Positions 1 to 64,000 of a DNA stretch of 64,000 nt are shown here, piece after piece (within the stretch, counting starts at the first letter, position 1; every line of letters starts with the position of its first letter). The DNA comes from Echinometra lucunter. Its lineage: Eukaryota; Echinodermata; Echinoidea; Camarodonta; Echinometridae. The position numbers and the translations under genes are program-made. The DNA is taken from NCBI GenBank assembly GCA_029962745.1, contig CM057162.1, positions 13,951,650 through 14,015,649 of the forward strand, in the 5' to 3' direction. Under the pieces are notes generated by a model. The model did not search any database. It was not told the DNA's origin and saw nothing but the letters and a program-made list of their open reading frames with translations.

Positions 1-640
1 AATGCAGATATTAAGTGAAATACACTATGTGTAATTTTAATGTAATCTAGCATTGTTCTTGTAGTATATAAGCAGTGTTGTATCCGAGGCCGGCTCAGCC
101 GAGACCGAGACCACTAAAAAATGTACATTTTTTGTGTGTGTTTAAATATCACCTGTTTAATTTGCTGTGACCAGTTTGGGGTCTTTATCTAGACCTTTTA
201 ATTGTTCACTAAAGTATATGAGCCATGTATATTTCTGGATTCTCCCCCTGATTTTTCTTTTTTTTTTTGAACACTGAATCAATTGAATAAGAATTACTAA
301 GGCTAGTAAATTAGCAAAAACAATCATAAGTCAAGACATCAAGTCATCAACAGACTAATTAGGTAAGTTAACAAGGTACTGAAGCAACTAAACCAGCTCC
401 AGGTAGAATCATTTGTGTTGGCATAATTCACGCAAGACCCAAGCAGAAGGGTTACAAAGTACACAATACTAACAAATACACCACCATGCAGAGGTGTACC
501 TAGACCTTTTTCAGTAGGGGGGGGGGGGGAGGGGGGGTGTAGAGGCCACTGATTACCAACAAACATTGTCACCGATTACTGACAACCAATGTCTATTATT
601 AAACCGTATAAAGCCCATGGGGCACTTTCAATTGTGTGCT
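1..640. other. No gene seen; intergenic
   Basis: AT-rich sequence with no supported exon. It contains a GC-rich patch near 84-110 built of GAGACC/GAGGCC words and a poly-G tract at 517-537 (13 G, one A, 7 G). Similar G or C runs recur through the window (8718, 36426, 48160, 51940, 58267). Confidence 0.6.
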
Positions 641-1240
641 TCTATCACATTTCATCTCTCCTACACATTTTCATTCAATTTCAACCAGATTTGGTGATTT
701 TTATATGAGCGAGCAAGGCGAGGAAGGAAACGATGCTCCTTTTTATTTTAGAAGTGATGATTCTTCATCAAAATACGAGATGGGCCTATACGATATTTAG
801 ATCATAAATTTGGTCACTTTTCCTGCAGAATTCATTCGCTTTCCCCAAACATTCTCTGTCTAAATATTAAATGAGCGAGCGCAGTGAGCGAGAAAAAGTA
901 TACACTCTGTCATGCTGTTCACGAGACAGCTTGGATAAATCTGATGTATTTGCTCATTAGCATACGGACTTGCAGACTGACTGTATTTTGTCATCAAAAT
1001 ACATTTCGAATAATAAGATATCTAAATCATAGCCTATTCGGTCACCTCGCTTGCAATTAAGCAAGGAAAAAATTATATACTCTTTATCATGGTAAAGTGA
1101 TAATTCATCAAAATATGCGATGGGCGTATTAAATATCTAGATTATTTTTGTCCCCTCGCTTGCTGAATTCATTCGCTTTCAAAACCATCCTGTATCTAAA
1201 TATGATACGAGTGAGGGAAGCGAGGGAGGAAAATATATAT

Positions 1241-1742
1241 AATAATAATAATAATAGATGGGATTTGTAATGCGCCAAATGAAAGAAAGAAAGAGAGAGA
1301 AGAGCACAAATACAATGATAAATTAAGGAACAATTAAGAGTAGGAAGCATTGAATAGACGTGTCTTAAGGTAACGTTTAAATGTGTCAATTGAAGTGCAT
1401 TCACGGATAACCAGGGGAAGATCATTCCAGAGAACAGGGCCAGCGTGAGCAAAAGCCCGTACCCCCCATGTCATAAAGGATTTGGGAACAACTAGGGAAC
1501 CAGAGTTGGATGAACGTAGGGACCTGACAGGAGTGTATCTATTGATCAGATTGATGTTGTATTGTGGAGCAGAACCGTTAATTGCATGGAATACAAGGAG
1601 AAGGATTTTGAAGATGATGCGATCGTTGACCTTCAACCAATGTAGAGATTTCAGGATGGGAGTGATATGAACATGTTTTTTAGATAGGGTAACCATACGT
1701 GCTGCAGCGTTTTGGAGCTTTTGGAGTTTAGACAACTGGGTG
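1241..1742 (-). pseudogene. 5'-truncated L2/CR1-like LINE, 3' end of the reverse transcriptase ORF
   Basis: The minus-strand frame 1735-1334 reads the LINE C-terminus: KLQKLQNAAARMVTL, then PILKSLHWLKVNDRI, then WNDLPLVIRECTSIDTFKR, ending at a stop. It resembles the C-terminus of the LINE at 40924-44650 (KLQKLQNPAARIVTL, VLKSLHWLPMSERV). On the minus strand the ORF is followed by a short 3' UTR and an (ATT)n tail at 1241-1255, the usual L2 end. It is a dead-on-arrival copy inserted into the tandem repeat. Confidence 0.85.
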
Positions 1743-1762
1743 TTGGGTATATACTCCTTTGT

Positions 1763-3583
1763 GTCTCGCCCACCGGAGGTGAAGGTGAGACTAAGGGATC
1801 CAAATGGCGTCCGTCCGTCGTCCGTCCGTCACAAATGTTAAAGTTTACCTCCAAGACTCTCTTATGATGCATAACTTGGCAACTACTGGTCCAATGGCAA
1901 CCAAATTTGGGTGGTAGATGCACTAGGGGTACCATCATGTTGTGGTTCTGTCGGAGGTCACGTGGTGAGGTCAGAGGTCATTTGAGGTCACGTTGTTATA
2001 GAGTACCTGCAAGACTCTTTGTACATACGTTAAAGTTTACCTGCAAGACTCTCTTATGATGCATAACTTGGCAACTACTGGTCCAATGGCAACCGAACTT
2101 GGGTGATAGATGCACTAGGGGTACCATCATGTTGTGGTGCTGTCAGAAGTCACAAAGGTCATTTGAGGTCAAATTTTAAAGTTTACCTGCAAGACTCTCT
2201 TATGACAAATAACTTTGCAACCGTTGCTCCCTTTTCAACTAAACTTGGGTCATAGATGTACTAGGGTTACATTCATGCTATTCACATATGTTAAAGTTTA
2301 CATGCAAGACTCTCTTATGATGCATAACTTGGCAACTACTGGTCCAATGGCAACCGAACTTGGGTGATCGTGATAGATGCACTCGGGGTAACATCATGTT
2401 GTGGTGCTGTCAGAAGTCACATGGTGAGGTCAAAGGTCATTTGAGGTCAAATTTTAGAGTTTACCTGCAAGACTCTCTTATGACAAATAACTTTGCAACC
2501 GTTTATCCCTTTTCAACTAAACTTGGGTCATAGATGTACTAGGGTTACATTCATGCTATTCACAAATGTTAAAGTTTACCTGCAAGACTCTCTTATGATG
2601 CATAACTTGGCAACTACTGGTCCAATGGCAACCAAACTTGGGTGATAGATGCACTAGGGGTAACATCATGTTACGGTGCTGTCGGAGGTCACATGGTGAG
2701 GTCAAAGGTCATTTGAGGTCAAATGTTTAAGTATACCTGCAAGACTCTCTTATGACAAAAAGCTTTGCATCTGTTGCTCCCTTTTCAACTAAACTTGGGT
2801 CATAGATGTACTAGGGTTACATTCATAATATTGTGCCCTCAGGTCACATGGTGAGGTTAAAGGTCAGTTTAGGTCAAACATTAAAGTTTACCTGCAAGAC
2901 TCTCTTATGACAACTTGACAATTGTTGGTCCAGTGGCCACCAACCTTGGGTGATAGATGCACTATAGACCAATTTCACAACGCAAGAGGGCAGCAGACTG
3001 TTCGACACAGTTCAACATACTGCGGTGGGCGCTCCAACTTTTATAGTACACAAGTCAATGCGCGTTATGTAAAATCGTCGATTTTTTGTCTATTTTGACC
3101 AGTTTATGTGCAGATTTATTTTAATATTTGCAATGAAAAATTATCAGGGAAGTTCAGGTCGCAGCTGTGCGGTGCTCAAATGCCACAAGAATTAGAGAAA
3201 GTTTAAAAATTGGAAGCTGAGTGCGAAATTCACTCGCTTTTGACTCATGAAGCCTGTTTGTGTGAGAAGCCGTACTCCCTACACAGGTTTCCGTAAGCAA
3301 TGTGAAGGAATTCGTCGCCAGTGGGTAAAAACATCAACAGAAAGGACTTTGAAGTCAAGAAAGATTATCATTATGTACTTTGGCGTAAAATTTAATGAGT
3401 GAAAACATGACTTTGTAAACAGGGTAAGATTTAGATTGAAGTCAAAGGTCATTTTAGGTCAAACAATTACAGTTGCCCTGCAAGACTTTCTTGTGACATC
3501 AAACTTGGCTAGGGATGCACTTGGAGAAACCTTCGTGTTATTTAGTCACGGGTGGGCGAGACGCAATCTTGCTATTTCCTTGT
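1763..3583. repeat. GTCTCGCCCACC-ended repeat element with AGGTCA-rich internal repeats, copy 1
   Basis: The element starts GTCTCGCCCACCGG. Near its other end it has the inverse, GGTGGGCGAGAC, at 3551-3562, with a further ~20 bp shared by both copies in this window. The flanks CCTTTGT (left) and CCTTGT (right) look like a target duplication within the tandem repeat's phrase atactcctt-catggttgag. Inside is a (CGTCC) microsatellite at 1807-1830, then repeats of the phrases gcaagactctcttatga, aacttgggt and aggtcanaggtcat. A foreign THAP-like segment interrupts it at about 2963-3430. No transposase is seen, so it is presumably non-autonomous. Confidence 0.75.
3133..3400 (+). pseudogene. Decayed THAP-type zinc-finger domain (transposon relic)
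   Basis: Reading across frameshifts and an in-frame stop gives GRSCAVLKCHKN, then KNWKLSECEIH, THEACLCEKPYSLHRFP, RRQWVKNINRKDFEV and KDYHYV. The order C-x4-C, W, C-x2-H, C-x-C, PYxLxxFP, RxxWV, then aromatic residues where the final C-x2-H would sit, matches the extended THAP/C2CH DNA-binding domain found in transposases and derived proteins. At least one stop (TAG at 3193) and three frame changes make it non-functional. It lies in a 470 bp block that interrupts the AGGTCA element. The assignment rests on motif order only. Confidence 0.5.
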
Positions 3584-4799
3584 CATGGTTGAGGTGATTA
3601 TTCTTCATCAAAGTACACGATAGGCCGAAAGGTATCTAAATTGTAATTTAGTCACCTTGCTTGCCGAATTCGTTTGCTTTCAAAAACTATCCTGTATCTA
3701 AATATTATTCCAGCAAGCGAGGAGAAATACACCTTTTATCATGGTTGAGATGATTATTCTTCTTCAAAATACATGATTGGCCGAAAGGTATCTAAATTAT
3801 ATATCTGGTCACCTCACTTGCCTGATCATTCGGTTACTTCAAAACGATTCTGTATCTGAATATCATACGAGCGAGCGCAGCGAGCGAGGAAAAATATGCA
3901 CTTTTATTCATGTCATTTCGTCAAAATAAACTTAGGCCAGTATTTGATATCTAAATCATATATTCGGTCACCTTGCTTACCGAATTCATACGCTTGCAAA
4001 AATTATCCTGTATCAAAATATTATACGAGCGAGCGAAGCGAGCGAGGACAAAATATATACTCCTTTTCATGGTTGAGGCGATTATTTATTCTTTATCAAA
4101 ATACACGATGGGCCGAAAGGTATCTAAATTACATTCCAAAGCAATCCAGTTTTTTAATTCGAGCAAGCACAGCGAATGCGGAAAAATATATTCTTTTTCA
4201 TGCTGATTCACTTAGGCCAGTATAGATATCTAAATCATATATCGGTAACCTCCCTTACCGAATTCTTTTGCTTTTCCTAAATGATCCCGTATGTGAATAA
4301 TATACAAGCGAGCACAGCAAGCAAGAAAATTTATACACCCTTTTCCATAGAATGAGTGTTATTTTGTCATCAAAATACATTTAAACATATAAGATATCCA
4401 AATTATGTATTCGATTGTCTATTTTTCAAAAAGGCAAAACCATCCATCATCTATATGAGCAAGTGCAGCGAGCAAGGCAAATTATATGCTCTTCTCAATG
4501 GTAGAATTCTTATTTCAAAAAATAAGAATACACTCCTATAAGATATCTAGATAATATTTGATCACCCATTAGCCAAATATTTGGGCACCTCACTTGCTAT
4601 CGAAACCATTTTGTTTCTATCAGGGCGAAGCGAGCGACCAAAGAGTTGCATATAAATTTATTATATGCTCATACAGTTGTGTGGCATTTTTTCATGACTG
4701 GAGCGAGGAAATTTAGCGACAGTTTCTCCCCGATCCCCGAGAGTTCCTAAATGATATTCGGGCTGTTGGAACGAGCGAAAAAAAAAAAACAGAGAGCTA

Positions 4800-4970
4800 G
4801 ATTTGTTACTACCTCGCTCAGGCCTCAAGCCGAGATGTTGAGACATTGGCCTCCAAGGCCGAGGCCGAGACATTAGGCTCCGAGGCAAAAGCCAAGGCCG
4901 AGCACACAACTTTCAGCCTCGAGACCGGCCTCGAGGACAAGGCATGCCTCGAGGCATACAACACTGCATA
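4800..4970. repeat. GAGGCCGAG-rich low-complexity block
   Basis: A GC-rich patch with repeated words CCGAGGCC, GAGGCCGAGAC and CTCGAGG, related to a short patch at 84-110. It is unlike its AT-rich surroundings. ORFs through it are of low complexity and I do not believe them. The stretch from 4970 to 5387 holds nothing recognisable and presumably contains the intron end upstream of the NACHT exon. Confidence 0.5.
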
Positions 4971-5387
4971 TAAGTACTTGTGCTTGAAATGTGACCCAAT
5001 TTCGATGTTTTATGTAAACATACATGTGGTCATACACAAAGTTATTATGAATACATGTAAAGACCTTTGAATTTCTATAATTATATGTAGGATTGTGAGG
5101 ATTTGGACTTATTTCACATAGCCTTTGACAACTTTGTATAAGTCAAAAAAGTAAAATTACAAAAAAAAATTTGCATTTTCTCATTTTCATTTTGATAAAT
5201 ACAGGACTCATCCTTTTCCAATAAACAATGGGGTAACCATTTTTTTTACATTTGTTTTATTTTTGTCATTTTTTCATATGAAGGCTTTCATTGTTTGGAT
5301 CTAAATACAATTACTTAGTATATTGAATAGATTGGTGTACATGCAGTATTGATTTTCTTGATATCATTCACCATGTGTTTTAATTAG

Positions 5388-7078
5388 GAGGGCCATCAAG
5401 ACCACCAGAATCACAGACCCAACTTCCTCCATCTGAATCTGAGACCAAACCACTTTCTCCTGAACTGATTAAGCGTTGTGCAAATGATTTCAAATTCAAA
5501 TACAGGTCAAGTCTCTGTAAGATTAGAACTGATCCTCTTGATCCTGCTTCTCTTGTGCAGTTTAAAGACATGTACACAAACCTTACCTTGGAAGAAGAGC
5601 ATGGAAGAGACAGACAAGCACTAGATTACAATGATCTGCTTGATCACAAAGTCAATGGGCAGTTTCCCAAGCGGCTCATGGTTCAGGGAGAGGCAGGAGC
5701 TGGGAAAACGACCCTGTGTGCTAAGATTGCTTGGGACTGGATTGAAGAGAAGTATTTCAAAAAGTTTGTTTGGGTTTTGATTGTTCATCTACGAGATGCT
5801 AAGCAGTACACTCTTGGTCAGATTGCGAAGTCATATTTGGCCAGGGACAACCCAGCTACTGCTTGTCAGCTAGCTGAGTATATCCGATCAAATTCAGACA
5901 AGGTGTTCATTGCATTTGATGGACTAGATGAATTCAGTGGCAAATGTATTTCAAAGTCAGATTGTCAACAGTCACAACCACCTCTTCAGCCTTCACAGTC
6001 AGGAGCTGATTCCTCAGCGGCATGTGGATGTCCTCCTCAGACATCTGATATCAGACTTGAAGATGTTCTTTGTTCTGTTGAGCTAGCCTCATGCCCAGTC
6101 TTAGTGACCACTCGCCCTTGGAGAGCAGTGGAGATTAGATCAGATAAGAATCTAATGAAGCTCTATGCATTAATTCATGTTGAGGGTTTCAGCAAGGAGA
6201 ATTTATCAGTTTACATTCACAAGTACTTTGCAAAGGATAATGCTAAAGCAAATCAGCTAATACAGTTCACTCATGAGAATGACATCATATCAGAAAACAT
6301 GGCCCATTATCCTATCTATGTGGCAATGCTCTGTCTCATGTGGAAATTACTTGGTGAGCAAAGACTGAACAAAATTAAATCACTTCAGACCTTTTCTCAG
6401 ATATTTAAGGAAATGATTGGCTTTCTGAAAGAGCATTATGCTCAGAAAAAGATCAAGAAAGTAGGCAGCCCATCACTTAATGAATCTCTCATGGATATCA
6501 ACAAGCTTCTTGAACCAGTAGCCAAACAAGCTTTCTCTGGTTTACTAGTAAAAACGCTGATTTTCAGTGACAATGATTTCCATTCTTGTCCAGAATCAAT
6601 GGAAACTGCCTGCCGGGTTGGGATTTTGTCTCAGGAGGACAGAATTAAATCAGGCACTAGTGGTGCAGATTCTCATGTAGAATTGCCAGTCTTTTTCCCT
6701 CACAAACTGTTTCAGGAGTACATGGCTGGTCTCTATCTTGCTTCCCTGTATGAATCAGATCGCAATGAATTCAATAGGTTGATTGGTGATGTAGTGCTGC
6801 CTAGGAAGGAGGAGTTTAGGTATCTGCTGTATTTTGCTGTGTCACAAAACAAAGCCATAGCACATTGTGTAATAGAACGCATGATACAGAGATATAGGCC
6901 TCATATTGGAAGAGATGCAGATAGAGATTTAATAGTTGATGTAGCATTTGAGAGTCAAGAGCCAGATGTAGCAGCCTTAGTGAAGAACAAAGTATCATCT
7001 CAGGAGATGGTGCTGAGGATTGATAAGAGCATGACAGCGCATACTGTAGCAGGTTATGTATTCACTGGACTACCTTTG
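5388..7078 (+). CDS. NLR NACHT-domain exon
   Basis: The exon opens after ttttaattag with two bases of a split codon and ends at CTACCTTTG|gtgagt in phase 0 (563 whole codons). The N-terminal ~55 residues form a linker (PELIKRCANDFKFKYR; then FKDMYTNLTLEE). The P-loop GEAGAGKTTL is at 5687-5716. Walker B, VFIAFDGLDEF, is near 5903-5935, followed by a low-complexity Cys/Ser/Gln insert (about 5940-6045). The sensor-like LVTTRPW is near 6098-6120. The C-terminal helical part has FFPHKLFQEYMAGLYLAS near 6691-6744, the conserved FxHxxFQEY motif of NLRs. All catalytic motifs are intact, so this is a plausible functional ATPase module. No effector domain is in this exon. The first in-frame ATG is internal and is not taken as the start, because the frame is open up to the acceptor. 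Confidence 0.93.
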
Positions 7079-8428
7079 GTGAGTATAAACATGTATACAT
7101 GTGTAAAGATTAGTTTGATAAACAAAATTACTTAATTACTTCTCATACAAGGTTTGCTATAAAAGTTACATCAGTTTGATGATTAAAAGGGCCATTGACC
7201 TGTCGAACAATAAGCATGAGATAACACAGGTTATGGTCTTTGGAAAATGTGTGTTATACTGAAATCATATAAGTGCTCATTGGGTTAAAGAGATTTGAAC
7301 ACTGATTTATTGAAAAGAAAGTAAGGATGTACAACACATGCTGTTCTGACAAAAAAAAAAAAATCGTTTTGTGTTAACATCGTACTCTAATTGAACTGTA
7401 AACCTCAATCCTGAACCAAACACTACACATGTACATACATGTAGTAGCTGTTATCCTAAACTTGACATAAGATTGCAGCCCTACATGTATGATTGAAACT
7501 TGGAGCAAATTATTGCAGCTACATAGGACAAACATGTAATAGTATGTCAGAGCACTGTATGCGTGTGCAGGATATGTATTGTAATTACTTACATGTATAT
7601 GTGCAGTACCTATTGTACACATTGCTTCTACCTTGAAGGTGATTTAGTATTTCAGGGATTTTAACCTCACCAAGATTTTGCACATTACTGTATCTCTTTT
7701 AAGAAGTTTTTGATATTGCCTTTGAAACATAATTCTAGGTTGTTGTGGAATTGTGGATTATATTACAATTGTGCATGCATGAATGAGTCCAAGTGGTATC
7801 ATTGGCACCATCTAAAATCTATCCATTTATCCATTCCAGCATGATTTGAATTTGATTGCAGTTGCAACTCCTGACATGATATGATATTTCATGTAATGCA
7901 TCTTAGGATTCATTGGAGGATTTATGACCACTTGAACCAGTTCATCCTATCTGAGAGAAAATTACTTGAATCTTCCCTGGCGACCATAATTATTCACTGG
8001 GAAATTATCTAGAATTTGCTTTAGTCTCACTTGAAGAGACTGAATTCCATCTGACTCCCAGCTTTGCTGATCTAGTGACCAAGATCCAATAAGGGATATA
8101 CATTTGCTATGAATGGTGTAGTATGTAATATGTTATACCATTCTGCTGCCTATCTTTTTAGATTTCCTTGTTATCATTTTTGGGATTTAGATTTTCATAC
8201 TGGAGGAGAAATGATAATTTCATGAAAAAGGTCATGGCAGTAGTTTTTCCAGAAGTAACCCAATGTTCATTTTCTTCCAGCTTTTGTCCCTCCTGATTGT
8301 CTGTTGTTTTAGATAGTTCTTACAGTGCAACTAGAGCAATTGCTCATATACATGTAGATGAAGAACTTAGGTTGACATCCAAGTGAATATATATGTTTTG
8401 TCTCATATTACTTGGACATTCAATCCAG
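7079..8428 (+). other. Intron 1 of the NLR gene
   Basis: Starts gtgagt and ends caatccag. The rest is AT-rich, with no recognisable exon, repeat family or RNA gene. Small ORFs on the minus strand (about 7374-7622) show no family features. Confidence 0.7.
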
Positions 8429-8587
8429 GTTGATCTCACTGTTGAGAGAGATTGTGGACCTACTATGTCGCTTGATGTGGCAGAGATGATATGTTTCATA
8501 CCATCCCTGGAGACAGCTACTTTGCAAAGGGCATCCTTCCATGATGGTTTTTATGCAGTACTTGCACAAAAAGGAAGAGAATCAAAG
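8429..8587 (+). CDS. Divergent first LRR exon of the NLR gene
   Basis: A 159 bp exon (53 codons) between ccag and gtgagc, phase 0 at both ends. It starts VDLTVERDCGP and has SLDVAEMICFIPSLETATL where array exons have SHDLAEALCSMPQLNDLTL, then FHDGFYAVLAQKGRESK in place of DEFCSALKAKASSLK. It is thus a distant homologue of the array exons: two LRRs per exon with the same boundaries, but its introns are unrelated to the array introns. It probably represents the ancestral module before the recent expansion, or a cap-proximal repeat. Confidence 0.75.
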
Positions 8588-9700
8588 GTGAGCTTTTGTT
8601 CCTCTATTTCACTATGTCCCTGTGTAACAGGTGCAATATTCATTGCTCTGTGTTTACATCTATAATAAAAAAAAACCTTCAGTGAATCGGTTCATTGAAT
8701 TGACAACTTCACAGCACCACCCCCCCCCCCTCCAAAAAAAACAACAGCAACATATTAAAGCATAGAAGATATTTAAGACATTCAGGAAATATAGAATCAA
8801 ACTAGTTTAAAAGAATAATATTTTCGAAATTCTTGATCTATGGATAAAAATTTCAAGAAATGAGAAGAAGGGGGTTGTCTATGACTGGATTTGTAAATTC
8901 CATACTGACAAAATGGGAAAATACATGTATATAGTGGAATATTGGGAAGAAGTGTCTTTGTTTGATTCCAATCCTTGCTTTGTTTTGGGGCACAATCTGA
9001 CAAGAGAGAGGGGGGTTATGAAAGTGATGATTGCAATATTTATTCTGAAATGAATGCTTGCCATTTAGGGATTAAAGTGAAGATGCTTTAGGAATTCTAT
9101 GACGTGGTTGTAAAAGGAATAAAGTGGTTAAAATTTTTTGAGTGAGACAAAGTCTTCAAATGGAAGAAAAGTTACTTTTGTCATATATGGCCTAATTACC
9201 ATATTTACAAGTATAACACAAATGAATGAGAAAAAAGTGTAAGGGATCATGGAAACGAATACCATCAAAAATTCTCAATCTAAGATGTACAAACTAACTT
9301 GGGACTACAAGGAGTTGATACAGTGTAGAGTAAGGGAAATATTCCTGGTGGAATATTTCCACAAGTACAAAAACATGGTTTTCAAATTTTTATGGAAGTT
9401 GTCTGCTATACTTTCTGATATTGGAAACTGGCAAGGTAACCTTGAACCACCCTGAATATTACGAAAACTCCTTTGTATGGATTGTTTTTTTCATGATAAT
9501 GAATTTAACCAGGGGAAGATGCGTTGTACGAACAGGGGCCTGAAATCTTAATTGCTGTACTGTGGAGGCTGATCTTATTTAGAAACAATGAGCATGGTCA
9601 GGGGGAGACTGCCTATATTAAATTCAAATAAGAATTGATGGGAAATCTAAATGAAAAGACTGAGTCTGATTTTGTTAAGATTCCTGGTAATAACTTTCTT
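8588..9700 (+). other. Intron sequence, nothing recognised
   Basis: Unique-looking AT-rich intron with a C-tract at 8718-8730. A 68-codon ORF at 9249-9455 has no family features and no splice context, and is not called. Confidence 0.5.
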
Positions 9701-10060
9701 TTTCTTTGATATAATATGTCTTCTATCATTTATCAGTAATGCAACTGACGGATGTGATATGATTGGAATCTTTATATTATCATGTGATGAGTTTGGAATA
9801 TTTAGGAAATAAATCATGCAGTAATGTAATTCAGTATATATGGTGTCATATGTCATACTCTGCATTAAAAGACAAATTTCAGACCGAAATGAGTATGATG
9901 TATGTGAAAGCAAGATTTGAATGTGCTTTATAACATCAAGTTATTCAAGTTATTTTAGGATGGGTGATAATGAGTTTCATGTTTGCAGGATTGACTATTG
10001 AAGGATGAATTTGGAAGATACATTTCTCCATTTATTGTCACCAGTATTGCTTAATTGACC
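9700..10060 (+). repeat. Decayed array-type intron unit without exon
   Basis: Aligns by eye with the array introns: gtttggaatatttaggaaa, atgcagtaatgt, catactctgcatta, gtgaaagcaagatttgaa, gagtttcatgtttgcagga, attgactattgaaggatga. It has many substitutions and no LRR exon follows where one is expected. It is an old upstream unit of the array. A second copy of this same decayed variant lies at 24164-24290. Confidence 0.7.
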
Positions 10061-10099
10061 CTCTGGAGGAAACTTTATCAAGGGTTTAGTGCAACAAAG

Positions 10100-10640
10100 G
10101 GCTATATATTTTTTGGCCATTTGACAAAACTTGCAATGAAGTTATGGTGCCAAGGGGTTTTTAGCTTCTTCCACGATTAAATCAAAGTATGACCAGTGCT
10201 TACGTTTCAAATGCCTGGACTTCTTTACCATAACTAAACACAACAAAAAAAGTAACTTCACTCCTAAACAAAATGCTGTAACTTTTCAACGAAGAGGTTT
10301 TCAGCAAAATGAATTGGCATGAATGTTTCTACACTAATTTACCAACTTCTGTGAGAAAATGAGATTGATCCGTCAAGTCATGCGTGAGTGAGCAGGCACT
10401 AAAGGAAAAATGTCACTTTTTAAAATTCACAAGCATCATATCATGACTTTGAGTCAAGGATATAGGAACACATTTCAAGTTTTCAGCGTTTGAAGGCATG
10501 CACCATGAATTTCATGTGCTTCCCAACATACCAAATGACCTGAGGGCCAAATTTCACGCTTGAGTGAGCACAAGGTGAAAATTGCAAAAACTGCAGTTTT
10601 GACTTTCATGAAAAAACTCACATACCTTTATTTCTTCTAC
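10100..10640 (-). repeat. Dispersed repeat also present at 58905-59095 and 62340-62540
   Basis: On the minus strand, 10440-10240 reads the same phrases as the 58.9 kb and 62.3 kb regions: gtgatatttttgcctttaat, ctgctcactcatgcatgact, gatcaatctcattttc, aaaagttatgctattttg, gttactttttttgttg. This copy is the more diverged. The element type is unknown, with no ORF and no clear ends. It sits between the decayed unit and the first array unit. Confidence 0.65.
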
Positions 10641-11061
10641 CATTTATAAATGATATTGCAATGGCCATATGTAAGTGATAGACGAGATTGGATTTAACTC
10701 ATTATATTTCTTTATCTATTTTGATGGGTTTGGATTATTTAGGAAACAATTGAAGCAGTGATATCATACGATATGATGTCATACATGTACATGTATATGA
10801 TGTCATATGGTATACTCTGCATTAACCTGTTGACTACTGAATTCTCTCCTTCCCATAGGCTTAATACAGGTGTCACCCACTTTCAGTACTCTACTGGTCA
10901 ATATCAATTCCAGGCTAAGATGAATATGGTGCTTGTGAAAGCAAGATTTGAAAGTGCTTGATACATAATATAGAAAATGCATGCTCCTTCAAGTTATTTT
11001 GGGGGTAAAAATGAGTTTCATTTCAGAATTTGATTATTGATGGATGACTTTGAAAGATATA

Positions 11062-11251
11062 CAGTCAAACCTGCTTTAGCGACCACCTGTACAGAAAGAC
11101 CACCTGTCTCTAAAGACCACAAATTTTGTTTCCCTTGAATCGTTCTTCCCATTGAAATGTGTATTAAAGGAACCTGTCCATAAAGACCACCTGCTCATAA
11201 AGACTGCTTTTCTTATTTCCTTTGGGTGGTCTTTATATACAGGTTTCACTG
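11062..11251. mobile_element. 190 bp Tc1/mariner-type MITE (TA target site)
   Basis: Ends CAGTCAAACCTG and CAGGTTTCACTG, flanked by TA on both sides. The neighbouring units read gaaagatatatttctcc, the exact empty site for an insertion between gaaagaTA and tttctcc. The words AAAGACCACCTG and close variants recur inside. No ORF, so it is non-autonomous. Confidence 0.88.
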
Positions 11252-11492
11252 TATTTCTCCATGTATTATCAGAATATAGCTTTTATCAACCTGTTAGTAG
11301 AGACTTATGTTTATCATGATCTTGAAGACATGACAGGACTAAAAGATTCAATATTATCATTACTTCTATGATTATCAGTGAAAGAGTTTTATATGTAGAA
11401 AAAAGTTTGAAAAGTAAAACAGTAGATCTTATATGTGGATCTACATGCACACATAAATTGTGTTCATGAGATGAAAACATGTACTCTTGCAG

Positions 11493-11663
11493 GTCCAAAA
11501 ACTGAAGCTTCAAGGAGTTGTGCTTTCTACACCATCCTCATCACATGACCTAGCAGAAGCACTGTGTTCTATGCCACAACTGAATGACCTGACACTGCTT
11601 GGAATGGATCTGATCAGGGATGAGTTTTGCTCTGCATTAAAATCAAAGGCATCATCCCTAAAG
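11493..11663 (+). CDS. Array LRR exon 1
   Basis: 171 bp, 57 codons, phase 0 to 0, acceptor gcag, donor gtatgt. First LRR: VQKLKLQGVVLSTP then SSSHDLAEALCSMP. Second LRR: QLNDLTLLGMDLIRDEF then CSALKSKASSLK. It has one codon more (Ile) than the 56-codon class. First array exon, after a partial type A-like unit. Confidence 0.9.
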
Positions 11664-11927
11664 GTATGTATGTCCTTCCTGTCTGAGAGACATTGAAAAT
11701 TTTAACAATAACTATATGAGCACTTCATATGTTAATATATGATATGTACATAAACATTTTCAATACCTAGATTTCTTCTACCATTATAAATAATATTGCA
11801 ATGGCCATATGCAAGTGATAGATGAGATTGGATTTAACGCATTATATTTCCTTATCTATTTTGATGAGTTTGGATTATTTAGGAAACAATTTAAGCAGTG
11901 ATATCATGCTATATGATGTCATACATA

Positions 11928-12427
11928 NNNNNNNNNNNNNNNNNNNNNNNNNNNNNNNNNNNNNNNNNNNNNNNNNNNNNNNNNNNNNNNNNNNNNNNNN
12001 NNNNNNNNNNNNNNNNNNNNNNNNNNNNNNNNNNNNNNNNNNNNNNNNNNNNNNNNNNNNNNNNNNNNNNNNNNNNNNNNNNNNNNNNNNNNNNNNNNNN
12101 NNNNNNNNNNNNNNNNNNNNNNNNNNNNNNNNNNNNNNNNNNNNNNNNNNNNNNNNNNNNNNNNNNNNNNNNNNNNNNNNNNNNNNNNNNNNNNNNNNNN
12201 NNNNNNNNNNNNNNNNNNNNNNNNNNNNNNNNNNNNNNNNNNNNNNNNNNNNNNNNNNNNNNNNNNNNNNNNNNNNNNNNNNNNNNNNNNNNNNNNNNNN
12301 NNNNNNNNNNNNNNNNNNNNNNNNNNNNNNNNNNNNNNNNNNNNNNNNNNNNNNNNNNNNNNNNNNNNNNNNNNNNNNNNNNNNNNNNNNNNNNNNNNNN
12401 NNNNNNNNNNNNNNNNNNNNNNNNNNN
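11928..12427. other. Assembly gap 1 (500 N) inside the array
   Basis: Exactly 500 N, the same length as the three other gaps, so it is a placeholder and not a measured size. The left edge stops in the middle of a type A intron (tgatgtcatacata). The right edge resumes just after an exon position (taaccatgtgagcac), in a type B intron. The missing piece therefore includes the end of one intron and one LRR exon, or more. Confidence 0.9.
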
Positions 12428-13151
12428 ATAACCATGTGAGCACTAATGTTAATTTATGATATGTACATATGCATTTTCAATACCTGTATTTCTTCTAACA
12501 TTTATAAATGATGTTGCAATGGTCATATGCAAGTGATGGACGAGATCAGATTTTACTCGTTACATTTCCCTATCTATTTTGATGAGTTTGGATTATTTAG
12601 GAAACACTTTACGCAGTTCTGTAATACTAAATGATGTCATAGATGAACATGTATATGATGTCATATGGTATACTCTGCATTAACCTGTTGACTACTGAAT
12701 TCTCTCCTTCCCATGGGCTTAACACAGGTCTCACCCGCTTTCCAGCATTCTACGCGTTAATATCAATTCCAGGCTAATTAGATGATTTGGATGCATGTGA
12801 AAGCAAGTTTTGGAAGTGCTTGATAGATAAATAGAAAATGCATGTTCCTTGAAGTTATCTTAGAGTAAAAATGAGTTACGTGTCAGAATTGATGGTTGAT
12901 GACTTTGAAAGACATATTTCTCCATGTATTATCAGAATATAGATTTTATCAACCGGTTAGTAGAAACTTATGTTTATCATGATCTTGAAGACATGACAGG
13001 ACTAAAAGATCCAATATTATCATTCTATGATCATCAGTGAAAGAGTTATAAATGTAGAAAACAGTTTGAAAATTAAAACAGTAGATGTTATATGTTGATC
13101 TACATGCACTCATAACTTACGTTCATGAGATGAAAACATGTACTCTTGCAG

Positions 13152-13319
13152 GTCCGAAAACTGCAGCTTCATGGAGTTGACTGTTCTACACCAGCCTCAT
13201 CACGTGACCTAGCAGAAGCACTGTGTTCTGTGCCACAACTGAATGACCTGACACTGCCAAGAATGGATCTCAGGGATGAGTTTTGCTCTGCATTGAAAGC
13301 AAAGGCATCATCCCTAAAG
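13152..13319 (+). CDS. Array LRR exon 2
   Basis: 168 bp, 56 codons, phase 0 to 0. First LRR: VRKLQLHGVDCSTPASSRD. Second LRR: LTLPRMDLRDEF. Preceded by a type B intron and of the PASSRD class. The PRM second window is shared only with exon 3. Confidence 0.92.
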
Positions 13320-13588
13320 GTATGTATGTCCTTCCTGTCAGAGAGACATTGAAAATTTGAACAATAACTATGTGAGCACTTTATATGTTAATATATGATA
13401 TGTACATATACATTTTCAATACCTATATTTCTTCTACCATTTATAAATACAATATTGCAATGGCCATATGCAAGTGATAGACGAGATTGGATTTAACTCA
13501 TTATATTTCCTTATCTATTTTGATGGGTTTGGATTATTTAGGAAACAATTTGTGCAGTGATGTCATAGTATATGATATCATACATATA

Positions 13589-16500
13589 CAGTGGGTGAAA
13601 ACGTTGAACGATGTACAATTGGGGCCAAAAACGGCAAAAATTAAAAATTCAGAATTGAAATTAAAAACCATTTTCAGCTGGTAGCCCTTTCTTTCAGCTT
13701 CCATACACATCCGATTATACTGGGATTTTTCCCAGCAGTTCCATTTTTATTCACGGTAGAAGGAAACCATGTCCAACTGCCAAACGTCTCTGATTTAAAA
13801 ACGTAGATTCTCAGTAGATGTTCTTAGATATGGTAAATGTTTCATTGGAGGGAAGTCATCTGTGCGGCTGGGGATTGTATGGGAGTTTTCATCTCTATGG
13901 TAAAAACTTAAGATTTCGTTTGTAAAGCTAAAACAAGTGGCCGAGCACTGAAGTTGGACCAAACTGTGTATATTTTTTCCAATCACAGCACCTTTTCAAA
14001 ACTATTTCGTCACTTCTCTCTCATTCTCCAAAAATACATCAGACTGAGTTGCTCTTTCAGTATGTAAAGATCAAGAGATGGGAGGACTGGATTATATACA
14101 CAGTGCTCTGACAGAGAACCATAATAGACCTCAGTGGCACATGAAAGAGAGCCTTGTTTTAATCAGGGACGTTCTGTTTTCATTCAGAGACGTTTGTTAC
14201 AAGCAATGATTTCAATTATAAAATTCTGATCTTCAATTGTTGCCGTTTATTGATGAAGAACAATTTTTCTCAATGAAACAAGTTTTTAATTTGTCGTAAA
14301 CAGTGAAAAATAAGTACTTTTGAAAACAATCATCCTGTCATATACCTCACTCTTAATACAGAATTTAAAATTTTTAACATTACAAATTAATATCCGGACG
14401 AAACACTTAAACTGCATTTTTAACACAGTTATCGCATTTATGTAGCAATACCCCTATTCTGCAATATAAGAGAGAAGCACACAGTTATTATCGCCTTTTT
14501 GGCCTCAACATTACTTCCATAAAGTCAGATTGAAGTACCCCTGATCGAGTTTCATTCGTCGGCTGTGCACCACGTCCAAGAATGTACTTATTCACACCCT
14601 GTTAATGATAAGCAACCTTTAATGATAAAGTTATGTTAAGGAAAAAAATGGTATATACCTTTGTAACGTAACACATTTATTATAAACACATTAATTCATA
14701 TTCAGTTATGAAATCATCTATCGCTAATTCACATAGGGGGGGTAGTCTATCATTTATTACACTGTAAGAAAAACGACGTTTAAATTGGCACTGCTTAAAA
14801 CAAAGTTGTTTAAAATATAAAATATGATGCTTAAAATTCAAACAATGTAGTTTAAAAGACAGATTTTGTATTTTAAACAAATATTTCTTGAAACATGAAG
14901 GAATTATTATAATAATTTTTAAATGCTGTTAAAAAACCAACTTGTGAATATTCAAGAGTATCAAAATTACTGTGTTTGCAACTCACAAGTCAACTTTTTC
15001 TTCTTTGTTTTATGCGAATTTTACAGCATTATAACTTTTTAATCTTACTCGCTAGTTGGTGGATTTTGCTTCGTCCTGCACATTTTGGAGTTGTGTTGGT
15101 GGTTGGAGGTATGGCAAGTGCAGACGAGGTTGTGGCAGTAGCAATAAAAGATTGCTACCATTCTCCAATATCTCTGAAGTGCTGGCGGTGCCTAAACTTG
15201 AATCCCTTATTCTCTATTTGGCTCGATGCACTTCATTTTGAGCCGCAGTGTACCTTTTCCAGCACCGGACTCGTGACTCGGCCCGTTGCTTGGCCCTCTT
15301 AGCCTTGTATTCATTTTCACTCATTAATTTTTTTCTGCCTTTCTTCATATTTCTTTTCACTGGATCTTATCTGGGTCTTCACATGCTCTTCACAATTCAC
15401 TGTAGGATATGACTGGTGATGATATTAGTGATATGTAATCATCATTATCTCTCCCAAAGGACCTATATGGCAAAACGAACGTCTCTGATTGATATCCAAA
15501 AATCATCATCTTCGTTTTTTCTTAGAAAGTAACCAAAAAGATGTTAATGCACAAGGGGCATATACTATGAACATACGGAGATGGTACCCCAACAGAAAAA
15601 TATAAATTTTTTACAATTTGTGCCCAACGAACGTCTATGACAAAAATGATTTTGACCCATGATATAAAATGACAGACATTTCAACAAGAAACTGACATAG
15701 CTTATGAACTGGGATGGTAATGGGTTATAATTAAACACACCAGTTAGTTTGTACAGGCTCGCAATATAGTTCCGCCAATGAAAATTTATCAACACGCGAA
15801 CGTCTCTGACAAAAACGACGTAATCCTCATCAATAGGTCTAGCACAAAAAATTTGGAACATATTGTTAAAGTAATTAGATAATTTAGGTGTATACTTTAA
15901 TACTAACCTTACAAATTGCTTTCTGCCCTGTCAACTAGTTTGCACCACTTTTACAGACTATCAAAGTGATATTTTAAGTTCAATTTTGTGTTTTATCAGA
16001 TTCAAACATCTGAATTTCTTACTTTTCTTAAAGCAATTATTTCTAAATCATATTATAAATACTTGGAAACTATGTGTGCTTTATCAGCCACAGTTAATTT
16101 CGGCTAAAGAGGCTTTACAAACAATAATGGATAGTGTTTGTTGACACCTTCATAATGGTCAGAGACGTCCGTTGTTTTCAACAGAGACGTTCGCTATGTT
16201 AACTTTCTTGAATTACGTCGGCCAAGCCATGCCAACTTTATTCTAAATAGCTTTAAACCAAAGTTCATACACCTCCTCTTCAAAAAGTATCAACTAATCC
16301 CGCAACTAACCCATCCACACCTCACGTAGCAATCAGTTTCACAACAACAATCTGGTGTAGTTATTTTTTGTACGTATATTTTTAGGATTTTTGAAAGATT
16401 TCATAGGGCCAGCTTTCAAAGATTGAATCTATTTTGGCGATTGAGCTTCCTGCTGAAACGGGCGAATGCATTGATAAGCAGCGCGTGCGCAAATGATGCC

Positions 16501-17299
16501 GGGATTCCCCACAAAGATTTCAAACAGAGACGTTCATTTTTATGCGAGACGTTCGTGATTTTCAGAAATGTTTCTAGAAACAAATGTTTACAGCCAATGT
16601 GCCACTCAAATATAGAATAGTCTTGTTTGTATGTTACATTCGGACATGTAGGTGGCCAATATTTCAACCGAAACACATTACACTCAAAGCAGTGACAGTA
16701 AATACGGAATGAACATCTCTGATAGAAATCCAGTATAATTTTACTTGAGTGGCTCTCAAGCCACAACCAAAGAGAATTGGCTAACAATTTTGGGGGGATG
16801 GATAGGGGTTTATGGGACACTAAAGGTATGTAACTTTGGGAACATCCATATTTGAATAAAGCTTGTACTGGTAGACAAAGAAGTATCAATCAGAGACATT
16901 CGTTTTTTATACATGAATTCACTTAGGCTTGCCCCTTGTAGGCGGTATTGCATCAAGGCATTTCAAAGTCCATTGATATTTTTGAGGACATGTGTGTGGT
17001 TACCCACAAAGAGGGAATGAGCTGTGGGACGGGATTCAAAGGCAGGAGAAATGTTTGTTTTTATGAAAATTTTGCAAAAACAGCCGTTTGGGCTGTTTTT
17101 TAAGCTTTGAAGACCTCTAGTTCCTAGGAAAATGAGTTAACATCTATAAAAGTATATATTTTTTAAAAGTCCAACTCGTAACCTTTGCATTGGTACCAGA
17201 AACTTAGAAAATAATTCCTTTAGGGGAAAGTTACAAGCATTTGAAGTGCTCAAGGTCTGAAAATAGCCAATTGTACATCGTTCAACGATTTGACCCGTG
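13589..17299. mobile_element. 3.7 kb TA-flanked inverted-repeat element, apparently non-autonomous
   Basis: The termini CAGTGGGTGAAAACGTTGAA and (read inward from the other end) CACGGGTCAAATCGTTGAAC begin ~34 bp inverted repeats. Both go on with CGATGTACAATTGG; the mismatches are near the tips. TA flanks both ends, and sister units show the uninterrupted site catacatatgtacatttat. CAGT termini with a TA duplication suggest the Tc1/mariner group. I find no transposase: the ORFs at 14976-15302 (+), 15565-15861 (-) and 16416-16889 (-) have no family features. Instead the interior holds 12 copies of a short AGAGACGTTC motif (listed separately). It lies in the intron between array exons 2 and 3. 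Confidence 0.85.
13783..16902. repeat. Twelve dispersed copies of a ~13 bp motif, consensus TCAGAGACGTTCG
   Basis: Forward as TCAGAGACGTTCG-like: 14163, 14184, 16159, 16181, 16524, 16544, 16890. Reverse as CGAACGTCTCTGA-like: 13783, 15476, 15628, 15797, 16710. Most differ from the consensus by 0-3 bases. Six copies form three direct pairs with cores 19-22 bp apart (14166/14187, 16162/16184, 16527/16546). All lie inside the 3.7 kb element and none were noticed elsewhere in the window. Confidence 0.8.
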
Positions 17300-17811
17300 T
17301 ACATTTATATGATGTCATATGGTATACTCTGCATTAACCTGTTAACTACTGGATTCTCTCCTTCCCATGGGCTTAATACAGGTGTCACCCACTTCCAGTA
17401 GGCTACTGGTTGATACCGATTCCAGGCTAAGATGAATATGGTGCATTTTAAAGCAAGATTTGAAAGTGCTTGATACATACATAAAAAATGCATGCTCGTT
17501 AAGGTTATTTGGGGGGTAAAAATGAGTTTTGTGTCAGAATTGATTATTGATGGATGACTTTGAAAGATATATTTCTCCATGTATTATCAGCACTATAGCT
17601 TTTATCAACCTGTTGGTAGAAACTTATGTTTATCATGATCTTGAAGACATGACAGGACTAAAAGATTCAATATTAAAATTATTTCTAGGATTATCAGTGA
17701 AAAAGTTATAAATGTAAAAAAAAATTGAAAATTAATTACAGTATATCTTATATGTTAATCTACATGCACATATAACTTATGTTCATGAGATGAAAACATG
17801 TACTCTTGCAG

Positions 17812-17979
17812 GTCCAAAAACTGAGTCTTGAAGGAGCTGACTGTTCTACACCAGCCTCATCACGTGACCTAGCAGAAGCACTGTGTTCTGTGCCACAGCT
17901 GAATGACCTGACACTGCCAAGAATGGATCTCAGGGATGAGTTTTGCTCTGCATTGAAAGCAAAGGCATCATCCCTAAAG
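17812..17979 (+). CDS. Array LRR exon 3
   Basis: 168 bp, 56 codons, phase 0 to 0. First LRR: VQKLSLEGADCSTPASSRD. Second LRR: LTLPRMDLRDEF, identical to exon 2 from SSRD to the end. It follows a type A intron although its SSRD sequence belongs to the class normally found after type B introns, so it looks recombinant. Confidence 0.92.
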
Positions 17980-18747
17980 GTATGTATGTCCTTCCTGTCT
18001 TAGAGACATTGAAAATTTTCACAATAACTATGTGAGCACTCCATATGTTAATTTATGATATGTACATATACATTTTCAATACCTATATTTCTTCTAACAT
18101 TTATAAATGATGTTGCAATGGCCATATGCAAGTGATGGACGAGATCAGATTTTACTCGTTACATTTCCCTATCTATTTTGATGAGTTTGGATTATTTAGG
18201 AAACACTTTACGCAGTTCTGTCATACTAAATGATGTCATAGATGAACATGTATATGATGTCATATGGTATACTCTGCATTAACCTGTTGACTACTGAATT
18301 CTCTCCTTCCCATGGGCTTAATACAGGTCTCACCCGCTTCCAGCATTCTATGGGTTAATATCAATTCCTTTCTAATAAGATGATTTCGATGCATGTGAAA
18401 GGAAGTTTTAAAAGTGCTTGATAGATAAAAAGAAAATGCATGTTTCTTCAAGTTATCTTAGAGTAAAGGTGAGTTACGTGTCAGAATTGATGGTTGATGA
18501 CTTTGAAAGACATATTTCTCCATATATTATCAGAATATAGATTTTATCAACCTGTTAGTAGAAACTTATGTTTATCATGATTTTGAAGACATGACAGGAC
18601 TAAAAGATCCAATATTATCATTCTATGATTATCAGTGAAAGAGTTATAAATGTAGAAAACAGTTTGAAAATTAAAACAGTAGATGTTATGTTGATCTACA
18701 TGCACACATATATTGTGTTCATGAGATGAAAACATGTGCTCTTGCAG

Positions 18748-18915
18748 GTCCGAAAACTGCTGCTTCAAGGAGTTTACTTTTCTACACCAGCCTCATCACG
18801 TGACCTAGCAGAAGCACTGTGTTCTATTCCACAGCTGAATGACCTGACACTGCTTGGAATGAATTTCAGGGATGAGTTTTGCTCTGCACTGAAAGCAAAG
18901 GCATCATCCCTAAAG
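18748..18915 (+). CDS. Array LRR exon 4
   Basis: 168 bp, 56 codons, phase 0 to 0. First LRR: VRKLLLQGVYFSTPASSRD. Second LRR: LTLLGMNFRDEF. Follows a type B intron. The acceptor context is gtgctcttgcag, one base different from the usual gtactcttgcag. Confidence 0.92.
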
Positions 18916-19690
18916 GTATGTATATACTTCCTGTCTGAGAGACATTGAAAATTTTCACAATAACTATGTGAGCACTTCATATGTTAATTTATGATATGTA
19001 CATATACATTTTCAATACCTGTATTTCTTCTAACATTTATAAATAATATTGCAATGGCCATATGCAAGTGATAGATGAGATTTGATTAACTCATATTTAC
19101 TTATCTATTTTGATGGGTTTGGATTATTTAGGAAACAATTTGTGCAGTGATGTCATAGTATATGATATCATACATATGTACATTTATATGATGTCATATG
19201 GTATACTCTGCATTAACCTGTTAACTACTGGATTCTCTCCTTCCCATGGGCTTAATACATGTGTCACCCACTTCCAGTAGGCTACTGGTTGATATCAATT
19301 CCAGGCTAAGATGAATATGGTGCATGTTAAAGCAAGATTTGGAAGTGCTTGATACATATATAGAAAATGCATGCTCCTTGAAGTTATTTTGGGGGTAAAA
19401 ATGAGTTTTGTTTCAGAATTGATTATTGATGGATGACTTTGAAAGATATATTTTTCCATGTATTATCAGCACTATAGCTTTTATCAACCTGTTGGTAGAA
19501 ACTTATGTTTATCATGATCTTGAAGACATGACAGGACTAAAAAATTCAATATTATAATTACTTCTAGGATTATCAGTGAAAAAGTTATAAATCTAAAAAA
19601 AAAATGAAAATTAATTACAGCATATCTTATATGTTAATTTACATGCACATATAACTTATGTTCATGAGATGAAAACATGTACTCTTGCAG

Positions 19691-19864
19691 GTCCAAAAAA
19701 TGAGTCTTGAAGGAGTTCAGTGTTTTACACCATCCTCATCACATGACCTAGCAGAAGCACTGTGTTCTACACCACAACTGAATGACCTGGCACTGGAAAT
19801 ACATATAAGGGATCACATGGATGAGTTTTGCTCTGCATTGAAAGCAAAGGCATCATCCCTAAAG
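19691..19864 (+). CDS. Array LRR exon 5
   Basis: 174 bp, 58 codons, phase 0 to 0. First LRR: VQKMSLEGVQCFTPSSSHD. Second LRR: LALEIHIRDHMDEF, two residues longer than the LGMD class. The third framework Leu is Met here, and Thr is replaced by Ala in the second strand. Follows a type A intron. Confidence 0.92.
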
Positions 19865-19937
19865 GTATGTATGTACTTCCTGTCTAAGAGACATTGAAAA
19901 TTGTAACAGTAAATATGTGAGCACTTCATATGTTAAT

Positions 19938-20523
19938 TATATTATATTGACTGGCCTTGAGGGGAATATCGAAAATGTTGCCCGCAAAATGAATCATATT
20001 GTCCCGAGTCGAAGACGAGGGCAATATGGATCTTTTAAGGGCAACATTTTCGATATTCCCGGAAAGTAGAGCCAGTCAATATAATTATTATTACCTACAG
20101 CTATAGTATGATGCATAATTCAAGCCTATCATTTTGTAGCAATGACAAACATGTCTGCTAATTGCCTGTCCGTCCCTCTGATATCAGCTTATTCAGGCAG
20201 GTATGTAATCCTGGCTAAGCGATTGTGACGTAAATGGTTACCTCGCGTATCCATTGTTTTTAACCTCTATCGCGCGCGTTTGCACTTTGCTAAATGCACG
20301 CTTATACAAGAAAGGTGGAATATGGATATTATGGACCGATAGTTTAGTACACATGCGCAATAGGAAAATGACAAATTTCGCAGAGGAGGGGAATATGAAT
20401 ATTATTACCCTAGTCATACAGCTGAGCCCTGGCTGAACCATTGTGACGTATTTTGTGTTGAGTGAATCAATTAGACAGACAAAATACGCGCTTATATCTT
20501 GTCTACAAAATGCCTCATTCAGG
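19938..20523. mobile_element. ~590 bp foldback insertion in the array intron after exon 5
   Basis: Replaces nothing: sister units continue directly from atgttaatttatgatatg. The left 147 bp (19940-20086) forms a large hairpin, ATATTGACTGGC pairing with GCCAGTCAATAT and AATATCGAAAATGTTGCCC pairing with GGGCAACATTTTCGATATT. The rest holds two related gggaatat-g-atattatta patches and GTGACGTA words. No ORF is credible. The superfamily was not recognised, and the exact ends are uncertain because the flanks are AT-rich. Confidence 0.75.
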
Positions 20524-21221
20524 TAATAATATATGATATATACATAATTTTCAATACCTATATTTCTTCTACCATTTATAAATAATATTGCAATGGCCAT
20601 ATGCAAGTGATAGATGAGATTCAATTAACTCATATTTCCTTATCTATTTTGATGGTTTTGGATTATTTAGGAAACAATTTGAGCAGTGATATCATACTAT
20701 ATGATGTCATACATGTACATGTATATGATGTCATATGGTATACTCTGCATTAATCTGTTGACTACTGAATTCTCTCCTTCCCATAGACTGTACTTAAAAC
20801 AGGTGTCACCCACTTCCAGTAGGCTACTGGTCAATATCAATTCCAGGCTAAGATGAATATGGTGCATGTGAAAGCAAGATTTAAAAGTGCTTGATACATA
20901 TATAGAAAATGCATGCTCCTTCAAGTTATCTTAGAGTAAAAATGAATTACGTGTCAGAATTGATGGTTGATGACTTTGAAAGATATATTTCTCCATGTAT
21001 TATCAGCACTATAGCTTTTATCAACCTGTTAGTAGAAACTTATGTTTATCATGATCTTGAAGACATGACAGGACTAAAAGATCCAATATTATCATTACTT
21101 CTAGGATTATCAGTGAAAAAGTTATAAATGTAGAAAAAAGTTTGAAAATTAAAACAGTAGATTTTATATGTTAATCTACATGCACATATAAATAATGAGA
21201 TGAAAACATGTACTCTTGCAG

Positions 21222-21395
21222 GTCCAAAAACTGAGTCTTAAAGGATTTGGGTATTATACACCATCCTCATCACATGACCTAGCAGAAGCACTGTGTTCTA
21301 TGCCACAACTGAACGACCTGACACTGCATATAAATTTAATGGGTCACAGGGATGAGTTTTTCTTTGCATTGAAAGCAAAGGCATCGTCCATAAAG
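21222..21395 (+). CDS. Array LRR exon 6
   Basis: 174 bp, 58 codons, phase 0 to 0. First LRR: VQKLSLKGFGYYTPSSSHD. Second LRR: LTLHINLMGHRDEFFFALK, ending KASSIK. It is the most individual exon of the array in its first window (GFGYY). Its upstream intron is a mosaic: type A, then type B (ttagagtaaaaatgaattacg), then type A again. Confidence 0.92.
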
Positions 21396-22158
21396 GTATG
21401 TATGTACTTCCTGTCTGAGAGACTTTGAAAATTTTAACAATAACTATGTGAGCACTTCATATGTTAAATTATGATATGTACATATACATTTTCAATACCT
21501 GTATTTCTTCTAACATTTATAAATGATGTTGCAATGGCCATATGCAAGTGATGGACGAGATTGGATTTAACTCATGATATTTCCTTATCTATTTTGATGC
21601 GTTTCGATTATTTAGGAAACTCTTTACGCAGTGATGTCATACTATATGATGTCATAGATGTACATGTATATGATGTCATATGGGATACTCTGCATTAACC
21701 TGTTGACTACTGAATTCTCTCCTTCCCATAGGCTTAATACAGGTCTCACCCGCTTCCAGCATTCTACGGGTTAATATCAATTCCATTCAAATTAGATGAT
21801 TTGGATGCATGTGAAAGCAAGTTTTGAAAGTGCTTGATAGATAAATAGAAAATGCATGTTCCTTCAAGTTATCTTAGAGTCAAAATGAGTTACGTGTCAG
21901 AATTGATTGGTAATGACTTTGAAAGACATATTTCTCCATGTATTATCAGAATATAGATTTTATCAACCGGTTAGTAGAAACTTATGTTTATCATGATCTT
22001 GAAGACATGACAGGACTAAAAGATCCAATATTATCATTCTATGATCATCAGTGAAAGTGTTGTAAATGTATAAAAAAATTTGAAAATTAAAACAGTATAT
22101 GTTGATCTACATGCACACATAACTTATGTTCATGAGATGAAAACATGTACTCTTGCAG

Positions 22159-22326
22159 GTCCAAAAACTGAGTCTTGAAGGAGTTAGGTGTTCTACACCA
22201 TCCTCATCACGTGACCTAGCAGAAGCACTGTGTTCTAATCCACAGCTGAATGACCTGACACTGCTTGGAATGGATCTCAGGGATGAGTTTTTCTCTGCAT
22301 TGAAAGCAAAGGCATCATCCCTTAAG
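22159..22326 (+). CDS. Array LRR exon 7
   Basis: 168 bp, 56 codons, phase 0 to 0. First LRR: VQKLSLEGVRCSTPSSSRD. Second LRR: LTLLGMDLRDEFFSALK. Follows a type B intron. The end is CTTAAG instead of CTAAAG, a synonymous difference just before the donor. Confidence 0.92.
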
Positions 22327-23112
22327 GTATGTATATACTTCCTGTCTGAGAGACATTGAAAATTTTCACAATAACTATGTGAGCACTTCATATGTTGATT
22401 TATGATATGTACATATACATTTTCAATACCTATATTTCTTCTACCATTTATAAATACAATATTGCAATGGCCATATGCAAGTGATAGACGAGATTGGATT
22501 TAACTCATTATATTTCCTTATCTATTTTGATGGGTATGGATTATTTAGGAAACAATTTGTGCAGTAATGTCATAGTATAGGATATCATACATATGTACAT
22601 TAATATGATGTCATATGGTATACTCTGCATTAACCTGTTAACTACTGGATTCTCTCCTTCCCGTGGGCTTTATACAGGTGTCACCCACTTCCAGTAGGCT
22701 ACTGGGTGATATCGATTCCAGGCTAAGATGAATATGGTGCATTTTAAAGCAAGATTTGAAAGTGCTTGATACATACATAAAAAATGCATGCTCCTTCAGG
22801 TTATTTGGGGGGTAAAAATGAGTTTTGTTTCAGAATTGATTATTGATGGATGACTTTGAAAGATATATTTCTCCATGTATTATCAGCACTATAGCTTTTA
22901 TCAACCTGTTGGTAGAAACTTGTGTTTATCATGATCTTGAAGACATGACAGGACTAAAAGATTCAATATTATCGTTACTTCTAGGATTATCAGTGAAAAA
23001 GTTATAAATGTAAGAGAAAATTTGAAAATTAATTACAGTATGTATTTTATGTTTAATAATCTACTTTCATATATAACTTATGTTAATGAGATGAAAACAT
23101 GTACTCTTGCAG

Positions 23113-23292
23113 GTCCAAACACTGAAACTTGAAGAACTCGTGAATGTCACTCCAGCCTCATCACATGACCTAGTAGAAGCACTGTGTTCTATGCCACAAC
23201 TGAATGGCCTGACACTGGATATACATAAAATGGATGACATAGATGTAGATGAGTTTTGCTCTGCATTGAAAGCAAAGGCATCATCCCTAAAG
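23113..23292 (+). CDS. Array LRR exon 8
   Basis: 180 bp, 60 codons, the longest of the array, phase 0 to 0. First LRR: VQTLKLEELVNVTPASSHDLVEALC. Second LRR: LTLDIHKMDDIDVDEF, with an extra acidic pair. Follows a type A intron. The following intron starts as type B and changes to type A (ggtgtcacccacttccagta) just before assembly gap 2. Confidence 0.92.
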
Positions 23293-23663
23293 GTATGTAT
23301 GTCCTTCCTGTCTTAGAGGCATTGAAAATTTTCACAATAACTATGTGAGCACTTCATATGTTAATTTATGATTTGTACATATACATTTTCAATACCTGTA
23401 TTTCTTCTGCCATTTATAAATGATGTTGCAATGGCCATATGCAAGTGATGGACGAGATCAGATTTTACTCGTTACTTTTCCCTATCTATTTTGATGAGTT
23501 TGGATTATTTAGGAAACACTTTACGCAGTGCTGTCATACTAAATGGTGTCATAGATGTACATGTATATGATGTCATATGGTATACTCTGCATTAACCTGT
23601 TGACTACTGAATTCTCTCCTTCCCATGGGCTTAATACAGGTGTCACCCACTTCCAGTAGGCTA

Positions 23664-24163
23664 NNNNNNNNNNNNNNNNNNNNNNNNNNNNNNNNNNNNN
23701 NNNNNNNNNNNNNNNNNNNNNNNNNNNNNNNNNNNNNNNNNNNNNNNNNNNNNNNNNNNNNNNNNNNNNNNNNNNNNNNNNNNNNNNNNNNNNNNNNNNN
23801 NNNNNNNNNNNNNNNNNNNNNNNNNNNNNNNNNNNNNNNNNNNNNNNNNNNNNNNNNNNNNNNNNNNNNNNNNNNNNNNNNNNNNNNNNNNNNNNNNNNN
23901 NNNNNNNNNNNNNNNNNNNNNNNNNNNNNNNNNNNNNNNNNNNNNNNNNNNNNNNNNNNNNNNNNNNNNNNNNNNNNNNNNNNNNNNNNNNNNNNNNNNN
24001 NNNNNNNNNNNNNNNNNNNNNNNNNNNNNNNNNNNNNNNNNNNNNNNNNNNNNNNNNNNNNNNNNNNNNNNNNNNNNNNNNNNNNNNNNNNNNNNNNNNN
24101 NNNNNNNNNNNNNNNNNNNNNNNNNNNNNNNNNNNNNNNNNNNNNNNNNNNNNNNNNNNNNNN
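23664..24163. other. Assembly gap 2 (500 N) inside the array
   Basis: Placeholder gap. On its left is a normal array intron with mixed B/A features. On its right is the decayed unit variant otherwise seen at 9960-10060. At least a unit-sized piece may be missing or collapsed here. Confidence 0.85.
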
Positions 24164-24331
24164 GGGATGATAATGAGTTTCATGTTTGCAGGATTGACTA
24201 TTGAATGATGAATTTGGAAGATACATTTTTCCATTTACTGTCAACAATATTGCTTAGTTGACCCCTTGGAAAATGAAAATGAGTTTTGTGTCGGAATTGA
24301 TGATTGATGGATGAAGGCATCATCCCTAAAA
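24164..24331 (+). pseudogene. Decayed array unit with a truncated LRR exon
   Basis: 24164-24290 matches the decayed unit at 9960-10060 (gataatgagtttcatgtttg; attgactattga; tgaatttggaagatacattt). After ggatga at 24307-24312 comes only the last ~18 bases of an array exon, aaggcatcatccctaaaa, followed directly by the usual intron start gtatgtatgtac. The acceptor and about 150 bp of exon are gone, so the exon cannot be spliced in. The last exon base is A instead of G. Confidence 0.8.
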
Positions 24332-25113
24332 GTATGTATGTACTTTCTGTCTGAGAGACATTGAAAATTTTAACAATAATTATGTGAGCTCTTCATATGT
24401 TAATTTATGATATGTACATATATATTTTCAATACCTTTATTTCTTCTGCCATTTATAAATAATGTTGCAATGGCCATATGCAAGTAATAGACCTGATTGG
24501 ATTTAACTCATGACATTTCCTTATCTATTTTGATGGGTTTGGATTATTTAGGAAACAATTTGTGCAGTGATGTCATAGTATATGATATCATACATATGTA
24601 CATTTATATGATGTCATATGGTATACTCTGCATTATAAACCTGTTAACTACTGGATTCTCTCCTTCCTATAGGCTTAATACAGGTGTCACCCACTTCCAG
24701 TAGGCTACTGGTCAATATCAATTCCAGGCTAAGATGAATAGGATGCATGTGAAAGCAAGATTTAAAACTGTGTGATAGCTACATAGAAAATGAATGCTCC
24801 TTCAGGTTATTTTGGGGGTAAAATGAGTTTTGTGTCAGAATTGATTATTGATGGATGACTTTGAAAGATATATTTCTCCATGTATTATCAGCACTATAGC
24901 TTTTATCAACCTGTTGGTAGAAACTTATGTTTATCATGAATTTGAAGACATGACAGGACTAAAAGATCCAATATTATCATTACTTCTATGATTATCAGTG
25001 AAAAAGTTATAAATGTAAAACAAAAGAAGAAAATTAATTACAGTATATCTTATATGTTAATCTACATGCACATATAACTTATGTTCATGAGATGAAAACA
25101 TGTACTCTTGCAG

Positions 25114-25287
25114 GTCCAAAAACTGAGTCTTAAAGGAGTTAAGTGTTCTACACCATCCTCATCACATGACCTAGCAGAAGCACTGTGTTCTATGCCACAA
25201 CTGAATGACCTGACACTGGATATACATTTAATGGATAACATGGATGAGTTTTGCTCTGCATTGAAAGCAAAGGCATCATCCCTAAAG
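25114..25287 (+). CDS. Array LRR exon 9
   Basis: 174 bp, 58 codons, phase 0 to 0. First LRR: VQKLSLKGVKCSTPSSSHD. Second LRR: LTLDIHLMDNMDEF. Follows a type A intron. Confidence 0.92.
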
Positions 25288-25519
25288 GTATGTATGTACT
25301 TCCTGTCTGAGAGACATTGAAAATTTTAACAATAACTATGTGAGTACTTCATATGTTAATTTATGATATGTACATATACATTTTCAATACCTATATTTCT
25401 TCTACCATTTATAAATAATATTGCAATGGCCATATGTAAGTGATAGACGAGATTGGATTTAACTCATTATATTTCCTTACCTATTTTGATGGGTTTGGAT
25501 TATTTAGGAAACAATTTAA

Positions 25520-26007
25520 AGGCATTGGCTAACTTTGTGAGTAGCTGATTTAAAAAAATTCTCAAACTAAGATGATACATGTGTATGAGTACTTGTGTTT
25601 GTACTAAAAAACCTTGAAACCGACCATAATTTGGAATGAAAAAGTGTAAGTTAGATGCAAACGGCGATTTTATTATCCTTCGTCTCATGAGACAATCACT
25701 AAGAGGACCACTTTGCTTGAATTTGAAAATGCCGTTATGTGCCTCCCACCACGTGATTCGCCAATACACACAGTACGGTAAGGTGAGTCACACGCGCATG
25801 CGCACTCCTTATGTCTATTCTGTGCAACCGGCCCTCGTATAGTTTTCAAACATTGGCTCACATTTTTTATATTTAAAAATACTTCCAGTGGATATCATAC
25901 TTTGAGACTTTCAGACTGGTATTTTTACACTATAACCCTTATGTTTATCCCATTTTCAAGTAACAAAACAAGATTTTTTAAAATCATAACAATGTTAACC
26001 AATGTCT
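25520..26007 (+). mobile_element. TTAA-flanked MITE (Kolobok/piggyBac-like), copy 1
   Basis: 488 bp with ends AGGCATTGGCTAAC and GTTAACCAATGTCT, flanked by TTAA on both sides. The sister introns read aaacaatttaagcag, the exact empty site. AGG termini with TTAA duplication fit Kolobok better than piggyBac (usually CCC ends). No transposase ORF. Two further copies are at 50669-51158 (reverse) and 60497-60935. Confidence 0.88.
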
Positions 26008-26556
26008 TTAAGCAGAGATATCATACTATATGATGTCATATGTGTACAGGTATATGATGTCATATGGTATACTCTGCATTAACCTGTTGACAACTGAAGT
26101 CTCTCTTTCCCATAGGCTTAATACAGGTGTCATCCACTTCCAGTTGGCTACTGGTCAATATCAATTCCAGGCTAAGATGAATATGGTGCATGTGAAAGAA
26201 AGATTTGAAAGTGCTTGATACATATATAGAAAATGCATGCTCCTTCAAGTTATTTTGGGGGTAAAAATGAGTTTTGCTTCAGAATTGATTATTGATGGAT
26301 GACTTTGAAAGATATATCTCTCCATGTATTATCAGCACTATAGCTTTTATCAACCTGTTGGTAGAAACTTATGTTTATCATGATCTTGAAGACATGACAG
26401 GACTAAAAGATTCAATATTATCATTACTTCTAGGATTATCAGTGAAAAAGTTATAAATGTAAAGAAAAGTTTGAAAATTAAAACAGTAGATCTTATATGT
26501 TAATCTACATGCACATATAACATATGTTCATGAGATGAAAACATGTACTCTTGCAG

Positions 26557-26730
26557 GTCCAAAAACTGAGTCTTGAAAGAGTTAAGTGTTCTACACCATC
26601 CTCTTCACATGACCTAGCAGAAGCACTGTGTTCTATGCCACAACTGAATGACCTGACACTGGATATACATATAAGGCATCACATGGATGAGTTTTGCTCT
26701 GCGTTGAAAGCAAAGGCATCATCCCTAAAG
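26557..26730 (+). CDS. Array LRR exon 10
   Basis: 174 bp, 58 codons, phase 0 to 0. First LRR: VQKLSLERVKCSTPSSSHD. Second LRR: LTLDIHIRHHMDEF. The donor is gtacgt instead of gtatgt, shared only with exon 13; this marks exons 10-12 and 13-15 as a duplicated block. Confidence 0.92.
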
Positions 26731-27508
26731 GTACGTATGTACTTCCTGTCTTAGAGACATTGAAAATTTTAACAATAACTACGTGAGCACTTCATATGTT
26801 AATTTATGATATGTACATATACATTTTCAATACCTGGATTTCTTCTACCATTTATAAATGATGTTGCAATGGCCATATGCAAGTGATGGACGAGATCAGA
26901 TTTTACTTGTTACATTTCCCTATCTATTTTGATGAGTTTGGATTATTTAGGAAACACTTTATGCAGTTCTGTCATACTATATGATGTCATACATGTACAT
27001 GTACATGTATATGATGTCATATGGTATACTCTGCATTAACCTGTTGACTACCGAATTTTCTCCTTCCCGTGGGCTTTATACAGGTCTCACCCGCTTCCAG
27101 CATTCTACGGGTTAATATCAATTCCATTCTAATTAGATGATTTGGATGCATGTGAAAGCAAGTTTTGAAAGTGCTTTATAGATAAATAGAAAATGCATGT
27201 TCCTTCAAGTTATCTTAGAGTAAAAATGAGTAACATGTCAGAATTGATGGTTGATGACTGTGAAAGACATATTTCTCCATGTATCATCAGAATATAGCTT
27301 TTATCAACCCATTAGTAGAAACTTATGTTTTTCATGATCTTAAAGACGTGACAGGACTAAAAGATCCAATATCTTCATTCTATGATCATCAGTGAAAGAG
27401 TTATTTAAATGTAGAAAAAAGTTTGAAAATTAAAACAGTAGATGCTATATGTTGATCTACACGCACACATAAATTGTGTTCATGAGATGAAAATATGTAC
27501 TCTTGCAG

Positions 27509-27676
27509 GTCCGAAAACTGCAGCTTCAAGGAATTTACTCTTCTACACCAGCCTCATCACGTGACCTAGCAGAAGCACTGTGTTCTATTCCACAGCTGAA
27601 TGACCTGACACTGCTTGGAATGGATCTCAGGGATGAGTTTTGCTCTGCATTGAAAGCAAAGGCATCATCCCTAACG
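27509..27676 (+). CDS. Array LRR exon 11
   Basis: 168 bp, 56 codons, phase 0 to 0. First LRR: VRKLQLQGIYSSTPASSRD. Second LRR: LTLLGMDLRDEF. The last codon before the donor is ACG (Thr) instead of AAG (Lys), giving AACG|gtatgt. Follows a type B intron. The next intron has lost about 100 bp around 27808, where a misplaced atacaggtctcaccc fragment sits. Confidence 0.92.
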
Positions 27677-28348
27677 GTATGTATGTACTTCCTGTCTGAG
27701 AGACATTGAAAATTTTAACAATAACTATGTGAGCACTTCATTTGTTAATATATGATATGTACATATACATTTTCAATACCTATATTTCTTCTACCATTTA
27801 TAAATAGAATATTGATACAGGTCTCACCCATGTCATACATGTACAGGTATATGATGTCATATGGTATACTCTGCATTAACCTGTTGACTACTGAATTCTC
27901 TCCTTCCCATAGGTTTAATACAGGTTTCACCCACTTCCAGTAGGCTACTGGTCAATATCAATTCCAGGCTAAGATGAATATGGTGCATGTGAAAGCAAGA
28001 TTTGAAAGTGCTTGATACATATATAGAAAATGCATGCTCCTTCAAGATATTTTGGGGGTAAAAATGAGTTTTGTTTCAGAATTGATTATTGATGGATGAC
28101 TTTGAAAGACATATTTCTCCATGTATTATCAGAATATAGCTTTTATCAACCTGTTAGTAGAAACTTATGTTTATCATGATCTTGAAGACATGACAGGACT
28201 AAAAGATCCAATATTATCATTCTATGATCATCAGTGAAAGAGTTATAAGTATAGAAAAAAGTTTGAAAATTAACACAGTAGATGTTATATGTTGATCTAC
28301 ATGCACACATAAATTATGTTCATGAGATGAAAACATGTACTCTTGCAG

Positions 28349-28516
28349 GTCCGAAAACTGAGTCTTAAAGGAGTTGAGTGTCCTACACCATCCTCATCAC
28401 ATGACCTAGCAGAAGCACTGTGTTCTATTCCACAGCTGAATGACCTGACACTGCTTGGAATGGATCTCAGGGATGAGTTTTGCTCTGCATTGAAAGCAAA
28501 GGCATCATCCCTAAAG
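28349..28516 (+). CDS. Array LRR exon 12
   Basis: 168 bp, 56 codons, phase 0 to 0. First LRR: VRKLSLKGVECPTPSSSHD. Second LRR: LTLLGMDLRDEF. The first window (KGVECP) is shared with exon 13 but the second window is not. The preceding intron is a type A then type B mosaic. Confidence 0.92.
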
Positions 28517-29293
28517 GTATGTATGTCCTTCCTGTCTGAGAGACATTGAAAATTTTAACAATAACTATGTGAGCATTTCATATGTTAATATATGATATGT
28601 ACATATACATTTTCAATACCTATATTTCTTTTACCTTTTATAAATAATATTGCAATGGCCATATGTAAGAGATAGACGAGATTGGATTTAACTCATTATA
28701 TTTCCTTATCTATTTTGATGGGTTTGGATTATTTAGGAAACAATTTGTGCAGTGATATCATACTATATGATGTCATACATGTACAGGTATATGATGTCAT
28801 ATGGTATACTCTGCATTAACCTGTTGACTACTGAATTGTCTCCTTCCCATAGACTTTATACAGGTGTCACCCACTTCCAGTAGGCTACTGGTCAATATCA
28901 ATTCCAGGCTAAGATGAATAAGGTGCCTGTGAAAGCAAGATTTGAAAGTGCTTGATACATATATAGAAAATGCATGCTCCTTCAAGTTATTTTGGGGGTA
29001 AAAATGAGTTTCGTTTCAGAATTGATTATTGATGGATGACTTTGAAAGATACATTTCTCCATGTATTATCAGCACTATAGCTTTTATCAACCTGTTGGTA
29101 GAGACTTATGTTTATCATGATCTTGAAGACATGACAGGACTAAAAGATTCAATATTATCATTACTTCTAGGATTATCAGTGAAAAAGTTATAAATGTAAA
29201 AAAAAGTTTGAAAATTAAAACAGTAGATCTTATATGTTAATCTACATGCACATATAACTTATGTTCATGAGATGAAAACATGTACTCTTGCAG

Positions 29294-29461
29294 GTCCAAA
29301 AACTGAGTCTTAAAGGAGTTGAGTGTCCTACACCATCCTCATCACATGACCTAGCAGAAGCACTGTGTTCTATTCCACAGCTGAATGACCTAACACTGTC
29401 TGGAATGAATCCCAGGGATGAGTTTTTCTCTGCATTGAAAGCAAAGGCATTATCCCTAAAG
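29294..29461 (+). CDS. Array LRR exon 13
   Basis: 168 bp, 56 codons, phase 0 to 0. First LRR: VQKLSLKGVECPTPSSSHD. Second LRR: LTLSGMNPRDEFFSALK, ending KALSLK. Donor gtacgt. Pro in the second window is unique in the array. Confidence 0.92.
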
Positions 29462-30233
29462 GTACGTATGTACTTCCTGTCTTAGAGACATTGAAAATTT
29501 TAACAATAACTACGTGAGCACTTCATATGTTAATTTATGATATGTACATATACATTTTCAATACCTGGATTTCTTCTACCATTTATAAATGATGTTGCAA
29601 TGGCCATATGCAAGTGATGGACGAGATCAGATTTTACTTGTTACATTTCCCTATCTATTTTGATGAGTTTGGATTATTTAGGAAACACTTTATGCAGTTC
29701 TGTCATACTATATGATGTCATACTTGTACATGTATATGATGTCATATGGTATACTCTGCATTAACCTGTTGACCACTGAATTCTCTCCTTCCCATGGGCT
29801 TAATACAGGGCTCACCCGCTTCCCGCATTCTACGGGATAATGTCAATTCCATTCTAATTAGATGATTTTGATGCATGTTAAAGCAAGTTTTGAAAGTGCT
29901 TGAAAAATAAATAGAAAATGCATGTTCCTTTAAGTTATCTTAGAGTAAAAATGAGTTACGTGTCAGAATTGATGGTTGATGACTTTGAAAGACATATTTC
30001 TCCATGTATCATCAGAATATAGCTTTTATCAACCCATTAGTAGAAACTTATGTTTTTCATGATCTTAAAGACGTGACAGGACTAAAAGATCCAATATCTT
30101 CATTCTATGATCATCAGTGAAAGAGTTATTTAAATGTAGAAAAAAGTTTGAAAATTAAAACAGTAGATGCTATATGTTGATCTACATGCACACATAAATT
30201 GTGTTCATGAGATGAAAATATGTACTCTTGCAG

Positions 30234-30407
30234 GTCCGAAAACTGCAGCTTCAAGGAATTTACTCTTCTACACCAGCCTCATCACGTGACCTAGCAGAAG
30301 CACTGTGTTCTATGCCACAACTGAATGACCTGACAATGGATATACATTTAATGGATCTCAGGGATGAGTTTTGCTCTGCATTGAAAGCAAAGGCATCATC
30401 CCTAAAG
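30234..30407 (+). CDS. Array LRR exon 14, chimeric
   Basis: 174 bp, 58 codons, phase 0 to 0. The first LRR, VRKLQLQGIYSSTPASSRD, is identical to exon 11, as is the intron before it. The second LRR, LTMDIHLMDLRDEF, joins the DIHLMD class to the LRDEF ending of the LGMD class. This is best read as recombination or gene conversion between LALEALC-type framework and the second window (after CSMPQ). The following intron has a local ~72 bp tandem duplication (30574-30717). Confidence 0.92.
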
Positions 30408-31255
30408 GTATGTATGTCCTTCCTGTCTGAGAGACATTGAAAATTTTAACAATAAGTATGTGAGCACTTCATATGTTAATTTATGATATGTACATAAACA
30501 TTTTCAATACCTTTATTTATTCTACCATTTATAAATCATATTGCAATGGCCATATGTAAGTGATAAACAAGATTGGATATAACTCATTAATATTCCTTAT
30601 CTATTTTGATGGGTTTGGATTATTTAGGAAACAATTTAAGCAGAGATTGGATTAACTCATTATATTTCCTTATCTATCTTGATGGGTTTGGATTATTTAG
30701 GAAACAATTTAAGCAGTGATATCATACTATATGATGTCATACATGTACAGGTATATGATGTCATATGGTATACTCTGCATTAACATGTTGACTACTGAAT
30801 TCTCTCCTTCCCATAGATTTAATACAGGTGTCACCCACTTTCAGTAGGCTACTGGTCAATATCAATTCCAGGCTAAGATGAATATGGTGCATGTGAAAGC
30901 AAGATTTGAAAGTGCTTGATACATATATAGAAAATGCATGCTCCTTCAAGGTAATTTGGGGGTAAAAATGAGTTTCGTTTCAGAATTGATTATTGATGGA
31001 TGACTTTGAAAGATATATTTCTCCTTGTATTATCAACACTATAGCTTTCATCAACCTGTTGGTAGAAACTTATGTTTATCATGATCTTGAAGACATGACA
31101 GGACTAAAAGATCCAATATTATCATTATTTCTATGATTATCAGTGAAAAAGTTATAAATGCAAAAGAAAAAAGTTTAAAAAGTAAAATAGTAGATCTAAT
31201 TACCGAAATGCACATGTAAACTATGTTCATGAGTTGATATCATGTACTCTTGCAG

Positions 31256-31429
31256 GTCCAAATAGTGCGTCTTCTAGGAGTCAAGTGTCCCACACCAGCC
31301 TCATCACATGACCTAGCAGAAGCACTGTGTTCTATGCCACAGCTGAATGACTTGACACTGGATATACATTTAATGGATTACATGGATGAGTTTTACTCTG
31401 CATTGAAAGCAAAGGCATCATCACTAAAG
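31256..31429 (+). CDS. Array LRR exon 15
   Basis: 174 bp, 58 codons, phase 0 to 0. First LRR: VQIVRLLGVKCPTPASSHD, with changed framework (IVRL for KLSL). Second LRR: LTLDIHLMDYMDEFYSALK. The acceptor context is gagttgatatcatgtactc, like exons 16 and 17. Confidence 0.9.
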
Positions 31430-31599
31430 GTATGTATGTACTTCCTGTCTGAGAGACATTGAAAATTTTAACAATGACTATGTGAGCACTTCATATGTTA
31501 ATATATGGGAAGCGACCCGACAAAAGGGCCCTTAGCTCTCCAAATGGCTTACGCAGTAAAACCGCGCTAAAGTCAGCGCATATCAAAACGTGCAGAGCG

Positions 31600-32900
31600 C
31601 ACTATAAAAAAAATAACACCAAACCAAAACAAAACACACGTGCGGAAGAAAAATACCAGAACAGTGCAGTGACTGAAGACTAATCAGTCGATTAATCTGG
31701 CTCTAGCTGATGATCAAATATTATTCCTTGGATGAATCGGTAAGATCATAATTACAATTTCTTCACACAGTTTGTTCCAGTAGAAATTACGGGTTTCAAA
31801 GACATTTCGTGCATTTAATTCAGTTTTAATAGGTGACTGTTCTAGTTAACCTCGTTTCATAGTGCCAGTTGCAACTTAACTTCAACTTCAAGAGTGCATG
31901 CACGCATAGTTTCACAGATAAAGTTGTTAATACTGACATATAACGTTGTATTATGAAATATCCTTCCTCTGTTAGTGTTATTTCTTTTTCATATTACTGT
32001 ATAATCTTTGAATATCAATTTTTGTATTTTATTTTATCAGTCATGTCAGTATGGCAATTTCTTTAAACCAAGATTTAAGCAGTCACATGCAAGAAAAGGC
32101 GAAGATGTGTTTTAATGTTGAAACATTTAATGTTAGCAGTTGAATGCACGATATGCCTTACCCTTAAATTCATTGACTTTTTGTGAATGTCTATTCCACT
32201 ACAAATACAATCATGGGACTACAGTAGATCTTAACTTCAGACCTGCTTATACCAATCTCTGGAATTTGTTGATACATATTTGAGGCCTCAATTTTCCCAT
32301 GCTGAATTTACCAGTCAGGAATTCATTAGAAAATTTTAGCAGAGCTCCAACAAGTTATATGTATGTACAGTGTATTTCCTACACAGAGTAAAATAAAGTT
32401 AGGCCTCGGCCCTAGATCTAGGCTAGCATATAGTCTAGCTGATTTAGGGCCAGACTACGACCTTGCCCTAGCTCAGGCTCTGAATAAGGATGGAATTAAA
32501 AATAACTTTATGTATCACAACCCTGTAAGCACAGACCTGCTTTTAGAAAAATTAAGAAATCAATAGAAAAAGATAAAGCTGAAATGGAGGGGGGGCAGGG
32601 CATTGCTTATTGAGAGAAGGATGGGAGGGGGCAGATCATTATTCACAAAAAAATTCCTCCCCCACCTTTCCCATTGTGTATTGCTTGATTTGTCTTCAGT
32701 TTTGAGTGCATTTATTATCTCTGTAAACTTTCTTTTTTATTAAAGAAATTGAATTACAAACTGAATTTCAATAGTTAGACATAATGGATATATTTAATGA
32801 AAATGGCGTCACTGGTACGGTTTTACACCACTGCGAATTAGCAAATTTACCTAGCAGACTGCCTTTCACTCGAATTTTCTTATCGTTTCGTTTGTTCTGG
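31600..32900. other. Left interior of the 8.4 kb element, nothing recognised
   Basis: AT-rich sequence with small ORFs of no family (31495-31683, 32363-32566) and a G-rich patch at 32587-32636. The 5' end of the nested LINE must lie near its right side, but no boundary is visible. Confidence 0.4.
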
Positions 32901-33058
32901 TGATTTCCTACATGTTTGTGTGTACTTTAATGAACGTTTTATCGTACTAAATCCAGGATTTCCGTGTGAACTAGGAAATAAAATTCTTCTGCCAAACCTA
33001 ATTCCTCTGCATCGAAAAGTCTCGATTCTGAACAGGAACGCTTTCCCATGCAGTCACC

Positions 33059-35983
33059 ATGATCAGGTACGTTCTCTTCGTAGTAATTACTGCTACTCTG
33101 TCATGTGTCGCCAATGGTCGGATATTTAACATTCCATACCTGTCTGCTAACGAATGGAGTACTCATAACCAGGCGATCAAAGAGCGGTTATCTCTTATAA
33201 ACTTTGATCTGAGTACGGACACTCTAAGTCCTAAAAATGCCGCGGTTAAATTTTCAGATACGCTTGTTCATTATTTCGCCGAAAATGAAGAATTTGTAGA
33301 GCAGAGACGTAGCGAAAGCTATGTAACACATGAACCTAAATCTATAAACCAGGCGAGAAAATGCAAAAATGGGCTCAGAAAAAGAGCGTATGGAAAAGGC
33401 GGAACTGATGATGACAGAAAGCAATTTCGTAGAGCTGTCAAGACACTGTTTTATCTCAAGAAGAAAGCAAAGGAACACAGAGATGAAAAATCCAGAGCTC
33501 ATTTAGAAAAACGTTATAGAGGAAATTTTTCATGACTTTGCTAAAAAGGCATGCAGCGGAGCACTATTTGATCTAGCTAATATACCGTCATTCCCCCCTG
33601 ATCAGGCTAATCTCTACTTTGCAAGTAAATACAACACCCTAATCGATATAGATCCTACATCAGTGAACTGGTTTCCATACATTAATGTCAGTGAATCGGA
33701 TTTTCATTGTTTCAACATGGCCCCCATTAAGCCCAGGGACGTAAAAGCCGTTCTTCGGAGGAAAAAGGCTAGCTCGGCACCGGGGGACGATGGATTAATG
33801 TACGGTATGCTAAAACATCTAGACTGCACCCATCATTTGCTGGCGACCCTGTATAATAAGATATTGCTCACGGGTGACCCACCGGAATCTTGGTCAGAGT
33901 CTAGGGTCATTTCGATACACAAATCAGGCGACACAAATCAACCAGAAAACTTCCGTATGATCTCCCTGACCTGCTGTGTTAGTAAAGTATTCCACCAAAT
34001 TCTCGCCGAAAAAACTTCGCAGTACCTCACCGACAACCAGTTAATTGATAAACAAGTACAAAAGGCATTCATTAATGGGGTAAATGGTTGCATTGAGCAT
34101 AATCAGGTGCTCCATGAAGTTCTGAAACATGCCAGATGTAAAAAGAAGACTCTTCACATCACATTCTTTGATCTTGCCGACGCATTTGGTAGCGTTAGTC
34201 ATGACTTGATCTCTTTATCAATGGATCGTTACGCAATACCTGAACCTGTTTCTAAATACGTAACTACTCTCTACTCTCGCTTGAATGGATATGTGTGCGG
34301 CCCGGATTGGGAGTCGGATCAATTTAATTTTAAGAAGGGCGTATTCCAGGGCGACCCCTTTTCCCCTATTGTATTTCTTATGTGTTTCAACCCGATCTTA
34401 GAATACCTCACTGCCCAGAAACAGAAATATGGTTACGATTTTGCAGGTCAGCGAATAATTACAACCCCGTATGCCGATGATTTTAATTTGATTACGGGTA
34501 ATAAAAGGCATCATCAAAAGATAATTTCTGAATTGGATAAATTGCTCAATAGTATGGGTTTTAGGATGAAAGTTCGGAAATGTCGCTCCCTTTCGATTTC
34601 TGGTGGCAAGCCAGCTGTTGTGGATTTCTTCGTGGATAACGAACCTATAGGCTCTATCCAAAAACCTTTTCGAAGAAAACAGAAGAAAGGTTGGAATTCT
34701 TGAATGGAAAACTAAACACAATTCTCCAAAACATAGATGGCGTCAACATTAGAAACGAATATAAGTTGCGAATACTTACCAACTACGCACTTCCATCCTT
34801 GAGGTTCGCACTAACTATTCATGATCTCCACAATACTCGCCTTAAAGTTCTTGATACTCTCTTAGATAAATATCTCAAAAAATGGCTTGGAGTGCCTCGG
34901 CGTGGAGCGAATAACGCCCTAATACACGCCCCAGAAGGCCTTGATATCCCAACTATTTCCGAATTGTATAGGATATGTCATTGTTTATCATACAGTAGAT
35001 CGAGATTGCTTGGTGACCAATTGGTCAATCATGCCCTTGACCAACAATTGTCAAGGGAAGGAAGATGGTCGAGAAAATCCTCAACAACGGGTGATGCCCA
35101 CAAAGTCCACGATATCAGTGTACAGTGTAACTGGCAAAAAACTAAACAAAAGGTTAAACAAAACCTAAGGGCTCAAAGTAGTGAAAAATGGAAGAATGAC
35201 ATAGAACCTCTTCTAGTTCAGGGCGAATTTCTGAAAATTCTACATATAGAAAGGACAGATTTATCGTGGAAATCAATCATCTTTGGTCTTCCACAGGGGG
35301 TCCTTAAGTTTGCCATAAATGCCTGTATTGATAGTCTTCCCAGTAATAAGAACTTATACCGTTGGGGCAGACGCCTTAATGATAAATGCACCTTGTGTCA
35401 AGCTAAAGGCACCCTTCATCATGTCCTTAACCACTGTGAAAAGATGCTCGATAGATATGCTTGGCGTCACAATAACGTGATTCTCAAACTCTTCCAACTC
35501 ATGAAACAAAATAACGCTGACAAAAAAGATGTACGGGTCTTCGCCGACTTAAAAGACGTCAACATAAACGGAGGAACGGTTCCCCCTGACGTCATCCCAA
35601 CTCAACAAAAACCTGACATATGCTTTTTGGACTATAAAGAGAAAACGGTTAGGTTAATTGAATTAACCATCCCCTTTGAAACTAACATAACCGAAGCACA
35701 CCAAAGAAAATGTGACCGCTACGCAGGCCTCATTCACGACCTAGAAGAGGTTGGTTGGAAGCCAAAGCTCTTCTGCGTGGAAATCGGTAGCCGAGGTCTT
35801 ATAACCCCAGATAACAAAAAATGTCTCCTGACTATTATGAAAGAGTGCAACATGGGGAGGAAATATGCTAAGCTCAGAGACGACATTATTCGTTCAGTCC
35901 TCCTCGGATCCTACGTCGTCTTTAATAGTAGATCGGGCCTTCATGGCAATCCTACCAATACTTTGAAACATAAATCATACTAG
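33059..35983 (+). pseudogene. R2/HERO-type non-LTR retrotransposon ORF with restriction-like endonuclease, frameshifted
   Basis: Three open segments in different frames make one ORF. 33059-33535 is a basic N-terminal region (RKQFRRAVKTLFYLKKKAKE). After a frameshift near 33520 the frame is open to 34703 and holds the reverse transcriptase: APGDDGLMYGMLKH, SRVISIHKSGD, FFDLADAFGSVSHDLI, GVFQGDPFSPIVF and the active site TTPYADDF (34470-34481). A second frameshift near 34690 leads to 34691-35983, which carries the thumb, the CCHC knuckle CTLCQAKGTLHHVLNHC (about 35387-35437) and the PD-x-E-x-K nuclease: KPDICFLD, RLIELTIPFE, HQRKCDRYAG. The absence of an APE domain and this C-terminal nuclease place it in the R2/NeSL/HERO group. 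The motifs are intact, but at least two frameshifts make this copy inactive. Confidence 0.88.
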
Positions 35984-36745
35984 TTTGCCTAAACCAATGA
36001 ATTACGGTATTCAAAATGTATCACGTTATTCTGACGCCATTCCATGTTTGTTTGGGGTTTCCTTCCCCCCCCCCCATCTTTTATACCTAGGCCGATTAAA
36101 ATAAACACGATAAAGACAGCCCGGAGTTAGAAGTTGCTCCGCCTATTTCTTTTTAGAATTTTATCATTCCTATTATTTAATGTCCTTGTTATAGAAGTAT
36201 TATCATTATATATTTCGGCTACTACCTATCACCACGATTATTGATATGTGTAATTTTCCTACTGCTACATCTCTTAACTATTTATTTCATCTCTTGTTCA
36301 AAGGTTTATGTTAATATTAATTTCAACCTTTTATCCACATGTACATGCCAGTTTATAATACATAAATATCCTCTAGTAGTCTGTCTACGACTCGGGTTTA
36401 TTCTTTCATTGTCACTGGGATTTTGGGGAGGGGGTGGAGGGGGGGGGCTATAATAATTAATAATACGCAACCTACTAGTTCACACGACCTTAATATTTCA
36501 ACTTCTTTATGTTATTATGTTATATTTCGAGACAATGAGCGGCCAGTTTGTTAAGCTGTTCCCATATTAAGTATTTTGTTCCAATATCTTGTTTTAATCC
36601 TCGTATTTCGCTTTGTACAATTTATGTTACCCTTCCTGAGGATCTTATACTCTTATTTGTAAACCTCGGTCCTGGGTTTTCTGTGTATCTTCTTTATTTT
36701 AATGTTGTATGTTTTTTAAAATAAAGATGAATCAATAAAATTTAG
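35984..36745 (+). other. 3' UTR and end of the nested R2/HERO-like LINE (approximate)
   Basis: The AT-rich tail after the stop ends with aaaataaagatgaatcaataaaa at about 36719-36740, the likely 3' end. It contains a C-run at 36066 and a G-run at 36425-36449. No other gene is visible. Confidence 0.4.
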
Positions 36746-37004
36746 CTGCATTACTTTTAGATTAATCAAAATTGAAACAATACTAATCACAAAACAGCAT
36801 TACTTAATGGATTAAATGTTATTACTGTCTAATATTTCATATTAGAATGAATGACACTTTGTATTCCATACTCATTTAATGCTGTTGGTGTACTTCAGAT
36901 TTTCTAAAACAATAAATCTGTATATCAGTGTGATTCATCTAAGCAGTTGGCTGCTTCTAGTGCCATTTCATGTATAATTAAAAGGGATTTTTTTCTTTTT
37001 ACAG

Positions 37005-38110
37005 GCCATTGATATGGAGAAGCTAAGCCAGCTCATGCTCGTCCCTATCGTCCTTGTCATCTCCAGGCAAATATAGGAATGTTAGACTGTAACTTAGAGG
37101 CAAAGCTGGAAGGAGAGGGTTAGGATGTGATAACCACATTTAATTCAATGATGCTGGAAATGTTGGGTCATTGCATTCATATCAGAGGAGGAAGCAGAGG
37201 TGATCTAAGATCTTGAAACAATAACTGAAGTTTGATTCTCCTTGCGTCAACCCAGGATGAACTTCACAATGATGGAGATCCTACAAAATAAACATGGGTA
37301 TGGCTGTACAGGATTTCACTAGAACCAGTAGTGTTTTGAACTTTGGATGCCTTAATGGTCTATGATCACATCCTTTCAGTGGGTGAATGAGCTTACCAAA
37401 GCCATGAAAGCTGAGCATGACCTCTATATTATGTGAGAACTGACTGACAGCATCCAACTGTACTACAGTTGAAGTTATGAGGAAGTGATATTGCTACTAA
37501 TTTAATGAACAAAGTGCAAAAAATTGCTTTTTGTATCCTAATAATTTATGACACATGTTTCAATAGAAGCAATCTCACTTTCAGGATGATATTACCTTTA
37601 TTTCATAGATAATATTTAATTCCAAATATCCACTGCGTTTGTGTGCTTGCAAGAGCAGACGACTTGAAAAGTAAATTTAAAACTAACAAATTTTTAATTA
37701 TTGGATTAACAATAAGATCTCCTAATGTCATGAATGTATTTTTTCCCTTCATGAATTATGTCACATGTGCAATGATCTAAATTTAGATGGAATTGCTTCC
37801 TTGTATCTTAACTATACAATGAAAAAAACCCTACTAGCTAAACTTTGTAAAAGAAAATAAGGGGTAGATGTGAAGAGATATTTTGGGGTACGTGATTTTA
37901 ATTTATTTTTTAGTGAAAGGAAAGGAAAGGATGAATTTTATTATGAAGACAGTACAAACATTCTCCACTCTCAAAGTTATTGAAACAAAAAGTATTTAAC
38001 ATTTTCAGACTACAGCTTAATAAAGAACACCATTCCAGTCGGATTTAAATTCCTAATTTGAAGTACAGCGTATGTCAACTCTTGTTTTGAATAAAGTGCA
38101 ATTAAGGAAA
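37005..38110 (+). other. Possible terminal exon inside the 8.4 kb element
   Basis: A strong acceptor (ttttttctttttacag, ending 37004) is followed in phase 0 by 23 codons, AIDMEKLSQLMLVPIVL then VISRQI, and a TAG ending at 37076. AATAAA signals lie at 38019-38024 and near 38088. A spliced transcript reading from array exon 15 in phase 0 would end here. There is no similarity I recognise, so it may be chance or a host fragment captured by the element. Confidence 0.25.
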
Positions 38111-38333
38111 ATTTCATTTCATTCCATGTTGTACTGACCTATTATGTATTTCAAAGTTCACAGTTCATATTTTTTATTGATCCATATTTGAAGAGAACCC
38201 CCCCCCCCAGAAAATTGGACCTCCACTGGCAGTGCAAATACAAAAGATACTCTGTAGACAATAAACTGAACGATGAAGTAAGAATATATCATAATTTAGG
38301 CACTTACTTGAAATAACTACTCATGATAAGAAG

Positions 38334-38600
38334 ATGAGTGAAAATAACAAGAGAGATATAAAGAGAGATAGAGTGAGAGAGAAAGAAAGCAATCGAAGGA
38401 GCTGATGGAGAGCTTGAGAAACGAAAGATAAGAACGGTGAAGCAGAGAAAAGGTGAGAAAACTAGAGATGGTGGAAATAGAGGGGAAAGAAAAAGGGAAA
38501 GTAAAAAGGAAGAGAAGGAAAGATATAGACCGAGTTGGAAGGTATGAAGGAGAGAAAAGAGCTAGCTGACAGAAAGAAACATGAACATGGAAAGAAGCAC
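38334..38600. repeat. Purine-rich (GA) low-complexity tract
   Basis: Almost pure A/G on the + strand (gagagatagagtgagagaga and similar). It gives a spurious Ser/Leu/Phe-rich minus-strand ORF at 38317-38814, which is not called. Confidence 0.8.
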
Positions 38601-39197
38601 GGGAATGAAAAATAATTTGAATGTTGATGCCTTCTGAAAGAACTTGTGATTGAATGGATGATAAATGGTTCTGATTTTGGATGGTGTTGTAATAATGAAC
38701 AAGTGTGCTAGTAATTATTAAACTGATTTTCACTGCATTTTCAACACAAATATTACTTAACAGCAACATAAAACCTATGACACACGTTTGCCAAATAGGG
38801 GCAAATCCATGCAAACTTTAAAAGAGAGGGGCATTAAAATTCTGAGAATACCCCACCCCTTCCCCCAAAAGACCACTAAAATTGAAGGTGAATTAAAGAT
38901 GACATTTTTGCTCCAAAATTCACTTTAAGACAGACAGATGTTTCATGAAAAATATATGGTGAACAAAGGGGATTTCGCCCCCATCCTCCCTGGATCCGCC
39001 CCTGGTGAACTCTGACCCCTCTCTGATTATCTTTCTCTATATCTCCCTGTTAATATGAAAAAAAAAAACATTCACAAATTTATTTTCGTAAATTTGTGAT
39101 TGAAATTCACTTAATGACAAAAGTATATATTTTACAAAGATTTATGGTGAGCAAACATGATACGGGCCCTTCCTCCCTGGATATGACGCCCCTGAAA

Positions 39198-39312
39198 CAG
39201 AGGCGGCGGAACATCAAGCTCGGACAAAGAAAGTGGAGGGGCACCTTTTGTCTGCCAAACAATAGGTGCCCCTCCACTTTCATTGTATGAGCCTAACGTT
39301 CTGCCGCCTCTG
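39198..39312. mobile_element. 115 bp hAT-type hairpin MITE
   Basis: The termini CAGAGGCGGCGGAAC and GTTCTGCCGCCTCTG form arms of ~48 bp around a short loop (arms also share AAAGTGGAGGGGCACCT). The 8 bp CCCTGAAA is directly repeated at 39190-39197 and 39313-39320. An 8 bp duplication with CAGnGGCG-type ends is the hAT signature. It has no coding capacity and is nested inside the 8.4 kb element. Confidence 0.92.
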
Positions 39313-40553
39313 CCCTGAAATATGACCCCTCTCCTTTTCTATAATCTTTCCATAATATAACATTTTACACTCGCAAAAGAATAGCCTTATTCTCTGTTTA
39401 TATCTTTCTACGTAATGTAATTGTTTATGAAAAAAATTGATTTAAGCTTAATTGTGATTGGAAATGCAAGCAATTTGAAAGCCAATTTCAAGGTCGTCTC
39501 ACGGACGTCTACAAGGTCATTTCAAGGTCATTTTAAAGCCATTTCGAGGTAATATAGGGTTTAGAGAAGACAAAGATAACAAGGAAAATAATATTCTCTC
39601 TGTTATATAATGCAAATATCCGTCATGGTACTAGGAGAACGTTTTTAGTAGCTCCTTAGATACGTTAGGAATCTTGGCGAAAATAGTATCAGGGATTGAC
39701 TTGTTTAACCTTGGTCACGCGCGAATGTCAGAATAGCGCGCGTGGAGCAAAAAAAAAAAAACATGCTTTTTTCAAATTCCTCGATTTAGACACTTAGGGA
39801 CGGAATTTTGGAAAACCGTTTGCATATTCAGATTCTGCAGCATTTATACTACAAAATAGTGTTGAAATCTCATTTTTGAAAAATTTTGGCCTAAGGGCCC
39901 TTTTGTCGCATCGCGGCCCATATGATATGTACATATACATTTTCAATACCTATATTTCTTCTACCATTTATAAATAATATTGCAATGGCCATATGTACAT
40001 GTAAGTGATAGACGAGATTGGATTTAACTCATTATATTTCCTTATCTATTTTGATGGGTTTGGATTATTTAGGAAACAATTTAAGCAGTGATATCATACT
40101 ATATGATGTCATACATGTACAGGTATATGATGTCATATGGTATACTCTGCAGTAACCTGATGACTACTGAATTCTCTTCTTCCCATGGGCTTAATACAGG
40201 TGTCACCCACTTCCAGTAGGCTACTGGTCAATATCAATTCCAGGCTAAGATGAATATGGTGCATGTGCCGAAAGCAAGATTTGAAAGTGCTTGATACATA
40301 TAGAAAATGCATGCTCCTTCAAGTTATTTTGGGGGTAAAAATGAGCTTCATGTTAGAATTGATTATTGATGGATGACTTTGAAAGATATATTTCTACATG
40401 TATTATCAGCACTATAGCTTTTATCAACCTGTTGGTAGAAACTTATGTTTATCATGATCTTGAAGACATGACAGGACTAAAAGATTCAATATTATCATTA
40501 CTTCTATGATTATCAGTGAAAAAGTTATGAGCTGACATCATGTACTCTTGCAG

Positions 40554-40727
40554 GTCCAAAAACTGAGTCTTGAAAGAGTTAAGTGTTCGGCACCATCCTC
40601 ATCACATGACCTAGCAGAAGCACTGTGTTCTATGCCACAACTGAATGACCTGACACTGGATATACATTTAATGGATCACATGGATGAGTTTTGCTCTGCA
40701 TTGAAAACAAAGGCATCATCCCTAAAG
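40554..40727 (+). CDS. Array LRR exon 16
   Basis: 174 bp, 58 codons, phase 0 to 0. First LRR: VQKLSLERVKCSAPSSSHD. Second LRR: LTLDIHLMDHMDEF. It differs from exon 17 by one residue (KTKASSLK against KAKASSLK). Both share a shortened upstream intron end (gttatgagctgacatcatgt) and a donor region with an extra tacatg (gtatgtatgtacatgtactt), so they are the youngest duplicates. Confidence 0.93.
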
Positions 40728-40923
40728 GTATGTATGTACATGTACTTCCTGTCTGAGAGACATTGAAAATTTTAACAATAACTATGTGAGCACTTCATAT
40801 GTTAATATATGATATGTACATATACATTTTCAATACCTATATTTCTTCTACCATTTATAAATAATATTGCAATGGCCATATGTAAGTGATAGACGAGATT
40901 GGATTCAACTCATTATATTTCCT

Positions 40924-43900
40924 TTTTTTTTTGGTTTGTGTGCGCCGTTTGCGGCCCGCCCACACTGCACTGCTCTCTTAATGCTTATATTTTGTGATTT
41001 TGGTTGGATTTACCTCTCTATATATTGACACACGTTTGTATTTGTATTTTGGAAGCTACTAGACAAATTTGGAAGCATACTGGTTTGTAATCTTCTCATA
41101 TTTATTTTGTGAACTTTTTAAACTTTGCCTATGCCCTGCTGTACACTATGCATGTAGCCATGTTACACATGTTATACAACTTATACTGTACAGTTATTGT
41201 GTTCACTCATGCTTGATCTCCTCATTTGTATTGTTCTATTGTCAAACCAACTTGGCATTCACTTTCACAATAAAGCTGTCTACAGTTCTTATGCTGCCTT
41301 TTTTGTATACTGTATTGCATGTGTTATTCAGTGCAGTATGATTGCAGTGTAATAGGCTTACTGGATATTAGTGTTCATGTAAAACCTACACCTAAGGTGT
41401 ACAGGTTGATAGGGAAACGTATTGGTTCTCCTGTTCAGTATTATTCCAATACTGACTCTACTTTACGGATTTTGATATTATTATCCGGTGATGTCAATCC
41501 CAATCATTCAAGGGCAAAGTTCTAACGATGACAATACCAGACAATCCCTAGAACGTAGCATAAGATACTCATATGATATACAAACACTTTATTCCTTCAG
41601 TAAGGGATATTCATCCCAATTTCATGTTGAAAATGAGCATCTGTATAACAGGTTGTCTTTAGGTATTAATAGAAGGCGAAAGACACATCGAGGTAAGAGG
41701 GGAGGTCGTGACATGTCCATAGATAAATTCAAATTTGGTATGCTTAATTGTCGTTCTGTTCGTAATAAATCTTCATCGTTGCAAGAATTCATTATTGATC
41801 ATAGATTCGATTTGCTTGCATATGCGAAACCTGGTTGACTTTGTCGGATGATGCTGTCATATCCGATCTTTCGATACATTTTCAAGCATCGCCCTAGAAC
41901 ATCAAAGCGGGGCGGTGGAGTAGCCTTTGCTTACAGGGACAGTCTTCGTGTTGACATAAATGACCCTAGGTATTTCAAGAGCTTTGAACTGATGTCAGGA
42001 ACTGTATCTGTTGATCAAGTTAAGCTTGAGATCATCGTCATCTATCGACCACCAGGCTTTCAGCAGTTTTCTCAGTTCTTGGTTGAGTTTTCTACACTTC
42101 TTGATGAGAGGATGTTCAGACCGTATCCACTTCTGATAACTGGTGACCTGAACATTCATCTTGACAATCTTTCCTCTCCTCATACTCTGCAGTTTCTTGA
42201 TGTCATCAACAGTCATTGTTTATCCCAGCTGGTTACATCACCCACACATGATCGTGGGCACATCCTAGATGTTGTTCTTGTGAGGAACTCTGACAGGTTA
42301 CAGATATCCACACCTCAAGTTTTGCCAGGTTTATCTGACCACTCTGCCATCACTTGCCTACTGAGATTTCCTAAAGCTCCACGTCTCGACAAAACATTCA
42401 CCTCACGTAACATCAGAGGTGTAGACCGGAAAGCCTTTGCAGAGGACGTTTTAGAGAGTGACATTATGCCTAATATGTTTGATAGTGTCGATTCTGCTAC
42501 CCGCAGGTACAATACTGTACTCTCTACTCTTTATGACAGTCATGCTCCAAGCTAAAACTCGCAAGGCTAAGAATCATCAGGACAATCCTTGGTACACTGT
42601 CGATATCATTGATGCTAAGCAAAAGAGTAGGCAACTTGAACGGAAGTGGCGTTCGAATGGCAGACTACTTTCAGACCGAGAGATATACTGCGCACAACGA
42701 AATCTTGTGAACCACCTGGTGGAGCGATCCAAACGTTCTTACTACACCGGCCTCATCAGTAACTGTGGAAATGACGCTAGGAAACTGTTCACTACAGCAA
42801 ATCAACTTCTCAACCACAAGCAAAGCTCTCCTATTCCTTCACATGACAACAGTGCTGAGATGGCCCAACGCTTCATTCACTTCTTCCGCTCTAAGGTACA
42901 CTTGATTTGCGAATCTTTAACTCCTGATGAGTCAGCGTCGGATCCAATTACAGCTTCGTCGTTGGAGTCCATTCGGCCTACCTCGCCTGACGAAGTTCAC
43001 ACACTTCTTCGCAAACTGCCTGCAAAGTCTTGTCGACTTGATCTGATACATAGCTCAATCATCAAGGATTGCTCTACTTCATTTGCTCCTATCATTTCCA
43101 AAATTATTAATTTAAGCATAAGTCATGCCCATATTCCTTCTGATCTCAAAACTGCACATATCACTCCCATATTGAAGAAGCCTAATCTCGATTCTGAATT
43201 GTTATCCAACTACCGACCTGTCTCAAATCTTCCATTTTTGTTTAAAATACTTGAAAGAATTGTATTTTGTAGGTTGTTGGACTATTGCATTGAGAATGAC
43301 TTGCTTGACCCATATCAATCGGCATACCGCCCTCAGCACAGTGTAGAGACCCTTCTTCTTAACGTATCTAGTTCCATTCTCCATGAAATGGATGCGGGAA
43401 AGGTAACTGCCATGATACTCCACGATCTGTCTTCCGCGTTTGATACGGTGAACCACAAAATTTTGTTAAACACCCTAATGTCTCTTGGTATTAAGGGTAA
43501 GGCCCTAGATTGGTTCACATCATACCTGTCATGTCACTCACAAGCTGTTTTGATAAATGGCTGTACTTCTGATTTCTTACCTGCGGCGTTCCGCAAGGCT
43601 CTGTGGGCGGGCCTATCCTTTTCTCCTTGTATCTGATTGGACTGAAAAACATTTTTCGGCATCACTCTGTTAATTATCATATCTATGCCGATGACATTCA
43701 GATTTTTACATCCTTCAAACCCGATTCAGATACAGCTGCTGTCGCTATCAGCAATCTGGAGGATTGCATAAAGGATGTACACCAATGGTTGTGCTCACAC
43801 TCTTTGAAATTGAATTTTACTAAATGTGAAATTGTGTTGTATGGCTCTAAAACCCATCTGTCTAAAGTACAAATTACATCAATTTCTATTGCCAACCACA

Positions 43901-44650
43901 CTATTGAAGTTTCTGACACATGCCGTAATCTTGGTGTGTTTCTCGATTCGAACATGACGATGGGTACTCACATTCAATACATCTGTAAATCTGTACGGTA
44001 TCAGCTACGCAACCTAGGGTTCATACGTAAATATTTGACTCTTGATGCAACAGAGAAAATTGTTCATTCATTGATCTCATCTCGTCTTGATTTCGGCAAT
44101 GCACTTTTATTTAACCTACCCCAGTCCCAAATTACTCGTTTGCAAAAACTACAGAATCCTGCTGCTCGTATAGTGACCCTTTGTAACATATTTACCCATA
44201 TCATGCCTGTTCTTAAATCTTTACATTGGTTGCCCATGAGTGAACGTGTCAAATTCAAAATCCTTTTATACTGGTATATCACTCAGTTCATGGCTCTGCT
44301 CCACAGTACAACTCTGCTCTCATTCACACCTACACACCATCTAGGCTTCTACGCTCCAGTGACTCTGGTCTTCTTACAGTTCCAAAATGTAAAACAAAGT
44401 GGGGGCAAAGGGCATTCATCCATGCGGGGCCCTCACTATGGAATTCCCTCCCACGAGAGATCCGGGATAGCAAGCATGTGGAAACATTTATGATTAAACT
44501 AAAAACGTACCTCTTTAACTCATTTTATCAATGATTTTCTGTTACTTGTAATTTTGTTTGCCCCCCTTCAGTTGTGCGCCTTGAGCATCTCTTACGAGAT
44601 GGATATGGCGCCTAACAAATTGCATATATTATTATTATTATTATTATTAT
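40924..44650 (+). mobile_element. L2/CR1-like LINE, nearly full length, degraded
   Basis: Interrupts the type A intron between ttatatttcctt and tctattttgatgggt. The sister units have the two joined as tttccttatctattttgatg. The 3' end has the L2-style tail gatggcgcct-aacaaattgcat followed by (ATT)n at 44624-44650. Endonuclease and reverse transcriptase ORF pieces fill 41730-44550 and are described separately. The 5' region (40924-41480) has no recognisable ORF1. Confidence 0.88.
41728..44550 (+). pseudogene. LINE endonuclease and reverse transcriptase ORF, frameshifted
   Basis: APE endonuclease: FKFGMLNCRSVRNKS near 41728-41772. A frame change just before the codons for ETWL (about 41827) is followed by RGGGVAFAYRDSL, VIYRPPG, LITGDLNIHLDNL and LSDHSAITCLL. 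The next frame (from about 42545) reads NPWYTVDIIDAKQKSR, then the RT motifs HITPILKKPNLDSE, NYRPVSNLPFLFKILERI, DLSSAFDTVNHKILL. The expected GVPQGSV block near 43586 lies across another frameshift. HIYADDIQIF (active site YADD) is at about 43678-43707, and the C-terminal RLQKLQNPAARIVTL near 44139. At least three frameshifts make this copy dead. The APE domain separates it from the R2-like element. Confidence 0.9.
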
Positions 44651-45157
44651 CTATTTTGATGGGTTTGGATTATTTAGGAAACAATTTAAGCTGTGATATC
44701 GTACTATATGATGTCATACATGTACATGTATATGATGTCATATGGTATACTCTGCATTAACCTGTTGACTACTGAATTCTCTTCTTCCCATAGACTTAAT
44801 ACAGGTGTCACCCACTTCCAGTAGGCTACTGGTCAATATCAATTCCAGGCTAAGATGAATATGGTGCATGTGAAAGCAAGATTTGAAAGTGCTTGATACA
44901 TCTATAGAAAAAGCATGCTCCTTCAAGTTATTTTGGGCGTAAAAATGAGTTTCATTTCAGAATTGATTACTGATGGATGACTTTGAAAGATATATTTCTC
45001 CATGTATTATCAGCACTATAGCTTTCATCAACCTGTTGGTAGAAACTTATGTTTATCATGATCTTGAAGACATGACAGGACTAAAAGATTCAATATTATC
45101 ATTACTTCTATGATTATCAGTGAAAAAGTTATGAGCTGACATCATGTACTCTTGCAG

Positions 45158-45331
45158 GTCCAAAAACTGAGTCTTGAAAGAGTTAAGTGTTCGGCACCAT
45201 CCTCATCACATGACCTAGCAGAAGCACTGTGTTCTATGCCACAACTGAATGACCTGACACTGGATATACATTTAATGGATCACATGGATGAGTTTTGCTC
45301 TGCATTGAAAGCAAAGGCATCATCCCTAAAG
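45158..45331 (+). CDS. Array LRR exon 17, last one seen
   Basis: 174 bp, 58 codons, phase 0 to 0. First LRR: VQKLSLERVKCSAPSSSHD. Second LRR: LTLDIHLMDHMDEF. It is followed by a type B intron that breaks off at about 45868 (gactttgaaagaca|gttcttc). No 3' partner exon was found in the remaining 18 kb, so the gene end is either lost, beyond the window or too divergent to see. Confidence 0.93.
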
Positions 45332-46115
45332 GTATGTATGTACATGTACTTCCTGTCTGAGAGACATTGAAAATTTTAACAATAACTATGTGAGCACTTC
45401 ATATGTTAATATATGATATGTACATATACATTTTCAATACCTGTATTTCTTCTACAATTTATAAATGATGTTGCAATGGCCATATGCAAGTGATGGACAA
45501 GATCAGATTTTACTCATTACATTTCCTTTTCTATTGTGATGAGTTTGGATTATTTAGGAAACAATTTGCACAGTGATGTCATACTATATGATATCATACA
45601 TGTACATGTATATGATGTCATATGGTATACTCTGCCTAATCCTGTTGACTACTGAATTCTCTCCTTCCCATAGGCTTAATACAGGTCTCACCCACTTCCA
45701 GCATTCCACGGGTTAATGTCAATTCCATTCTAATTAGATGATTTGGATGCATGTGAAAGCAAGTTTTGAAAGTGCTTGATAGATAAATAGAAAATGCATG
45801 TTCCTTCAAGTTATTTTAGAGTAAGAGTGAGTTACGTGTCAGAATTGATGGTTGATGACTTTGAAAGACAGTTCTTCTTTTTTTCTCTTTACCTTCACGG
45901 TTTGACATCACACATCAATATGATGATTATTATAATACTTTTCACTTTTTTGATGATTTCATGATTTTGCACCTTCAAGTTCAAGATGAACTGATAATTC
46001 TATACATTTACCCGACTTTTGCAAGAGTGTGCCCATATTTTTACTTCGGTTAAGCTACCATTTTTCTTCATCAAAACACAACCTTCTCAACATAGTATTC
46101 TCCATCATTTTTTTT

Positions 46116-47677
46116 GTCTCGCCCACCGGAGGTGAAGGCGAGACTAAGGGATCCAAATGTCGTCCGTCCGTCGTCCGTCCGTCGTCCGTCCGTCGTCCGT
46201 CCGTCGTCCGTCCGTCGTCCGTCCGTCGTCCGTCCGTCGTCCGTCCGTCCGTCACAAACGTTATGAAAGATAACTTGGCAACCGTGACTCACTTTTCAAC
46301 CAAACTTGGGTTGTAGATGCACTAAGGGGACCTGCATGTTATGGTCCAGTCAGAGGTCACATGGTAAGGTCAAAGGTCATTTCAGGTCAAACGTTAAAGT
46401 TTACGTGCAAGACTCTCTTATGACACAAAACTCTGCAACCGTGACTCACTTTTCAACCAAACTTGGGTTGTAGATGCCCTAAGCGGACCTGCATGTTATG
46501 CTCTAGTCAGAGGTCACATGGTAAGGTCAAAGGTCATTTTAGGTCAAACGTTAAAATTTACGTGCAAGACTCTCTTATGACACAAAACTCTGCAACTGTG
46601 TGACACTGTTCAATCAAACTTGGGTTGTAGATGCACTAAGGGGACCTGCATCTTATTGTCCAGTCAGAGGTCACATGGTAAGGTCAAAGGTCATTTCAGG
46701 TCAAATGTTAAAGTTGACGTGCAAGACTCTCTTATCACACATAACTTTGCAACCGTGACTCACTTTTCAACCAAACTTGGGTTGTAGATGCACTGAGGGG
46801 ACCTGCATGTTATGGTCCAGTCAGAGGTCACATGGTAAGGTCAAAGGTCATTTCAGGTCAAACGTTGAAGTTTACGTGCAAGACTCTCTTATGACTCAAA
46901 ACTCTGCAACCGTGTGACACTTATCTATCAAACTTGGGTTGTCGATGCACTAAGGGGACCTGCATGTTATGGTCCAGTCATAGGTCACATGGTAAGGTCA
47001 AAGGTCATTTCAGGTCAAACATTAAAGTTTACGTGCAAGACTCTCTTATGACACAAAACTCTGCAACCGTGTGACACTTATCTATCAAACTTGGGTTGTA
47101 GATGCACTAAGGGGACCTGCATGTTATGGTCCAGTCAGAGGTCACATGGTCAGGTCAAAGGTCATTACAGGTCAAACGTTGAACGGTTAAAGTTTACGTG
47201 CAAGACTCTCTTATGACACAAAACTTTGCAACCGTGTCACACTTTTCAGTCAAACTTGGGTTGCAGATCACTAAGGGGAAGTGCATGTTATCATTCTATT
47301 GGACTTCACATGATAAGGTGAAAGGTCATTGGAGGTCATATGTTACAGATGTTTTCAAATTCTTGAATTTGCTTTTCCTCTGTCATTTCTTGTATTTCAA
47401 ACGTTAAAGTTTACCTGCAAGACTCTCTTATGACGCATAACTTGGCACATGTTGCTGCAATAGCAACCAAATTTGGGTGATAGATGCACTAGGGGTACAT
47501 TCATGCTATTGTGCTGTCAGGTCACATGGTAAGGTGAAAGGTCATTTTAGGTCAAACTTTACGACCTGCAAGACTTTCTTGTGACATCAAACTTGGTTAG
47601 GGCAAGGGATGTACTTGGGGAAACTTTTGTGTTATTTAGCCACGGGTGGGCGAGACACAATCTTCCTATTGGCTTGT
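46116..47677. repeat. GTCTCGCCCACC-ended repeat element with AGGTCA-rich tandem repeats, copy 2
   Basis: Same ends and orientation as the 1763-3583 copy: GTCTCGCCCACCGG at 46116 and GGTGGGCGAGAC ending 47656, plus ~20 bp of shared tail. A CGTCCGTCGTC microsatellite (46161-46250) is followed by at least six units of ~157 bp (marked by gaggtcacatgg at 46353, 46510, 46667, 46823, 46980, 47138), each with gcaagactctcttat, aacttgggttgtagatg and aaggtcaaaggtcattt. Proline/arginine-rich ORFs over the microsatellite are artefacts. Confidence 0.8.
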
Positions 47678-47889
47678 TTTTTTTGACAGAGATTTGTCTC
47701 TCTTGCCACCATGATTTCAGTCGACCTTTTATCATTTCAAAAGCGAATTGAAGATAAAAATTGACGGTTCCATTTTTTCAACCGCCAGCGCCATTAATGT
47801 ACTACCCCCACCAATCTCCTCCACAATAACAATTTTACACCGCACTTACCAAACGCCCAATACACCCAAACACCTATGTCGCGTCATCT

Positions 47890-47980
47890 TCTTCTTTTCT
47901 TCTTCTGCTTCTTCTTCTTCTTCTTCTTCTCCTTCTTCTCCTTCTTCTTCTCCTTCTTCTCCTTCTTTTCTCCTTTTTCG
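47890..47980. repeat. (CTT)n microsatellite
   Basis: An interrupted run of cttcttctt and ccttcttct words giving low-complexity Ser/Phe ORFs in all frames. No gene is called. Confidence 0.9.
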
Positions 47981-48105
47981 ACCCCTCTGTCTTGCTCTCT
48001 CTCTCTTAAACTCTATCGTTCCTTCAAGCCAACTTTAATTCAACAAAATTATCGTTACATTTCTTTTCTCCTTTTAAGAATGGCAACTAATCATTAACCA
48101 TTTAA

Positions 48106-48895
48106 CCCTAATACTCCCGGGGTTTTTCAAAGCTTGTTATTACGGGGGGGCATTATGGCACCCCCCCCCCCCCCGAGATCTCGGCCATGGGTCGCCCGAT
48201 TGCCTCAAAAGTTTGCACAAGGGTCAAGAATTATGTAATCTAAAAAGTTGTATAGCTAAATTTACAAAGTCCTTTTATTTTTTAAAATTTATTAATTTAT
48301 GCTAATGTATGCATGAAATCATAGATTTTGGTATTTCTCACTAAATAAAGCTTCAGGAATAGCAATTTTTGGTAGAAATGTCTTTCATAACTCCCTCATC
48401 AATTCCTGAAAGAAAAAGATAGGGTGTGGTAATTATTTCTTATGTATTTCATTGTTTTTCAATTTTCTTATGTATTTCTTTCTTTTTCGTCAGGCGTTTT
48501 ATGTAAAGATTCAGATGCGTATGTGTGGGTGTGTGTGTGGGTGTGTGCGGGTGTGTGTGTGTGTGTGTGTGGTAATTATTTACACTATTTGAAACAATGA
48601 TGATACTTACTAGAAAAGTATTTACATAAATTGGAAAAGCTTCTGATTTTGTCCATAGGGTTATACACAGTCATATAGAGAAATAGCGAAATTTCAGTGA
48701 CATGTGTTTGGTAAACGTAATCTGACACCCGCACGGTAGGTCTGATCGCCATAAATTTGGTATCAAAATGTGCGGGAAGGATCAGAGAAAAAAGTCATGA
48801 AATTTTGTTTCGAAATATTGAGGCGTTAGGAAGTACCGACAAAAATTCGACAGGGGGGGTGGGGCCATTATGCCCCCCCTCCGGGAGTATTAGGG
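48106..48895. mobile_element. 790 bp piggyBac-like MITE (TTAA target)
   Basis: The ends CCCTAATACTCCCGG and CCGGGAGTATTAGGG are perfectly inverted and flanked by TTAA at 48102-48105 and 48896-48899. CCCT termini with a TTAA duplication are typical of piggyBac. Just inside each end are long C or G tracts, and a (GT)n microsatellite lies at 48525-48571. No transposase. Confidence 0.9.
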
Positions 48896-48899
48896 TTAA

Positions 48900-49586
48900 A
48901 AAAAGTGACATGTCTATACAAGTTTGTGTTCTCCTTCCTAATCATCTTCTTGTTGTCCCAGTTCCTTTTCTTTCTTTCACCTTTCAAAAAAAAAAAATGC
49001 GATAGAACTCGCAGCCGGTTCGTGAACTTACAAGCTTTTGTACGTGATTAATTTTACCTTCTTTTTTTTTGTTCTCTACTGAAGAAAATACTCCTGTTCA
49101 CTGACAACCCATCTTGTAGAGTTTTTAAATCGATCTTTCTTTTGAACGTGCTATCTAGGTCTTTTTTTAAGACATTGATGCGAAGTGAAAAGAGCATGAT
49201 CATGGACAGAATAATGATTATCTTCACTATATCCTTATTAATTTTGATTTCAATAAAATTAATCCACAGTCCACTACCTTTTGAAAACTTATTTTCCTTA
49301 CTTTCTTTTAGCGTCACTATAGATCTATTATTCCTCATCATTCCCAGCCATCGATCGCCAGCCCCGCGCTTGCCATAGAATTTGCTGCCCGTTAAAGGCA
49401 ACACTTTGATCACAATACTGAAAGCTAAACCTTTGTTCTGTCTTCTAAAACCCGGAAGGGGGAGGGGAGGGGTATAGGTCCTTTTGGTTATCCTTTCTTT
49501 GTCCTCTTTTTTAGCTTTTAAAAGTCATAAAACACTCAACAATGGTCAAGCCTTTTGAAAACTTCTTTCCTTCCTTTCTTATGTCA
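48900..49586. other. No gene seen
   Basis: AT-rich sequence. The minus-strand ORF 49413-49054 (119 codons) is Lys/Ile-rich with no family features, codon bias or splice context, and is left uncalled. Confidence 0.5.
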
Positions 49587-49688
49587 CAGTCACACCAACG
49601 AAACCGACTCCAGACCGATCAAAACTATTACATTATTTTCAATGACATACCATTGGTTGGTTTGGAGTTGGTTTCGTTGGTGTGACTG
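49587..49688. repeat. 102 bp foldback
   Basis: CAGTCACACCAACGAAACC at the left pairs with GGTTTCGTTGGTGTGACTG at the right, and the inner arms also pair imperfectly (gactccagaccgatc against ggttggtttggagt). This is probably a small MITE. No target duplication is obvious. Confidence 0.8.
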
Positions 49689-49927
49689 CAACATTAGCGT
49701 TTCATCTTCCTCCCTGGCCGGCCCCATCTCGACCCACACTCACACCCTTGCCCTTGGATTCCTTGTTCAATACTGTCATTTATTTATTTTACACTTTCCT
49801 CGGGTTTTGCAAATGTTCAAGAGAGATATCCCTTTATTACCAACCATGCCAGATACCGATGTCGTTCCAACAAGCTTCTTCTTTTCTTTGGTATATTCCG
49901 TTAACTCGCACTCGATCAAATCACAAC

Positions 49928-50427
49928 NNNNNNNNNNNNNNNNNNNNNNNNNNNNNNNNNNNNNNNNNNNNNNNNNNNNNNNNNNNNNNNNNNNNNNNNN
50001 NNNNNNNNNNNNNNNNNNNNNNNNNNNNNNNNNNNNNNNNNNNNNNNNNNNNNNNNNNNNNNNNNNNNNNNNNNNNNNNNNNNNNNNNNNNNNNNNNNNN
50101 NNNNNNNNNNNNNNNNNNNNNNNNNNNNNNNNNNNNNNNNNNNNNNNNNNNNNNNNNNNNNNNNNNNNNNNNNNNNNNNNNNNNNNNNNNNNNNNNNNNN
50201 NNNNNNNNNNNNNNNNNNNNNNNNNNNNNNNNNNNNNNNNNNNNNNNNNNNNNNNNNNNNNNNNNNNNNNNNNNNNNNNNNNNNNNNNNNNNNNNNNNNN
50301 NNNNNNNNNNNNNNNNNNNNNNNNNNNNNNNNNNNNNNNNNNNNNNNNNNNNNNNNNNNNNNNNNNNNNNNNNNNNNNNNNNNNNNNNNNNNNNNNNNNN
50401 NNNNNNNNNNNNNNNNNNNNNNNNNNN
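49928..50427. other. Assembly gap 3 (500 N)
   Basis: A placeholder gap in non-coding sequence. ORFs spanning it are artefacts. Confidence 0.95.
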
Positions 50428-50668
50428 AAGAGTCATGAGAAGTCAAAATTCCTTTCAGGGAAGGGGTGGGGGGGGGACTGTTTTAGCATCCTTTGAAATC
50501 ATGAGTGTATATTGACCCTTTTTCATACCTGCGGCAGTATTAATCACCGCGATATCCAGTTTTATTTAGATTATAGTTTAATGAAGACATAATTACTTGA
50601 TACAGTCAGGCTCGAAGAAATGTTAAAAAAAAACAAACATAAAATGGCAGGGAATGTTAAAGACTTAA

Positions 50669-51158
50669 AGGCATTGGCTAACATTGTTATGATTTTTTAA
50701 AAATCTCATTTTGTTACTTAAAAGTGGGATAAACATTAGGGTTATAGTGTAAAAATAACAGTGTGAAAGTTTCAGAGCATAATATCCACGGGAAGTATTT
50801 TTAAATATTAGAAATTTGAACCAATGTTTGAAAAATATACGAGGGTCGGTTGCATAGACCCAACGTAAGGAGTGCGCATGCGCACATGACTCAACGGACC
50901 GCACTGTGTGTACTGACGTATCACACGGCGGAAGGCAAGTAACGGTATTTTTTAATTTGCGCAAACGGTCCTCTTAGTTCAGTGTCTCTCGAGAGGAAAG
51001 CTAATAAAATCGCGGTTTGCGTCTAACTTACATCTTTTCCTTCCAAATTATGGTTGGTTTCAGGGTTTTTTAGTATAAATACAAGTACTCATACACATGT
51101 TTCATCTTAGTTTGAGAATTTTTTAAATCAGCTACTCACAAAGTTAGCCAATGCCTTT
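50669..51158 (-). mobile_element. TTAA-flanked MITE (Kolobok/piggyBac-like), copy 2
   Basis: 490 bp, reverse orientation relative to the 25520 copy: ends AGGCATTGGCTAAC and GTTAGCCAATGCCT with TTAA on both sides (50665-50668, 51159-51162). Its inverted ends are better preserved than in the other two copies, so it is probably closest to the source. Confidence 0.9.
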
Positions 51159-51427
51159 AAATCGAATGAGAGTAGTGTTTAATATATGTGCCTAATAGAG
51201 AGCATTTTTCTAGGATATTTTTCATATGAAGTTAATTCAATTGTAACAAGAAACCTATTGGAGAGCAAAGACAAAATGGAAACAATTTGATATTTGAAGA
51301 GATCATACAACAAAAGTAGCATCTTTTATTGTATACAAATATTAATTAGAGGATGGTCCAAGTGGGCGATCACTGAGATCTTTTTTTAAAGTTCAGAAAT
51401 CAAGTTGGGGCATGTTTCCGTATATAA

Positions 51428-51950
51428 TGCGTGGTGGGTATGTGCCACGGAGAAGACCCCCATTTTTACACTCAAATTTCCGTTCCAAAGCATAGCATTT
51501 TTATCTTATTGAGAAAAAGAACAAAGAAAGCCGTTCCAAAGCATATATAGCATTTTCTTCTTATCGAGAAAAAAGAAGAAAGAAATCCGTTCCAAAGCTT
51601 TGCATGTTTTTCATTACGCCGTTCCGGCCGCATTGATCCACTACAATGAGCTGCATTTTTGGTGAAAAGTGACCCGCAGAGCGCTGTCTGACCATCGCCT
51701 TGCGCGAGCGCACCCGGCGGCTGTGCCGCCGGGCTAGCTGCATGCACGTATGCCCCGTTCCATAGGGATACATACGCCCTCACACGCAGGTGAACCGTTC
51801 CAAAGACCCCCGTTTTCACAAACATTTCTAGTTCCGAAGCCCGTTCCGAAGACCCTCCTTTTCACAATAAGCCCGTTCCAAAGCCCCCGTTTTTTGTCTC
51901 ACCTGCGGCACATACCTACCACTTTTGGGGTCGAGTATCCCCCCCCCCCT
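51428..51950. repeat. Inverted-repeat element with GTTCCAAAGC short repeats
   Basis: The left end ggtgggtatgtgccacgg and the inverse of the right end, ggtaggtatgtgccgcagg, match. Inside, CCGTTCCAAAGC or CCGTTCCGAAG recurs about nine times. A fragment of the same family lies in reverse at 58265-58400 (gtggtagggatgtgccgcgg, gacaaaaaacgggggc). No ORF is believed. A C-run follows at 51939-51956. Confidence 0.7.
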
Positions 51951-52319
51951 CCCCCGGGAGTGTGGTATTCAATAGTCCATAGCAAACGGTATAAAGGGAT
52001 TATCAGATTATGCTAAAATTTGGCACAAATTAGGATTAGGACTTATTCTTTATTTTCGCTAAAGTTCAGTTCAACACCTTGATGAATTTTTAAATTTACA
52101 CGGGAATGAATGAAGGCGTTGTAAAAGTGCTCTAACACTCCATAAGGTGGTCAATTTGTATTGGGTGAAAATGAGGATTCGTTTTAAAATTGCCAACAAA
52201 CATATTTCTCGGGCGAATTACGATCCCAAACTTTGGAAGCCATCATTCTTTCTTTTTTTCTTTTTTCTTGTGAGCACCTAGCAGGCCACCACACTAGTTT
52301 GTGAGCTCCTAATTTTTGT

Positions 52320-52600
52320 GTAGAATACTGTACAGAAGACACTTTCGAAAAGAAACTAAAAAACCAACTCTTTCCATCTTAAGTCCATAGTACATGTTTT
52401 GAGTAAGATGACAGTAATTCCTTTCTTAGCATATCATGCCTGCATATCATTTATTATGAATAATTATTTTCATTTACATTAATAATATATATATTACTGT
52501 TCCTTATTTGATTGCTGTCCCTACTCTGTTGTAATAGCGCTCTGATCAGCTTTTCTGTAAAAGCGCTCGATAAGAATCAATTATCATTATTATTAAATTA
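52320..52600 (+). pseudogene. Probable 3' tail of an L2-like LINE
   Basis: A short stretch translating to FRKETKKPTLS-like residues (cgaaaagaaactaaaaaacc) is followed by gcgctctgatcagc, aaagcgctcgataag and tatcattattattaaa. This is the layout of an L2 C-terminus plus (ATT)n tail. It is weak because it is short and diverged. Confidence 0.45.
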
Positions 52601-53088
52601 CCTCTATATAGTTGAAGATATAAATCCCCACAATAATTATCACAATTCTAGGAAATACATGCATTTTTTTGCACTGCAGGAAGTGGGATGATAAAATATT
52701 TTATTTCTATACTATCCCTTTAGCTGAATTTCAATAAGACTGATCAAATTAAATTTTCAGTTTTCTTTTGGATCATAGATCTTGCTCCTCTTAAGCTATA
52801 CATAAGCTTTGGAACACTGTACTTGCTTGTTGTCAGCAACAGCCCATAGGCTTATATCTACATGTATATGAAGTTAACTATAACATTGCATTTGTGTGAG
52901 TGGTAATAATATGTAGTTTAGTTTGTATTCAACAACCAATAAGTATGAAGTGACATCAATGGGTTTGTGAGATAACAAGTTAATTAACCCATTACTTACT
53001 GCAGCCAGGTGGGCTCTGTATTAAGCCTATGGGAATCAGAGAATATGTTAGTCATTGAGTTAAGAAAAAAATGTACTTTTATGAAGTA

Positions 53089-54759
53089 CACTGTTGGTCA
53101 TAAATGTGGAATAAAATGTTTTTGAATAAAGATATACAGTTTTCGGGGGTATTTGAAAGTCCAGGCGCAGACAAAATGATATTTGAGCAATTACATAATG
53201 TTACTCTATTACACAGGTGACATCATAACATGAAAAGAATTGTATTACGTCATAATTTCTTTTGTTGTAGACAATATTGACAATAAAAGCCTATGCATAT
53301 GATATTCGGTCCCTTTCCCTGATTTGTAGCACTGCGTATAAGAAGATTGCATTTTTTTCGAGTTCTTTCTTCTGTTTGCAAAAAAAATCGGTAGAGACGT
53401 TCCTTGGACTGTGACTGGTCCAACGGCAAAAGCAACATGCGACAGAGTGGTAGCACTGCGGAAGGAGGGCCACAAGCAGACTGGCATTGCAGAAGTCCTA
53501 AGGTCATCAAGGAGTGCAGTCTCTAAGATCCTGAAACGTCAAGATGAGGCGGGAAATGTGCGGTCATGGAAATCTCCAGGACGTCCCAGATTGACAACAT
53601 GAAGAGATGACCGCAAACTGTTGAATCTCAGCCGAAGAAACAGGAAGTTGCCGACGAGTCGTCTTTGTCTCTTGTGGAGGAGATATCATTGGATCCCGGT
53701 TTCCCGGTCGACCATTAATCGCAGATTGCTCTTACATGGTTACCGAGCATGGCGGTCGACCAAATGTCCACGCCTGTCTGTTCGCCACAGAGAAGCTCTT
53801 CTTCTTTGGGCTAGGGAGCACAGAAGGCTTCACCCAGGACATTGGCAAAATATGGTCTTCACGGAAAAGAGCTGGTTCATCCTTGATCGACAGGATGGGA
53901 AACACCGAGTTCGTCGAATGGTCGAGGAAAACCTTCACGATGACTGTATCCACGAGACAACTCAAGGCGGAAGCGGCTCAGTGATGATATGGGCTGTCAT
54001 CCATTATGGAGGCAAAATGCCACTGATGGTTCCGGATGGATAGGTCAACGTCGCCACCTACAGGAATATCTTGGAGCTCTACTGCCTTCCATAAGCAAGA
54101 TGAGTATGGACACAATTTCCGACTTCAGGACGACAACGACAGACCGCACGAAACTGCTACAGCAAGGGAATCCTGGAAGCAGAGGGCGTCGTGCAGTTGC
54201 CATGGTCAGCTTGATCCTCGGATATGAACCCCATAGTTCATGCATGGGCTGCCCTTGGTGGAGCCACCATCGACAGGGAGGTCATTCCTCAAAGTCTGCT
54301 GGAGTTGGGAGATACTCTGATGGAAAAATTGCGTGCTACACCTGTTGACGTCATCAATAACCTAGTGGTCAGCATGGTACGATGTCTGCATGCACTGGTT
54401 CATGCGAGGGCTGGACATACCTGATACTAGTGACTGAGTAAGAACAATGACTCCATTTTGATGCAAATTCGTCCATGCAATTACAAAAAAGAAATCATCT
54501 GAAAAACTGAAAGAGGCTGAAATTAATTATCTTATAATCCTTAATTTACTGTGTATTGTCGTCATTGTTGTTCTGTGCTCATGACATCCATTGCTCAGGA
54601 CATAACCTTGTTAAAATCACTGTCAAATGTATGTAAGAGGCAGAATAATAAAGTAAAGTGGTTATTGTGCATCATATACGCCATTTTCAAATCATATTGA
54701 TAAAATTATGCGGTGAAAATTTGGTGAAAAAAAATATTCCACCTTTATGACCAACAGTG
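53089..54759 (+). mobile_element. Tc1-like transposon, 1671 bp
   Basis: Inverted ends CACTGTTGGTCATAAATGTG and (from the right, inward) CACTGTTGGTCATAAAGGTG, flanked by TA (53087-53088, 54760-54761). Copies B and C read cttttatgaagtattttacc at this place, the empty site. Length, TA site and transposase fit Tc1/mariner, Tc1 family. Confidence 0.93.
53411..54424 (+). pseudogene. Tc1 transposase, broken
   Basis: The N-terminal paired-like HTH is intact in 53411-53602: CDRVVALRKEGHKQTGIAEV, RSAVSKILKRQ, KSPGRPRLTT. After a stop at 53600 and frame changes, 53621-54043 covers the second HTH and the first catalytic block. The usual F-S/T-D-E-S is VFTEKSWF here, so the first catalytic Asp is lost. 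The second block, LQDDNDRPHETA, at about 54122-54157 keeps its Asp in another frame. The third reads MNPIVHAWAALGG near 54224-54262, with Val in place of the catalytic Glu. Several frameshifts and two lost catalytic residues mean no activity. Confidence 0.92.
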
Positions 54760-55020
54760 TACTTTACCAGAATATTTTCTCATTCAACATGAATAATCTC
54801 ATAAAGGAATAGGCCTATACCTAAGTACAACTCTGAATCCATTGTTGCTTCATAAGTTCATATACCCTTTCAATTAGCCATAGTCTTTCCAATTCAATTT
54901 GTAGATAGGAAAATGATTCAAACCTTCCTGTCCTTTCCTTCCTTTCTTCCCTTTTTCTTTCTTTGTAAGATGAGACCGGCAAAACTTCTTTTTGCAACAG
55001 CCACAAAAAAATGAAACAAA

Positions 55021-55106
55021 ATATATATCAGAGCCAGAAGGGCATTAAATCTGTGTACAATGATACGAGTTAATGCCCTTATGGCTCCGAACAGACGATA
55101 TATATA
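55021..55106. repeat. 86 bp foldback
   Basis: atatatat-cagagccagaagggcattaa pairs with ttaatgcccttatggctccg...atatatat. This small hairpin sits inside repeat copy A and is absent from copies B and C at the matching place, so it is an insertion. Confidence 0.65.
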
Positions 55107-55207
55107 CACAGGGGTGTAAAATGTAAAAACTTAAAAAAATTTAGGTGAATCATGAGGGTTAGGGTTATGGCTTATCATATTTGAGACCAAGAATATGTCT
55201 AGCTGCC

Positions 55208-55290
55208 AATTCACCCTTGTAGTGCGATTGATAAGACACTGGATTGCAGAATGTGAGGTACTGAGTTCAATTCCCATGGTGGACAAGACA
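55208..55290 (+). repeat. tRNA-like segment (SINE-type pol III promoter), copy A
   Basis: TAGTGCGATTGATAAG resembles a tRNA A box and GAGTTCAATTCCC (from 55263) a B box (consensus GGTTCRANNCC), about 45 bp apart. The same pair is in repeat copies B and C. It lacks a clover-leaf acceptor stem, so it is not a tRNA gene but probably a tRNA-derived SINE core within the larger repeat. Confidence 0.5.
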
Positions 55291-55640
55291 AATCAGGTTT
55301 GTAAAAATATAAATCTTGACCACAGTTAACATGAATCAAGAGATGAAAGAGGCCCCATTTTTTACTCAACCCCCATCAAAAATGTTGCCCCTCTTCAGTG
55401 AGCTTAAAATGATGGAGGAGACCACATGCATTAATGCATCTTTGGGTGGCTTTTGGAAAAGAAAGTCAGTTTTTCTGTTATTATTAAGGTAAATAGCCAA
55501 AGGTCTAAACACTCTCATGTATGCAAATGCTGACTTCATATATTATGCAAGAAAATGGGTGAATGTTTGTGAGTCTTAAATTCCCCAGTCTGAGATGATG
55601 AGCTGGATGACCTTTGTTATCTTTTAATCAAATTTAAACT

Positions 55641-58264
55641 CGATTCAATTTGATATCAATTTTGGCAAATTTACTTCACTAACCAGTGCTTATTGTTTAT
55701 CAATGCAATATTATCTTACTCGTGTTAACAATCTTGTCTTTATATGGTAATCGGTCAAACACAATACTTATTTCTAGACACTGCTGCCATAGTTCATCAA
55801 CTGAGAAACTTCGACATCACCATACCACGAGATGGCACTGTACTCTAGCCCCGTAAGGTTTGAACCATACCACGATACACTATACACTAACTTTGTGTAG
55901 AAATGTAACTTTGAGATGCAAAGGAATTTGAAACAGTACTGCATCAATAAATGTCTTACCTTAGACAAAGAAAATTCCACAACATATTATTCTTGAAACG
56001 TGTGCAGACACTGTCATTCGCATGCACCTTACTTCAAAGATCAGGCAATAACAATTTATGACACCAAATTTCAGTCAAAAATTTGTATAAGCCGCGCAGG
56101 CAATGCAAACGCACGGTCTAACTCATACCATCCATGCAACACACAACTTCATTGCATCACTCCTGACAGGGGTAGAGCTACCACTGCACCATGTACTATG
56201 GTTGCATCCCCGCTCTACTACTCCCTTCCTCTGATTCGCTCCTAACAGCCAGCAAAGGGGTGTGTCTTCCTAGACTGACCAATCACAAACTTCGAGTAGG
56301 GGATTTTCCCGTCCTTAACGCTGACATGGCTGACATCATCATTAGCCAACAAGATTTTTGTACTTCAAACTTCACTTGTTTTACGCAAGTGAACATCGAT
56401 CTCTGGGGGCGGACTGCATGGGGAATTGGGGGAGTTTTCCTTGAAATTCCTTCACAAGCTGGACACTATATTTTTGTCAAAATGGGCCAGTCAAGAGAAA
56501 AAAGGTCCCATCAAAACAACCGACAACAATAAGGAGGAAAAGAAAATAACTGATATGTATACCGGTATATTAGTGTTATGGTCACAGACCTGACATGTCT
56601 ACAATGAGGCAAATTCCACAGTTTGAACATGCTGAAACCACTGACCAGCAAAGGTGAACCTTCTTGTAAACTGTTAGGAAGAATGACAGACACAAGGATA
56701 GGTAAACACATTGGACAGTGGACATGGACAGTCTTTTTAACCAACTGTCTGAATGTCATGATGTAAGATGAAAAACAGGTTTCTAAGCTACACTGTAAGT
56801 TGAGTTTGGACTATCAAAAATGTATAACTTGTTAAAAAGAGTAACCAAGCTCAAGAATATTCAGAAGGAAACTCCAATTGTCTAAAAGTTTGCACACAGC
56901 ATACATGTATAACTTGCGTAGATTTTTATTTTTACCAATTAGGAAGCACAAGGGCAAGTATCTTGCAGACACAAATGAACAATCTCCTGCCTCTTAGAGT
57001 AGAACAGGGTACATACAGTATCTACTTTACTTCTTAAAAGATATTTGTCATTTTTTGTCAACAGCCATGCCAAATCTCAAGAACTGTGCTTTTCAGAATC
57101 GATGCATCCTTTGATATTGTACATGTACAATATCAAAGCTTATTTTCTTTTGTTTGTAATGCATGGCATGTTTGTATCAAACCAGAAGGAATTAAATGTT
57201 GTTTTGAACCTGAACTCTGTGTCGACTTGCTTTGAGGGTTCCAGCAGACCAGACCCATTCTAAGATAATGGCGGTCTTTGGACAAACAGTATTTTTAGAT
57301 GGAGAGAGGTAAAGTCATGCACTGGAGGCAAGAAATCAGGCTGAAATTCCCACCTGTCAGTTTCAAATCAAGATTTGCATTCATTTATCACATGTGCACA
57401 TTACTTTAGGACCGCTTCATCACTTTGGAGAACAAAATTTGGCACTGGCATTACTATCGACTTGAAAATATGTATTATTGTAATTCATCATAATTTTTCA
57501 ACCAATAAACTTTAGAATAATATGAAGAGTTTGTTTGCAAAAACTGATTAAGTCCACTTTTATCAAACAGAAATATTTGCAATTAAAGATAAAAAAAAAT
57601 AAAGAGAATAGTGCGTTTGTTTTTTTGTACTACTTCTGACCATAACTTCAAAAATATATCTCTGTATGTAAGGAGCAATATATCATTTGTAAGGTATTAT
57701 TTTGTACTATATGACAGTGACTTTGCTTCAAAATTTTCAAAAATGGACTTATCAGCTATTGCCAACAGACTCTTCATATATAGAAACAATTATACAACTG
57801 ATTTGCACAAACCAGTGAATTGTATGACATTTTAGCTGCTGAAAACAAAGTGTATAGCTATATTTAGGTCCACCCATCATGTAAGAGATCTATACAGCAT
57901 GAACATTCAAACAATGTATGTGGAAAATTCCCAAATGCTAAGGCAGTCATGCATTACAGTAAGTGCAAGGTGAAAAGCAATGGCAGAAATCATGGGCTGG
58001 AGGCATGCATATATTCTTTGTAAATTGAAAATAAAGCATTGTCATGAACTCCCATAAAGAATTGTTGATTTGCTATGCAGTCTTCCCAAATAACTCTGCC
58101 TCAATATAATATTTGCACAAGAGTTCACTGCAGCATGAACATGCAAAACACAGTGGGTATATGATCCTCAAAAGTCAAAGGCCATCAAGTATTGTACACA
58201 TAGTCAAAAGCAATGGTGGCAATCATGGAGGCATTCATAATTCTTTGTAAAATTGTAAAGAAGG
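55641..58264. other. No supported gene
   Basis: Mostly unique AT-rich sequence. A more GC-balanced patch at 56000-56530 has a CCAAT word (gaccaatcaca at about 56276) and a 113-codon ORF (56191-56532) with no family features. At 57268 an ATGGCGG with 14 codons (MAVFGQTVFLDGER) ends at a gtaaag donor-like site. None is strong enough to call. Confidence 0.4.
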
Positions 58265-58400
58265 CTGGGTGGGGGGGGGGGGGGCACTCACCCCCAAAGT
58301 GGTAGGGATGTGCCGCGGGCGAGACAAAAAACGGGGGCTTGGGAATGGGCTTGTTGTGACAAGAAGGGTTTTCGGAACAGGCTTCGGAACTACTCTATTT
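58265..58400 (-). repeat. Fragment of the GTTCCAAAGC inverted-repeat family
   Basis: The reverse complement matches 51830-51950 (cccccgttttttgtctc, gcggcacat-cctaccactttgggg), next to a G-run at 58267-58282. Confidence 0.75.
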
Positions 58401-60197
58401 TAAATATGTTTACTCTTTCCTGCCTCAATATCTTTTTGTGTGGGAGAAAATTAAATACAACTAAGGTGTGGGAAAACCCAGACATCATGCCTTCTGCACA
58501 AACTCAAAAGCGGCCACAGATCTCAAATTAATCCATAAAAATCGTTCAAAGGTTGAAGGGCAAACATTGTCATAAATTCCTATTCATGACTTGTGCTGTT
58601 ACGATCAGTCCATAGAAATCTCAAAATATGTGGGCACAGCTATCACTTTGAATGAATCATAGCAAGCATTTTGTCATGAGAAAAATAAATAAGAACACAA
58701 GTACAGCAAACATGCTTTTGATCATACAAGATGGGTGCAAGCATCATGAGAATTCTCTACTACACCTGTATACTACCCAGAGAGTCAGAGATATGTTCAA
58801 ATTCTTGAGTATCTTGCTGTCAAAAGTGGAATCCACTTGTTTGTTTTGTAGTATGCTAAATACAACTTCTTTTCACTTGTTACACAAAAAAAATGACTCT
58901 TGTGACTTTTGAAAAGTGATATTTTTGCCTTTAATGTCTGCTCACTCATGCATGACTTGACAGATCAATCTCATTTTCAAACAGAAGATAGTCAATAAGT
59001 GTAGGAACACTCCTGCCAAATTATTTTCCTAAAAACGTCGTTAAAAAGTTATGCTATTTTGAATTAGGGGGGAGTTACTTTTTTTGTTGAGTTTATTTGT
59101 CAACTTGAAGAAAAAGATTACCTATGTTTCTCTGAATGAGCTAGAAATTTGAGCAAAACAGGGTCATATTTAAACACAAAATGGGCTAACATGAGAGTGA
59201 GACATGTGAATGCTCAAGTGACTGTTTCGCAAAATAGGTAACAAAGGAATATATTAAGAGCACTATTTCTACATGTACATGTACCTTGTGTTAATGCAAA
59301 AATGGATCATTGTTTTTTTGAAAAGTTTTCTACTGTAAGTTTGCAATATATATGGGTGCGGTAAATTTCTGTGGCCATCAACCTCTATTATTGAATACAT
59401 AAATCACCACAATAATTATCACAATTGCATTTTTGCACTGTGGGGTGATAAATATCTTATTTCAAAACCATCCCTTTAACTGAATTTTAATAAGATTGAT
59501 AAAATGAAATTTTCAGTTTTATTTTGGATCATAAATCTTGCTCCTCTTAAGCTTTGGAACACTGTACTTGCCTGTTGTCAGCAACAGCCCATAGGCTTAT
59601 ATCTGTGTAAGGTTAACTATTACCTTGCACTCATGTGAGTGGCAATATATAGCAGTTTGTTTTCTATTCCACCAACAATCATGTATTACATCATAAAGTA
59701 TGAAGTGACATCAATGGGTTTATAAGATAATGATTCTTAACAATGACTTAATGCAACCAGGTGGATCCTGTATTAAGCCTATAGGGAATTAGAACATTCA
59801 GTAATCATCATGTATACTTTTATGAAGTATTTTACCAGAATTTTCCCTCATTCACCATGAACAAATTCACAGTCCTACACATCATGGGGCGATCTTGGAC
59901 CACCTGTAATCTCATATAGGAATAGGCCTATATCTAACATCTCTGAATCCACTGTTGCTTCTTACACCCTCTCAAATAGCCCATAGTCTTTCCACTATGA
60001 TTCCAACCTTTCTGTCCTTACCTTTCTTTCTTCTCTTTTCCTTTCTTTATAAAGGGACTGGCATTTAGACTTCCCTTTTTGCAACAGCCACCCCAAAATG
60101 AAATATATAGGGGTATAAAATGTAAAACATTCAGAATATGGAGGTGACTCCTGAGGGTTAGGGTTAACATATTTTGAGACCAGGAATATGTTTAGCT

Positions 60198-60280
60198 GCC
60201 AACTCGCCTTGTAGTGCCATTGATAAGACACTGGACTGCAGAATGTGAGGTACTGAGTTCAATTCCCATGGTGGACAAGA
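60198..60280 (+). repeat. tRNA-like segment, copy B
   Basis: TAGTGCCATTGATAAG and, from 60255, GAGTTCAATTCCC, at the same spacing as in copy A. Confidence 0.5.
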
Positions 60281-60496
60281 CAAATAAGGTTTAATAGTAA
60301 AAATATCAATCTTGACCACAGTTACATGAATCTAGAGTGCAAGAGATAAAAGAGGACCCATTTTTTACTCAACCCCCATCCAAAATGTTGCCCCCTCTTC
60401 AGTGCTCTTAAAATGATGGAGGAGAGCATGTACGTTAACGCATCTTTGGGTGGCTGTCGGAAAAGAAAGTCAGTTTTTCTGTTATTACGGTATTAA

Positions 60497-60935
60497 AGGC
60501 ATTGACTTTCTTTGTGAGTAGCTGATTTAAAAAAATTCTCAAACTAAGATGAAACATGTCTATGAGTACTTGTATTTGTACTCAAAAACCCTGAAACCAA
60601 CCATAATTTGGAATGAAAAAGTGTAAGATAGACGCAAACAGCGATTTTATTATCCTTCGTCTCACGAGGCAATCACTAAGAGGACCACTTTGCTTGAATT
60701 TGAAAATGCCGTTATGTGCCTCCCACCACGTGACTCCTTATGTCTATTCTGTGCAACCGACCCTCGTATATTTTCAAACATTGGTTCACATTATTGATAT
60801 TTAGAAATACTTCCTGTGGATATTATACTTTGAAACTTTCAGACTGGTATTTTTACACTATAACCCTTAAGTTTATCCCATTTTCAAGTAACAAAACAAG
60901 AATTTTTAAAATCATAACAATGTTAACCAATGTCT
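60497..60935 (+). mobile_element. TTAA-flanked MITE (Kolobok/piggyBac-like), copy 3
   Basis: 439 bp, same orientation as the 25520 copy, with TTAA at 60493-60496 and 60936-60939. The empty sites survive in copy A (ttattaaggtaaatagcc at about 55482) and copy C (about 63949). About 50 bp shorter than its relatives; it lacks the region around cacgcgcatgcgc. Confidence 0.9.
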
Positions 60936-61080
60936 TTAAGGTAAATAGGCAAAGGCCTAAACACACTTGTTAACTACGTGCAGATGCATGACTTCATATA
61001 TTCTGCAAGGAGATGGGTGAATGTTTGTACTTCTTAAATTCTCCAGTCTGAGATGATGAGCTGGATGACATTAGTTATCC

Positions 61081-61443
61081 TTTAATCTAATTTAAATTCA
61101 ATTCAATTTTCAAGGTGAAATTGTGTGATCTGGTGCATACTGTAGAGTATTTTAAGGTACATGTATACCTAAAGGCATTATGAAGAGAGAAAATTATAAA
61201 TTTTACATGCAAAGAAAATGATAAACATGGAATACCCACTTCTTGAAAAATGCCAACCATGGCTTTATTTGGTTCCCTTCTCTGTTTGACCCAGGTTTTG
61301 GATGTAGGTACTCTTGGGTGCAGATGATGGGAAGATGCAACAAGCAAGCGTCCAAACAGAGAATTTATTGTCTCTGTTGCCATCTTCAGTGTCATTATGG
61401 CTGAAAATGTTCCATATAAACCCATATAAACATAAAGAATTCA
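61081..61443. other. No gene seen
   Basis: Unique AT-rich sequence between repeat copies B and C. The minus-strand ORF 61425-61087 shows no family features. Confidence 0.5.
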
Positions 61444-61943
61444 NNNNNNNNNNNNNNNNNNNNNNNNNNNNNNNNNNNNNNNNNNNNNNNNNNNNNNNNN
61501 NNNNNNNNNNNNNNNNNNNNNNNNNNNNNNNNNNNNNNNNNNNNNNNNNNNNNNNNNNNNNNNNNNNNNNNNNNNNNNNNNNNNNNNNNNNNNNNNNNNN
61601 NNNNNNNNNNNNNNNNNNNNNNNNNNNNNNNNNNNNNNNNNNNNNNNNNNNNNNNNNNNNNNNNNNNNNNNNNNNNNNNNNNNNNNNNNNNNNNNNNNNN
61701 NNNNNNNNNNNNNNNNNNNNNNNNNNNNNNNNNNNNNNNNNNNNNNNNNNNNNNNNNNNNNNNNNNNNNNNNNNNNNNNNNNNNNNNNNNNNNNNNNNNN
61801 NNNNNNNNNNNNNNNNNNNNNNNNNNNNNNNNNNNNNNNNNNNNNNNNNNNNNNNNNNNNNNNNNNNNNNNNNNNNNNNNNNNNNNNNNNNNNNNNNNNN
61901 NNNNNNNNNNNNNNNNNNNNNNNNNNNNNNNNNNNNNNNNNNN
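61444..61943. other. Assembly gap 4 (500 N)
   Basis: A placeholder gap immediately before repeat copy C. The left end of copy C, and the exact junction of the duplication, are hidden. Confidence 0.95.
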
Positions 61944-64000
61944 GCACAAACTCAAAAGCGGCCACAGATCTCAAATTTATCCATAAAAATCGTTCAAAGG
62001 TTGAAGGGCAAACATTGTCATAAATTCCTATTCATGACTTGTGCTGTTACGATCAGTCCATAGAAATCTCAAAATATGTGGGCACAGCTATCACTTTGAA
62101 TGAATCATAGCAAGCATTTTGTCATGAGAAAAATAAATAAGAACACAAGTACAGCAAACATGCTTTTGATCATACAAGATGGGTGCAAGCATCATGAGAA
62201 TTCCCTACTACACCTGTATACTACACAGAGATATGTTCAAATTCTTGAGTATCTTGCTGTCAAAAGTGGAATCCACTTTTTTGTTTTGTAGCATGCTAAA
62301 TGCAACTTCTTTTCACTTGTTACACAAAAAAATTACTCTTGTGACTTTTGAAAAGTGATATTTTTGCCTTTAATGTCTGCTCACTCATGCATGACTTGAC
62401 AGATCAATCTCATTTTCAAACAGAAGTTAGTCAATAAGTGTAGGAACACTCCTGCCAAATTATTTTCCTAAAAACGTCTTCGTTAAAAAGTTATGCTATT
62501 TTGAATTAGGGGGGAGTTACTTTTTTTGTTGTGTTTATTTGTCAACTTGAAGAAAAAGATTACCTATGTTTCTCTGAATGAGCTAGAAATTTGAGCAAAA
62601 CAGGGTCATATTTAAACACAAAATGGGCTAACATGAGAGTGAGACATGTGAATGCTCATGTGACTGTTTTGCAAAATAGGTAACAAAGGAATATATTAAG
62701 AGCACTATTTCTACATGTACCTTGTGTTAATGCAAAAATGGGTCATTGTTTTTTTGAAAAGTTTTGTAAGTTTGCAATATACATGGGTTCGATAAATTTC
62801 TGTGGCCATCAACCTCCATTATTGAATACATAAATCACCACAATAATTATCACAATTGCATTTTTGCACTGTGGGGTGATAAATATCTTATTTCAAAACC
62901 ATCCCTTTAACTGAATTTTAATAAGATTGATAAAATGAAATTTTCAGTTTTATTTTGGATCATAAATCTTGATCCTCTTAAGCTTTGGAACACTGTACTT
63001 GCCTGTTGTCAGCAACAGCCCATAGGCTTATATCTGCGTAAGGTTAACTATAACCTTGCACTCATGTGAGTGGCAATATATAGGAGTTTGTTTTCTATTC
63101 CACCAACAATCATGTATTACATCATGAAGTATGAAGTAACATCAATGGGTTTATAAGATAATGATTCTTACCAATGACTTAATGCAACCAGGTGGATCCT
63201 GTATTAAGCCTCTAGGGAATTAGAACATTCAGTAATCATCGTGTTTAGAAAAAAAATACATGTATACTTTTATGAAGTATTTTACCAGAATTTTCCCTCA
63301 TTCACCATGAACAAATTCACAGTCCTACACATCATGGGGTGATCTTGGACCACCTGTAATCTCATATAGGAATAGGCCCATATCTAACATCTCTGAATCC
63401 ACTGTTGCTTCTTACACCCTCTCAAATAGCCAGTCTTTCCACTATGAGTCAAACCTTTCTGTCCTTACCTTTCTTTCTTCTCTTTTCCTTTCTTTATAAA
63501 GGGACTGGCATTTAGACTTCCTTTTTGCAACAGCCACCGTAAAATGAAATATATAGGGATATAAAATGTAAAACATAAAGAATATGGAGATGACTCCTGA
63601 GGGTTAGGGTTAGAGCTCAACATATTTTGAGACCAGGAATATGTTTAGCTGCCAACTCGCCTTGTAGTGCCATTGATAAGACACTGGACTGCAGAATGTG
63701 AGGTACTGAGTTCAATTCCCATGGTGGACAAGACAAATAAGGTTTAATAGTAAAAATATAAATCTTGACCACAGTTAACATGAATCTACAGTGCAAGAGA
63801 TAAAAGAGGCCCCATTTTTTACTCAACCCCCATCCAAAATGTTGCCCCCTCTTCAGTGAGCTTAAAATGATGGAGAAGAGCACATACATGTACATTAATG
63901 CATCTTTGGGTGGCTTTTGGGAAAAGAAAAGTCAGTTTTTCTGTTATTATTAAGGTAAATAGCCAAAGGTCTAAACACTCTCATTAACTACATGCAATTG
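61944..64000. repeat. Large dispersed repeat, copy C (runs off the window)
   Basis: Closely matches copy B without the MITE. It carries the tRNA-like pair at 63653-63736 (B box from 63708). It differs from B by scattered substitutions and small indels (for example, an extra cgtctt at 62475). No coding region is seen. Confidence 0.88.

Follow-up and report, generated by a model that had tools for sequence, protein, structure and literature searches.

Tandem exons predicted to code for two LRRs each, behind a single NACHT exon in the sea urchin Echinometra lucunter: evidence of sub-exon exchange and of change focused on a predicted binding face

In a stretch of Echinometra lucunter DNA of 64,000 nucleotides, referred to here as the window, we found at least 17 phase-0 exons in tandem behind a single NACHT exon, and we consider it probable that this array is the recognition half of one urchin-type NLR gene, diversified by exchange between copies together with selection, and spliced serially with skipping. 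Runs of up to 8–9 such repeats are already present in public urchin protein models; to these the array adds evidence at the DNA level that parts of exons have been exchanged and that change gathers on the predicted binding face. In the mechanism that we propose, the 17 phase-0 exons, each predicted to code for two LRRs of the ribonuclease-inhibitor type, would be spliced in series behind the one NACHT exon, with whole-exon skipping giving solenoids of variable length. Unequal crossing-over or gene conversion would keep the exon scaffold and much of the introns alike, the same exchange would reshuffle short variable segments, and selection would preserve newly arisen variants in the predicted concave strands and in the loops following them. 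We infer the transcripts, the solenoid of the array protein, ligand binding and an immune role.

The array and the exons ahead of it

Located by tblastn, all 17 array exons are preceded by AG and followed by GT, contain no stop and are in phase 0, in agreement with a first-pass annotation of this DNA, which had claimed at least 17 phase-0 exons of 168, 171, 174 or 180 bp (here seven, one, eight and one exons, respectively) with shared splice signals. All of them lie on the + strand and span 11493–45331, from a first exon at 11493–11663 to a last one at 45158–45331. The features of the array and its surroundings are the following.

5388–7078, + strand: NACHT exon (2 nt plus 563 codons; Walker A GEAGAGKT; donor GTGAGT, phase 0)
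8429–8587, + strand: diverged first LRR exon of 159 bp in phase 0, matched by tblastn at 64% identity (E 5.9e-18) to an exon of S. purpuratus
10622–11061, + strand: partial array unit, intron part only, 5' of E1 (blastn of one unit against the window)
11493–11663, + strand: array exon E1, 171 bp
11928–12427, no strand: assembly gap in the array, 500 N; its flanks suggest at least one missing unit
13152–13319, + strand: array exon E2, 168 bp
17812–17979, + strand: array exon E3, 168 bp
18748–18915, + strand: array exon E4, 168 bp
19691–19864, + strand: array exon E5, 174 bp
21222–21395, + strand: array exon E6, 174 bp
22159–22326, + strand: array exon E7, 168 bp
23113–23292, + strand: array exon E8, 180 bp
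23664–24163, no strand: assembly gap in the array, 500 N
24314–24331, + strand: relic of an 18th array exon, terminal 18 bp of the exon only; a dead copy
25114–25287, + strand: array exon E9, 174 bp
26557–26730, + strand: array exon E10, 174 bp
27509–27676, + strand: array exon E11, 168 bp (last codon ACG against AAG, donor GT intact)
28349–28516, + strand: array exon E12, 168 bp
29294–29461, + strand: array exon E13, 168 bp
30234–30407, + strand: array exon E14, 174 bp
31256–31429, + strand: array exon E15, 174 bp
33032–35983, + strand: retrotransposon remnant in the E15–E16 intron (reverse transcriptase; open pieces in different frames)
40554–40727, + strand: array exon E16, 174 bp
41839–44493, + strand: retrotransposon remnant in the E16–E17 intron, with endonuclease and reverse transcriptase, its open pieces spread over different frames
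45158–45331, + strand: array exon E17, 174 bp, one residue apart from E16

The first LRR exon, the relic and the two retrotransposon remnants had not appeared in the first-pass annotation. Because two 500-N gaps lie within the array, 17 exons is a minimum, and since the sequence on either side of the gap at 11928–12427 comes from one and the same region of the unit, that gap probably hides at least one further unit.

The array had earlier been described as near-identical units of about 940 bp, recently copied and with homogenised introns, and this description stands in part. Whole units of about 1 kb do match one another with E values of 0 or near 0, so the array is not due to chance, and the copies are recent and in tandem; however, one unit matches the others at about 84–94% identity (blastn), the longest self-match blocks of the array reach at most 95% identity, just 9 of the 16 exon-to-exon spacings measure 840–1022 bp, and the introns are only partly homogenised, with a mean divergence of 0.115 near the array exons. 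The remaining seven spacings, of 1.4–9.3 kb, are long because of insertions, retrotransposon remnants or gaps. A Pfam scan of two of the 17 array exons taken singly (E7 and E9) returned no family, and Rfam gave no matches at gathering scores.

The exon at 5388–7078 is the only NACHT exon and lies upstream of the array, as had been claimed (Pfam NACHT E 3.1e-19, donor in phase 0), and its NACHT domain with Walker A is what we found for NACHT-LRR membership. The exon next after it is the diverged LRR exon and not an array exon. Judging from the sequence, the NACHT exon, the first LRR exon and the array exons probably make up one gene.

Exchange between copies and the pattern of substitution

The copies appear to have been shuffled at a sub-exon scale, and their mosaic pattern fits short-tract unequal crossing-over or gene conversion. 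PHI, run on 64 informative sites free of gaps, detected recombination (p 0.001), and Rm, a value that repeated change at selected sites can inflate, was 11, with five intervals within the exon. The introns of E10 and E13 are 1.2% apart, but the two exons differ by 15 replacement and 4 silent changes; E2 and E3 are identical in their second half and 8.9% different in their first. The distances of the two exon halves are weakly correlated (r 0.30, p 0.04), and those of the downstream intron and the exon not significantly so (r 0.17, p 0.15); the upstream intron and the exon do correlate (r 0.44, p 0.0005), and therefore exchange has not been complete.

Pairwise, the copies differ by 12.5% at first, 12.8% at second and 7.7% at third codon positions, and mean dN and dS among the array exons are 0.133 and 0.077. 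At the 12 predicted exposed strand positions, which follow the LxxLxLxxNxL consensus and were chosen once the alignment was known, dN is 0.339 and dS 0.083; for the helix half the values are 0.048 and 0.067. Counting events on a tree, an assumption that exchange between copies breaks, gave 111 replacement vs. 22 silent events for the whole exon (omega 1.66, p 0.027), 53 vs. 2 at the predicted exposed positions (omega 6.3, p 0.0016), and 21.5 vs. 12.5 in the helix half, where omega (0.59) is not significantly below 1 (p 0.24). When columns were permuted, the fall of 53 of the 111 replacement events in 12 of the 58 columns had a p of 0.0005. Amino-acid change concentrates on the predicted concave strand positions of a putative binding face, and columns 27 and 49, off the predicted face, are variable too. 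Column variability correlates with that of all seven other arrays compared (Spearman 0.41–0.53, a range to which conserved core columns add). Tests of selection across the whole exon are borderline. The interval for pN−pS from a bootstrap over codons, −0.006 to 0.099, includes zero (4% of the replicates were 0 or less), and for eight disjoint nearest pairs pN/pS is 1.42 (Fisher p 0.09).

In consecutive 24-bp bins from the exon start, the exons of the 17 units differ by 16, 22, 2.5, 7, 19, 6 and 4%, and the intron bins by 3–19% upstream and 4.5–35% downstream; the introns are uneven, and in places their bins vary as much as the strand bins of the exon. The bin profile was repeated with 14, 15 and 17 units, and the earlier 14-unit profile, which left out E1, E5 and E15 (E5 and E15 having diverged downstream flanks), had a 29% bin at the first strand. 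The within-exon contrast holds across the profiles, and the height of the peak depends on the bins.

Replacement against silent changes suggests that selection has acted on these variants. The replacement excess might instead have come from neutral concerted evolution, by conversion from diverged paralogous arrays and without diversifying selection, an explanation with which the strong mosaicism, the borderline whole-exon dN/dS tests and the intron bins of equal divergence in places would all agree. We nevertheless judge it unlikely, given that random import would bring silent changes too, whereas just 2 are found in the face columns, that relaxed constraint alone would lead to a ratio near 1 and not 4–6, and that replacements gather on the predicted face, with the same columns variable in each of the seven other arrays.

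Relatives, gene ends and splicing

Among the best 120 of 600 relatives of the NACHT exon at E ≤ 0.001, those that carry a name belong to S. purpuratus or Lytechinus. The top 31 matches, from S. purpuratus, are 64–70% identical, many further S. purpuratus matches are less similar, and the Lytechinus matches show about 42–53% identity. These relatives follow a plan of a 2A-like and Death N-terminus, NACHT, a diverged first LRR exon and a run of 55–58-aa repeats, with a last exon that in some models begins GSFPQI or similar; the 2A part in S. purpuratus NLRs is already described in the cited portion of PMC4981915. The window has the diverged first LRR exon and then the repeats of about 56 aa of this subfamily (V.xLxL...EALC..P.L..L.L...). 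Pfam LRR models matched the relatives below cut-offs only. A model of the relative P0121, the array repeats of which are 42–65% identical to those of the window, matches NLRP9, NLRP3 and ribonuclease inhibitor in structure, and through this model we predict a C-terminal ribonuclease-inhibitor-like LRR solenoid with two LRRs per exon, in keeping with the earlier claim of two LRRs per phase-0 exon in an echinoderm-type NLR.

A repeat-profile scan of a sample of 152 relatives' proteins found at least one repeat in 76, a lone match often being the diverged first exon, and the longest runs were of 9 (L. pictus P0123) and 8 repeats (S. purpuratus P0121); in P0130 we counted 8, one of them being the first exon. 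The NLRs of S. purpuratus and L. pictus are like the array's gene in NACHT type, diverged first LRR exon, repeat motif of about 55–58 aa and serial repeats, but they have a maximum of 9 repeats among the 152 proteins, whereas the array has at least 17 exons, with exchange between units in the DNA. It is the largest run of such exons among the urchin NLRs compared (152 proteins), and runs longer than 9 may exist in other urchin proteins. In a tree of the 17 window repeats and 40 from relatives, for which a text pattern took part of some proteins' repeats, the window repeats form one clade (support 0.997), which points to an expansion or homogenisation specific to the array's gene. No description of an urchin LRR-exon array was found in the titles and abstracts of the open-licence literature searched. 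The replacement excess on the predicted face, the sub-exon mosaicism and the 8–9-repeat runs in public models were all absent from the first-pass annotation.

Searches of the 5.4 kb upstream with relatives' sequences gave no convincing match to a Death/2A exon for the N-terminus, and the Death exon may lie before the window start; likewise, the known last exon (GSFPQI.KGNF.FNG) was not found in the 18.7 kb downstream, to 64000, though two gaps and the end of the window leave room for it, and a last exon of the GSFPQI type is also missing from several relatives' models. With neither exon found in the window, the gene is either incomplete there or truncated. A dead or truncated NLR, with the array as a decaying relic that has no working N-terminus or last exon, would account for these missing ends and also for the one dead exon copy (24314–24331) and the two retrotransposon remnants in introns, but reading frame and both splice sites are intact in 17 of the 18 detectable copies, no stop interrupts the 563 codons of the NACHT exon, and the helix half has a dN of 0.048 where the introns have diverged by 0.115, and we regard such decay as quite unlikely.

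Serial inclusion of the array exons with in-frame whole-exon skipping is likely. Isoforms that differ by whole repeats, all of them NCBI predicted models, are seen in LOC135158025 of L. pictus (6, 5 or 3 repeats), in LOC105442007 of S. purpuratus (7 or 6 repeats, one partial) and in LOC100889937 (5 or 4 repeats, first exon included). The idea of a long solenoid made by serial joining, also put forward in the first pass, gains partial backing here, as the relatives' models join such exons behind one NACHT and their isoforms differ by repeats. With all 17 exons joined, 34 LRRs in addition to the first exon would exceed one horseshoe turn in the geometry of ribonuclease inhibitor.

The other proposal of the first-pass annotation, a Dscam-like array in which mutually exclusive splicing would let each transcript take up a single exon of the 17, or a small regulated set, found no support, and we consider it very improbable. 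Acceptor and donor are of the same kind throughout and all exons are in phase 0, and models X3 and X4 of LOC105443124 (S. purpuratus) share their NACHT part but continue it with different repeats, as such a choice would allow; the relatives' models, on the other hand, carry up to 8–9 repeats per protein. Mutually exclusive choice can be enforced by short introns, by a frame clash or by docking-selector pairing. The shortest intron between array exons measures 672 nt, which means no steric block to splicing neighbouring array exons, all introns are of the GT-AG type, and a frame clash is absent, the exon lengths being multiples of 3, so that the frame survives multiple inclusion. Docking-selector pairing of the intron that follows exon 2 with the 300 nt ahead of the array exons did not rise above shuffles (z −1.5 to 0.6 for 11 segments, on the upstream side of the array only and against a rough doublet-block shuffle). 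Read-through past the donor meets an in-frame stop after 7–12 codons in all 17 exons; intronic polyadenylation after each exon was considered and rejected, with AATAAA/ATTAAA within 700 nt downstream in just 5 of the 17.

An assembly artefact, with haplotype copies or mis-joined repeats placed end to end, is extremely unlikely even with two 500-N gaps within the array, since 16 of the 17 exons lie in two gap-free stretches (7 in 12428–23663 and 9 in 24164–49927), co-linear self-matches within the array extend over 2.9 kb at most, comparable repeat runs occur in other urchin annotations, and the 40 longest listed self-matches are 84–95% identical at many different offsets, where a duplicated haplotype would give one long block, and for these short self-matches at many offsets haplotype duplication was rejected as the source of the units.

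Comparable systems and what the array may mean

According to the cited portion of PMC6642158, human NLRP3 has 171-bp two-LRR exons with exon skipping, and the array resembles mammalian NLRP and RNH1 genes in its exons of about 171 bp coding for two LRRs, where the skip of a single exon is safe for the frame. The LRR exons of NLRP3 are all exactly 171 bp there, in contrast to the 168–180 bp of the urchin array, and recent copies, shared introns and a replacement excess, as in the urchin array, are not described for NLRP3 in that portion of the source. The zebrafish NLR-B30.2 family (groups 2b and 4), a vertebrate system with FISNA-NACHT, differs in the opposite direction, its LRRs being “not particularly variable” in the cited text of PMC4852459. 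In the VLR system, the germline gene is incomplete and LRR cassettes are assembled by a gene-conversion-like process (PMC13428168, as cited), unlike the array, where we found no incomplete germline gene of the lamprey VLR type but 17 of 17 units spliceable (AG/GT) behind the NACHT exon.

By analogy, the array would work most like the fungal het-d/het-e genes and the brown algal ROCO genes, and it is not a member of het-d/het-e. In the cited part of PMC1805685, het-d and het-e exchange their WD repeats and have four surface residues per repeat under diversifying selection, and the array is alike in both respects, concerted repeat exchange (PHI p 0.001, Rm 11, and a gene-specific exon clade) and apparent diversifying selection at the surface (53 replacement vs. 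2 silent events, to be read with the borderline whole-exon tests and the uneven introns). The difference is that het-d/het-e have WD repeats and serve fungal allorecognition, whereas the array stands behind an animal NACHT with LRR pairs on separate, spliceable exons. Brown algal LRR-ROCO genes combine LRR exons, exon shuffling, diversifying selection and alternative splicing, but with one LRR per exon and a ROCO GTPase in place of NACHT (PMC11378527, as far as cited).

In summary, the gene is likely a changeable stock of recognition surface. As a tentative further step, which we hold to be possible but doubtful, the array may be a germline cassette bank in which the number and order of two-LRR exons are specific to the individual, the exons are continually reshuffled in parts smaller than an exon, and cells join one subset or another to the single NACHT exon. 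If this were true, a single animal NLR gene would make an individual-specific repertoire of recognition solenoids in invertebrates, which, to our knowledge, have no rearranging antigen receptors. The array bears on the ways in which large NLR families acquire their specificity: repeat exchange and surface selection, both reported for the fungal het genes, would be combined at one locus, and with each LRR pair on an exon that can be spliced by itself, splicing would be a further way to generate diversity.

Repeated elements in and around the array

Repeats and retrotransposon remnants accompany the gene in the window:

2029-2964, tandem repeats (periods 115-278)
46278-47345, tandem repeats (period 157)
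25520-26000, 50676-51156 and 60497-60928, copies of a dispersed ~480-bp element, one of the three reversed
33032-35983 and 41839-44493, sense to the gene, two retrotransposon remnants (reverse transcriptase, broken frames)

The tandem repeats border the gene on either side and have a motif in common. The three copies of the dispersed element have an identity of about 85%, and one of them lies within an array intron. Both retrotransposon remnants also lie in array introns, each in the sense orientation of the gene.

Protein models of S. purpuratus

In the public S. purpuratus protein model P0136, a reverse transcriptase is fused to five array repeats, one of them partial; the fusion probably arose in annotation, as a chimera produced by an element within an array intron. 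Several other models of this species, P0016, P0019 and P0121 among them, run a few codons beyond an array repeat and then end (VCVS, VCLS, VYVY), as if the reading had continued into the intron; such ends may be set by the gene prediction, or the short isoforms may be real.

Two-unit blocks and alternating repeats

The two-unit block carrying E10-E11 (26012-27805) is 95% identical to that carrying E13-E14 (28749-30536), the top identity among the 40 longest self-matches listed. In the L. pictus predicted protein P0123, two repeat types, HTLHIDEPLSS and HTLQIWNYEPLSS or similar, alternate over residues 856-1286, which suggests that this L. pictus array expanded two exons at a time.
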